From Liolophura sinensis (Eukaryota > Mollusca > Polyplacophora > Chitonida > Chitonidae): 64,000 nucleotides of DNA. The position numbers were made by a program, and so were the translations under genes. Location: assembly GCF_032854445.1 (NCBI RefSeq), contig NC_088295.1, positions 19,703,385 through 19,767,384 of the forward strand, written 5' to 3'. How positions within the stretch are numbered: the stretch's first letter is position 1; every line of letters begins with the position of its first letter. Positions 1 through 64,000 of this stretch are shown here, piece after piece. A model generated the notes under the pieces. That model was not told the DNA's origin. It saw only the letters and a list, made by a program, of their open reading frames with translations, and did no database searches.

Positions 1-589
1 TCTGTCTCCAGGTATATGATTATGGTTAAGAGCAGGCCAATTTGCAGACGGCCTGTGTCCCCTTACAGGAAGCGACCGCCCCATTGCTGACAGCTTCATA
101 GTTACCACCATCAGTTCCAGTTATTAATGTCCCATAAGTCAAAAAAACCAGGTATTTTAGAGCTCATGACAGCACTTCAGAGGGGTAATTATCTCCTGAC
201 ATCAAGTCCCAAGCCTTTGTTTCCTCATTCTGATTTTTATACAGAAGCCAAGGAACTGGGTAAATTTTCTGCATTTACTGCTCAGCAGATTTAGAAGTCA
301 ATCCAATGTTTTAATCTATTTTTGACACATTGCATCAATCATAGAGAGCTCATTAGTGTAAGTCTTTAAGTTGAAAACTCTCTGTTTCCTGTTACCATTT
401 TTATTTTATATATATCTGTATGTACACACACAAGACTTGTGCCAGTGGTCAGGCAAGAAATAACCATAACATTGGTCAGCATTTTTGAAGTGTACATATT
501 TTCAAATAATTTACAAGAATAATATATGTGTATTTAATAACATGCACGATTTGACCTCACCTGTGCTGAAAATTGAAGTCATACTCAGT
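1..589. other. No gene seen (probable upstream intron of the BAIAP3-like gene)
   Basis: AT-rich sequence without a convincing exon. Since the first exon recognised begins at 1612 in the middle of a protein, this is probably intron of the same gene. An ORF at 485-787 only runs into the SINE. Confidence 0.5.
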
Positions 590-603
590 TTTTGCGCAGT
601 ATG

Positions 604-799
604 TTTGATTTATTTATTTGATTGGTGTTTTACGCCGTACTCAAGAATATTTCACTTATACGACGGCGGCCAGCATTATGGCGGGCGGAAACCGGGCACA
701 GCCCGGGGGAAACCCACGACCATCCGCAGGTTGCTGCAGACCTTCCGACTTACAGCCGGAGAGGAAGCCAGCATGAGCTGGACTTGAACTCACAGCGAC
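604..799 (-). mobile_element. 5'-truncated tRNA-derived SINE with 14-bp target-site duplication
   Basis: On the plus strand it starts with the TTTATTTATTTG tail complement, then the GGTGTTTTACGCCGTACTC block, and runs through the body toward the tRNA head, which is missing. It is flanked on both sides by the same 14 bp (TTTTGCGCAGTATG at 590-603 and 800-813), so the ends are exact. Same family as the full copy at 8885. Confidence 0.88.
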
Positions 800-813
800 T
801 TTTGCGCAGTATG

Positions 814-1611
814 AAAGTATATGACCGTGAAAATGTATTTGTCTTCAAACCACATCTCTTCAATTTACAATGTCATCCTGCCCCAGTCTTGAATTAACAT
901 AATGGTATAAAGAACAATTTCTGATTTCATGAGCTGTCCAGCAGTCCTACTAGAACGTTCAGTATTCATGTATCTTTGATTCAGATCAAGACATGGTTTG
1001 CCAACAAAGTTTACCACCATTATGAGATCCAATCAGCTGACATTTCCATAATTCTCATGAATGTCAATCACCATTCCACTGGCTGTTTGTTCTCATTTGT
1101 GTAGTGAAGCCAGAAATCATATTTTTGCAGCTGTATTATGATTATGGTTCTTATACCAGCCAGCTGGAAGTTCAGTGTGGAACCCTGTCAGTATCCAGTA
1201 ACCAAAAGACCTACGAAAAAAGATTCAAGTCTCAAAATAAATTAGTTGGAGTTAACAGGTGTTAAGCTTTTTTTGTGGGTTGATTTTCTGTATTATTGAG
1301 GGAAACAAGAAAGTCAGGGTGATGTAATTTATTTTGCAGCATAAAAAGATTTTCATCAATAAGACTTTATATCTAGGTTGCATGTCTCATATATATAAAT
1401 ATTGTATGTATATAAAGCCAGCTATTAATAAGAGGCAAGAAGGAAATATGCAGGCTCATTACTTCATTTGTTTGAAGTACAACTGTACTCAAATTTCCTT
1501 TTGATATATTAAATGGGTCAGAACAAAAATTCTTACGCTGCTTTGTGATCTCAGACATTGTGATCAATGATGTTTCTAATATGATTTTTTTGTGTCTGTG
1601 TGTATTTTCAG
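814..1611. other. Intron sequence, nothing recognised
   Basis: AT-rich, no ORF with family features. It ends in a pyrimidine-rich stretch and the acceptor of the exon at 1612. Confidence 0.5.
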
Positions 1612-1695
1612 GATGAGAAAGAAGCCAGCAAACCTCCTCCTTCTGAGCTGCAGTTTAGCCCTAAACCTAAAAGCCATATTCTGGATAAGAAAGAG
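1612..1695 (+). CDS. BAIAP3: Exon 1 in window: Pro/Lys-rich N-terminal linker
   Basis: 84 bp, phase 0 to 0, 28 residues (begins [13 protein letters not shown]). Acceptor tgtattttcag, donor gtaggt. It joins in frame with the conserved exon at 8067. The linker itself is not recognisable by family, so assignment rests on strand, frame, splice sites and codon character. Confidence 0.7.
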
Positions 1696-4600
1696 GTAGG
1701 TGAAAAACAGCTTCTTACAGGTTCGTGTTGATCTAATATAGTACTCTGCAGCCAACAATTGCAGGAATATCTCTTAATTATAAGGTGTTAAATACAAGTG
1801 AAACCTTATTATTATGCAGTAGAATATTTTGTTTCCAAGTCAACTGACTACACACATAGTTTGGCCCAGTAAGCCACTCATATCATACAGGACAAACGAT
1901 GACTGTGTCCTAATCTTGTCAGATCTACATTGCTTCAGTTCTCATAAGAGTCAACTGACTACACACATAGTTTGGTCCAGTAAGCCACTCATATCATACA
2001 GGACAAACGATGACTGTGTCCTAATCTTGTCAGATCTACATTGCTTCAGTTCTGATAAGAGCCAACTGACTACACACATAGTTTGGCCCAGTAAGCCACT
2101 CATATCATACAGGACAAACGATGACTGTGTCCTAATCTTGTCAGATCTACATTGCTTCAGTTCTCATAAGAGTCAACTGACTACACACATAGTTTGGCCC
2201 AGTAAGCCACTCATATCATACAGGACAAATGATGACTGTGTCCTAATCTTGTCAGATCTACATTGCTTCAGTTCTCATAAGAGCCAACTGACTTCACACA
2301 TAGTTTGGCCCAGTAAGCCACTCATATCATACAGGACAAACGATGACTGTGTCCTAATCTTGTCAGATCTACATTGCTTCAGTTCTCATAAGAGCCAACT
2401 GACTTCATACATAGTTTGGCCCAGTAAGCCACTCATATCATACAGGACAAACGATGACTGTGTCCTAATCTTGTCAGATCTACATTGCTTCAGTTCTCAT
2501 AAGAGCCAACTGACTACACACATAGTTTGGCCCAGTAAGCCACTCATATCATACAGGACAAACGATGACTGTGTCCTAATCTTGTCAGATCTACATTGCT
2601 TCAGTTCTCATAAGAGCCAACTGACTTCACACATAGTTTGGCCCAGTAAGCCACTCATATCATACAGGACAAATGATGACTGTGTCCTAATCTTGTCAGA
2701 TCTACATTGCTTCAGTTCTCATAAGAGCCAACTGACTATACACATAGTTTGGTCCAGTAAGCCACTCATATCATACAGGACAAACGATGACTGTGTCCTA
2801 ATCTTGTCAGATCTACATTGCTTCAGTTCTGATAAGAGCCAACTGACTACACACATAGTTTGGCCCAGTAAGCCACTCATATCATACAGGACAAACGATG
2901 ACTGTGTCCTAATCTTGTCAGATCTCCGCACCTTGCGGGAATCTAGTACAGTTAGAAGAAAAGAACTGAGTGTGTTAACTTATACATCTGCCTTCCTTGC
3001 CTTACTACCAAATATACCATATTTGGCGACGAGGTAAGCAAGAACCTTATGGCTATACTTCCTGATTTCACGCTTTCTTTGACTGGACTTGAGATGGCTT
3101 GGGTGCAGATTGATACACCTACTCCCAGCAAGCCCACCATACCCTGGCCGCACTGGAAACGTCTGTTTAAAAATTTGCTAGTGACACAAATGAGGCGTCT
3201 GCTGATTGGAAAAAGGCTGTTCTCTTACATTCACTCAGAGCTGAGGGACAAAGAATTTTCTACACACTGCCCTTACCAGGTGAAGACTCCGACAGTTCTT
3301 ATTCGAGAGCAATGGCTACCCACCAGACACATTTCACGCCTATGCCTATGATGAGTGTCAGTGCAGAGCGTAATCATTTTCATATGAGAACTAAACGAAC
3401 CCAATGAAAGTTCTAACAGTTATATGGCTCTTCTCCATGAATTAGCTTCTGCATGTAACTTTGGTACTTTCTGTTAGGAAATGTTGTTAGATCAGCTTAT
3501 TGAGAAACCTAAAAACTACAGAATCTGTGAATGCCTTTTGCTTGAACTCAAACTGGATAAGGCCATTGAAATTGCTTGTCAGATTGAAACTGCTCTTAAG
3601 GAGGCAAAATCTATCTCTGGAATTCCCGACCCTGGTAAAGTTTGTGCAGCAGTTACCGGTACCAAAACTAAGGGGAAATTTTGGCACAAATCAAACAAAC
3701 AATCAAGAAACCAGTCTGGATACCAGTCCAGAAACCAGGCCAAAGGTTCCAGAAAGTGCTACCACTGTGAATCTCCAAAACCTGCCGAACTTGTGGAAAG
3801 AAAAATCACTTTGATGTTGTCTGTTTGCAGACTGGCAAAGTGCAAAGGTTGACGTTGGACGGCTCCGATGACTTGAAAGTTTTGTGTACACAGCAGAAAG
3901 ACCCTATCCCTACAAAGAAAACTGTAAATTGTACAGTGGATGTGAACTCTGTGAAACTCAGTGTAATTGTTGACACCATTTCGAATGTTTCACTTATGTC
4001 TTTACATGTGATAAACATTTTCTGAGGGATGCATTGCAGTCTGACACAGTGCCTATCACTGGTTACACATTTCACAAAATTTCTACAGTGGGTTCTTTCC
4101 ATGCTTGTGTAAGATATAAAGATAATTCTGTACCTACTGTATTTCATATTGTACATAAAGGCAGTAGCTTACTTGGTAAAGATTTAATCTAAGGGTCTTA
4201 ATATCCAAGGCAGTATGCTGTCATGTTATGCTACTTCCACAGCTGCTAGTTGTCAGTTACCACAGGTTAACGCTAACTGATCCTGTTATTACTATTAACA
4301 CTAATGCTAACATGAGCCGTCCTACATCAGTCTACAACCCTATCCCTACAAAGATTAGATCAGATTTTCTTGACCTGTTCTCTGATAAGTTAGGCAAAAT
4401 TAAAGGGTTTACTCATCATGTGAAAACTCATCCAAGTGTAAAACCCGTGCAGCAAAAACTCCTTACGCCATGAAGTCTCCAGCGAGTTAAAGTGCTTAGA
4501 AGACGCTGGTATAATTGAGTGAACCAAGGCATCTGAATGGTTTTCTCCCATTGTTGTTACAAGAAAGAAAAACAACAAAATTTGAGTATGTGTTGACCTC

Positions 4601-7600
4601 AGGAAGCCTAATGAGGTAATTGTGTGTGACAAATTCACTCTTCCTACAGTGAAAGATTTGATTAGTGAAATGCAAGGTGCGGCCCATTTTTCAGGATTAG
4701 ATTTGAAATCAGTTTATCACCAGGTCTAACTTCATCCCCACAGCCATGACCTGTTTTATTACCCATGAAGGCACATTCCGTTTCCGACGCATTTGTTTTG
4801 GCTTGTCAAATGCCCCTACTTTCAGAAAATGATGTCAATTATTTTGTCTGTCATTCCCGGTTCAGAGTGCTTCATTGACAACATTTGCGTATTTGGCCAT
4901 GACAAAAAGTCCCATGGCAAAACTCTCTATGCAGTATTATATAGACTTGAGAAGCGATGTACGACACTGAATGACAAATGTCAGTTTGATGTGAAGTGTT
5001 TAGACTTGCAAGGTCATGTACTTGATCACAATGGTTAATGACCGAGTCCCAAGTTAGTGTCAGGTATTGTTGATGCTTCTGTACCTGAAACTAAACAATA
5101 ATTCTAATCTTTCCGTGGCCTTGAAGTTACTCAATATATATTTATTCCCACTTGCATAGCAGAAAGAGTTCAGTCATTCCATTTCTTTCAGCCCTGGTAT
5201 ATATTCATGTCACACTGATGCCTTAGTGCAGGACGATAAGCTTTACTTACATGATGCTTCGGGTCAAACGTTCTTTTCTTCTATTCAACCTTTGCAATTG
5301 TCCACAAATTAAAGACAGGCCAGAGTAACATTTGTAATTGTTTGGTTTGTCACTGTGTCTAATAACCATTCATCCCTCTATCCTTGGCTGCATCGTCCGC
5401 TCTTTAAGATTAACTTCACACTCTCCCTGCTGTCACTGAACCGCCACCAGTTCTTGTGTACTTGTACGTGAGTCTCTTCGGTCCTTGTCGTTAAACCCCG
5501 TGACTGTAGCGTCACGACCATCGCCGTGTGTGACGTCATTTCATTTTTCGTTGTTTATGGCAACGTCACTTCGAATATTGACGTCCTTGAAGTGACAAAT
5601 TCGTTGTATCAGAATGGTAAGTGTTATGACTGTGTATACAGTACTCTTCATCCTAAACATAAATGTTATTCATTTCCAAGTCCCACGATGTTCCTTTTGC
5701 TGGTGTGAAGTTTTAATCATATAACACGATATGTGATGTTTTAGTTTCCAGGTTTATCAAATGGCGGATTTAGAAGAGGGCGCAAAGCCCAATGATGTGG
5801 GCAATCTATGCTAAAATGTTTTCCCAGTTTTTCTGCTAAAGTGAATGCCTTGCACAAAGTGAATAATACTGAACCATATTACTGGACTCATGCCACAGAT
5901 AAAGCATTTCGCGATATTAAGCCTGATATTGTTAACAGTCTAGGTTTCATCCAAACCATGACATTGTTGTTACCACCGATGCTAGTATGTATAGTATTGG
6001 TGGAGTCTTTTCTCAAATTGCGTCATGTAGATCCAAGGTTATGGCTTGTGCATCGCGAACAGTGAATGCCGCAGAACAACATTTTATTCTGTGTTATCAC
6101 TAATCCTCTAAAGGTACTGGCCGCAGGCCTATAAGAATTGCTCTCTTGATATTGCCCGATTGTTGCATTGCCATTTCACTGTCCAGTTCAAACCTGGATC
6201 ACAAACACTATCGCAGGTAGACTCTTGGGACAGCCTATGTCCACATCGGATTTAGCCATAAATGAAGATGATGGGAATGCAGTGTTCCAAGTAATTCTTT
6301 TGAACTCCTGCAGTGCCATTACACCGACGACACAACTCATTCATTTGGCTAATGAAAATCACCAAGGTATAGTTGAGACTAAAACACGCCTGTGCAATCT
6401 TTATTGGTGGCCAAAAATGGGCCAACAAATTACAGAATTAGTGAAAAGTTGCTCTACATGTCAGCTATCTGATGAATCTGCTGGTACAAGAGTTGCCCCT
6501 ATGCAACCAGTTCCCTTACCCCCATGCAACCAGTTCCCCTGTTTGAGCGTCCTTGGCAAAAGCTGGGAATAGATTTTGTTGGCCCAGATTATTCTGCACC
6601 TATTTCAGAAAAGTTTTTATTTCATTGATCAATTACCGTGGCAAATGACTAGAAGTTGTGTTTGTTTCCTACATTACCACTAAAACTGTAATTAGTTTTA
6701 ACAGCTATTTTGAGTTGGGAAGGTAACGGTGACAAGATCGTTTTAGATACAGGTTCGCAGCAAGTATTGCATGAATTGGAAGAATTCCTTCGAGCTCGGA
6801 ATATAAAGTACAGATATTCAACTGTTTACCACCCCAAAATAGTGAAGTCGAACATTTTGATCGAATTCTCAGTGAAACTATTCAAGTTGCTCGAATTGAG
6901 AAAGGCCTGGTCAAATCTGCCCTGAGAGAATTTCTTGCTCCTTACTGAGCTACGTGACATTCTACTAACAGAGTATCACCGTTCTTCATTTTACAAGGTA
7001 GACATATGAGAAGGCTACTGGATATTGTTGGCTTGACAACCTCTCCTAGTCCATTTATTCCAGTCAACATCGAGCAGCGAGTTGAGAAACGTCAGACTCA
7101 AGCTAAACATACTCATGACAAACGTAACCGTGCTAAGTCCAGAAAATTTGCACCTGGTGATCCTGTGCGAATTAAGAAACCATGGTCAGTTAGGAAAGGC
7201 AAAAGTAAATACACTTCTCCTACTACAACTTGGAAACAGATTGGCCCACACATGTATGTCATGGCCAATGGTCAGAAATCGAACCAGGAGTATATTTCCC
7301 TGTTCTATGAAGCAGTAGCTTCTGTCAGTGGAGAGGGAGATAATGTAACTGTTGATCCAGTCAATACTACACAAGTGGTTAACCCACAATCACTTAGAAA
7401 TCCCCCTGTAAAAAAAACTGGCTCCTGCTTGGACTCAGGATTTTATTATGTGTAGATAAGTGATTCAATGTATTGTTTTATACCGCTACAGTTAACAGGT
7501 GTTAAATGTATTTCCAGTCAAAAGTAGCTTATTCATTTATTTCATTCCATGTTACCCATCATGTTACAGTGAGCATATGTTAACAATTGCTGCTATATAC

Positions 7601-10600
7601 ACATTTAACACATGCTTTCCTTTAGTAACTTAAATTCTCTAGTAGCAGCCGATTCTTTACAAGATGAGAAATGAGGTATTTCGTCACACTCTACCTGTGT
7701 ACCATGTGGGAATCTTGTACAGTTCGTAGAATAGAACTCAGTGCGTGGACTTGTACATTTTTACAGGTGTAACAGGTACCTGGCAAGGGACCCAGTGGTG
7801 TACTCTTAGACTAGGTCATTACATTGTGTGCAGCCATAAACCTAATTGTGATCATAAAAGTGAAATATTCTTGAATAACACATTAAAAACCAGTCATATA
7901 AATAAATATCATCCAAGTCTCCTAAATCAGTATTCATACAATCAGACATATTCATTGAAGGATATCCTTTATAACAATCCAGAAATGTCAGGTTTAGTGT
8001 TTTGTATAAAAGTGGGCTTCAGTTCTTTTAAATGTTGATATCAGATCCTTTATGCATTTGTTTCAGTTTGAACTGCTATACATTGAAGTCTTGTACACGA
8101 TCAAACATAAGATAGGCACAACCACTGGTGGCCATCTGCCATACATTCAAGACCTGTACCAGTATGCACAGGAGGCATTTGGGGTTAACCCTGAGGACCA
8201 TGCCCGCCTGCTGGCCAAGGCCACGGAAGAAAAGGTAAGCTTGGCATTTTTACAATCTTGGAAACTCCAAATGTGACCATTTGTGTGTCCCACAAGGCTG
8301 ATAATAAGGTGAAATGTAAGACGAATGGCAAAACAGATGAGATTCAAGTGTGGCTTTATGGAAACTTTGTGTTCACTTCATTCTAATTGATCCCTGTCCT
8401 CGTACAAGATTTCTGTGAGAATTTCTTTTGGAGGAAATTGTTACCTCCAACCAGGATCTCCGTGTGTCCCTGGAGTAATCACAGATATGTTCATGCTTGG
8501 GATCAAATGATTGATGCATGAACAGTAAAGAAAACTGTAGTAAAGGTGCACTTTTAACTGCCGTTATGTATTCATTAGCTATAGTGACAGGCAAGTCATA
8601 TTTGCCAACTTCATCTTTTGATATCAAATGCTTAAGTTCATGACATTTTTCAGTTATTGTTTGCATTTTATGACATTTTTTGCTTTTTTGCTAATTGCTA
8701 ATATCCTATCCTAAGCGTCAGCATCCATTAACAGTGAAAACAATGTTAAGGTAAATTTTAGGGGTTGTATCTCAAAAAGTACTTCACATAGTCCCATGTA
8801 CTATGCTGAAGTTTTGGATACATGTAAAACACAATAACTTGAGGGAGTATTCCTTAGTGTGTGTTGCATAATACAATTAATGTTAGGGCCTCTGTGGCTC
8901 AGTTGGTTAGCGCATTAGCGCAGTGTAATGACACAGGAACCTCTCACCAATGCGGTCGCTGTGAGTTCAAGTCCAGCTCATGCTGGCTTCCTCTCAAGCC
9001 ATGCGTGGGAAGATATTCCAGCAACCTGCGGATGGTTGTGGGTTTCACCCAGGCTCTGACCGGTTTCCTCCCGCTATAATGCTGGCCGCCATCGTATAAA
9101 TGAAATATTTTTTAGTATGGCGTAAAACACCAATCAAATAAATAAATAAATACAATCAATGTTGAAGTAATGTTACTGGTGGTAATTCTAAAACTACTGT
9201 GTGTATTGAGCTAAGGTTTTGCATATGTGTAAAGCACAACAACTAAAGGGGGATGTTCCATTCTTGATAGCCTCCATGATTGTGTGTTATTAACTGTAAA
9301 TTACCAAACTCCTGAAATTCACTTCTCTTGTGAATGTTAGAATCCATGTTCAGGTAAGTGTTTTAGTCTGGTTTGTAAGGAACTGAAGTTTTGCATTCAC
9401 GTGGCTCCTACAGGTGAGCATATTTGTGTGTTCAATAAAGTGTATTACATGTTTCTGCACCTTGTTTATCCTAAATCTAGAAGTTACATAAAGTAAGGAT
9501 ATATATGTAGAAGTCATTGGAATGTTTGTGCTAAACCAATAAGGTTATGTCATTTAGATGATAAATGTTAGTAATGGCTGTTTCTACATTTTCTTAGGAG
9601 TTGTTGTAGACTGCATAGAAAACACAAGGGAAGCTCATTTGATTCTCCAGAGTATTGCTGGAATGTTTGTCCACAGATTAAAATACAAAGCAAATCTGGC
9701 ATATTATAACTGAGTGAAACATCTGAAATTAAACATGAAATGATAATTTTATCACTTATTAAATTCATCTTTACAAACAATTAATGATTTTTATGATCTG
9801 GGCATTTGTTTGTGTTCTAACCCTAGGGGACAACAAAACAAAAAAAAGCAAAAAAAAACAGGATTACATTATCAGCATAACACATTCTGTTATAAGACTG
9901 TCTTGCTGGTGTCATAATACATTGTATGAATAAAGGCTTGTGAACCTTCTTTCCAGTTCGGGCATGTGAATCTGTTTGCTTCAGAGGCTGCAGGAGTTAG
10001 AAAGTGTAAAACTTTGTTGCAGATGCCTCTGAGTCATTCTGTAGATAAAACGAGTCATATCATGGACGTCATTCTAGTGAAAAAATTATTAATCTTTCTG
10101 CCTGAAATATGTTTTATTTTCTATGAATTTATTTCCATGAAGACCCCTATTTGGCTGTGATATGTAATGATTACTTGACAATTGAGGTTAATTGAGTGTT
10201 ACAACACACCTTCCACTGCTTCATTGGTGGCTTTTTGTCAGAGTCCTGCTGAGGTGTGCTGGTTTTCTGTATGACTTGTCTTCACTATATACTTAATTTG
10301 CTTTGCATAAGTGAAGTGTTCTTGAGTACAGTGTAAAAATAGCAATGAAATGAGCGTTTCTGTTAATGCAGCCGCCAATCTTGATCATCAACATTTGTGT
10401 GGTGGAGGCTCGGGGTCTGGAAGCCAAGGATGCAGATGGTGGGTGTGCTAGAGAACCTTGGATGTTCCTGTTAAGATCCCCGGGTGTATTCCAATGTTTT
10501 AACTCAGTGATTTAGTTTGTGATTTAAAAAATTAGAATAAAAATTTCAAACCCGTAAAAGAAACAACAGAAATCATTTGCAATTATTTGAACCTCATTGC

Positions 10601-13600
10601 ACAGTAAAGAGCTCTTTAAATTTCACCAAGTTTATTGTGACGTTTTATTTTACATTCTAAACTTCCATAAAGCTCTTCCTGATTTCCTAAAATTGGACCT
10701 AAAGAGTAAATTTTTATGGTTCTGATGTTCAGGATCACTGTCAACAGAAGCTTTTATTGCAGTTCCACCGATGATTCTGTTCTCAGGTTTCAGCGACCCC
10801 TATTGCATGCTGGGAATTATGCCTGGCAAAGTCCCAGAGGACGCCATGAATGCCATCTCCTCAGACGAAGATTCTGCCAAATCCAAGGAGAAGGAAAAGA
10901 AAGGCCCATTGAAAAAGTTTTCACAAAGTTTGAAGAAAAAGAAAGACAAAACTCATGCTGTGAGGGACATGTTACCTGCCAAGTTGATCAAGACAACCAG
11001 TGTGAAGAACAACACTTTGAACCCTGTGTGGAACGAGAAGTTCAGATTGTTAGTATGAAGTCTAACACCTTGAATTCTGTGTTGAACAAGAAGCTCAGAT
11101 TATGAGCATAACAATATCACTTAGACCCTGTGTGGAATGTGAAGTTCAGATTGTTAGTATGAAGTCTAACACCTTGAATTCTGTGTTGAACAAGAAGCTC
11201 AGATTATGAGCATAACAATATCACTTAGACCCTGTATGGAATGTGAAGTTCAGATTGTTAGTATGAAGTCTAACACCTTGAATTCTGTGTTGAACAAGAA
11301 GCTCAGATTATGAGCATAACAATATCACTTAGACCCTGTATGGAATGTGAAGTTCAGATTGTTAGTATGAAGTCTAACACCTTGAATTCTGTGTTGAACA
11401 AGAAGCTCAGATTATGAGCATAACAATATCACTTAGACCCTGTATGGAATGTGAAGTTCAGATTGTTAGTATGAAGTCTAACACCTTGAATTCTGTGTTG
11501 AACGAGAAGTTCAGATCATGAGCATAACAATATCACTTAGACCCTGTATGGAATGTGAAGTTCAGATTGTTAGTATGAAGTCTAACACCTTGAATTCTGT
11601 GTTGAAGAAGAAGCTCAGATTATGAGCATAACAATATCACTTAGACCCTGTATGGAATGTGAAGTTCAGATTGTTAGTATGAAGTCTAACACCTTGAATT
11701 CTGTGTTGAACAAGAAGTTCAGATCATGAGCATAACAATATCACTTAGACCCTGTATGGAATGTGAAGTTCAGATTGTTAGTATGAAGTCTAACACCTTG
11801 AATTCTGTGTTGAACAAGAAGTTCAGATTATGAGCATAACAATATCACTTAGACCCTGTATGGAATGTGAAGTTCAGATTGTTAGTATGAAGTCTAACAC
11901 CTTGAATTCTGTGTTGAACGAGAAGTTCAGATCATGAGCATAACAATATCACTTAGACCCTGTATGGAATGTGAAGTTCAGATTGTTAGTATGAAGTCTA
12001 ACACCTTGAATTCTGTGTTGAACAAGAAGTTCATATCATGAGCATAACAATATCACTTAGACCCTGTATGGAATATGAAGTTCAGATTAGTATTATTGTA
12101 TTCTAATACCTTGAATTGTATGCTTCAATTTAGAGTTTTGAAGTTGTAATAGAATATGAGTGTATAACACCTTAAGCTCTGTGTAGAACAAGAAGTTTAG
12201 ATTATTGGTCAAACAAAATCACCTTCTCATGGGAAGGAGGATTTACAGCCCCACCATGAACACTTTACAGGAAGAAAGTTAGGAATTGTAGGTGTGGTAG
12301 TAACAAAAAATGAGAATTAAAGATTGCTGCATGTAGAGTTTTAAGTTAGTCCAAGTTTCATTATTTCAGTCATGAAAGTGAGCCTTATAAAAAACTAAAA
12401 ATGATATAAAATTATATCATTTAATGATATAAAACAACTTACCCTCTACTTTCAGTGACCTTGATGATGTATATACTGACAGATTACATCTGGATATTTG
12501 GTAAGTGTTTTATTGCTGTAAATGCTCTTATTACATGGTTGTTTTGCTAATACTCACTGTAATTACATGTATGTCAGAATACATATACAGGTACTCGAGA
12601 ATTACGTGGTCGTTTTGCTAATACTCACCATAATTACATGTATGTCAGAATACGTATACAGGTACTCGAGAATTACGTGGTTGTTTTGCTAATACTCACC
12701 GTAATTACATGTATGTCAGAATACATATACAGGTACTCGAGAATTACGTGGTTGTTTTGCTAATACTCACCGTAATTACATGTATGTCAGAATACGTATA
12801 CAGGTACTCGAGAATTACGTGGTTGTTTTGCTAATACTCACCGTAATTACATGTATGTCAGAATACATATACAGGTACTCGAGAATTACGTGGTTATTTT
12901 GCTAATACTCACCGTAATTACATGTATGTCAGGATACATATACAGGTACTCGAGAATTACGTGGTTGTTTTGCTAATACTCACCGTAATTACATGTATGT
13001 CAGAATACATATACAGGTACTCGAGAATTACGTGGTCGTTTTGCTAATACTCACCATAATTACATGTATGTCAGAATACGTATACAGATACTCGAGAATT
13101 GCATGGGCATATTCAATTATTTAAGCCTTAATAATTTATGATTTATAAAATAGAAAATTTAAAGGTTTGCTTGCCCTTAGAAGCAGTCACCATGTGGGTT
13201 ATGGTGACCACATGTATACTGTATTGACTACACTGATGAGAATATATCTACATTCATCCCAGTCTGCTGTTCATATCCTCAGGAGATTTTCGTGTCAAGA
13301 AATCTAGTTGCAAATATACAGTCATCTGGCAGAAGAGAGAGGAGAAAAAACAAGCCAGACCATGTTGTCACATGGTGCGGAAATTATTACAGTTGAATGG
13401 ATTCTCTTTAGGCGCTGGAAAGCTCTGGCTGCTCCGCTGTGTAACTACTTTATCAGCAGAATATCACTGGCAAAGCTCCCTCCTCAAATATTAGTTTATA
13501 ATCACTTATATTGTGTTGTCCATAAGAGTATCCTCCAGGTAGATCTGCAGTCCTACAAGTTAATCTTGACTGTTATATCTGTAGTTTGTTACCTAATCCA

Positions 13601-16600
13601 CTCTCCACTCCGGCGGTTGATGTAACCATGCTGTATCCATAGCAACTGCCAACATTTATGCTTGTGAGAGCATGATCCATCTGTGTTGTCTAATCGCATT
13701 TAATAGAAGCTGATTGTTTAAGATAACAGTTGAATGGAATTATAGACTGTTTAGCAGATGCATACAGCGGTCTGTTTTTTGGGGTGGGGGAGTAGGGGGG
13801 GGGGGGGGTTCTGTTCCTTTTTTTTTTCTTTTTTTTTTTTTTTCATCTGTCTGATAGTAGCCCTCACCTCCAAATAGCTGCCAGCCCATCCTGTTTTATT
13901 TAGTACCATAAAGCATGTTGACTTTTGGATATCATCCCATTAATGATTAATCCTGATTGCTTGTGTGCTAAATGCCAGAGGGAATAATAATCATATAGCA
14001 TTAAAGCATTACTGAAATTTAGTGTCATTAAAAACATACATGTATCTCACAATTGAAGTCATAAAGAAAAAAAATTTAAGTTGAAGAGGTTGCGCAAAGA
14101 TCTTTTATGTATTGGTGTTTTGAATTTTTTTAAAAAATGAACTATGTTGTCTTTGTCCAGTGGTATGTGCATGTGTGTGTATTTGTTGGCACATTGTAAG
14201 AACATGTTTATGTCTGAGAAATATGTATTAAATCATCAGACGTGTAAAACTTAAGATATTGATTCCATTAACTTGTGAATACATCTGAGGCATGAAAGAG
14301 TTCTCGAAACTAAACAAAGTGAACGGCGCTGTGTGCTGTTGTTGATTAATGATTTTCTGCTTTGATCTTCGAGTTATTGGTCTTAGCAACAGGTATGTTT
14401 TGTAATGACCAGTGTAGCAGAGAATTCTGCTGTGGACTATCTTTTGAAGTGTGTTGCTCTGCCCTGGCTAGCGTATACATTGTTGATTATGAATGTGTTC
14501 GGGAGTTTAGGATCCAGTCTATATCTACCTCAACAGTCTTGCAGTCTAAATGCTAGCTGTGATACAAGAAACTCAGCTTTGATAGAATTAAGCAATGCAG
14601 GCTTTTTTAAAATACCTCCTTCAAATAGATGTAGCATGATACATCCAAGGGATCTGTAAGCCCTGCCCAGAAGGTTGGATTTGTTACATCTTTGATGTTC
14701 TATAGTGTGGGCATTATCTTCATTTTCACAGCAAAATTCTAAACTGTATGATGAACTGTAACATTATGTGTACTTTAAATTTAAAATATTAATTTAAATT
14801 AACTTTTTACTCTCATATACTGATGTAAAATTTTCCTGTTATCAGCGTAAAATGTGAAGTCTTACATAACCGTATTCTGAAGAAGACAAATATTGTAGTG
14901 TCTAACTCATCATTCTTCTGTGATTTCCAGCCAGATAAATATTGTCTTGTATAATATTCTGCCCAGAATATTACATTCTATGTTTGTAGGGCATGTGTCA
15001 CAGAAAGCATTCAGCAGTGCCCGTGCACAGTTTGCGAAGTCTTACGTATGTTAAAGACCACTAGTTTTCCATGAGTGGGATTCAGAGCATCACACTCAGT
15101 ACATCACAAATGGGAAAGATCTACAGTAACTTGCCAAAAGCCAGTGGTTTATCTCAGACTCTCCAGTTTCCTCCACCTATAGAACTTACTCGCCATCTTT
15201 TAAGTGGAGAAAGCGTTGGAAAAGAAGATAGATATAATTTTCTTAGACAAATTATCCAACATTAATATGTGTGCAGATTTCCATATTTTGTTTACGCCAC
15301 CTACACCATTACACCACAGGGATCATGATGACGAGTCCTCGGTGTTTGATGCTGCTAAGAAGCTGAATGAGGTGGCCAGTTTCCGTGGCTTGGGACGGTT
15401 CTTCAAGCAGGTGGCCCAGTCCGCTCGCACCCGCAGTAGTGGCAGCGTAGATGACTTTCTGGGCTGTGTCAATGTCCCTCTTCATGTGAGTTGCTGTCGA
15501 GCAAAAGAAATATTTGTAGCATTTATTTTCATTCCCTTCTTTCAGTGACTTTTAACATTTTGTCGTGCTTCGTATGTTGTGCTTCCTCCTGTTTTTTAGA
15601 AACCTGTACATCACATGATGAAAAGTTTATCAGCAAATTGCCAGAGGTCATTGGTTTACCCTAGGCAATCCAGTTTCCTCCACCCATAAATAAATCGTAA
15701 TTGTTTCGTTTTGGATGTTGTGACGTCTGGGTGTGAAATAACCAAAAAGTAATATCCAAAATGATATCTAACCTTGTGAATAGCACCGCTTATCTGTGAA
15801 GGAAATCCTGGTATTTAATATATGTTATGCACATAAACTGTACGTTCTGGTTTCAGGATGTGCCATCAACAGGCATGCTAAAGTGGTATCCCCTGGAGGG
15901 GCGGACATCACGCTCAAAGATTCAGGGGGAGATTTGCCTACAGCTTAGCCTGGCTACTCGGGAGGATCGGGGAATTCCCGAGGATGACAACTGGACTGAT
16001 GTCAAGCAGCACGAGGACCTTATGTGTATCTTCATACAGCATGAGCAGAGAAAGTTCCGGGTAAGTGGGAGTCTCTGAGAAATGCATTTCAAGTACATTG
16101 AGCCAGCTCCTTGCATGTCAGTCTTGTTAAGGATACTGCAGTTTTCCAGGTAACAAATCATGCATCTAAAAGTGATGAATTATTAACACTTCTTTTGTTT
16201 GATGGTGAGCAAATGTCTTGTCAGGATGTAATCTTTTCAGCTTCCTCTTTGACTCACCATATGACTGCCAGTGAAATATTGATAACATGGCAGTCCTTGC
16301 CCCTCGAAGCAGTCATTGAATATGGGAATTACATGTATGCCTATGAATTTATTTATTTGTTTGATTGGTGTTTCACACCATACTCAAGAATATTTCACAG
16401 TGACCAACATTATGGTGGGAGGAAACTGAGCAGAGCTTGGGTGATATCCACGAGTCTTTGCTCAGTATATACATACACTCTCAAATGACTGGCTACAAAA
16501 TAAGACTCTATACCAGTAAGAGGATACAAGATGTGAGAAGTATTCAGGCTTACATTTTTCAGGCTTATGTAAAAGGCCTGCAATGCAGCTAATTTTCAGA

Positions 16601-19600
16601 GAACTGATTGAGGTTGTTCATTTATGTGGGTTCTTTAACTGGAATAATTCATTTGGGATCATCAATTCCTGGAATATAGGATTATAGCTTCATGATCAAT
16701 TCTTGGAAAGAGAAGGAGCAAAAAACACATATGTAACACTGCCTGTCTTAAACACCAATTCAGTAAATAAATAGATGACTAAATGTGTGATGTGTTTGTG
16801 TTTTTGGTCAGGATGCGAGTTACAAGTGGAGTGGGAATTTACCCCAGGCTGCCCTCACCATCCTCCATCAGCATGCCATACAGGGTGACGTCACAAACAT
16901 ACAACAGGCCGTCTGGTCAGTACAGCCTAATACAACACACAGTGGAAGCTTAGTTATTGTTCAGTAGGAAAATGGCTATAGTGATAAAAATGGATTGATT
17001 TCAAAACACAGTAATTGTTTGTTTCGGGGGGGGGGGGGGGGGGCTATTACTCAGCTGGCCCCATACAATATACCTTGTAATATTTGACATTTTTCTGAGA
17101 GAACTATTTGCAGATATGAGAATAATAAATGTATTAATTCAGCACTGTTCATGGTATTAAAAAATAAGTGCACAATATCCAGTAAGTGTCACCGACCATT
17201 TTTAAATTCAGTATACCATCATAGGTATTGTTGACTGACATAGACATTTAGTATTCAGACCATTTGTATTTTTCAGTCGCTGGGTGGCATACAGTAGGAA
17301 GCACATGGAACACCCATTTGACTACGCCTTTCTGTTGAAGTTGTTAGAAGAGTTAGAGGAGATCTGGGTACCCGGCTCACTGTCCCGAGATGAGGTGGGT
17401 CATCGAGTGGTCTTAGCTTTACCTCCAGGGTATAGAATCTGAGTGTCCAAAGATCAGCACCATCTTAATATCCCTTGATGCTGAGTACATTTGGACCAGT
17501 AAAGTCTAACATAACTTTAGTTTACTGCTGTTTCAAAAGGTAATTCAGAAGATTTTGAAGACTAAAATGTGTTGGTCAGCCAGGGGCATATATGTACTCA
17601 TGGACATTATACAATGACGTGTATACACCAGATAAGATTTCTGTAACGTTCCAAAACATGCTCTTTGTCTGTGGTTGGAATTTGTTGAGGATTTAAGGTA
17701 GATGTAATTTTAACATGATTACTTGAACCTGAAGTGTTTTTTTTCCAAGATCATTCTGCTGGTTTCTTGTACAGTACTTATTATCAGTAATAAGGGTTGA
17801 AGACTATAAGCTTTATACTTGCATAGCAAGGTCTTCATGTCAGCGAGTTTGCAATTTGTGATGGTTACCCTAGGCTGTGCATGATAAATCACACTCAAAA
17901 TGATGAATTCAGTATGAGTAATGCCTTCAGTATTGTGTGCCACTGCTGTCTTCAATTCAGAGTCTTAAAAAAACATGCAATTCATTGTTAATTTATTGCC
18001 TTCACAAAGAAATCATTAAAATTTTGTGGAAAGTCAATTTTGTGGTGAATAAATTGTTTTTGTAAAAACAGGTCAGTTTTTTCTTCAAGCTTCATGTGCC
18101 AACAAGAGGCCAGTGAGCAAACTTTGTGTTATCCTTAGTAGACTAGTTCAGGAGTTACCACATGGTTATAATACTGTTTTAATGCTGAAAATCAAAGCAA
18201 TGTTCTAATCCAGTCAAATTGTTCTATCCACAGGAGGAATCTCTTGCAGAATCATTCAACATTTTCATAGAGTTTTGCCTCAATCTCATCCGCAAAATCC
18301 GAGATATTTTCCCTCCCGCCAACAAAGCCGCTTACCGTAGACTAGAATATATTGTACAGTAAGGCATTCCATCCTTCATTAATCTTGCATATCAAACGTT
18401 CTCTGAAAAAAAAGGTTTTTGAATTGAAATGTTGCAGATAAAATCCATAGTAATTTGAATAGTTTCACTGTAATGTATTTATCTTTGATCATGTTAAAGA
18501 ATATAATCAATTAAGTAGCTTCACTGTAAGGTAATTATCTTGATCATATTAACGGAAAAGACCTCCTTTAATTTATTTTTTTAGATTTTTGTGAGGAGAG
18601 TTAAAGGCACTCAAACATTGACTTCTAAGGTGGGCTTTATGGATCATACTATCAGAGGTTAGGAACTCTGACATCACAGGATGTTTATCCCCCTCTAATC
18701 ATGACGCTGAATGTTTGAATAACTGATTTTATCCATAAGTGAAACATTACTGAAATAATGTTCTCCATAATGCCTTCCTTCTGGTGAACATCAGGGGGAA
18801 AAACATGATGTGACGTCAGAGTTCCTCGCTACTGTCAGCATGGCTCATAATGCCCACCATAGTTTTCAAATATTTCAAACACCCTCTCCAAAAAATCTGA
18901 AAAAATTAAATGAAAGTATTTTTTTGCATTGTTTTCATTTGTCTTTATGATGAAACATACTTTGTGTTTTAGCTTTCTTTTACTTTAAGAAATATTGTCA
19001 TTTCGATAACATCACTGTAATGTAGTTATCTTAATCATATTATGGAATATTATGATTTAAATCAGGTGATTATCTAGAAAATATTAAAGCCTACATTTGC
19101 CAACAAATAAATCAGATTACACATGTCTAATGTTGAACGGATGTTTAATATTGTAGGTAGTCTTGATACATTTAACCCGTTTTGATACAATTTCTCATTG
19201 TGCTTTCTGTTACAGATGTTTATCCAAAATATACAAACTTAAAGTGTTCAAAAGATGCTGTCCATTTCAAAAAGAATTGTACGCAGAGATTAATTATGCC
19301 GTCAAGGTACACATGATCTCTAAAAAATAAAATTATGTTCACATTTAAAGATTGGCAGAATGCATCCCTGTTTATGGAGTTATTCCCCCCTGATCCACTT
19401 GTAAATGTACATTCCTATTTTGACTTAGCCAATGCTTTAAACACTTTCTGGGTTTTCCTCACTTTTAGATTCTTTCACTTCTAGATTCTTCAAAGATATT
19501 TGTGTATGTTTGCTTAAAGCAACAGAATAGAGGTATTTATGTCATGGAAATAAATTGCTTGGAAATGTTATGTTTTCTGACAAACCAATATTAGCGGAAT

Positions 19601-22600
19601 GTTCCCTTCTAAAATGTAGAAAAGACTTATATATGTATATAGAATACTAAGTACATTCTGTTATGTAAGTCTCCATCGTCCTTGTATAAGAGCTAATGAT
19701 ACCGACCTATATGTAGGTTTCTAGGACTGATTCAGTTGGGTATTTACTTTTTACAGAAAGGTACTCTTGAATGGTATGAGAGGATGCATGCCATCTCCAA
19801 GGCTCAAGCCAGGGTAAGGATCCACATCACTTACGTTTTTGGATAACTGAATGCCCACTAGTGCAACGACTACTAATGTAGTGTGATTAATACCTATATT
19901 AAAATGTGCCATAGGGCCATGTAATTTCCTGTGATGTTGGATTTATATACATACTAGCCTAACAATTTTGTGGATCACCATGGTACATGGTTCCGAACAT
20001 TTTGAGCAGTTGAAATCAGCTACTTCTTGTTTATTGGTACATGTTGCCCTCATTTTCGTACTGTTTTGAATACCACCCTCCAGAGGCATGTTTATTACAG
20101 CTGTGATTGATTCTGTCATGTGTGGGCGAATGTGTAGTATGAATAGAAGTACTGCATGTGGATATTTTTGTTGTACACTGATGAAGATCACCAATACTAC
20201 ATGTAGCTAGTAACATTGATTCTGTGTCATGTAATATTGACTTGATTTACAATAGGGGTTTGTTGCTGATGTTGTAGACAGATGAGGATGTGATCCAGTC
20301 CCTGATAGAACTCACCAACATTGTCAACAATGATGTCTACAAGGCAGAGCATTATTATAACAAAATATTTAACAGGTAAATTCTGCCAGGCACTGAAAGC
20401 GTTTGCTATGGTATCAAGATTGCCAGTTTCCCAGTGTCCACTATTTATACAGGTGTGACTTCTTGTCCTGTCTACAGCTCTGAATATGATGCAGTTATAA
20501 TTTTAGCTAGACACATAGACACAGAGATGACAATACTGCCATCAGAACCAGATTGTGTATTTCCCTGTGTCCGCTATTTATACAGGTGTGACTTCTTGTC
20601 CTGTTTACAGCTCTGAATATGATGCAGTTATAATTTTAGCTAGACACATAGACACAGAGATGACAATACTGCCATCAGAACACGATTGGTTATTTCCCTG
20701 TGTCTGCTATTTATACAGGTGTGACTTCTTGTCCTGTCTACAGCTCTGAATATGATGCAGTTATAATTTTAGCTAGACACATAGACACAGAGATGACAAT
20801 ACTGCCATCAGGACCAGATTGTGTATTTCCCTGTGTCTGCTATTTATACAGGTGTGACTTCTTGTCCTGTTTACAGCTCTGAATATGATGCAGTTATAAT
20901 TTTAGCTAGACACATAGACACAGAGATGACAATACTGCCATCAGAACACGATTGGGTATTTCCCTGTGTCTGCTATTTATACAGGTGTGACTTCTTGTCC
21001 TGTCTACAGCTCTGAATATGATGCAGTTATAATTTTAGCTAGATACATAGACACATAGACGACAATACTGCCATCAGGACCAGATTGTGTATTTCCCTGT
21101 GTCCGCTATTTATACAGGTGTGACTTTTTGTCCTGTCTACAGCTCTGAATATGATGCAGTTATAATTTTAGCTAGATACATAGACACATAGACGACAATA
21201 CTGCCATCAGGACCAGACTGTGTATTTCCCTGTGTCCGCTATTTATATAGGTGTGACTTCTTGTCCTGTCTACAGCTCTGAATATGATGCAGTTATAATT
21301 TTAGCTAGACACATAGACACAGAGATGACAATACTGCCATCAGGACCAGATTGTGTATTTCCCTGTGTCCCCTATTTATATAGGTGTGACTTCTTGTCCT
21401 GTCTACAGCTCTGAATATGATGCAGTTATAATTTTAGCTAGACACATAGACACAGAGATGACAATACTGCCATCAGAACCAGATTGTGTATTTCCCTGTG
21501 TCCGCTATTTATATAGGTGTGACTTTTTGTCCTGTCTACAGCTCTGAATATGATGCAGTTATAATTTTAGCTAGATACATAGACACATAGACGACAATAC
21601 TGCCATCAGGACCAGATTGTGTATTTCCCTGTGTCCGCTATTTATATAGGTGTGACTTCTTGTCCTGTCTACAGCTCTGAATATGATGCAGTTATAATTT
21701 TAGCTAGATACATAGACACAGAGATGACAATACTGCCATCAGGACCAGATTGTGTATTTCCCTGTGTCCGCTATTTATACAGGTGTGACTTTTTGTCCTG
21801 TCTACAGCTCTGAATATGATGCAGTTATAATTTTAGCTAGATACATAGACACAGAGATGACAATACTGCCATCAGGACCAGATTGTGTATTTCCCTGTGT
21901 CCGCTATTTATACAGGTGTGACTTTTTGTCCTGTCTACAGCTCTGAATATGATGCAGTTATAATTTTAGCTAGACATATAGACACAGAGATGACAATACT
22001 GCCATCAGAACCAGATTGTGTATTTCCCTGTGTCCGCTATTTATACAGGTGTGACTTCTTGTCCTGTCTACAGCTCTGAATATGATGCAGTTATAATTTT
22101 AGCTAGACACATAGACACAGAGATGACAATACTGCCATCAGGACCAGATTGTGTATTTCCCTGTGTCCGCTATTTATACAGGTGTGACTTTTTGTCCTGT
22201 CTACAGCTCTGAATATGATGCAGTTATAATTTTAGCTAGACACATAGACACAGAGATGACAGTACTGCCATCAGAACACGATTGGGTATTTCCCTGTGTC
22301 CGCTATTTATACAGGTGTGACTTCTTGTCCTGTCTACAGCTCTGAATATGATGCAGTTATAATTTTAGCTAGATACATAGACACAGAGATGACAATACTG
22401 CCATCAGAACCAGATTGTGTATTTCCCTGTGTCCGCTATTTATACAGGTGTGACTTCTTGTCCTGTCTACAGCTCTGAATATGATGCAGTTATAAGTTTA
22501 GCTAGACACAGAGATGACAGTACTGCCATCAGAACACGATTGGGTATTCCCTAATACATGCACGTGTACATTCAGTATAAATAGGACCATATTAGTTTGA

Positions 22601-25600
22601 GCGTCTGTTGAACTCTAATACCTTGGGTCATGACTTATTATGTTGACATATTAACATATTTGTTCGTTTAGAAATAAAACAGCTGTTATGAGAATTGATC
22701 ATTGTTCATAGGAAGCACTTTAACTGTATGTGGAATTTCATACCAAGCAATTCACCTGTGTGTTATTCTTTTTCAGCATTGAACATGTACACTACTTCAA
22801 CTTGACATATCGACAGCTGGAAAAACTGGTATGTCAGTAGAAAACAGATCATTGTAATAAATAAATGATTGCTTGCAAATAAACATTAAATCAACCAGTG
22901 AGAAACTTTAACAACACATCACTTTATAGTAAAGCATTAAAGGCCTGGGTTAATTTTATGCTTTAAACTTAAAAAACAAGTGCAATTATACAAAAATGTC
23001 AATTACCAATATATTTACCTTTGTGTTCTATTTTAACATTTAAAGTTTTGTATATTTCTTGGTATTTTTTCAGTTAGCTGATGATGCAAGCAGAGCGATG
23101 GAAGAAGAAGTAAGTGTGACTGGAGAAAAAATTCTAGAAAAATAATATCTTGGAGAAGTTGGATTGAATAATTTATAAACATCATGATCAGAAGAAGGAA
23201 GCAGAAAATGAACCTTGGATCTGTGAACACAACATTTTAAAAAAAATATATATATATATAATTACTTTAAATTATTAGATTGTGTTAGTCTTACGTTTTT
23301 AATGTTTGTAATGTAGGTGTGCATAGCTACCAAACAGCCATGAATTTTTCGTCGCATGTGGAGACTATATTGTGTACTCTATGTATATACAGGTAATATG
23401 TTATTTCTGACCTTGTGTGTGTGTGCCTGTGTCTGTAGCTTGGGGATGAGATGCACAAGTCCCTGGAGGGCAGCCTGGACCTGGAGGAGACCGAGTTCAT
23501 CAGCAGCTCAGCACTACATTTTAACACAAACCTTTTTGAGCTTTACCTTGCTCTCCAGGAGTTCTGCCGGTTTAAGGAGTCTCTCCCTCAAAAGTAAGTA
23601 AACCCAAAGGAATAAGGATTTTTTAAAAAATGTATTCATTTTGAAAACAAAAATTATATTTTGGTTCAAAGAGCAATTAGTGAAATAATAAGGTTGTTAG
23701 AATTTTCATGAATGAAAAAAGGTATAGGCTACAAAATGTGGTAATAGTATCTCATTCAAAGATGGTAGATGTACATGTTTCAAATTTGTGGAGTTTCTTT
23801 ATGTTGATGCAGACTCATTCTGTTCATATTGTGAATGTATTGAATGTTCTAAATTTCTCCTCTTTGCAGCGAGTGGAGATCTTTGACCATCACACAGTAT
23901 TATGAATGGTTCCGGTTTGCTGTACAGAAATGGCTGGCTGTGGCCAAACACAAGTCCTTAAAACGTATCAAAAAAGCTGTGGAACTAGACAAGGTAAGCT
24001 GTTCCAGGCCTGCTCACCCCATTACTCTCAGTAATTCAATCTGATTGACCTTCACAAAGCAAAAATCATTCCATAAAACATGAAAGTTTTTGACCATTTT
24101 TTTTTTCTTCTTCCATTTGTTTGCTAATGATCTGCGTACTTGTCTTCTTTTCTAACCATGAAGGGAGAAGTGGTAAGTTCGGACCTCTAGGTCGAGGGCG
24201 CTTCACTGGGCACTGGGCACTTATCTGTGATGGTTATAGCAATGCTGTGTCTTCACACCTGCCTGTTACGCTGTGCACATCAGTACTTGTGTGTGCTGTG
24301 TTTGACGCACATCACCCACCCCTGCTTCTACATAGCACATGCAGATCGCTTGTCCCTACACATCCCCTCTTTTTAAATGCAGGTATATTTTTGCATCTAA
24401 ACCTTCTGGTGACACCTAGCCAGCAAAGCTCCACAATGAAGATTCTTCATGTATTTATTTGATTGTTTAATGCAATACTCAAGAATTTTCCACTTAAATG
24501 ACGGTGGTTAGTTTTAAAGATGGAGTGGCCAGCGACCTATTGCAAGATACTGATATGCGCACCATATTGGTGAAAGACAGGTGACAATCTTCAGCGAGCA
24601 ATAGACTGACTGAACAGCCACACGATTCTTGTCAATCGCTTATTGTTAGCTTACCAAGCCCCTCGAGCAGTGGAAGCAGGGGAAAATATGAATTCTGTCC
24701 ATGGCTGAGTTTGTTCCTGAGTCTTATAACGTCCTAGTGATTGACACGGAAGTTCTCAGGCACTGTCCACTTCCAAGATCTTCTCATGTACTTACTACAA
24801 TGTACTGCAATGCATTTACACACTCACCAAGGGTTACATGTCATCTTCCTGTTAGTTGCTATTGGGCTTATGTTTATATAGTATTGATCAAATCTCACAC
24901 AAAGATGCAAGCTATAACCTCATCCCTTTAAGCATTGATTATAATACTTTTGGAAGTTGTGAAATGTTTAGTGTTGAATATACATGTATATACATTTTAA
25001 CCCATGATTCGCCCTGTGTTGGTGATATAACAACACTGATATAAATTTTCAATATTCCACACGTTATATAAATAAACCGAACTTTTGATCGGTCACCCGA
25101 ATTTTCATTGACAAATGAAAAAGTACAACTGCATACCAGACTACTGCTATTGTTTGTTGCTTTGGGAAAAAAAACCAGGGTAGCGATCACTTACTACACC
25201 ATGACAGCAGTTTCCTGGTACCAAAGGGTTAACTTTTTTGGACACTGAAAAGACATAAAATTCTCATATCCTCATGAAATGTGAACAAGAGCAAAGGTTG
25301 GTGAAAGGAAATGAACTGCTTGATGTTGTAAGCCTAAAATAAGGTGGTCAGAAACACAAGTTCACCTGTCATTCAACAACAGTAGCATGCCTTGATATCA
25401 GATTTTCTCAAAATTAAACACCTGCAAACTTACCTTACCACTTTGTAGAGCACCAAAGAGTTGTCTCGTGTGTATGAACTGGTCTGCAACGGATGTACCT
25501 CAATATTATTCTTAGATTTAGTCCATTGTATTGGCCACATCGAAAACAATAATTGGCCCCATGTACTGTGACTTATTCATTCAATGTCATGTCTACCATG

Positions 25601-28600
25601 ACGTAAAAAGTCCAAAACAGAACCAAAATCAGTCGCTTTGAATCATGTTAGATACTGTTTTCTTGCATTCTTCAAGTTTCAGTATGGTTAGTAAGACCAG
25701 TATGTAAGTTTTGAGGTGAATAGTTTGCGTTAAAGGCCTACATTTTAGTATTTTGTTCAGTATGATTTTCGAAATCCCTGCTCCACGCACCCTGCTAGTC
25801 ATTGCATGGTGTCACTTATCACAGAGATATGACCTAGATGTAGATCAGATTTAGGTCACAATTTTGGAATCAAATGTTTCAGTTATGAATGCTGATATAT
25901 TCGAAAAAAAAATAAAATCTCGTCATCTTATCGCACACTAATGAACTGTGTTATGTTTCTTGTTCTCAGAAATCACAGATTTCCTCAATTTTCTGTAGAA
26001 CTATATTTAGTGAAATCTGTGGTTCAATCCCAACCATTTCACATGTATCAATGCCAGTATGCATCTCATTTACGTACTTGTCAAGACAAGCAGACAATGT
26101 CTTCTCTATGAACCACCTAAAACCGCTCAAATTAAATAAGGGATAAATAGGATTTGCAATATGTAACCCATTATATCAGATTTATTAAACTTGTGATGTA
26201 ATTTTCATTTGTTCCTCGCCTCGGAACAAATGAAAATTACACCCCTCGTTTAATACATTTGATATAATGAGTCACTCATTGCATATCCTCTATTTGTGGC
26301 AACATTCAGGAACTGTCACATTGTGTTATCGTAAGCTTCATCACATCAGGGGAATATTGCTCAGCTTTGATGTATTAAAAATTGAAATTCAAAAACAGTT
26401 TCAACTGTTTTCTAGGACAATGGCCCTTTCTAGACACTACATGGGTTTTGAGATTTGAGATTTGCCACGACAGAGTGACATCCCTTTGTGATGCTACCTC
26501 ATCGCATATGGTGTGGGATCTGCCAATTTTAACGTGAGGTCGGAATTTAGAAAGCTAGTTAAAGGAGGATTAGATTGACCTTCTGAATTATTTTCTTGGG
26601 TGGGTTTGGCTTCTCAGTATTATAAATATAATGATATTCTGTGAGTAGTTTGATCTAAACATGAACACATGCTAAAGGATAGGGAGGTTAGCCTACCATA
26701 CCGTAGTGGCAACTTTATTTTGAAATGGGACCTCACTCTGTTATAATAATGTAACTTGAAAACTACACAATTAAAATTTCACCCCCTCATAATTTTACTT
26801 CAAGACAAATGTGTCATATTTAAGTATCAAGTACCAAATACTAAGCATTATGACCAGGGTTTAGATTTTAGCGTAGGTCAGAAATGGCTTTGTTACTAGG
26901 ATCATCTTGACTGTATATAGCATGGCCTACATATATTTATAGCGCTGGTGTTTATATTGGGATACATAAATAGAAATGAAAACAAACTGGTTGTTGATAT
27001 TGCTGTGAAGGGTATATGGCCACATAGAAATGTGACACAGTGAGTTCAGTCTCAGAGTATGACACACTTGGTGTGGGATCGATGTCAGACATGTATCAAT
27101 GTACCTGGAAGCCTCCTTTTATCCTCATAATAGATAAATTACAGCAAATATGTTAAACCAGGCTTTTATTAGTTTATACTTTTCACACATGTACATTATT
27201 GCATATCACTATATTTCACCTGTGCCCCACCTACCCCCCACCTTCTCTGTTGTTTGCTGAAGCACTCACATCAAAAGAAGCAGACTGACTTCTACCTGAC
27301 ATGTTGGTTTACCGTTTTTAAATGTGCTGTTAAATTAGTGGATGATTTCAAATTGTTTATAGGCACAAGAGATTAAGTTTTGAATGTTTTGGATTGTTTC
27401 CATGATGATTTAATGTTTATCAACAATGGTTATACACCGACTGCTGAGTCCTTAGCTTCCTCACCTGTGTACTTTGAATTCTGATCGGTAGTGTACGCTG
27501 ATTTAATATATCATTTTTGTAATACTCAGATTTTAGTGTATGATCTATGTATCATAATTGATGTACCATATTATTTCAATATATTTAATATATATATATA
27601 TATATATATATAATAAGTCTGTAATTTTGTAATTTGTCATTTATGTTGTTCCCTTGTTTTCTCTTTCATTGTTTTAGTAATGTTTAAATTTTTATTTTTG
27701 TACCAGGTGGCAGGATCAAATGACTCTGTCAAATACAGTACATCTGCTGTTGATGTCTGTAGCTGCTTTAACCAGGTGAGCTATGTTGACAGCTAGTCGA
27801 CCATCATAGATAATAATGACACAAACATAACGATGAGATGACTTTTCCATTAACCAAAATTAACTAAATTGTTTGCTCAAAACAACAAAAAAAAAATACT
27901 CAGAAATGATCAGGAACAGTTTCTTACCATAGTCTATCCTGATGAGATGTATTTATTTAAACTGATATCCAAGGCAAATTGGGACTGTTAGTTTTCAAAG
28001 ATCTGCTTGTTTATCATGTCCTGTGGGGTTTGTTTCTTTCAGATAGCAGAGTTTTGGAAACAGTTGTCCTGGCCTGCTGCTAACGGTGCTTTTACATATG
28101 TCTCCAAAGTCACAGAGGTGAGAGTTAGAGATTATTTAGAACAGTTATGTAAAACCTTGCTTGTTGTGTTCACGATGATCAGTTGGGGACATACTGTACC
28201 TATATAAGAAAGCTCAACCACACAGTTGCTGATGCTTTCTCAGGTTTATTTTAAGGCAAGAAAACCATCACTGGCAATGGTCATACCTGTGACAAATGCT
28301 CCTTCAACACTTGCTGTGGGTATGGCTGTTCAAAGAAAACAGTTTGTTGAGAGTTGTTCATGATTAAAAGAGTTACCCAACATTACCCAATTATTTTCAC
28401 ACTAAATATTCAACTTGTAATGTAACAACTTATTTTTTGGTTTGTGATGTCATGAATAAAAAGCCAATCAGTTAGGTTACCATATACATATTCGTGGACA
28501 TGCTTCTCCAATTTACCTGTTGAAATAAAAGGGATGGTGCTGTTTTGATGAGACATTCTAAACCGTATCAAACATGACAGACTGTTTTGATTAGGCATTT

Positions 28601-31600
28601 CCCACTGTTCCAAGCATGACAGGTTGTTGTAAACCTGTGGTGACTTAATATTTATATTTAAATGACTTAATATAAAATGGGTTCATTTAGTGATGTAGAT
28701 ACTTTACATCTCTTCATTTGTACACAGGACATTTGTAATGGTGCAATGATTGGTATTGATAAAATGGGTTCATTTAGTGATGTAGGTACTTTACATCTCT
28801 TCATTTGTACACAGGACATTTGTAATGGTGCAGTGATTGGCATTGATAAAATGGATTCATTTAGTGATGTAGATACTTTACATCTCTTCATTTGTACACA
28901 GGACATTTGTAATGGTGCAATGATTGGTATTGATAAAATGGATTCATTTAGTGATGTAGATACTTTACATCTCTTCATTTGTACACAGGACATTTGTAAT
29001 GGTACAATGATTGGCATTGATAAAATGGATTCATTTAGTGATGTAGATACTTTACATCTCTTCATTTGTACACAGGACATTTGTAATGGTACAATGATTG
29101 GCATTGATAAAATGGATTCATTTAGTGATGTAGATACTTTACATCTCTTCATTTGTACACAGGACATTTGTAATGGTGCAGTGATTGGTATTGATAAAAT
29201 GGGTTCATTTAGTGATGTAGATACTTTACATCTCTTCATTTGTACACAGGACATTTGTAATGGTACAATGATTGGGTTCATTTAGTGATGTAGATACTTT
29301 ACATCTCTTCATTTGTACACAGGACATTTGTAATGGTGCAGTGATTGGCATTGATAAAATGTGTTCATTTAGTGGTGTAGATACTTTACATCTCTTCATT
29401 TGTACACAGGACATTTGTGATGGTGCAATGATTGGTATTGATAAAATGGGTTCATTTAGTGATGTAGATACTTTACATCTCGTCATTTGTACACAGGACA
29501 TTTGTAATGGTGCAGTGATTGGTATTGATAAAATGGGTTCATTTAGTGATGTAGATACTTTACATCTCGTCATTTGTACATCTCTTCATTTGTACACAGG
29601 ACATTTGTAATGGTACAATGATTGGCATTGATAAAATGGGTTCATTTAGTGATGTAGGTACTTTACATCTCTTCATTTGTACACAGGACATTTGTAATGG
29701 TACAATGATTGGCATTGATAAAATGGATTCATTTAGTGATGTAGATACTTTACATCTCTTCATTTGTACACAGGACATTTGTAATGGTACAATGATTGGC
29801 ATTGATAAAATGGATTCATTTAGTGATGTAGATACTTTACATCTCTTCATTTGTACACAGGACATTTGTAATGGTGCAGTGATTGGCACTGATAAAATGG
29901 GTTCATTTAGTGATGTAGGTACTTTACATCTCTTCATTTGTACACAGGACATTTGTAATGGTGCAATGATTGGTATTGATAAAATGGGTTCATTTAGTGA
30001 TGTAGATACTTTACATCTCTTCATTTGTACACAGGACATTTGTAATGGTGCAGTGATTGGTATTGATAAAATGGGTTCATTTAGTGGTGTAGATACTTTA
30101 CATCTCTTCATTTGTACACAGGACATTTGTGATGGTGCAGTGATTGGTATTGATAAAATGGGTTCATTTAGTGATGTAGATACTTTACATCTCTTCATTT
30201 GTACACAGGACATTTGTAATGGTGCAATGTTGTATGCTGACCTGGTCCACGAGAAGCTGAGAGACGCTGGTTACTATGACGAGGAGGGCCAGTTTGATGT
30301 CACTGAACAGGTACTGCATATGGAGCTTCCTCTGTATACTCTGTATTCACATGCATGTATTCCTGACTACAGTTTTATATATTTACAGTAGTGACATAGT
30401 TAAAACTGCTTTTTGTACCCCCTCAACTTCAGGGGGTGGGGTTGGGTGTCTGTGAGTCTCTCTGTTGACATAATTTTGTCCATGGATCTCCTCCCAAACT
30501 GCGCCGATTTTGATGAAACTTGCGACACATCTTGCGTATCACCTGAACTTTGCATGCTCAACTTTGAAGGTAATCAAGTAATTATTCTCAAAATTACCTG
30601 CATTTAGGACTATTCGTAATAGCATGTATTCAGATTTTGTCCATGCAACTCTTCCTACCTATTTCCAAGGAACTTAGCATACATCTTACCTATCATCTAA
30701 ATTTTTGCATGCTTAACTTTAAGTACAACCGGGTTATTCATAATTACACCCATTCAGGTACTTAGTACAGTAATAGATTTTCCTGTACACAGATTTTGAC
30801 CATGCAGCTCCTGCTGAAGTGTTGTACGCATTTCCCTGAAACTTTGTGCATATCTTTTATATCATAGATTAATAATAATGAAATTCTGATCATTTATTCT
30901 TGGAAATGTTGGGGGATGGAAGGGGGATATATTGGCATCCTAATTCTATTTGTTTTGTTTTTTTTCATTTTGTTTTTGTTTTATTTTTTTGTTAACCATA
31001 ATTCATAGACAAGTTTGAAGTGTGAGTGAGTGAGTGGGTGTCTGAAGGAGGAGGCCTCAGGGAAGATCAGCAGGTTGTTGACTGAGTATATGAACTCTCT
31101 GTAAATAAAGTTTGTCAATCAATCAATCAATTGATCTACACAGATCTCTTGTAAAGATGTTCACTTAAAGGTAACAAACTCCTACCATGAAAAAGACATC
31201 AAAAATACTCCAACAGATATGTAACTAGGTATGATTATTTGTATATAAAAAGGCTTTACAAAGCTGAAAACCCAAAATCATTTTTAGTGTATATGTATGT
31301 GTATAATTGCGTTTGTTCTGTGTTTCAGCTGTGCATAACCATCAACAACATAGAACAGGTGAGACGAGCCCTGAAACCTCTGCCAGAAACCTTAGGTTAT
31401 AGTGACATCCAGAAAAACATGGAGAAAAGCCACGGCGAAAAGGGCTTACGGCAGGTGAAGACAGCCTTACACAACATGCTGAGGAAGGCGGATGATGAGA
31501 TGACCAGGAGAATCAAAAATGTGGTGGATCGTGTGGCCGATAAGGTGAACTGAATCACATATAGTTGATCACTGCTTAGGTGTTCTAAATTTCAAGCATA

Positions 31601-34600
31601 CACAGAGACAGTTTCTCTACATTTAATAGCTTGCTTCATTCTGAAAATCTTTCATTTGGGCCCAAATGTGCCTGACATAGAATTGATTGTACAAATGCAA
31701 AAGAACTCTGGTTTTTAAAGTATCATTGATCTTAAATTACGTATAATATGTATATACTTTCTTCAATAATGTACAGCTTTATTATGTATATTATATACTT
31801 TTATAATAATAATGTCTAGTTTAATACAGTGTTGCCACTGCACTTCAGGGCATCATTCTGACATGGCTGTACATGTATCTTTCAGATGAGACCATACAGA
31901 TATTAATACAGTGTTGCCACTGCACTTCAGGGCATCATTCTGACATAGCTGTACACGTATCTTTCAGATGAGACCAGATATTAATACACTGTTGCCACTG
32001 CACTTCAGGGCATCATTCTGACATGGCTGTACATGTATCTTTCAGATGAGACCATACAGATATTAATACAGTGTTGCCACTGCACTTCAGGGCATCATTC
32101 TGACATGGCTGTACACGTATCTTTCAGATGAGACCAGATATTAATACAGTGTTGCCACTGCACTTCAGGGCATCATTCTGACATGGCTGTACATGTATCT
32201 TTCAGATGTGACCAGATATTAATACAGTGTTGCCACTGCACTTCAGGGCATCATTCTGATATGGCTGTACGTATATCTTTCAGATGAGACCATGCAGATA
32301 TTAATACAATGTTGCCACTGCACTTCATGGCATCATTCTGATATGGCTGTACATGTATCTTTCAGATGAGACCATGCAGATATTAATACAGTGTTGCCAC
32401 TGCACTCCAGGGCATCATTCTGATATGGCTGTACATGTATCTTTCAGATGAGACCAGATATTAATACAGTGCTGCCACTGCACTTCAGGGCATCATTCTG
32501 ACATGGCTGTACATGTATCTTTCAGATGAGACCATGCAGATATTAATACAGCGTTGCCACTGCACTTCAGGGCATCATTCTGATATGGCTGTACATGTAT
32601 CTTTCAGATGAGACCATGCAGATATTAATACAGTGTTGCCACTGCACTTCAGGGCATCATTCTGACATGGCTGTACATGTATCTTTCAGATGAGACCAGA
32701 TATTAATACAGTGTTGCCACTGCACTTCATGGCATCATTCTGACATGGCTGTACATGTATCTTTCAGATGAGACCATGCAGATATTAATACAGTGTTGCC
32801 ACTGCACTTCAGGGCATCATTCTGACATGGCTGTACATGTATCTTTCAGATGTGACCAGATATTAATACAGTGCTGCCACTGCACTTCAGGGCATCATTC
32901 TGACATGGCTGTACATGTATCTTTCAGATGTGACCAGATATTAATACAGTGTTGCCACTGCACTCCAGCACATCATTCTGACATGGCTGTACATGTATCT
33001 TTCAGATGAGACCAGATATTAAGAAAGACGTTTTTCACCTGAATTGGGCTCCAGAATCTGTCCCGGCTGAAGATGTAAGTTCAAAGAATTGTACTTCAAC
33101 AAAGGTCAGATTATTAAATTAATTATTTAAACTGAACTAAAAGTTGGTGTTTTTGCTCACTGATTTTCTCCTATGCAAAACTTATTTCAGTGCAATTCTG
33201 TTATACCTCTTTAGAAGGCTTTTCTGGAAAAAGTGATACATGTACTTGTGTATTGGTTTAAATTTATGTAACTATAAAGATATGTGCATTCTTTTTGTCT
33301 TCGCTGCAGGCTGTCGTTGACCTTATGGAGTATCTGGACAGTAACCTGCTGACCTTGAACAATAACCTTCTGAGGTCAAATTTTGACCGGATCCTGGAGT
33401 CCATCTGGGTGGAGGTGCTGGAAGAGTTCAAGGATGTGATGATCAAGGAGGAGCAGGTCAAAATTTTACCTGAGATTGTGTGTGTGTGAGGATGTGTGTT
33501 ATTTGTGGGTGAGTGCAGATAGCACCTGAGGATATGTCTTATTTGTGTGTGATTGCAGATAGCACCTGAGGATGTGTGTTATTTGTGTGTGACTACAGAT
33601 AGCACCTGGGGGTGTATGTTATTTGTTTGTGTTTACAGATATAGATAGCACCTGAGGATGTGTATTATCTTGTGGGATTACAGATAGCACCTGAGGATGG
33701 ATGTCATCATATGTGATTACAGATAGCACCTGTGGATGTATATCATCATGTGTGATTACAGATAGCACCTGAGGATGTATGTTCTTGTGTTTGATTACAG
33801 ATAGCACCTGAGGGTGTATGTTATTTGTTTGTGATTACAGATATTAACTAAGGATGTATATTATTTGTGTGTGATTACAGATAGCACCTGAGGATGTACA
33901 CTGTATGTTATTGTGTGTGATTACAGATAGCACCTTAGGATGTATGTCATTGTATATGATTGCAGATAGCACCTGAGGATGTGTGTTATCTTGTGTGATT
34001 ACAGATAGCACCTGAGGATGTGTGTTATCTCGTGTGATTACAGATAGCACCTGAGGATGTATGTTATTGTGTTTGATCACAGATAGCACCTGAGGATGCA
34101 TGTTGTTGTGTTTGATCACAGATAGCACCTGAGGATGTATGTTATTTTGTGTGATTGCAGATAGCACCTGAGGATGTATGTTATTGTGTGTGATTACAGA
34201 TAGCACCTGAGGATGTATGTTATTTGTTTGTGATTGCAGATAGCACCTGAGGGTGTATGTCATCATGTGTGATTACAGATAGTACCTGAGGATGCATGTT
34301 ATTGTGTGTGATTACGGATAGCACCTGAGGATGTATGTTATTTATGTGTGATTGCAGATAGCACCTGAGGGTGTATGTCATCATGTGTGATTTCAGATAG
34401 CACCTGAGGATGTATGTCATCATGTGTGATTACAGATAGCACCTGAGGATGCATGTTATCTTGTGTGATTACAGAACGTACCTGAGGGTGCATGTTATTT
34501 TGTGTGATTACAGATAGCACCTGAGGACGTGTGTTATTTATGTGATTGCAGATAGCACCCGAGGATATGTGTTATGCATGTGATTACAGATAGCACCTGA

Positions 34601-37600
34601 GGATGTATGTTATTGTGTGTGATTACAGATAGCACCTGAGGATGTATGTTATTTGTTTGTGATTGCAGATAGCATCTGAGGGTGTATATCATCATGTGTG
34701 ATTACAGATAGTACCTGCGGATGCATATTATTGTGTGTGATTACAGATAGCACCTGAGGATGTATGTTATTTATGTGTGATTGCAGATAGCACCTGAGAG
34801 TGTATGTCATCATGTGTGATTTCAGATAGCACCTGAGGATGAATGTTATTTGTGTGTGATAGCACCTGAGGATGTAAGTTATTTTGTGTGATTACAGGTA
34901 GCACCTGAGGATGTATGTTATTGTGTTTGATAACAGATAGCACCTGAGGATGTATGTTATTTTGTGTGATTACAGGTAGCATCTGAGGATGTATGTATTT
35001 TGTGTGATTCCAGATAGCACCTGAGGATGTGTGTTATTTGTGGATGATTACAGTTAGCGCCTGAGGATGTATGTCATCGTGTGTGATTATTGATAGCACC
35101 TGAGGATGTATGTCATCATGTGCCATTACAGATAGCACGTGAGAATGTATGTCATCATGTATGATTACAGATAGCACCTGAGGATGTGTGTTATTGCGCG
35201 TGATTACAGATAGCACCTGAGTATTCATGTTATTGTGTGTGATTACAGAGAGCACCTTAGGATGCATGTTATTGTGTGTGATTACAGATAGCACCTGAGG
35301 ATGTATGTTATTGTGTGTGATAACAGATAGTACCTGAGGATGTATGTTATTGTGTGTGATAACAGATAGCACCTGAGGATGTATGTTATTTTTGTGTGAT
35401 TACAGATAGCACCTGAGGATGTGTGTTATCTCGTGTGATTACAGATAGCACCTGAGGATGTATGTTATTGTATGTGATTACAGATAGCACCTGAGGGTGT
35501 ATGTTGTTTGTCTGTGATTATAGATATTAATAGAGGGTGTATATTATTTGTGTGTGATTACAGATACAGATAGCACCTGAGGATGTGTGTTATTATGGGT
35601 GATTACAGATAGCACCTGAGGATGTATGTTATTGTGTGTGATTACAGATAGTACCTGAGGATATATGTTATTGTGTGTAATTACAGATAGCACCTGAGGA
35701 TGTGTGTTTGCATGTGTGATTACAGAGAGCATCTGAAAATGTACAAGCATGTTATTTATGTATGATTGCTGAAAGCACCTGCAGGTGTGTGTTTGCATGT
35801 GTAATTACACACAAGTGCCTAAGAACATGTACAGTATGTTTTGTATGATTACAGAACGTACCGGAGGATGCATATTTTTGTGTATATTTACAAGAGGACA
35901 CACCTGTATATATTATTCTGTATAATTACAGAGTACCTGCTGATGTACATGAACATGTGTGTTTTTGCATTTGATTACAGAAAGCACCTGCATTTTACTT
36001 AAGAATGTATGAAGCTCTGGGACTGCTGGTGGATTTCTTCCATGCTAATGAAAAAGGATTACCTGTACAAACCATAAAGTGTCCACAATACAGGGTATGT
36101 ACATGTATGCTATCGCATGCTCTCCCTTCTGTATTCAGTTCAAATTTTAGTCAAGAAAACTTATCAGTGATTAGATCAGATGTTGTGGTAGTTCTACGTA
36201 CATACTGCAGGGGTTCATAGAAGTCGTCTGGACAAGCCGGTATTCCGATTCCGTCGATTGAATAAAAGACTCAGTAATTGGTCATATTTATTCGATTTGA
36301 GGTTGTTTTTGAAAAGAAATATTCAAAATTTTACATAAACTCAGTTTGAACATATCAGTCACAACATCAATGTCGCCTGCTCCGGACAAACAAGACAATG
36401 CCACACTTTAGTCAATGTCACAACTATTCATAAATACAGAAAAAAAAAACAAATGAGATCTCAGCCGTAAATAAAACTGATCATTTAAGTCTCATTTCTG
36501 GTATGCCATTTTTTGTGATCAGTTCTTCCAAAGAAACCAAACGCCATGTGTAATGGTCCCGTCACACCTGTAAGCCAAAGTCCATTACACCTGTAATCCA
36601 AAGTCCGTCACAAGTCTGTCACACCTGCGATCCAAAGTCCATCACACCTGTAATCCACAGGTGTCACAAGTCCTTCACACCTGTAATCCAAAGTCCATCA
36701 CACCTGTAATCCCAAGTCCTTCACACCTTTAATCCAAAGTCCGTCACAAGTCTGTCACACCTGCAATCCAAAGTCCATCACACCTGTAATCCCAAGTCCT
36801 TCACACCTGTAATCCAAAGTCCGTCACAAGTCTGTCACACCTGCAATCCAAAGTCCATCACACCTGTAATTCAAGGTCTCTCACAGCCAGGCTGTTCAGA
36901 CAGTTTTCTATGCCGTCGGCCCCGCCGTGGAAGAGTATCTCAAGTTTCACGTAAAATATAGCAGTCTTGGCTGCTGAGCTGTGTATGGTTCAAATCTCAG
37001 TAAAGCCTTAACAAATGCTGTTTCACTGACAGAAGGGACGTCCACACTGTCACAGGTCTGAATTTCTTCTCCCTTCCTTCAAGATATCCGCCTCCCATGA
37101 CAACTCATGGCATTAATTATATTCAGAAATTTCTGCAGCTCTGGCATTCATTGGACCACAAATCTATTGTTGGTTCACGAACATTGATATTCTGAAACCT
37201 AGTCATCTTCACAGTTCATTGGACGCTTCGCCGTGTCCCACATTTCTGTGTACCGTAAATCTGTGTATTTTTCGTTGACCACTGACTGATGAAAGTCATT
37301 TAAATCAAGTACCTAACAATATCCAAAGTTCAGTGAAGTTACCTGTTCGCGGTACGAGTTTACATGATACTCTTCATGATACTCCATATTGATTACATTA
37401 AAAAAAGCAATTTTTGGAATATATGAAATCAAACATGACACATTGTAGGCTTCTTTGATCTCTGCCCAATCGGTCCTCAGGAATGAATGGACCTACTTCA
37501 GCTTCTGATTGTTCTAGTTTGGCAATAGCGTGCCGATTGACTGCAAATGTGACAGGTTTCATGTGATTAGTACCCGTCAAATCAGACTTTGTTTTTACTG

Positions 37601-40600
37601 CTTTTGTAGATTGAAATCTTTGTTTATTTTGACAGTTAACGATAATATTTCAAGAGACTCTAGATAACGCACAGTGCATTCATCTGGATGCACTATTGGG
37701 AATGACAACCACATATTCCATAAGCCAATAAGGCATGGCCATTCTGTCTTACATTATTGAATATTTTTTAAAAGTGATGTCAAGTGACGACCAATTACTC
37801 ATGTGAGTTAAGTCAATCTAGACTGATGCTCTGTATTGTAAGTGTTCTGGGCAGGTCTTCACACTTCACTGGACTGGTATCCTGAAATACATGTAACAGT
37901 AACTGCAATGTGTGCCGATTATCAATTTACAGTATCAACCAGGAGACCAGCTTGAGTTCATATGTAGGCAGGGACCGTTTCTTCAATCAGTGAAGTCTAG
38001 TAACACACAAAAATATTCAGTATTAGTGTCTTAAACTTAGTTTCAGGTGAAAAAAAAATCAATTTCGCTTAGAAAGTGGCAGTGAGTACATAGAAAAATG
38101 ACTTCTGTGAACCCCTGTACTGTCATATGGACAGCGCATGTACTTGTTAGAGTGTTTTATATCTCTCAATAACGGTGTGGTTAAGGCAGCCTCAAATGAA
38201 TTATTTTGTTTACCCTCAGGAGTTACGAGAACAGCTTGGCTTGCGGAGGATGGAAACCAGAGATCTGATAGAGAAATTCTACATGGAGAAGCTACAGGCT
38301 CAGGTGGGAATCTAGGAAAATATACAGCTGAATGCCTAAAGGATTTGCTCAGAGATGATAATACAAATATCAATTTTTGAACCACACAAATATGTTTTTC
38401 AATACCTTGTAATAAATAGTTGAAAACTGTAAGGAACTTTTTAGAACTTTCAGTGATATTAAAATATATAATATTGGCATCTTTCAATACATGTATCCTT
38501 TCTGTCCATTTCTGCATACAGAAAGAACTAGAGAAGACAGATTTTGGAGTGCTTACTGTGAGAGTCTCCTATAAATTTGATTCTCACACTTTACTGGTGG
38601 AGGGTAAGTTATAATACCAATGACGCAAACAATTTTCTGTTCAACTTTTTTATGAAATCATGCAAGCAGATCTTTTTGTTTTCCATCCACTTTTTCCAAA
38701 ACATTTGTACATTTACTTTAAAATCAAGTTCTTGAAGATTAAGAGGAGAATTCAGTAGATTATAAGCCTGTTTCTTGTTTGATACTGAAATTCTTTTTTT
38801 CTATCTGTTTTGCAGTGGTTCATGCTCGAGATATTATTCCCCTGGATGCAAATGGTAAACCTTCTTGTTTCATTTATTTTGGCTTAATTTGTAGTACAGG
38901 TACTACAGTTTAAAGACATTTTTATGGTTTGTATTTTTCATGGATATGGGATTTATGCATGAGTGTGTAATGAAAGGGGTTTAATGTATTTTGCTAGAAT
39001 TTTCACTTGTACAATGGTAGTCAGTTTTATGGGTGGAGGAAACCAGAGTGCTGGGGATAAACCACCAAACTCAAGCAAGTTACTTATAAACTCTCCCAAC
39101 TGTGAAGAATATATATGCTACATGAGTGGAAGGCATTAAGTGGTCTTCAAAGAACATTAGACCGTCACCATACCTCATGAATCCAGGGAATGCACAAATT
39201 CACTAACCAGGGCTAGTATTGAGCCCCCCTTTGGTGTGTCTTACTGGTTGAAAAACAAGTGTTTTAACCATGATCATGGTCCTCTCCCTCCAAAAAAAAT
39301 AATGTGGTTTATGATTTTGAACAATACACATACATGTAACAGGTGTAAATATTCTCAGTTTGAGTTTTTGTTTTGTTCGCAGGGCTCAGCGATCCATTTG
39401 TCCTTATTCAGCTCTGTCCTGAACACATCTTCCCAGGGGTCCAGATACAACAAACCAAAGTCATTAAGAAAACCCTCAACCCAGACTTTGACGAGAGATT
39501 TGAATTGTAAGTGTTTAGATCTGAACTGCTGAAGAGCAGACTGTGTGTGTGATTTGTTTATGTTACAATTGGTGTTTTTTTTTTTTTTTAAACTAAAGTT
39601 TCATATGATGGCCATCTATGAAGACTGGAGTTACAGTGTGTGCCACATTTATTATATATGAAAGGGATATTTACTGCTTCCTGCTGTGACTCATACACGT
39701 GTGTCAGATCGATATAAAAAATTCCTGCTGACATTTGTTACTGGTCATAATTCTACTTCCTGTAGCATGGTGTGTGAGTGCAGGCTTATTCTTCTTGTAA
39801 TAATTTGATCGATCCACTTCCTGTAGTGTCAGCGCTGTGTGTTGTTCTGCTTGTCATGGTTCGACTTTTCTATTGTTCTCAGTTCCATTCATCCTGACCA
39901 GTGTGCATTCCACGGGTCCTGTATTGTCTTCACTGTCATGGATCATGATATCATGTTCCAAAATGACTTTGCTGGGGAGGCATTTTTATCACTGCGGGAA
40001 ATCCCAGGCGTGGACGGCGAGGAAGTGACTGGTTATGATGCTCTTCATGAAATACAGCTTCCTCTTGCACAGCCCAAACATAAAGGTATATCCATGTTAT
40101 AGCAAACACCACTTCCCCTTTGCACAACCCAAACACAAAGGTATCTCAGGTAGTGTTAGACCAAATACAGCTTCTTTTTTCACAGCCCAAACACAAAGGT
40201 ATATCCATGTTATAACAAACACAGCTTCCCTCGCACAACCCAAACACAAAGGTATCTCAGGTAGTGTTAGACCAAATACAGATTCTTTTTTCACAGCCCA
40301 AACACAAAGGTATATCCATGTTATAACAAACACAGCTTCCCCTCACACAACCCAAACACAAAGGTATCTCAGGTAGTGTTAGACCAAATACAGCTTCTTT
40401 TTTCACAGCCCAAACACAAAGGTATATCCATGTTATAACAAACACAGCTTCCCCTCACACAACCCAAACACAAAGGTATCTCAGGTAGTGTTAGACCAAA
40501 TACAGCTTCTTATTTCACAGCCCAAACACAAAGGTATATCCATGTTATAACAAACACAGCTTTCCCTTTGCACAACCCAAACACAAAGGTATCTCAGGTA

Positions 40601-43209
40601 GTGTTAGACCAAATACAGCTTCTTTTTTTCATAGCCCAAACACAAAGGTATATCCATGTTATAACAAACACAGCTTCCCCTTTGCACATCCCAAACACAA
40701 AGGTATCTCAGGTAGTGTTAGACCAAATACAGCTTCTTTTTTCACAGCCCAAACACAAAGGTATATCCATGTTATAACAAACACAGCTTCCCCTTGCACA
40801 ACCCAAACACAGAGGTATCTCAGGTAGTGTTAGACCAAATACAGCTTCTTATTTCACAGCCCAAACACAAAGGTATATCCATGTTATAACAAACACCACT
40901 TCCCCTTTGCACAACCGAAACACAAAGGTATCTCAGGTAGTGTTAGACCAACTACAGCTTCTTATTTCACAGCCCAAACACAAAGGTACCTCTATGTTAT
41001 AACAAACACAGCTTCCCCTTTGCACAACCCAAACACAAAGGTATCTCAGGTAGTGTTAGACCAACTACAGCTTCTTATTTCACAGCCCAAACACAAAGGT
41101 ACCTCTATGTTATAACAAACACAGCTTCCCCTTTGCACAACCCAAACACAAAGGTATCTCAGGTAGTGTTAGACCAACTACAGCTTCTTATTTCACAGCC
41201 CAAACACAAAGGTATATCCATGTTATAACAAACACAGCTTCCCCTTTGCACAACCCAAACACAAAGGTATCTCAGGTAGTGTTAGACCAAATACAGCTTC
41301 TTATTTCACAGCCCAAACACAAAGGTATATCCATGTTATAACAAACACAGCTTCCCCTTTGCACAACCCAAACACAAAGGTATCTCAGGTAGTGTTAGAC
41401 CAAATACAGCTTCTTTTTTCACAGCCCAAACACAAAGGTATATCCATGTTATAACAAACACAGCTTTCCCTTTGCACAACCCAAACACAAAGGTATCTCA
41501 GGTAGTCTTAGACCAAATACAGCTTCTTATTTCACAGCCCAAACACAAAGGTATATCCATGTTATAACAAACACAGCTTTCCCTTTGCACAACCCAAACA
41601 CAAAGGTATCTTAGGTAGTGTTAGACCAAATACAGCTTCTTTTTTCACAGCCCAAACACAAAGGTATATCCATGTTATAACAAACAAAGCTTCCCCTCAC
41701 ACAACCCAAACACAAAGGTATCTCAGGTAGTCTTAGACCAAATACAGCTTCTTATTTCACAGCCCAAACACATAGGTGTCTCCATGTTCTAACAAACAAA
41801 GCTTCCCCTCACTCAACCCAAACACAAAGGTATCTCAGGTAGTGTTAGACCAACTACAGCTTCTTATTTCACAACCCAAACACAAAGGCATTTCAGGTAG
41901 TGTTAGACCAAATACAACTTCTTCTTGCACAACAATTTCTTGTGCAATACACACAGCAGATATCTCTCTCACCACAAACATACGAGACTGATATACCAAA
42001 TGCAGCCCCATTGTGTACAACACAAAAATAAAGTTGTCAAAACGATAGAATGATAGACCAAAAAAATTTAGATATTTGAAGTGCTTATAACAGGGATTTC
42101 GTTCTGCGAGATGTGCAAACCCATGCAGCTATATTTGAGCATTGGAACTTGTAACAGTCACACACAATTCAGAAAAATCTTGTGCATTTTATATGAGTCT
42201 TGTATATGTGACACCTGAGACTTTACCTGGGCTCAAACACACATGTAGTTCCAGGTCAAAATCAAAAAAATACACATTAAAAAAAGATTAGGGCTGTGCT
42301 GAATACTGGACTGTGGACGGTTCGCAATGTTGTAGCGCTGGCATAAATGGCCACAAGATTTTGTTTATCCCATATTTGACCAGTTCTGTCCATGCATCTG
42401 CACTGATGCACCACTCCAAGCATGTATCTGGCTTATACCAAACACTTTTGCACAATCCAAAGATAAAGGTACATACATCCCAGTGTATGACCAAATACAG
42501 TTTCTTGCATAAGAATGACCACAGACTTACATGTACCCTATTTCTTCTAAATTTTGTGCCACTTGGTCTGTTCATTTTAGCCAATATATATGTAATTCTA
42601 GGGAGATTATTGAATTTCTTTTTTCTCACATGGTTAGACTATCAGACGAACATCATACTCACACCTTTAGTTTTCCAAAAGGCTGGTAAAGAAATGTAAT
42701 ATTCTACTTTCATCACTACTAATATCTGTGCCAAATTTTAAAAGAATTAGGGTATTTTTATCAGAACAATGTGCCAAATACAGCCTTGCACACAGCACAG
42801 TTACAAAGATAACAGAAACTGAAAGATACAGACAGCACTACTCATTCTTGCACTACAGTAGGCAAATATCAGAATTATATACCAAATACAGCCCACTCTC
42901 AGATTGCATAACACCAACATAAAAATACCACAGTGATACATTAAATACAGCAAATGGAGATAGTTTCAGTATTATATCCATCTGTGAAGTTATATTAAAG
43001 GGTAAAAATGTGCAATTTCTTTTCTTTTCACAATCTTATACATTCATATATCATAGAATTTTATGGCTTTTCTTTCTCTAAACATATCTGTCTTGTTTCT
43101 CTTTTTGACAGAAAACGGTGCCTTTGAAATCTTGCTGGCGAGAACATTTGACAAGGAGGCTCAGGATTTTGCCAAGAAAAGAGCTAAAGTTGAGGAACAG
43201 GCAGTTTGA
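1612..43209 (+). CDS. BAIAP3: BAIAP3/UNC13D-like (Munc13-4 family) C2-MUN-C2 protein, 30 exons, 5' partial
   Basis: Hand-built join of 30 exons (listed separately) giving 3378 coding bases, 1125 residues and a TGA at 43207. Every junction is GT-AG and phase-consistent. Approximate residues: 1-60 linker, 85-265 first C2, about 400-880 MUN-like helical region, 945-1095 second C2, short charged tail. Both C2 domains keep the loop-1 and loop-3 aspartates used for calcium binding (DADGFSDP with WDHDD; DANGLSDP with MDHD). Known for the family: these proteins act on late endosomes, dense-core vesicles and secretory granules, where the MUN domain promotes SNARE-dependent priming or vesicle recycling. 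Length is close to human BAIAP3 (about 1190) and UNC13D (about 1090), so only a short N-terminus is missing. The GRFFKQ segment, the lysine-rich C2 insert and the KEAQDFAKK end look BAIAP3-like. Ortholog status against UNC13D is inference. Confidence 0.93.
1841..2925 (+). repeat. 111-bp minisatellite, about 9.8 copies (intron 1)
   Basis: Near-identical units start at 1841, 1952, 2063, 2174, 2285, 2396, 2507, 2618, 2729 and 2840. Each unit begins CAACTGACTACACACATAG and ends near TTCTCATAAGAGT. Because 111 is 37 codons, the array carries a stop-free 402-residue frame that is an artefact. It abuts the Gypsy-like element, and its last unit breaks off at 2925. Confidence 0.95.
3049..3850 (+). pseudogene. 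Gag-like remnant with broken CCHC zinc knuckle
   Basis: Fragments in several frames. Near 3756-3800 a CYHC start is followed, after a frameshift, by the second cysteine pair of a retroviral-type zinc knuckle. A basic, glutamine-rich stretch precedes it. Not functional as read. Confidence 0.65.
3900..4190 (+). pseudogene. Retropepsin-like protease remnant
   Basis: Lies between the knuckle and the reverse transcriptase, as in Gypsy elements. The frame around 3970 retains an IVDT core resembling the aspartic protease active site, but the expected glycine is not present. Stops follow at 4023. Confidence 0.45.
4330..5200 (+). pseudogene. Reverse transcriptase remnant
   Basis: Family blocks occur in order across shifted frames: a WFSPIVV-type block near 4540, a GLDL block near 4700, [10 protein letters not shown] at about 4797-4826, and FIDNICVFG near 4872, where the catalytic YxDD-type aspartates are altered. 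A SFRGL motif typical of the RT/RNase H border is near 5115. Inactive. Confidence 0.8.
5200..5805. mobile_element. Interruption of the Gypsy pol region, possible nested insert
   Basis: About 600 bp with no pol similarity separates the RT/RNase H border from RNase H (resumes near 5810). Its local composition differs (GTGACTGTAGCGTCACGACC, TGACGTCATT) and resembles LTR-type promoter sequence. I could not define its ends or a target duplication. Confidence 0.4.
5810..6575 (+). pseudogene. RNase H and integrase zinc-binding remnant
   Basis: An RNase H-like segment (TDKAF-type block near 5898) is followed by the integrase HHCC module at about 6340-6465: two histidines before a YWWPKM core, then CSTC. 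The start of the integrase catalytic core (GIDFVGP) is at about 6565-6585. Frameshifted and interrupted. Confidence 0.75.
6700..7455 (+). pseudogene. Integrase core end and basic C-terminal module remnant
   Basis: Around 6730-6860 a DTGSQ-type and a YHPK-type block match the later part of the integrase core. 7006-7455 reads as a basic C-terminal domain with [12 protein letters not shown], typical of Gypsy integrase tails, ending at a TAG. Catalytic residues cannot all be found. Confidence 0.7.
7500..7774 (+). repeat. Candidate 3' LTR of the Gypsy element
   Basis: 275 bp beginning TGTTAAATG and ending GGTGTAACA, which gives matching TGTTA/TAACA termini. Positions 7702-7760 align with 2931-2989. 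The rest of the 5' copy does not align convincingly, so the ends are tentative. Confidence 0.45.
8067..8234 (+). CDS. BAIAP3: Exon 2: conserved N-terminal segment before C2A
   Basis: 168 bp, phase 0 to 0, 56 residues. The [15 protein letters not shown] segment and the [17 protein letters not shown] helix match the family-specific segment just before the first C2 domain. Acceptor tttgtttcag, donor gtaagc. Confidence 0.95.
8885..9149 (+). mobile_element. Full-length tRNA-derived SINE with target-site duplication
   Basis: Head has an A box (TGGCTCAGTTGG at 8895-8906) and a B box (AGTTCAAGTCC at 8964-8974). The body contains the CGGATGGTTGTGGGTTT and CTGGCCGCCATCGTAT blocks, and the tail GGCGTAAAACACCAATC plus (AAAT)n. 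The flanks ATACAATTAATGTT (8871) and ATACAATCAATGTT (9150) differ by one base, so they are a target duplication. An internal 72-residue ORF is not a gene. Confidence 0.93.
9164..10371. other. Rest of intron 2, nothing recognised
   Basis: AT-rich intron with a poly-A-rich patch near 9835-9860. No exon or element identified. Confidence 0.6.
10372..10438 (+). CDS. BAIAP3: Exon 3: start of C2A
   Basis: 67 bp, phase 0 to 1. Encodes [20 protein letters not shown] and the first calcium-loop aspartates (KDADG). The split glycine codon is completed by exon 4. Donor gtgggt. Confidence 0.95.
10787..11048 (+). CDS. BAIAP3: Exon 4: C2A core with lysine-rich insert
   Basis: 262 bp, phase 1 to 2. Starts [13 protein letters not shown], then an acidic stretch (SSDED) and a lysine-rich insert ([13 protein letters not shown]), and ends [12 protein letters not shown] plus a split phenylalanine codon. 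The basic insert could bind acidic lipids; that is inference. The donor is the weak gttagt. The last 50 bp of this exon are the founding copy of the downstream 104-bp array. Confidence 0.95.
11049..12205 (+). repeat. 104-bp minisatellite seeded from the end of exon 4, about 10 copies plus decayed tail
   Basis: Units start GTTAGTATGAAGTC at 11049, 11153, 11257 and so on. Each unit is a dimer of two 51-53 bp halves, both ending like the exon (AAGTTCAGATT or AAGCTCAGATT). The half-unit matches exon bases 10999-11048 at 40 of 50 positions. Every second half ends with a copy of the real junction TTCAGATT/GTTAGTATG. Degenerate copies run to about 12205. Confidence 0.95.
12456..12500 (+). CDS. BAIAP3: Exon 5: C2A strand between loops
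   Basis: 45 bp, phase 2 to 2. Encodes [14 protein letters not shown] and a split Trp. Acceptor ctactttcag, donor gtaagt. It joins NEKFRF upstream and WDHDD downstream, restoring a canonical C2 loop 3. Confidence 0.95.
12535..13098 (+). repeat. 71-bp minisatellite, about 8 copies (intron 5)
   Basis: Period 71, marked by GGTACTCGAGAATTACGTGG (first near 12590, last degenerate near 13088). Contains TTTGCTAATACTCACCGTAA and TGTATGTCAGAATAC blocks. No exon sequence is included, unlike several other arrays in this gene. Confidence 0.93.
13099..15319. other. Rest of intron 5: homopolymer tracts and a diverged SINE fragment
   Basis: A poly-G run near 13794-13808 is followed by poly-T to about 13842. 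Near 15128-15215 an ACTTGCCAAAAGCCAGTGG/CAGTTTCCTCCACC fragment resembles the SINE body. No exon seen. Confidence 0.55.
15320..15485 (+). CDS. BAIAP3: Exon 6: C2A loop 3 and end
   Basis: 166 bp, phase 2 to 0. Gives [18 protein letters not shown], a [12 protein letters not shown] segment and [11 protein letters not shown]. The GRFFKQ segment is close to BAIAP3 in style. Acceptor acaccacag, donor gtgagt. Confidence 0.96.
15628..15697 (+). mobile_element. SINE-body fragment (intron 6)
   Basis: TTGCCAGAGGTCATTGGTTT followed by CCAGTTTCCTCCACCCATAA; same body variant as 15128, 51293 and 54805. Short and diverged. Confidence 0.5.
15857..16060 (+). CDS. BAIAP3: Exon 7: C2A C-terminal strand and linker
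   Basis: 204 bp, phase 0 to 0, 68 residues. [11 protein letters not shown] and [12 protein letters not shown] are the last C2 strands, followed by an acidic linker ([17 protein letters not shown]). Acceptor ctggtttcag, donor gtaagt. Confidence 0.96.
16348..16465 (-). mobile_element. Truncated SINE copy (intron 7)
   Basis: Plus strand reads TTTATTTATTTGTTTGATTGGTGTTTCAC, then ACTCAAGAATATTTCAC and GGTGGGAGGAAACTGAGC. Diverged, head missing. Confidence 0.75.
16812..16915 (+). CDS. BAIAP3: Exon 8: start of helical region
   Basis: 104 bp, phase 0 to 2. Encodes [19 protein letters not shown], a family segment after C2A in which W-x-G-x-L-x-x-x-A is typical. Acceptor tttggtcag, donor gtcagt. Confidence 0.95.
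17026..17043 (+). repeat. Poly-G run
   Basis: Uninterrupted G tract of about 18 bases in intron 8. Confidence 0.9.
17277..17394 (+). CDS. BAIAP3: Exon 9: helical region
   Basis: 118 bp, phase 2 to 0. Encodes [20 protein letters not shown] and an acidic helix LLEELEEIW. Acceptor atttttcag, donor gtgggt. Confidence 0.95.
17395..18233. other. Intron 9, nothing recognised
   Basis: AT-rich, no repeat array or ORF of note. Confidence 0.6.
18234..18358 (+). CDS. BAIAP3: Exon 10: MUN region start
   Basis: 125 bp, phase 0 to 2. Encodes [20 protein letters not shown] then [16 protein letters not shown]. The [10 protein letters not shown] segment is typical of the BAIAP3/UNC13D branch. Confidence 0.95.
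18359..19215. other. Intron 10, nothing recognised
   Basis: AT-rich; short similar phrases such as TTCACTGTAATGTA/TTATCTTGATCAT recur near 18465, 18520 and 19010 as weak direct repeats. Confidence 0.5.
19216..19306 (+). CDS. BAIAP3: Exon 11: MUN region
   Basis: 91 bp, phase 2 to 0. Encodes [20 protein letters not shown] and [11 protein letters not shown]. Donor is the weak gtacac. Confidence 0.94.
19757..19813 (+). CDS. BAIAP3: Exon 12: MUN region
   Basis: 57 bp, phase 0 to 0, [19 protein letters not shown]. The G-T-x-E-W motif is characteristic of this family. Confidence 0.93.
20278..20375 (+). CDS. BAIAP3: Exon 13: MUN region
   Basis: 98 bp, phase 0 to 2. Encodes [20 protein letters not shown] then [11 protein letters not shown]. 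The acceptor used is gttgtag at 20277, because the alternative acag four bases later would break the frame. Donor gtaaat. Confidence 0.93.
20430..22555 (+). repeat. 133-bp minisatellite, about 16 copies (intron 13)
   Basis: Each unit carries CTATTTATACAGGTGTGACTT, then TCCTGTCTACAGCTCTGAATA, then GCTAGACACATAGACACAGA. Units thus hold a donor-like ACAG/GTGTGA and an acceptor-like CTACAG/CTCTGAATATG, which resembles the next exon's CATTGAACATG start. Repeated 64-residue ORFs are artefacts of the array. Some units have a small deletion (CACATAGACGACAATA). Confidence 0.95.
22777..22828 (+). CDS. BAIAP3: Exon 14: MUN region
   Basis: 52 bp, phase 2 to 0, [17 protein letters not shown]. Acceptor cttttttcag, donor gtatgt. 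Confidence 0.93.
23074..23109 (+). CDS. BAIAP3: Exon 15: 36-bp short exon
   Basis: Phase 0 to 0, [12 protein letters not shown]. Strong pyrimidine acceptor and gtaagt donor. It can be skipped without changing frame, so it may be alternatively used; that is inference. Confidence 0.85.
23439..23593 (+). CDS. BAIAP3: Exon 16: MUN region
   Basis: 155 bp, phase 0 to 2. Encodes [20 protein letters not shown] and [12 protein letters not shown]. The [12 protein letters not shown] helix is a MUN hallmark of this branch. Acceptor gtgtctgtag, donor gtaagt. Confidence 0.96.
23870..23993 (+). CDS. BAIAP3: Exon 17: MUN region
   Basis: 124 bp, phase 2 to 0. Encodes [20 protein letters not shown] and [10 protein letters not shown]. 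The WF-x-x-A-V-x-x-W-L pattern is conserved in the family. Confidence 0.96.
24164..24172 (+). other. Possible 9-nt microexon (intron 17)
   Basis: A pyrimidine-rich stretch ending TAACCATGAAG is followed by GGAGAAGTG and a consensus GTAAGT. Inclusion would add Gly-Glu-Val in frame between exons 17 and 18. Sequence logic only. Confidence 0.25.
24450..24530 (-). mobile_element. Diverged SINE fragment (intron 17)
   Basis: Plus strand TGTATTTATTTGATTGTTTA, then AATACTCAAGAATTTTCCAC and GACGGTGGTTAG match the 3' half of the SINE in reverse. Confidence 0.7.
24997..25232. mobile_element. Candidate TTAA-type (piggyBac-like) MITE
   Basis: A 236-bp segment starts TTAACCCATG and ends CAAAGGGTTAA, giving TTAA plus CCC/GGG at both ends, as expected for a non-autonomous TTAA-target element. 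Inverted similarity beyond the first 7 bases is weak and there is no coding capacity. Confidence 0.4.
26149..26289. repeat. Long imperfect palindrome / foldback element
   Basis: Arms of about 67 nt around a 7-nt loop (26216-26222). The inner 19 bp, ending ATTTTCATTTGTTCC on the left and beginning GGAACAAATGAAAAT on the right, are perfect; the outer arm (GCAATNNGTNACNCATTATATC) pairs with scattered mismatches and no indel. Likely a foldback MITE. Confidence 0.88.
27707..27775 (+). CDS. BAIAP3: Exon 18: MUN region
   Basis: 69 bp, phase 0 to 0. [20 protein letters not shown] then FNQ; the K-x-S-T-S-A-V-D motif is strongly conserved in the BAIAP3/UNC13D branch. Confidence 0.96.
28043..28117 (+). 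CDS. BAIAP3: Exon 19: MUN region
   Basis: 75 bp, phase 0 to 0, [20 protein letters not shown] then SKVTE. Donor gtgaga. Confidence 0.95.
28674..30208 (+). repeat. 87-bp minisatellite carrying copies of the exon 20 acceptor, about 17 units
   Basis: Each unit has CTTCATTTGTACACAG followed by GACATTTGTAATGGTGCAATG, the same acceptor and first 21 exon bases as the real exon at 30209. Acceptor copies fall at 87-bp steps, except one short unit near 29323 and an irregular one near 29598. 87 is 29 codons, so both strands show long open frames that are artefacts. Confidence 0.96.
30209..30310 (+). CDS. BAIAP3: Exon 20: MUN region, last acceptor of the 87-bp array
   Basis: 102 bp, phase 0 to 0. [20 protein letters not shown] then an acidic stretch ending DVTEQ. 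The start is set by frame and by the loss of similarity to the array after GGTGCAATG. Upstream decoy acceptors are in the same frame. Confidence 0.93.
30420..31131. mobile_element. Probable dispersed repeat ending in a (CAAT)n tail (intron 20)
   Basis: Two to three related blocks (TTTTGTCCATGGATCTCCTC, near 30635 TTTTGTCCATGCAACTCTTC, near 30795 TTTTGACCATGCAGCTCCTG) recur at about 160-bp spacing, each followed by a CATCTTNCNTATCA phrase. A separate piece at about 31012-31131 ends AAATAAAGTTTGTCAATC plus CAATCAAT copies, like the 3' end of a non-LTR element. Family not identified. Confidence 0.45.
31329..31544 (+). CDS. BAIAP3: Exon 21: MUN region core
   Basis: 216 bp, phase 0 to 0, 72 residues. 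[20 protein letters not shown] is the family hallmark (C-x-x-x-N-N-I-E-x-x-R), followed by [20 protein letters not shown]. Confidence 0.97.
31826..33005 (+). repeat. 78/82-bp minisatellite carrying copies of the exon 22 acceptor, about 14 units
   Basis: Each unit reads GTTGCCACTGCACTTCAGGG, CATTCTGACATGGCTGTACA, then TGTATCTTTCAG/ATGAGACCAGATATTA. The last 16 bases equal the true start of exon 22. Two unit lengths alternate because some carry an extra CATGCA or CATACA after GAGAC. Reading on from a decoy acceptor meets a TGA within about 20 codons. Confidence 0.95.
33006..33074 (+). CDS. BAIAP3: Exon 22: MUN region
   Basis: 69 bp, phase 0 to 0, [20 protein letters not shown] then AED. The initial Met is internal. 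Last acceptor of the adjoining array. Donor gtaagt. Confidence 0.93.
33310..33456 (+). CDS. BAIAP3: Exon 23: MUN region C-terminal part
   Basis: 147 bp, phase 0 to 0. Encodes [20 protein letters not shown] and [20 protein letters not shown]. Its donor is the weak gtcaaa, chosen because it joins EEQ to KAPAFYLR in frame; a gtgtgt a little downstream is the alternative. Confidence 0.9.
33500..35980 (+). repeat. 36-40 bp minisatellite carrying copies of the exon 24 acceptor, about 60 units
   Basis: Typical unit GTGATTACAG/ATAGCACCTGAGGATGTATG, mostly 39 bp. The real exon edge is TTGATTACAG/AAAGCACCTG, so each unit repeats the acceptor plus about 10 exon bases. Units become irregular toward 35750-35980. 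Minus-strand ORFs made of repeated HPQVLSVI are artefacts. Confidence 0.95.
35981..36094 (+). CDS. BAIAP3: Exon 24: end of MUN region
   Basis: 114 bp, phase 0 to 0. [20 protein letters not shown] then [13 protein letters not shown]; the FHA-x-x-x-GLP motif is conserved in the family. Donor gtatgt. Confidence 0.95.
36555..36885 (+). repeat. Degenerate 23-25 bp minisatellite (intron 24)
   Basis: Repeats of TCACACCTGTAATCCAAAGTC with variants (CTGCAATCC, AATCCCAAGTCC) and a longer period that includes CGTCACAAGTCTG. Confidence 0.85.
36886..38219. other. Rest of intron 24, nothing recognised
   Basis: Mixed AT-rich sequence with no array, exon or known element identified. Confidence 0.5.
38220..38303 (+). 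CDS. BAIAP3: Exon 25: helix before C2B
   Basis: 84 bp, phase 0 to 0, [20 protein letters not shown] then YMEKLQAQ. The T-x-x-L-I-x-K-x-Y/F segment precedes C2B in this family. Confidence 0.95.
38522..38603 (+). CDS. BAIAP3: Exon 26: start of C2B
   Basis: 82 bp, phase 0 to 1. [20 protein letters not shown] then SHTLLVE, first C2 strands. Confidence 0.95.
38816..38854 (+). CDS. BAIAP3: Exon 27: C2B loop 1
   Basis: 39 bp, phase 1 to 1, [12 protein letters not shown]. Contributes the first calcium-loop aspartate. Donor gtaaac. Confidence 0.93.
39383..39506 (+). CDS. BAIAP3: Exon 28: C2B core
   Basis: 124 bp, phase 1 to 2. [20 protein letters not shown], then [14 protein letters not shown]-type C2 strand. 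Donor gtaagt. Confidence 0.96.
39883..40085 (+). CDS. BAIAP3: Exon 29: C2B loop 3 and end
   Basis: 203 bp, phase 2 to 1. [20 protein letters not shown] then [11 protein letters not shown], ending [10 protein letters not shown]. The weak donor gtatat and the last ~35 exon bases are the founder of the following array. Confidence 0.95.
40086..41930 (+). repeat. 113-bp minisatellite seeded from the end of exon 29, about 16 units (32 half-units)
   Basis: Each unit is two halves: GTATATCCATGTTATAACAA followed by an exon-like CAACCCAAACACAAAG, and GTATCTCAGGTAGTGTTAGA followed by CAGCCCAAACACAAAG. Both halves end like exon 29 (CAGCCCAAACATAAAG) and are followed by GTAT, so each half rebuilds a donor. 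Decayed copies (for example near 42440 and 42770) extend toward 42930. Confidence 0.96.
41931..43111. other. Rest of intron 29 with decayed array copies
   Basis: Scattered phrases such as CAATCCAAAGATAAAGGTAC (42456) and GACCAAATACAG (42489) are remnants of the 113-bp unit. No exon seen before 43112. Confidence 0.6.
43112..43209 (+). CDS. BAIAP3: Exon 30: C-terminus and stop
   Basis: 98 bp, phase 1, ends TGA at 43207. [20 protein letters not shown] then [12 protein letters not shown]. The KEAQDFAKK helix resembles the BAIAP3 C-terminal end rather than UNC13D. Confidence 0.93.
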
Positions 43210-45365
43210 TTTTTTCCTTGGCACGCATGCATCCAATCATGCTTGACTTCATTACCACATACATACATGTATCTGTTTTTAAATGTAGTGTGAGATCTCA
43301 GAATCAAGGTATTGTGTCATTTTGATTCCTGATTTGGCTATGAATCTAGGAGGAGTTTTAAACAATGAATTCTCAAAGGGCATTGTCCTGAATATTTGAT
43401 ACAGTACTTAATATAGCCGACAGACAAGTGTACGACTTACACAAGTTTTTATGTCATTTCCCCCACCCCCACCCAAAATTTTTTCACTTTAAAGTTTTTA
43501 CTGTGTAGCTTTCTGGGTTCATTCACTAGAGAACTTCAGTGAATGTCTAGGGATTTCTTGCAAGAGACTCATTTTATACTCATTCATTTATATTATTTTT
43601 ATTTGCAATATATTTTTTACGTTATTGTTTTTTTTGGCATTGGAATTCTTGTATTTTTACAAATGGACGTTATGTTTAAAAGAAAGGCCAACATTTCTGT
43701 GCATAAATTTTACTGCTCTATTCATTTAATTTTTGTCATTAGCGTAATTGTCATTTCATTTTCTAGTCAAAAGGCAAAAGCATTTCCATGACAGCATAAT
43801 GATGAGTCCCAAGACCTGGTTTTCCACTGAAGTCACTGGTATGGCTGGTATCATGCTCAGGTCACACAGTGTGATATTTCATAAATGCAATGTATTTAAA
43901 GAGGCTATACAGGAGATTTTGGGCAAAAAATCCAAATTTTGTTATAAAATCAATTTTTTTCTGTTTTGCAAGAAAAATGTGCCTTTCATTAAATAACAGA
44001 CTTGTTCGTGTACTATTTGTTTTGTTAAGGTTGATATGTGAAATATCAGGGCACATTATCAGACTGCTTGTGCACAGATGAGACTGATATTTTGTGAAAG
44101 GTGATTATTTCAGCTAAAATAATAGGAAAAATTGGATTGGATTCACACTGTTCAATTTTTTTCTGCCAAAAATCCACTGTATGTAATCTCCTTAAAATGA
44201 AAAATTGATTTATTATGGAAAACTTTGAAATGGTGCAGAAGTTTCACATTTGTCTACGTTAATCACACTATATGGCTATTCCGAACATGTTGGATGGACT
44301 GTATACAGAAGATTGTCACTTTCATTTATTAATTTATACAAACAGAATCTATTATGTTGTACATAAGACAGTGTTGAGTTACGATCTGACGGATACCTCT
44401 GTTGTGCTTGTGGTCTGCCTGTTCATGACATATGAGGTGTTGCTATCCTGTTACTGTTGCTATGAAGATCTTGAGAGAGAAGGTTAAAGTGATCTCTAAC
44501 CCGGATGTTTTACATTGTAACTGTCTGAGTGTTGTGGAGTTCACCAAGGCATGCAGAAGCTCTTGTTACTTACGTATACAAAGATTATAAATGAGACACA
44601 ACATCAACATGGCTTATATTGTTATATATAATGATTTTAATTCCTTAAAAATTGTTGAATTTATCTGCTGACAATGATTTTTAATGACGTTTTATTCTTT
44701 ACTGTTAAAATAATTCATAGTATCTGAAATACTATTTGTGCAGTGTTCAGATTCTGTCTAGAAATTATGCTACTGGAGTCACATGAGGACAGGCTGTCAC
44801 ACCTTAACTCTATGGTTACTTATAACTGAGATGATCAGCTCCAGTACTCATTAGTCACAGGAGTTGCTGTATGGTATATATGTGTATGTCTGTCAACATT
44901 CTCCTCTCTACCACTTTAACCTTGCACTCGACTACACATTGCTGTATTATCTCAAGGCGCCACAACTAAGTGTACTTTGGCTCATACCTTTTCCTATGCC
45001 ACTGTTTTTGTGCACCATTTTTTCTCAGTCGCCATGTTTATAAAAAAAAATAAAAAGTACTACCGGTATATACATTTGTAAACGTACATACATATATACA
45101 TATATATTAATCCTTATATATTGCACTGTAATTTATAAATATCAACAGGTTTAATTCAAAATGTGACACAATAACAACGGCAATTTACATTGGTCGGTTT
45201 GTCCTTTTACACCTGTGTCAACTGGCAACACCATTCACACCCTTCCTGATAGTGCTTTGCTCACAGTGTTTATTCTTACCATTTTGAGCAACTCGGCAAG
45301 TATAAACAAAGTTGTTATTTTTTTGTCTTTTGAATTTCATCACAATAAAATCTGGTATGGTATCG
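43210..45365 (+). other. Probable 3' UTR of the BAIAP3-like gene
   Basis: About 2.1 kb without ORFs of note, ending shortly after an AATAAA at 45344-45349 in the context ATCACAATAAAATCTGG. Earlier AATAAA-like sites exist (for example near 45050), so length is tentative. Confidence 0.5.
45344..45349 (+). promoter_or_regulatory. Candidate polyadenylation signal
   Basis: Canonical AATAAA downstream of the last exon, followed by T-rich sequence (TTGGGTTTTTTTATGTG near 45378). Not proved to be used. Confidence 0.45.
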
Positions 45366-45565
45366 AATTCTTGCTCTAGTTGGGTTTTTTTATGTGTCGG
45401 TATGTCATATTCTTAAGCATGACTTCACATATGGGCTGATATGACTAAGAGAAGTACATGTAGTACAAAGACTGGTTTACAGGGTGTCGGTCTGTTGTGA
45501 CTGGATTTGGTGTCACGATTGGTGCCTTTGTTATGTTTAAATCATAGGCCTAACTGAATCAAACC

Positions 45566-45691
45566 AGCGGATGGTCGTGGGTTTCCCCCGGGCACAGCCC
45601 CATTTCCTCCCACCTAAGTGCTGGCCGCCGCCGTATGCTTGAAATATTCCTGAGAACGGCGTAAAACACCAATTAAATAAATAAATAAATC
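45566..45691 (+). mobile_element. 5'-truncated SINE with target-site duplication
   Basis: Starts in the GCGGATGGTCGTGGGTTT body block and ends GGCGTAAAACACCAATT plus (AAAT)n. Flanked by CTGAATCAAA at 45554-45563 and 45694-45703. Confidence 0.85.
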
Positions 45692-45789
45692 AGCTGAATC
45701 AAAACCTGGATTGGACAGAGAATTTGTGGATTCCCCACTCTCGCTATTTGTGGCCAAGCTAAAGTCTCCTTGTCTTCCAAATGTATGGT

Positions 45790-48700
45790 GTACATATCTG
45801 TATGTCGCCTGTAGAACAGTTCGTCAGTACATATTTGTATGTCACCTGTAGAAAAGCTCGTCAGCACATATCTGTATGTCGCATGTAGAAAAGTTCGTCA
45901 GTACATATGTGTGTGTCGCATGTAGAAAAGCTCGTCAGTACATATCTGCATGTCGCATGTAGAAAAGTTCATCAGTGCATATCAGTGTGTCGCATGTAGA
46001 AAAGCTCGTCAGTACATATCTGTGTGTCGCATGTAGAAAAGCTCATCAGTACATATCTGTATGTCGCATGTAGAAAAGCTCGTCAGTAGGCCTACATATC
46101 TGTGTGTCGCATGTAGAAAAGTTTGTCAGTACATATCTGTGTGTCGCATGTAGAAAAGCTCGTCAGTATATATCAGTGTGTCGCATGTAGAACAGTTCGT
46201 CAGTAGGCCTACATATCTGCGTGTCGCATGTAAAAAAAGCTGTAGAACAGTTCGTCAGTACATATCTGTGTGTCGCATGTAGAAAAGTTCGTCAGTACAT
46301 ATCTGTGCGTCGCATGTAGAACAGATCATCAGTACGTATCTGTGTGTCGCATGTAGAAAACCTCGTCAGTACATATCTGTGTGTCGCATGTAGAACAGTT
46401 CGTCAGTACATTTCTGTGTGTCGCATGTAGAAAAGCTCGTCAGTACATATCTGTGTGTCGCATGTAGAACAGTTCGTCAGTACATTTCTGTGTGTCGCAT
46501 GTAGAAAAGCTCGTCAGTGCATATCAGTGTGTCGAATGTAGAACAGTTCGTCAATACATATCAGTGTGTCGCATGTAGAAAAGTTCGTCAGTATGTATCT
46601 GTGTGTCACTTGTAGAAAAGTTCGTCAGTACATATCTATATGTCACCTGTAGAAAAGTTTGTCAGTACATATTTGTGTCGCATGTAGAAAAGCTCGTCAG
46701 TACATATCAGTGTGTCGCATGTAGAAAAGCTCGTCAGTACGTATCTGTATGTCGTCAGTACATATCTGTGTGTCGCATGTAGAAAAGCTCGTCAGAACAT
46801 ATCTGTGTGTCGCATGTAGAACAGTTCGTCAGTACATATCTGTGTGTCGCATGTAGAAAAGCCCGTCAGTACGTATCTGTGTGTCGCATGTAGAAAAGCT
46901 CGTCAGTACATATCTGTGTGTCGCATGTAGAACAGTTCGTCAGTACCTATCTGTGTATCGCATGTAGAAAAGCTCGTCAGTACATATCTGTGTGTCGCAT
47001 GTAGAAAAGCTCGTCAGTACATATCTGTGTGTCGCATGTAGAAAAGCTCGTCAGTACATATCTGTGTGTCGCATGTAGAAAAGCTCGTCAGTACATATCT
47101 GTATGTCGCATGTAGAAAAGCTCGTCAGTATATATCTGTATGTCGCATGTAGAAAAGCTCGTCAGTACATATCAGTGTGTCGCATGTAGAAAAGTTTGTC
47201 AGTACATACGTGTGTGTCGCATGTAGAAAAGCTCCTCACTACGTATCTGTATGTCGTCAGTACATATCTGTGTGTCGCATGTAGAAAAGCTCGTCAGTAC
47301 ATATCTGTGTGTCGCATGTAGAACAGTTCGTCAGTACATATCTGTGTGTCGCATGTAGAAAAGCTCGTCAGTACATATCTGTGTGTCGCATGTAGAAAAC
47401 CTCGTCAGTACATATCTGTGTGTCGCATGTAGAACAGTTCGTCAGTGCATATCTGTGTGTCGCATGTAGAAAACCTCGTCAGTACGTATCTGTGTGTGGC
47501 ATGTAGAAAAGTTCGTCAGTGCATATCTGTGTGTCGCATGTAGAACAGTTCGTCAGTACATATCAGTGTGTCGCATGTAGAAAAGCTCGTCAGTACATAT
47601 CTGTGTGTCACTTGTAGATAAGTTCGTCAGTACATATCTATATGTCACCTGTAGAAAAGTTTGTCAGTACATATCTGTGTCGCATGTAGAAAAGCTCGTC
47701 AGTACATATCAGTGTGTCGCATGTAGAAAAGCTCGTCAGTACGTATCTGTATGTCGTCAGTACATATCTGTGTGTCGCATGTAGAAAAGCTCGTCAGTAC
47801 ATATCTGTGTGTCGCATGTAGAACAGTTCGTCAGTACATATCTGTGTGTCGCATGTAGAAAAGCTCGTCAGTACGTATCTGTGTGTCGCATGTAGAAAAG
47901 CTCGTCAGTACATATCTGTATGTCGCATGTAGAACAGTTCGTCAGTACATATCTGTGTGTCGCATGTAGAAAAGCTCGTCAGTACATATCTGTGTGTCGC
48001 ATGTAGAACAGTTCGTCAGTGCATATCAGTGTGTCGCATGTAGAAAAGTTCGTCAGTACATATCTGTATGTCGCATATAGAAAAGCTCCTCACTACGTAT
48101 ATGTATGTAGTCAGTACATATCTGTGTGTCGCATGTAGAAAAGTTCGTCAGTATATATCTGTGTGCCTCATGTAGAAAAGTTCGTCAGTAGATACCTGTG
48201 TGTCGCATGTAGAAAAGCTCGTCAGTATATATCTGTGTATCGCACGTACAAAAGTTCGTCAGTATATATCTGTATGTCGCATGTAAAAAAGCTCGTCAGT
48301 ATATATCTGTGTGTCGCATGTAGAAAAGCTCGTCAGTACATATCTGTGTGTCGCATGTAGAAAAGCTCCTCACTACGTATCTGTATGTCGTCAGTACATA
48401 TCTGTGTGTCGCATGTAGAAAAGCTCGTCAGTACATATCTGTGTATCGCATGTAGAAAAGCTCGTCAGTATATATCTGTGTGTCGCACGTACAAAAGTTC
48501 GTCAGTATATATCTGTATGTCGCATGTAAAAAAGCTCGTCAGTACATATCTGTGTGTCGCATGTAGAAACCCTCGTCAGTACATATCTGCGTATCGCATG
48601 TAGAAAAGCTCGTCAGTACATATCTGTGTATCGCATGTAGAAAAGCTCGTCAGTACATATCTGTGCGTCGGATGTAGAAAACCTTGTCAGTACGTATCTG

Positions 48701-51290
48701 TATGTCACCTGTGGAAAAATTCGTCAATACATATCTATATGTCACCTGTAGAAGAGTTTGTCAGTACATATCTGTATCGCATGTAGAAAAGCTCGTCAGT
48801 ACATATCTGTGTGTCGCATGTAGAAAAGCTCGTCAGTACATATCTGTATGTCGTCAGTACATATCTGTGTGTCGCATGTAGAAAAGGTCGTCAGTACATA
48901 TCTGTGTGTCGCATGTAGAAAAGCTCGTCAGTACATATCGGTATGACGCATGTAGAAAAGCTCGTCAGTATATATCTGTATGTCGCATGTAGAAAAGCTC
49001 GTCAGTACATATCTGTGTGTCGCATGTAGAAAAGTTTGTCAGTACATACGTGTGTGTCGCATGTAGAAAAGCTCCTCACTACGTATCTGTATGTCGTCAG
49101 TACATATCTGTGTGTCGCATGTAGAAAAGCTCGTCAGTACATATCTGTGTGTCGCATGTAGAACAGTTCGTCAGTACATATCTGTGTGTCGCATGTAGAA
49201 AAGCTCGTCAGTACATATCTGTGTGTCGCATGTAGAAAACCTCGTCAGTACATATCTGTGTGTCGCATGTAGAACAGTTCGTCAGTGCATATCTGTGTGT
49301 CGCATGTAGAAAACCTCGTCAGTACATATCTGTGTGTGGCATGTAGAAAAGTTCGTCAGTGCATATCTGTGTGTCGCATGTAGAACAGTTCGTCAGTACA
49401 TATCAGTGTGTCGCATGTAGAAAAGTTCGTCAGTACATACCTGTGTGTCACTTGTAGATAAGTTCGTCAGTACATATCTATATGTCACCTGTAGAAAAGT
49501 TTGTCAGTACATATCTGTGTCGCATGTAGAAAAGCTCGTCAGTACATATCAGTGTGTCGCATGTAGAAAAGCTCGTCAGTACGTATCTGTATGTCGTCAG
49601 TACATATCTGTGTGTCGCATGTAGAAAAGCTCGTCAGTACATATCTGTGTGTCGCATGTAGAACAGTTCGTCAGTACATATCTGTGTGTCGCATGTAGAA
49701 AAGCTCGTCAGTACGTATCTGTGTGTCGCATGTAGAAAAGCTCGTCAGTACATATCTGTATGTCGCATGTAGAACAGTTCGTCAGTACATATCTGTGTGT
49801 CGCATGAGAAAAGCTCGTCAGTACATATCTGTGTGTCGCATGTAGAACAGTTCGTCAGTGCATATCAGTGTGTCGCATGTAGAAAAGTTCGTCAGTACAT
49901 ATCTGTATGTCGCATATAGAAAAGCTCCTCAGTACGTATCTGTATGTAGTCAGTACATATCTGTGTGTCGCATGTAGAAAAGTTCGTCAGTATATATCTG
50001 TGTGTCTCATGTAGAAAAGTTCGTCAGTAGATACCTGTGTGTCGCATGTAGAAAAGCTCGTCAGTATATATCTGTGTATCGCACGTACAAAAGTTCGTCA
50101 GTACATATCTGTATGTCGCATGTAAAAAAGCTCGTCAGTATATATCTGTGTGTCGCATGTAGAAAAGCTCGTCAGTACATATCTGTGTGTGGCATGTAGA
50201 AAACCTCCTCACTACGTATCTGTATGTCGTCAGTACATATCTGTGTGTCGCATGTAGAAAAGCTCGTCAGTACATATCTGTGTATCGCATGTAGAAAAGC
50301 TCGTCAGTATATATCTGTGTGTCGCACGTACAAAAGTTCGTCAGTATATATCTGTATGTCGCATGTAAAAAAGCTCGTCAGTACATATCTGTGTGTCGCA
50401 TGTAGAAAAGCTCGTCAGTACATATCTGTGTGTCGCATGTAGAAAAGCTCGTCAGTACATATCTGTATGTCGTCAGTACATATCTGTGTGTCGCATGTAG
50501 AAAAGGTCGTCAGTACATATCTGTGTGTCGCATGTAGAAAAGCTCGTCAGTACATATCGGTATGACGCATGTAGAACAGTTCGTCAGTACATATCTGTGT
50601 GTCGCATGTAGAAAAGCTCGTTAGTACATATCTGTGTGTCGCATGTAGAAAAGGTCGTCAGTACATATCTGTGTGTCGCATGTAGAAAAGCTCGTCAGTA
50701 CATATCTGTGCGTCGCATATAGAAAAGCTTGTCAGTACATATCTGTGCGTCGCATATAGAAAAGCTCATCAGTACATATCTGTGTGTCGCATGTAGAAAA
50801 GCTCGTCAGTACATATCTGTGCGTCGCATGTAGAAAAGTACGTCAGTACATATCTGTATGTCGCATGTAGTAAAGCTCGTCAGTACATATCTGTGTGTCG
50901 CATGTAGAAAAGTTCGTCAGTACATATCAGTGTGTCGCATGTAGAAAAGCTCGTCAGTACATATCTGTGTGTCGCATGTAGAAAAGCTCGTCAGTACATA
51001 TCTGTGTGTCGCATGTAGAAAAGCTCGTCAGTACATATCTGTGTGTCGCATGTAGAAAAGTTCGTCAGTACATATCAGTGTGTCGCATGTAGAAAAGCTC
51101 GTCAGTACATATCTGTGTGTCGCATGTAGAAAAGCTCGTCAGTACATATCAGTGTGTCGCATGTAGAAAAGCTCGTCAGTACATATCTATATGTCGCACG
51201 TAGAAAAGTTCGTCAGTGCGTATCTGTATGTCGCATGTAGAAAAGTTTGACAGTACATATCTGTGCGTCGCTTGTAGAAAAGTTCGTCAG
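45790..51290 (+). repeat. 37-bp satellite-like array, about 148 units, with higher-order structure
   Basis: Consensus ACATATCTGTGTGTCGCATG + TAGAAAAGCTCGTCAGT. Variants (GAACAGTTC, CACCTG, truncated GTATGTCGTCAG) recur in a fixed order: a segment around 47190-48620 is repeated around 49030-50450 at a 1839-1840 bp offset. The array ends at 51290 where a SINE-like fragment begins. Short ORFs inside it are artefacts. Confidence 0.96.
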
Positions 51291-51395
51291 TAACTTGCCA
51301 AAAAAGTCAGTGCCTTACCTTGGTCACACCGGTTTCCTTCACCCATAAGTGTGACTGCCATTGTATGAGTAAAACAAATCTTGAGTACATTAAAC
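51291..51395 (+). mobile_element. SINE-like fragment at the edge of the 37-bp array
   Basis: TAACTTGCCAAAAAAGTCAG, CCGGTTTCCTTCACCCATAA, GACTGCCATTGTATGAGTAA and a degraded AAACAA end. Same body variant as 15128 and 15628. Confidence 0.6.
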
Positions 51396-52130
51396 AATAC
51401 TGAGCGGCGAACCGTTTTGAAGTTACGATAAATGAACTCACGGGCAAGATGCAAACTTGTACTTCCCACAAAAATAACATGTAAGTCAAGCGCATTGGTG
51501 TGTGTGATATCAGAGGCGAAGGTATACATGTCTTTAGGCTTGCATTTCTGTGGGGAGCTGGCGTGGAATACCGACAAATGTAAACAAAATGTCTGACTTC
51601 AGAAGGAAGTTATTCTAAATCTGGGCAGCTCTGAAATGAGTAATAGCCCTGTAGAAACCTATACATTCATATGCCGGCTAGTCATTCAGTACATTCCGCC
51701 ATAATATCTCTACATTATCTTCCTTGTACATTTTAAATCCACTATTCCTTCCATGTTTCGTCGTTACCTAGGTATTATTTCATGTTTCTATACATCAGAT
51801 AAGGCTATATCTAGCCTAATGTTTTGCTATGCATTTGCTAATGTTTTGCATATGCTGTATTCTTTCTTTTGCATTTCTTTCTCTGTCTGCTTCTTTTCAA
51901 TATCTCACATTTTATTTCAATTTCCTCATACAACCCTCTTACCTACTGCACAGTAAATGTTTTCCCTGCACAAGCCTTATATTCCTCATACGTTCATTGT
52001 TTTCTGTCTCTGCTGCACAGTCCCTGTTTACGACCCCTGTTTCCACATGCACAAAAACTGTTTGCAACACAAATCCGAGGTCCGTCCATTCTTCCTGTGG
52101 TTTATTGTTGCACCATTGGTCAAGTTTAAA

Positions 52131-52192
52131 GCCCACCCCCCTCTGGCTAAGTCTACCAAATGCAGCCAATCTGACCCCGACCAATGACGTCA
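52131..52192. promoter_or_regulatory. CCAAT/CRE cluster, promoter-like
   Basis: Within 62 bp: a C-rich CCCACCCCCC box, CCAAT at about 52166 and 52181, and a perfect palindromic CRE TGACGTCA at 52185-52192. No gene with a nearby start is visible on either strand; the next gene starts 2.3 kb downstream. Function unproved. Confidence 0.35.
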
Positions 52193-52748
52193 CGTCGTTG
52201 AAATGAAATGTTGTTAATGAAATAATTTTATTTGAAATGTGAATGAAATAAATTAATAATTCTCTATTCAATAATGGCTAATTGAGATAAGTGACAAGGG
52301 AACACAGTAGAAATGAAACCAGTCTATGGTTTAATCGATAGCAATATGCATTATTTCCACGTTCCCCTCTTACTATAAATTTCCAACAGACGACAGGATT
52401 CACTCCGTATGAAGTGCCCTGTTTCTAGAAGCATTTTTTTCTGAAATAGTCCACTCGAGAATAAATTGAATTTAATACCGTTCTAGAAACTACGCGAGTG
52501 GGCTTGGGTTCGTGCCACAAAAGTATATATCATGACCATTGGTTATGGGCGCTGTTTCTGTTTCGGACCGTAGCATATGGTACTCTGTGTAAACTCGACA
52601 GTCGAGCTTTGCCACGTTATATATGTGCATATAATACTGATATATATATACACGTCGACGTCGAGCATTACCATGTTATAGGCCTACATGAGTATGTTCA
52701 TTTAATAGTGGTAGATCCATTTAGAAATCGGCATCCAGTTTTGCCATG

Positions 52749-52856
<108 letters not shown>

Positions 52857-54462
52857 CGACGGTAAAATCCGACAGGATGCCTGTATGTCGACGTCGAGTT
52901 TTCGCGTCGACAGTCTGCGGTGTTCTCGCAGATTAAAGAGGAACGTAAGACGTAAAGCTCTCATCCGCATTCAAACGTAAATGAATAGATGTGCTAAATG
53001 TTATATGCAATCAGTCATTATTGCAAACACTTGTCTATAACAAAAGTGCGTGTATTCACAGGCCTACTATATTGCGTCGGCATTAGTTCATCTATATTTA
53101 GGCAAACAGTTTATGACGTTGTGTGTGTCTTGGTGTAAACGACACACTGACTGAAACACTACATGTATGGACTTGTATCAAATGTAGGACATGCTGAGGC
53201 TTGCAAGCCTACAGGATAACACAGTATACAGAAAGCAAGCCAAGGAATAAATAACTTTACCTCTATAGCTCACTAAACATTTCACTGTGTCTTGGGGATC
53301 TATACACCTGTGTGTGTATAACAGAAGATGATCTCAGGCTTATCCTTGGCTCCTTTGCTTACACCTGGCATATTTCGCAGTTATATTATATATATTTAGT
53401 GTGGTGTGGAATACATGTACGTATATAGCCTATGCCTGTGGAGACCAATGGTTAGTTTTGTCCAATTATCTTTGTTAACTTAACACTTGTACACACTTTA
53501 TGAAAGTTTAATTTGAATTTTAACGTGCCTTTTGGATTTTATGGTAGGCCCTGACGGCTTGAATCTTGACCTTACGTACGCCTATGTTTTTAATATTACA
53601 GCAAGACAATTCGTCCCACGGCTATTTCTATTTTGTATACAATTACATCGGCCAATATGGGTCGGGTGGTTCATATATAAGCCTACATGTGGAAATCAGC
53701 TGTATATACCACTGGGGCTAAAATCAGGTTCGGATTCCTGAAAATTTCTGATTTACAATTATAAAGCATAAGTATAAAACCCTTACTCACGGTGATGCTG
53801 ACCAATCCATCGAATCGCTGGTTTAATATACCCAGTAAGCCTATAGGCCCGCATGATACAGGAAATCGACGCTAAGCGTGGATTTCCGCGCATATCATGT
53901 ATCCACAAAGCATTGATATATTTGGAATGCTAGATGGACAACAACGACCACCACACATATATACCGTTATGTCACTATTTTAGCTTTGCTATATCATAAA
54001 TATACATCGCTATAACCATGCTGGTGAACAAGATCGATGCAATATGTAAATAGGCCTAGCAAATCCTCAAATGTGTGAGTGTAAAGCGTGAGTGTAAAGC
54101 GCGATGAGTGTGTGTCTAAAAATAAGAAAGGGGAAACCCGAGGAAAAAACCCATGCAGTCTCCATATCGACTTGTGCACAAGTTCAGGCATATGTACATC
54201 TTAATTCGGCTGTGTGCGCGTGTTTGAATGTCGTCAGACCATTTCTATGAATTGTGCAATGGACGTTTTACCCCAAAAGACAAAAAATTTCAACTTAACA
54301 TTTGTGTTCACTCAGCCATTTATACTGTCTGTACTTGGATGTTCATCTGAATTAATGGTGCAGATGTAAGAAATTGACTTCACTTTTCCGAGGATTCAAC
54401 CGCTGGAATACGTTAGCAGCGTTTATTGTGGGGTACGATTCCACACCATTTCGCATACAGCC

Positions 54463-54694
54463 ATGTCTGCGAACAACGGGTGCTCGGGTACGCTTCTGTT
54501 GCTCTGGTTTTGTCTGAGGATGATTCCAGGGAGGTGTAGTTCGGTCGTCACCGACCACGCCCATAGCCCCGACTGTCCTACATCCTGTAGGGCTCATCAG
54601 TTCTGCGACCCCATAGAGCAGCGTTGTAGCCCTTGCTCTCCACGCGTGTGTCAACTGAAGCTCGCAGAGGGAAACTGTCACCCATTCTGTACAG
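54463..54694 (+). CDS. Exon 1: signal peptide and cysteine module
   Basis: 232 bp, ends phase 1 at donor gtaaat. The ATG at 54463 begins a good signal peptide. All eight module cysteines are in this exon (CPTSCRAHQFCDPIEQRC onward). Confidence 0.85.
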
Positions 54695-55241
54695 GTAAAT
54701 CTGAACCCAGCGTGCACAGATTATGTATTTATTTTTGTCGATTAGTGCTGAACGCTATACTTAAATATGTTTCACGTAAAATATACGATTGGTTATATGG
54801 GTATTTGGCAGAGGTCATTGGTTTACTCTGGGCATGCACGAGCTCGGAAACATAAACCTTTCAGCCGTGAACAATTCTTGAACATAGCCTCAAGCAAAAG
54901 TGAGTAAGTTAGTCAGTTCCGTGGCGTTAAAGTTTGATAGTGGAAAAAAACAGAGCACTGGCCCGGAATAATGACGTTTGTGACCTAGAACACAGTTTGG
55001 AACTCGATTCAAACCCTTATTCATTGCATTTAAGGAGATAAAATTATGCAGAGATGTCAGACATATATATATTATATGTCACATATAGGTGTTAAGTGAC
55101 CACAGTTGTCAAGCAAACGCTGACAAGATTGTATATAACTCACTTCACATACGTATATGGGCCTTTCCGTGTATACATCATAGTTAATGTAAATCAAAAT
55201 ATATACTGTATATATTTACTACTGTATATATATACTATATA

Positions 55242-55299
<58 letters not shown>

Positions 55300-58200
55300 A
55301 TTTCTTAATTTTCTGTTTTAAGATTATCGTGTTCGCTTTGCCGAAGAAAATGGATCCTCCTGGGAATCAGGTAGGTGTTGAAACATCTGTGCCCAGTTTC
55401 GCAAAAATGTCGTACATGTACCATAATCGCACATATAGGACAATGGTACAGTAATAGTGACGTATAAAGTGTCGTGCGACAGATGTACGATAGAAAAAAA
55501 ACGTGGTACGCCGTTTTGCGAAACTGGTCACAGGAACTTTACTGGGAAGTCATGGACACGTGTAAACCTATCCACAAGAGCCATGTAGACCCGTGATCAG
55601 TGATGTGTCAGTATGTCATTGTGACTGGGTTCTATACAAAAATCGTTATAAGCAACAAAAAAGTGGTTAATCAGAATTCCGCGCGTGATCAGTGGGAAAC
55701 GAAAGACATAGTACATAATAACAATTTAACATGATATAATATCTCATATACATCAGGTGACTCACATGAGTGTGAGGCACAAAATCATTTACAGGTGTTT
55801 GTACTTGATAGCGTACAGCGTGGGTTGTGAGCCAATTTATACGCTTGTATACATGCACATAAATATGGGGTCTACATGTGAGTGGGAGTAGTCACGGAAA
55901 TGTACGCCTGAGTCTGACGTGGCATTCGACTACAAATGTTTATAAGCCCACTGTAGATTTTAACTCCTGATGGAGAATAAAAGATGAAGGCATTGTCTAG
56001 TTTCTAAAACCACTTTGTATATACGATTTCCAACAATCTGATGTGTTGAGGGAGCGGTGTCATGTTTATATTTAGTTTGCTGGTATAAACTATACATACT
56101 GCTGGAGAATTATTCCCTGACTCTTGAGTAATTTGTTCGAAACCTGCAGCAATCTGCAGTCGACCCGGAAGGCTTTACTTCATTCAGGTTTATCTGACCA
56201 ACGTCTCACCATGTTTAAGCTATAGGCAGCAGTATGACTTGAGCTCGCCCATTAGTTTCATTAAACTTGAACGGAAGTTGTGTTGTACCTATATAGAATT
56301 GAATATATAGTATTTCACTTTCATATCGATTTTAAAAGATCGATACATGCGTTATGACAAGGGGTATGCAGTAACTTGTACGCCATATTCAGAACTTTTG
56401 TGGGCAATTTACGATTCTGAATTAAATGCATCCCTAAATGCATAACAGCACTCTTAAGACCCTATCAATCACATGGGCAGCATAAGACGTTCAGGAGGTC
56501 ACGTGTAATGTGGACATCATGAGACTTTCAGAATGTCACCGGCAGTGTGGATATCACAAGACGTTCGAAATGTCACCCACGTTGTTTACATCACAAGACG
56601 TTCAGAATGTCCCCGGCAGTGTGGACATCATAAGACGTTCAGAATGTAAACAGCAATGTGGACATCATAAGACGTTCGGAATGTCACCGGCAGAGTGGAC
56701 ATCTAAAGACGTTTGGAATGTCACCAGCAATGTGGACGTCATAAGACGTTCGGAATGTTACCGGCAGTGTGGACGTCATAAGACGTTCGGAATGTCACCG
56801 GCAGTGTGGACATCATAAGACGTGCGGAATGTCACCGGCAGTGTAAACATCATAAGACGTTCGGAATGTCACCGGCAGTGTGGACGTCATAAGACGTTCG
56901 GAATGTCACAGGCAGTGTGAACATCATGAGACGTTCAGAATGTCCAGGCAGTGTAAACATCATAAGACATTTGGAATGTCACTGGCAGTGTGGACATCTA
57001 AAGACGTTTGGAATGCCACCAGCAATGTGGACATCATAAGACGTTTGGAATGTCACCGGCAGTGTGGATGTCATAAGACGTTTGGAATGTCACCGGCAGT
57101 GTGGACGTCATAAGACGTTCGGAATGTCACCGGCAGTGTGGACGTCATAAGACGTTTGGAATGTCACCGGCAATGTGGACATCATAAGACGTTCGGAATG
57201 TCACCGGCATTGTAAACATCATAAGGCGTTCGGATTGTCACCGATAGTGTAAACATCATAAGACGTTCGGAATGTCACCGGCAGTGTGGACGTCATAAGA
57301 CGTTCGGAATGTCAGCGGCAGTGTGAACATCATGAGACGTTCAGAATGTCCAGGCAGTGTAAACATCATAAGACAGTTGGAATGTCACCGGCAGTGTGGA
57401 CATCACAAGACGTTCGGAATGTCACAGGCAGTGTGAACATTATAAGACGTTTGGAATGTCACCGGCTGTGTGGACATCATAAAACTTTCTGAATATCTCC
57501 GGCAATGTGGACATCATAAGACGTTCGGAATGTCACCGGCAATGTGGATACCATAGGACGTTCGGAATGTCACCGGCATTGTCCTTGGCATTGACACCAC
57601 GGGATCTCTGGGATGTTTGTGAACCGGTCATCCGCACATTGGTAATGTCAGCAGTAATGTGAAGTTCGGACTGCCATCTGCAGCACTGTCGCCTTGATTT
57701 ACTGGGAATTTTACCTCCAGAACAGGTCCTATAACATGTTCGAAATATCACCCTCAACACTGTCCCAATGCAGAATATTCCCTATGCGATTTTCGGATTG
57801 TCACCTGTCAACACGGATTGTCACCTGTCAAGACGGATTGTTACCTGTCAACACGGGCCTACAGGAGACTTCCGTCATGGTTGGTGTGGTGTTTTCGGAT
57901 GTAGACACAATCTAACAAATGCTAAAAGACGGGATGTGTAAAAGCCATATGCGGAGAACGTCTGGTCTAGTGTTATTCAAGTATGGAATAGTTTACAGCA
58001 ACCTTAAATTTTTGTCAAAACGGGGGCAGAAAGCAAAATGTATATAGAAATTTGTCAGTCAGTTTACCAGAGGATATGCAATTTTTCAATTTTTCCACTA
58101 CGCTAATATGATCATCATCAACCCTGACTGAGGTAAAATGACAAGAGGCTGTATTTCACCGGTTACATGTGACCATTTGTCATCTAGCATACTGCCGTCG

Positions 58201-59491
58201 CTGCTCTGGTTTTACTCTGTATCCTGTATACGTCTTTAATTATATAATACAGTTTTACCAAAAAGACTGACACTACTGCATGATGTGAGGCTACAGTTTA
58301 TTTATTTATTTATTTATTTATGTAATCCGTATTTTTACGCTGTACTCAAGAATATTTCACTCATTTGACGGTGGTCAGAATTATGGTTGGAAGATTCCCA
58401 ACAGGGCCTAGGGGAAACCCACGACCATCCACAGATTTGTAAGTTTTAGAAACACAAGAAGTCCCTTTAAAACAGCATAGGCCTAGATGTATAGTTTAGC
58501 AGCTTGTAGTTTGGATTGAAAACATGTTAAATGGTTCAATCCGCCGTTTCGGTAAAACCAGCTCACGTCACTGACGTGCCATGTTACGACCGTCACTGTT
58601 CTCTGCAGATAAATATAAATAGGCCTGCTGGTAAATGGTGCATAAATCTCTTAACAAAGCATCTGTTCTTTTCACATATATGGAAACCAGTGTTTTCCAC
58701 GTTAACGAAGTGTAGGCTGCACGTTTATTGTTTCATCACACCGATTGCTTCCCTCTTTTTGTTAAGTATTAATCGAGAATGTTTTTAAAGAACATTTATG
58801 TGTGATATAACATGGAAATTACATGGGCCTACTTTAAAATGCAAACACCTGTATGTATAACAGATTACGATAGGCCGTGTCTTTTTTGTTGACAGTGATG
58901 GCGAAGGTGTGCAAGTCTCGTGTCCCTGTAATCACCGTGACAGTGTTACAACTAGTGAGTCTGCTGTTGATACTGACGCTGCTCGTCTCCGTGATGATAT
59001 TTTATCTGCGGTACAGAGCACTACTGGGAAAGTTTAGGAAACCCAAAAACGCCAGCGTGGAGGTGACACAGGTGGCGAAGAGAAACAACCTGGACATAGA
59101 GATGTCAATCCTGAGATGTAAGGGCGGATACAACAAGGACAGCGTATGCTCGCCGAGGGCCCCGACGTCACAGACGCCCACAATGCCACAGACGTCCCCA
59201 GCTCGACAGACGCCCCCGACGCCACAGACGTCAGCGACACCACAGACGTCAGCGACACCACAGACGTTCCTGACGTCAGAGTTCGGTAGCGTGCAGCCCC
59301 AGAGGTGTAACTGTGATGAAGTGTCCAGTCGTTGGGATACGGACACTTGGAGAGGAATGCACTACGGCAATAGGGTGTTCAGGAACCCCGACCCGGTGGA
59401 TCCAGGCCAGATTGATTCCTCCTTGTTGGAAAGTCGATCCCTGCTGACTGGTTGCTTCATACAGCCGTCCCCGCTTTCTCAGGACATGTAA
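54463..59491 (+). CDS. Type I membrane protein with single eight-cysteine module (TNF-receptor-like), 3 exons
   Basis: Join 54463-54694, 55323-55370, 58896-59491; 876 bases, 291 residues, complete. Residues 1 to about 27 are a signal peptide (core TLLLLWFCL). Cysteines at 38, 42, 48, 55, 58, 63, 72 and 76 form one compact module with FCD-x6-C-x2-C spacing like a single TNFRSF cysteine-rich domain. Asn87-Gly-Ser is a possible glycosylation site. 105-131 is a membrane span followed by Arg. The tail of 160 residues carries a Pro-Gln-Thr repeat at about 184-217 and no obvious kinase, death or TIR domain. Receptor role and TNFRSF membership are inference; it could also be another small cysteine-rich surface protein. 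Confidence 0.8.
54695..55322. other. Intron 1 of the membrane-protein gene
   Basis: Holds a SINE-body fragment near 54805 (GGCAGAGGTCATTGGTTTAC) and a (TA)n run at about 55247-55294. Confidence 0.6.
55247..55294. repeat. (TA)n microsatellite
   Basis: About 48 bp of alternating TA just upstream of exon 2; interrupted related TA runs precede it. Confidence 0.95.
55323..55370 (+). CDS. Exon 2: 48-bp extracellular stalk exon
   Basis: Phase 1 to 1, DYRVRFAEENGSSWES. Acceptor ttctgttttaag, donor gtaggt. Includes the N-G-S glycosylation site. Length is a multiple of three, so skipping keeps frame. Confidence 0.75.
56510..57590 (+). repeat. 37-bp minisatellite, about 29 units (intron 2)
   Basis: Consensus GTGGACATCATAAGACGTTC + GGAATGTCACCGGCAGT. 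Unrelated in sequence to the 37-bp array at 45.8 kb. Many units have GACGTCATAAGACGT, a short inverted repeat with a CRE-like GACGTCAT. Small ORFs inside are artefacts. Confidence 0.95.
57791..57857 (+). repeat. 20-bp tandem repeat, 3 copies
   Basis: GGATTGTCACCTGTCAACAC repeated three times with one or two changes. Confidence 0.9.
57858..58895. other. Rest of intron 2 of the membrane-protein gene
   Basis: Contains the SINE copy listed at 58298 and otherwise unassigned sequence up to the acceptor tttgttgacag. Confidence 0.55.
58298..58440 (-). mobile_element. Truncated SINE copy
   Basis: Plus strand TTTATTTATTTATTTATTTA, then TTTTTACGCTGTACTCAAGA, GACGGTGGTCAGAATTATGG and GGGGAAACCCACGACCATCC. 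Head missing; interrupted by a few changes near the tail. Confidence 0.85.
58896..59491 (+). CDS. Exon 3: membrane span and cytoplasmic tail
   Basis: 596 bp, from phase 1 to a TAA at 59489. Encodes VITVTVLQLVSLLLILTLLV and the rest of the span, a basic juxtamembrane stretch, the PQTS repeat (an 18-bp tandem repeat at about 59200-59270) and a tail ending SPLSQDM. Confidence 0.87.
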
Positions 59492-60580
59492 TTTGTGTAC
59501 TAAATATGGTGTGGCGTACCTCAAACACCGAGAATACATATACGTGTATTACTAATATCCAGGTATATTTCAATGTGTACTTGTCTGTACATAACCTGAA
59601 TTTATTTTTCAGTAAGTTCGCATGCACTGGGGGAAGATATGTATTCTCACGACACTTAACTGGTTTCAAGAAACTCCTTCAGTTGGGTATTTACACCGTA
59701 TATGCATGGAGTGGATTCACTGTACACACAGTGGAATTAACAGCAAATAACTGTGAATGTTTGATTCCTTGTATCAGGTTGTGAAAAATCCAAGTGTTCA
59801 AGATTTATTTTAAATTTTCTATATGTCAGTAACGAAAGGTAATTATTGTAATTCGAAAAAGTTTCCTGAAACCAGTTTCAGGGAAAAAGTTTCCTGAGAG
59901 CTGTTTTACGTCTATCGCACCAGTAAAGTGCACAGTAAAATGTGTATGATGATGGCTAGGGAGTAATGATTTATGGGTGGCCAAGGTTTTCCCAGGCACT
60001 ATCTCTGAATGCGCCTAGAACACCCTGGTTTAAGGGTTATTGGAGTAATACATCCTACTCGCCATCATCGACCCCATGTAAACGTGGGTAAGTTCTAGTC
60101 AAATCCCATTTATCACTAATCCGGAAAGAATGAACGGTTAGAATCTCTATTTCAAATTGTTGTATATGCTTGTATATATAATATTAATTTATATTTATAT
60201 TTTGGAGAGTTTACACATAAATCCTTTCTCTTATGAAGTGTCGTTAAATTATTATTGGAAAGCATGCCATTTCTTGTACCATCATAATATTCTCTGCGTC
60301 GAAACAGACATTCGTATGCCAGCCGTCAACCAATATAGACGTTCCAGATCAATAATCGCAAGGCTAATTTCCAATACGACGTTTAAAACCACCAAAGAAC
60401 TAAAAGGTATATAAAGTACGAAAGTAGGACGGAATCATGCAAAGAGAAGCAGTCACTGCTGTTGGAAGGGCCTAAGATATGTTCTAGGCGAATGAGTGAA
60501 ATCAATATTCAAATCATGCATGTACCATGCTAGTATAAATGTAGCATAGTATGTCGATAATAAAATACATATCTCAGCTG
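59492..60580 (+). other. Probable 3' UTR and flank of the membrane-protein gene
   Basis: No further exon seen. A candidate AATAAA lies at 60559-60564. The two are not proved to be linked. Confidence 0.35.
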
Positions 60581-61220
60581 CTCTTTGATTGCAACTGTTG
60601 ATATATCCAGTTTGGCGATCTCATTCAACACGATGAATATACATCCCCTATCGCCCCGGGTTAGGCAGAATTGGACACCCTGACCATATTTACTTACAAG
60701 AGAATTATTGTAACTCTTGAGAAACTTAGAGACATTTTATTGAATAACCTTGACCCGATTAGTTTTCTGCAGTCATAAATGACGTTGAATGAAATCGTCA
60801 CGGGGAAACGCATGATATACCCAACCACACAGTACCATGATCACCCTAAAATAGCATCGCCCCTAGTAACTTCGTCAAGACGATGACCGTAACATTTTAC
60901 ACATCCTTGTTTATTCCATATAAGGAATTGCCGTGATGACATACGTTTTATGCCTAGTAATTTCGAATTTGACTAGTAAACCCTGCATTTGACTTGTGGA
61001 AGCAGACAGCCTAAAATGAAACTGACGATCTGGTTTTCTATCTAGTAAAACATGCTAAAAAAAGTTGGCATGAGCTAATGGCCTACATATCAACAGAAAT
61101 ATACCAGTTTGGGTATATGGAACTTGAAAGTATCTATCACCAACGCGAGTTTAAAATGTTGCCAAGACGACCACAGAATCAAGTGAGAGATACATAGATA
61201 TGGTAAGGAGCTGGACACTC
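60581..61220. other. Intergenic, nothing recognised
   Basis: No ORF, array or element identified. Confidence 0.5.
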
Positions 61221-61224
61221 CAAT

Positions 61225-61505
61225 GGTATGACGTATCTAATCACACGGCGTTACGACCTAACAAGCGAATCCAACCACATGTTGTCACGACCTAACAAAC
61301 GTATCCAACCACACGGCGTCATGACCTAACAAACGTGCGTTCGCCATCACCTAGCAAACGTACCCAGTCACACGGCCTCATGACCTAGCAAACGTATATA
61401 ATCACACGGCGTCATGACCTAGCAAACGTATACAATCACACGACGTCATGACCTAGCAAGCGTATCCAATCACACGGCATCATGACCTAACAAACCTATC
61501 TAACC
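61225..61505 (+). repeat. Degenerate ~36-bp minisatellite, about 8 units
   Basis: Repeats of CACACGGCGTCATGACCTA + ACAAACGTATCCAATCA with changes. Confidence 0.85.
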
Positions 61506-61508
61506 ACA

Positions 61509-61596
61509 TTCCCCCGGGTCTGCTCGGTGTCCTCCCATCCGTCGTAGAAGTGAAATATTCCTGAGAACGGCGCAAAACACCAATGAAATAAATAAA
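61509..61596 (+). mobile_element. 5'-truncated SINE with 11-bp target-site duplication inside the 36-bp array
   Basis: GAAATATTCCTGAGAACGGC and CAAAACACCAATGAAATAAA tail. Flanks TATCTAACCAC at 61497 and 61597 match exactly. Confidence 0.85.
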
Positions 61597-61767
61597 TATC
61601 TAACCACGCACTGGAATAAGCTGTCAAAATTATTCACAAACACAATGCAATTGTCCTGGGATTACAAGGATCCATCCAAACACTGCTGTGGTTGACAATG
61701 TATCCAACCACACACGCGAAAACTCGAATCGAATGAAACTAAGGAATATATCTGTAAATGAACCTAT

Positions 61768-61830
61768 ACTTGGGGTTTTACGCCGTACTTGGCAATTTTT
61801 AAGTCATATAACGACGAGGACTCATTAAGT
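61768..61830 (-). mobile_element. Decayed SINE fragment
   Basis: GGGGTTTTACGCCGTACTTG followed by an AAGTCATATAACGACG block that matches the reversed SINE body. Confidence 0.5.
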
Positions 61831-62748
61831 GTGTGTACATATACAGAGTTCTCCTATGGTAGGGTGAACCTATGTCGCAAAAACGCTGCGGCCACTGAAG
61901 TATCAGTGTTTCCTTGCTCTACGAACCCCTCCGTGCAACAACAAGTATTCAACCACACACTGCGGTGATCTTGGGATTGCAGGACAAACGTATCTGAATG
62001 AAACCAAGGATGGCATATCATCAAAAATTACTCTGTAAGTGGATGTTTTATTAATCTTAGAGGAAAGTAGGACAAAACACCTGACATTTCATACACGCGT
62101 GTGTAACCGAAGAAATAACAATACCGGTACTACAGATGACCCACTTCTACACACCATATTTGTATGGGACGTTCTATAGCCCACAGAAGACGTTAACACT
62201 TGAGACACTGACCGGACAATATCGCAAAAATCAATAATTCAACATACTGTGCCAGGTAAGTGTTTGATACTGGTTAAAGCAAAGAATCGTAAAGAAAGGA
62301 AAAACCTGCGAAATACATATGCCAGTGAACCACAAATCTCACGTCAACCATATCTCCCAAGGCAGCTATGCAATATTAAAACACCAGACAAAACAGTAAA
62401 CGCTGTAACTATACTTAAAACTGCTGTGTAACCTTTCCAGACGAGCTGTGCATCCTGTCCAGCAAGACCTCAGCCAAGATACGGGATTGCAAAATCCAAT
62501 CATTTCTGCCGAAAGAACTATGCGATAATACTGAGATGTGCTCTAGAGGCCATTCTGGATTCTTCATTGGTGAATAGCTGATCGGTGTTTTCTTTGCACG
62601 GAGGCCCATCATTGTTTAATACCATGTGCTAAAAGAGACAGAGAACAAGCATTCTGGAACAGCTGGGACAGCAATACACGTCCTCAACCCACTTGAGCCA
62701 TTATACATGTATGTGTATAAATATCAAAGTCCACGAAAGAATAAAAAG
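61831..62748. other. Intergenic, nothing recognised
   Basis: Short ORFs (for example 62249-62431) have no family features. Confidence 0.5.
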
Positions 62749-63200
62749 AGCCATAATTTCGTTCAAAATGGAAAAACGGCCCAAAACCTCGAACTTTGTG
62801 AAGGTGGTCTGTAGCTTATCTCAATGAAGCCATGTATGAAGTTTCAATTTAGAAAAAACAAACTTTTTGAAAGAAAGTGTGGAAAACAGGACAAAGCCCC
62901 ATAGTTTTGATGACAATGGACTAAATGGCCAGAATCATTTGACACAGCGAGAACATTTCTGCCACGTCGAGAACTTTGTCAAGTGAACAATGGCCATAAT
63001 TTTGTTCATAGTGGACAGAACTCAAACTTGGTCTGTAAGTTATCAAGTTATACATGTACATAAGTTTTAATTCAGTGTGATAAAGTGTTTCGAAAAAAGT
63101 CCAGAAAACTGATTAGCAATGGAGCAATGGAGAAGCTAAGAGTCCTTAGCTTCTAAGAGACCTCTGGTCCCCTCCAAAACCCGGAGGGAACTAAAAAAGA
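62749..63200 (+). repeat. Two diverged copies of a ~244-bp dispersed repeat
   Basis: GCCATAATTTCGTTCAAAAT at 62749 and GCCATAATTTTGTTCATAGT near 62993 each lead into a CTTTGTGAAGGTGGTCTGTA-like or CTTGGTCTGTAAGTTATCAA block and a GAAGTTT/AAGTTTTAATTNA block. Non-coding; class unknown. Confidence 0.5.
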
Positions 63201-64000
63201 TTATTGATTAGTCACAAAAATAAACAATATGAGTTTTATAGTTTTCTTTATTCTTCTCTCACGTCACAATTTTTTTCTCCACATTTAGTTGTGTTCATAG
63301 TTAAGCACCAATATTTGAGACACATTAAGGTGGAAACACTCACAACTGTAACTCAATGTGAGAAACCGATGCTGCATTTGTTCATGAGAATGTGAACAAC
63401 ATTGTGAAAGTTAGCTTGAAATTTTGATGTACAAACATATATTGTAAATCTAAATTTTTCAAAATTTCATCCTGATGTACATGTAAATGTCAAAAGCACC
63501 ATTACAAAATATGCACAAAAGGCACATCATCTTAGAAACAGGAGTGTGTAAATAACAGAAAATTCAAGAGGAATGAAAGTTTCAAAAGTACAGTTTTGTC
63601 CAGAACAATTTCAACCCTTGGGAGTTATTTCCAGCACCTTCATTTGACATAAGCTGAAGTTCACTTTAACGATACTCAACGCAATCATCAAAACAGGCAG
63701 ATATAAAACCCAATAATTCAGTTTTTGTTTTACCTTTACCAAAGACTTTTAAACAACATCTTAACATGAAAGAAAAATTCCCATAGATCTCAGTGTAATT
63801 ACTTTAATATGTGACCTGTACGAGCTCTGATTCTGTACTTGTTGTAAGTACTACCCAGTGGCACCATAAAGTAGCAAACACACTTAATAACGAAAAATAG
63901 TAACAGGTAACAACTATGTGAAATAGTTATGTGACTAAATCAGCACTTGACAGCAACAGATAAGACTGTTACTTGTGTCAAGGACAATCATATACCCACA
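63201..64000. other. Intergenic, nothing recognised
   Basis: AT-rich, no feature supported. Confidence 0.5.

Follow-up and report, generated by a model that had tools for sequence, protein, structure and literature searches.

Tandem arrays that copy exon edges and splice sites recur in a Munc13-4-like gene and in myosin genes of the chiton Liolophura sinensis

The window analysed here is a stretch of 64,000 nucleotides from the genome of the chiton Liolophura sinensis (contig NC_088295.1, positions 19,703,385 to 19,767,384 of the forward strand). It contains a gene that was modelled with 30 exons (1612-43209) and one open frame of 1125 amino acids, in which all 29 of the 29 introns have GT..AG ends. 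Since the model opens with an acceptor, the 5' end of the gene is missing from it. The encoded protein matched Unc13D in the PDB (9la9) with an E value of 1.8e-173, and its domains comprise two C2 stretches and a MUN domain. On the basis of this match and of the C2 and MUN content, the gene is Munc13-4-like; it may be the orthologue of either UNC13D or BAIAP3.

Intron 1 appears to hold a decayed LTR retrotransposon (2926-7770), recognised by eye from its frames (a gag-like CCHC piece, an integrase-like frame and stops). Its LTRs may be represented by the similar pieces at its ends, near 2931-2999 and 7695-7765, and the element directly adjoins the 3' end of the intron 1 array. Just downstream of the Munc13-4-like gene, a 5.5-kb array with a 37-bp unit occupies 45790-51292; a second array, also with a 37-bp unit and unlike the former in sequence, lies at 56474-57582. 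The likely next gene (54400-59490) has a cysteine-rich stretch that by eye looks TNF-receptor-like, together with a hydrophobic stretch and a tail, and an 18-bp minisatellite is found in the open frame of this tail (59160-59267). Further, pieces of tRNA-derived SINEs with a 'cgtaaaacaccaat' tail, a type known from molluscs, were seen by eye at 600-800, 8890-9140, 58290-58440 and 61510-61610.

TRF detected 12 arrays of at least 150 bp in the window, nine inside the gene and three beyond it (Table 1). Each array's unit was compared by alignment with 59 exon edges and with 60 dinucleotide-shuffled versions of itself. For five of the 12 arrays, namely those in introns 4, 19, 21, 23 and 29, the best of the 59 edges was that of the adjoining exon, with scores of 93 (donor 4), 94 (acceptor 20), 84 (acceptor 22), 37 (acceptor 24) and 93 (donor 29). 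All five values (37-94) exceeded the maxima of the corresponding shuffles (27-32; means 20-24). In line with this, the sequence-only reading, according to which the repeat units in these five introns copy the adjoining exon edge and its splice site, on the donor side in introns 4 and 29 and on the acceptor side in introns 19, 21 and 23, with the real exon as the first or last member of each row, was borne out, and the presence of edge-copying arrays in five introns is confirmed. The same reading had named intron 13 as a probable sixth case. This was rejected, as its own-edge scores, 19 and 16, fell inside the shuffle range (mean 21.1, maximum 27). The remaining seven arrays, i.e., those of introns 1, 5, 13 and 24 and the three outside the gene, matched none of the 59 edges above the shuffle maximum.

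Table 1. Window positions of the arrays inside the Munc13-4-like gene and of the exons next to the edge-copying ones.
Feature	Position	Strand	Description
Intron 1 array	1841..2925	+	111-bp unit, 145 bp past donor; no exon copy found
Exon 4	10787..11048	+	founder of the intron 4 array (final 36 bases plus donor)
Intron 4 array	11013..12117	+	104-bp unit, two diverged ~52-bp halves, both like the exon 4 end
Intron 5 array	12530..13100	+	71-bp unit, starts 29 bp past donor; no exon copy found
Intron 13 array	20427..22514	+	133-bp unit; not edge-founded at the sensitivity used
Intron 19 array	28672..30229	+	87-bp unit: acceptor and first 21 bases of exon 20
Exon 20	30209..30310	+	closes the intron 19 row as its last member
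Intron 21 array	31821..33022	+	78-82-bp unit: acceptor and first 17 bases of exon 22
Exon 22	33006..33074	+	closes the intron 21 row as its last member
Intron 23 array	33643..35743	+	39-bp unit, more diverged: acceptor and up to 12 bases of exon 24
Exon 24	35981..36094	+	gene model
Intron 24 array	36561..36885	+	no exon copy found
Exon 29	39883..40085	+	founder of the intron 29 array (final 36 bases plus donor)
Intron 29 array	40050..41888	+	113-bp unit, two ~56-bp halves, each with the exon 29 end and donor AAAG/GTAT

The edge-copying arrays measure 1.1-2.1 kb and affect two donors and three acceptors in the window. When the real edge was excluded, the copies that span the junction amounted to 17 of 21 in intron 4, 17 of 18 in intron 19, 14 of 14 in intron 21, 54 of 56 in intron 23 and 32 of 33 in intron 29; in intron 23, diverged copies continue beyond the array toward exon 24. 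The donor of the intron 4 unit, ATT/GTTAGT, sits in its first half. Since two diverged halves, both of them edge-like, make up the 104-bp unit and likewise the 113-bp unit, amplification probably took place in at least two rounds.

The sequence-only reading had known of no described class of repeats with this property. However, the kind is already known: the available excerpts of two reports describe, under the name of mirages, minisatellite-like tandem units across the 5' or 3' exon-intron border in several amphioxus genes, the name being coined for Adh3 and the arrays being present also in the globins BflGb6 and BflGb9, in TnC and in PGBD5 (PMC3087553, PMC3902484). The same excerpts report length instability, somatic at Adh3, and undisturbed splicing (PMC3087553, PMC3902484), and mirages were proposed, in the excerpt of the former, as raw material for the Rogers model, in which introns are gained when AG/GT proto-splice sites are duplicated in tandem (PMC3087553). 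As far as these excerpts go, the chiton arrays resemble amphioxus mirages in their border-spanning tandem units, in the splice signals carried by many copies and in their occurrence in several genes, whereas they differ in that the chiton is a mollusc and that its rows reach up to 54 junction copies, with five arrays in one gene. Their unit lengths, 39, 78-82, 87, 104 (2x52) and 113 (2x56) bp, lie within the mirage range of ~10-160 bp. With regard to the Rogers model as excerpted (PMC3087553), the likeness is that the duplicated segments bear splice signals; the difference is that the chiton copies sit within existing introns.

Two further cases of intronic minisatellites were compared. CeRep25B of C. 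elegans, over-represented in introns near alternative splicing regions according to the excerpt of its report (PMC4039745), is likewise an intronic minisatellite tied to splicing; however, as there described, it is a repeat family common to many genes, whereas the chiton units copy the adjoining exon edge. Intronic minisatellites are also described in earthworm metallothionein, and exon-edge copies are unmentioned in the excerpted text (PMC12783039). No report of mirages outside lancelets was found among the titles and abstract openings listed from the open-licence literature. What is new here is the occurrence in a mollusc, the five arrays in one gene and, as described below, the rate at which other genes are affected and the density centred on exons.

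The direction of copying was analyzed at the edge of exon 4, which encodes the TLNPVW stretch of a C2 domain, shared with Unc13D. In the intron 4 array, the first half-units are short of one base in the TLNPVW stretch, while the second half-units keep its length and run into a stop past the edge. Conservation of the exon 4 edge with Unc13D, together with half-units that are base-short or stopped, indicates that the exon is ancestral and that the intronic rows are derived. At two loci of the myosin sample described below, the unit includes coding sequence from within the Myosin_head match, with ~114 bp of exon in a 124-bp unit (L057) and ~48 bp of exon in a 95-bp unit (L076). A dispersed repeat or transposon as the source of the units was not supported, as all five matches of a genome search with exon 4 and part of the intron 4 array fell at the Munc13-4-like locus itself; this search concerned one array of the five, and very common words were skipped in it.

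Splice sites within the arrays were scored with a position matrix. Decoys that equal or exceed the real site numbered 18, 16, 12, 23 and 12 in introns 4, 19, 21, 23 and 29, respectively. Sites that strong or stronger occur in ordinary introns at 0.6, 3.9 and 0.9 per kb for acceptors 20, 22 and 24 and at 2.3 per kb for donor 29, and in these four cases the decoys are well above the ordinary intron; donor 4 is weak, sites as strong being present at 11.8 per kb in ordinary introns, so its excess is smaller. Every decoy would lengthen the exon, and the 104- or 113-bp units would mostly shift the frame. Exon definition probably picks the exon-proximal site. The splice dinucleotides are intact in 90-100% of the aligned copies. 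Their conservation was 0.964 and 1.0 in intron 23, compared to a mean of 0.941 over positions, and 0.90 in intron 4, compared to 0.979; in introns 19, 21 and 29 it was 1.0, as it is at most positions there, which makes these three weakly informative. As the dinucleotides are not clearly better kept than other positions, the profile fits tolerance of the copies rather than their use. Weak splice sites as the cause of the arrays were also considered and set aside: the scores of the five window sites are lower than the average of the other sites, but they were excluded from the scoring matrix, and several myosin mirage sites are strong.

The frequency of border-spanning arrays expected by chance was estimated by placing founder units randomly along a version of the gene in which the arrays had been collapsed, in six settings. 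Five of the nine intronic arrays span a border, compared to 0.8-1.2 expected (P 0.0003-0.003 over the six settings), a result that carries a selection bias as the window gene had been chosen for its pattern. A sample not chosen for the pattern was therefore needed.

Such a sample was drawn from the myosin motor family, for which a genome search gave 81 exon matches. The 54 stretches fetched, mostly with 350-bp flanks, covered 64 of these 81 matches, 17 being omitted. Exon edges were predicted from the HMM match and a splice matrix derived from the window gene, several of them scoring poorly, and the sample amounted to 127 edges (one exon yielded no acceptor) of this one gene family. A junction-spanning copy with a score of at least 30 was detected beside eight of the 127 edges, six donors and two acceptors (L044, L049, both edges of L051, L057, L067, L076 and L079). 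These edges are spread over seven of 19 myosin gene groups, as grouped by us according to contig and position, or over six without the weak L044. In a between-gene control, three of 7400 comparisons reached a score of at least 30, from which chance similarity would be expected at ~0.05 of 127 edges; the L044 and L051 donor scores, 35 and 33, are near the control maximum (34 for spanning matches, 37 overall). An earlier control of 918 comparisons, which admitted neighbouring exons of one gene, had a maximum of 100 and two spanning matches at 28 or more, presumably from such neighbouring exons. By a stricter count, in which the TRF array, 150 bp or longer, itself enters the exon, the number was six of 127; the array at L044, whose first copy is diverged, starts 59 bp off the edge, and no TRF array was called at the L051 donor. 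Mirage-type arrays recur in unrelated genes, namely the Munc13-4-like gene and the myosin groups.

The position of minisatellites relative to exons was compared with a background of 18 evenly spaced 10-kb windows of one scaffold (C1), with intron and intergenic sequence mixed; two C1 windows beside the gene, with one array each, were left out of the count. In this background, 15 arrays of at least 150 bp were counted over 169 kb of unique sequence, a density of 0.089 per kb. Border-spanning arrays at the 127 myosin edges (six, 1.24 per kb) stood at 14 times this value (0.43 expected; Poisson P 6e-6), arrays at 0-100 bp from the edges (10, 0.79 per kb) 8.9-fold (1.13 expected; P 3e-7) and arrays at 100-200 bp (at least five, 0.39 per kb) 4.4-fold (P 0.006), this last count being a lower bound because the flanks stop at 350 bp. 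When the upper 97.5% limit of the background was used instead, the P values were 9.5e-5, 2.5e-5 and 0.04, respectively. In the myosin sample, exon neighbourhoods are minisatellite-rich compared to the genome at large.

A similar profile was observed within the window gene, where arrays near an edge (overlapping it or at no more than 200 bp) numbered eight in 10.3 kb and far arrays one in 16.6 kb (P 0.003). The same comparison across four myosin gene spans was not significant (three near in 7.4 kb vs. three far in 27.5 kb, P 0.11); three of these four spans were completed after the mirage in them was already known, and the C1_675 mirage, at the first fetched exon, lies outside the introns counted. 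When the five gene spans were pooled, the density was 0.62 per kb near and 0.091 per kb far from exons (P 4e-4), the far value being that of the genomic background.

We also analyzed whether the enrichment is focused on the junction itself. Spanning arrays showed no significant excess over those at 0-100 bp (6 vs. 10, P 0.26). Array coverage was ~5% at the myosin edges and rose smoothly until it reached 16-19% at 200-300 bp; in the window gene it went from 7% at the edges to ~20%. The facing ends of the myosin arrays lay at -115, -113, -48, -16, -15, -9, 10, 14, 15, 30, 33, 46, 54, 59, 74, 89 and 94 bp and on to 268 bp, spread from the exon interior to 100 bp into the intron with no jump at the splice site and no fixed offset from it. 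Uniform placement within the flanks would give 3.4 spanning arrays, and seven of 27 were seen; the eight myosin mirage edges correspond to seven TRF arrays and one edge without a TRF array. In view of the coverage profile and the flank test, the idea that junctions form a sharp hot spot was abandoned. The lack of a jump at the junction and the density falling outward indicate, instead, an exon-centred zone of which the straddling arrays are the inner part. The mechanism common to all arrays that had been proposed from the sequence alone is thus partly supported: with sampled exon neighbourhoods rich in minisatellites and recurrence in other genes, a shared cause is reasonable, whereas a mechanism specific to splice junctions is not supported by the array ends or by the ratio of spanning to adjacent arrays.

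Taking these results together, we interpret the arrays as mirages, that is, border-straddling tandem duplications that multiplied in introns, are tolerated there and are commoner near exons, a reading to which we assign a probability of roughly 0.8. A short segment (~30-130 bp) straddling the exon-intron border would be duplicated in tandem, with the coding edge as the ancestor, held fixed by selection. The intronic copies would multiply, presumably by slippage or unequal exchange, homogenise and drift, probably neutrally, from the coding sequence. The arrays would be tolerated because the splicing machinery, on the assumption that splicing is correct, keeps the exon-proximal site in use, though many decoys are equally strong by sequence. 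In the chiton, the birth or survival of minisatellites may be more frequent in the ~200 bp around exons than in the rest of the genome, so that border-straddling ones would be common.

An explanation that does not exclude mirages is chance overlap, in which introns are rich in minisatellites, some founders happen to straddle borders and exons are irrelevant. The facing ends, roughly flat from -20 to +100 bp in the 350-bp flanks, would be in line with it, as would the coverage, which climbs away from the edge with no peak at the junction, the similar numbers of spanning and adjacent arrays and the 3.4 spanning arrays expected within the flank for the seven observed. We consider it rather unlikely, however, in view of the 14-fold and 9-fold densities of spanning and 0-100 bp arrays over the background and of the proportion of spanning arrays in the window gene, picked for its pattern as it was. 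Exon borders could, on the other hand, be fragile or prone to slippage (by a nucleosome edge, an R-loop or repair at transcribed edges), so that minisatellites are born there, as the sequence-only reading had suggested. The point estimate of density is highest at the junction and drops with distance, and the arrays recur in the window gene and in seven of 19 myosin groups (L044 being weak); against this, there is no sharp peak at the junction and the array ends have no fixed offset, and we hold this explanation as a tentative one that we would not favour.

Selection, in turn, might keep the repeated splice sites because they tune splicing, either by acting as decoys or by providing a reserve of alternative sites. 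This would be consistent with the dinucleotides being intact in nearly all copies and with the long open frame of the 29-codon unit in intron 19 (204 and 278 codons). However, dinucleotide conservation, which does not clearly exceed that of other positions, did not support selection on decoy sites; moreover, neither 104 nor 113 bp, the unit lengths in introns 4 and 29, is divisible by 3, and several myosin mirage junctions (L057, L067) have strong real sites, which together make such a role improbable. Lastly, tandem arrays are a frequent source of assembly errors, and the rows could in principle be an artefact. This we regard as highly improbable: similar structures occur at other loci, and the arrays of 1.1-2.1 kb compare with a mean read length of 8,347 bp for the PacBio HiFi reads from which, according to the excerpt of its report, the Liolophura japonica assembly was built (PMC11068029), taken here to be the assembly in question.

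Beyond the genes sampled, we put forward, with somewhat less than even confidence, that exon neighbourhoods serve as birthplaces of minisatellites in certain animal lineages, the density falling over a few hundred bases and a few percent of borders being copied into the next intron in long rows. If this is true, mirages would follow generally from an exon-centred process instead of being peculiar to lancelets, and would keep supplying new splice sites and introns; lancelet mirages have earlier been linked to intron birth. The presence of mirages at several percent of the sampled chiton exon borders means that the process is no chordate oddity. The chiton genome offers a testbed both for why minisatellites gather at exons and for how splicing finds the correct site when twelve or more copies are just as good.

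Two minor observations concern single arrays. The intron 19 array is open in the frame of its unit for 204 and 278 codons (28671-29285 and 29555-30391, respectively) because the unit measures 87 bp, i.e., 29 codons, and the second open stretch enters exon 20 in frame. This open frame is likely due to chance; an upstream copy used as an acceptor would add whole 29-aa repeats. In the myosin sample, L051 together with L080 (G000:C2:5376442-5379794) carries an acceptor-side mirage with a 32-bp unit that extends over 1,361 bp and 42.9 copies; upstream of it lies another block built of this unit, and the donor side of the L051 exon shows a weaker copy of the junction.
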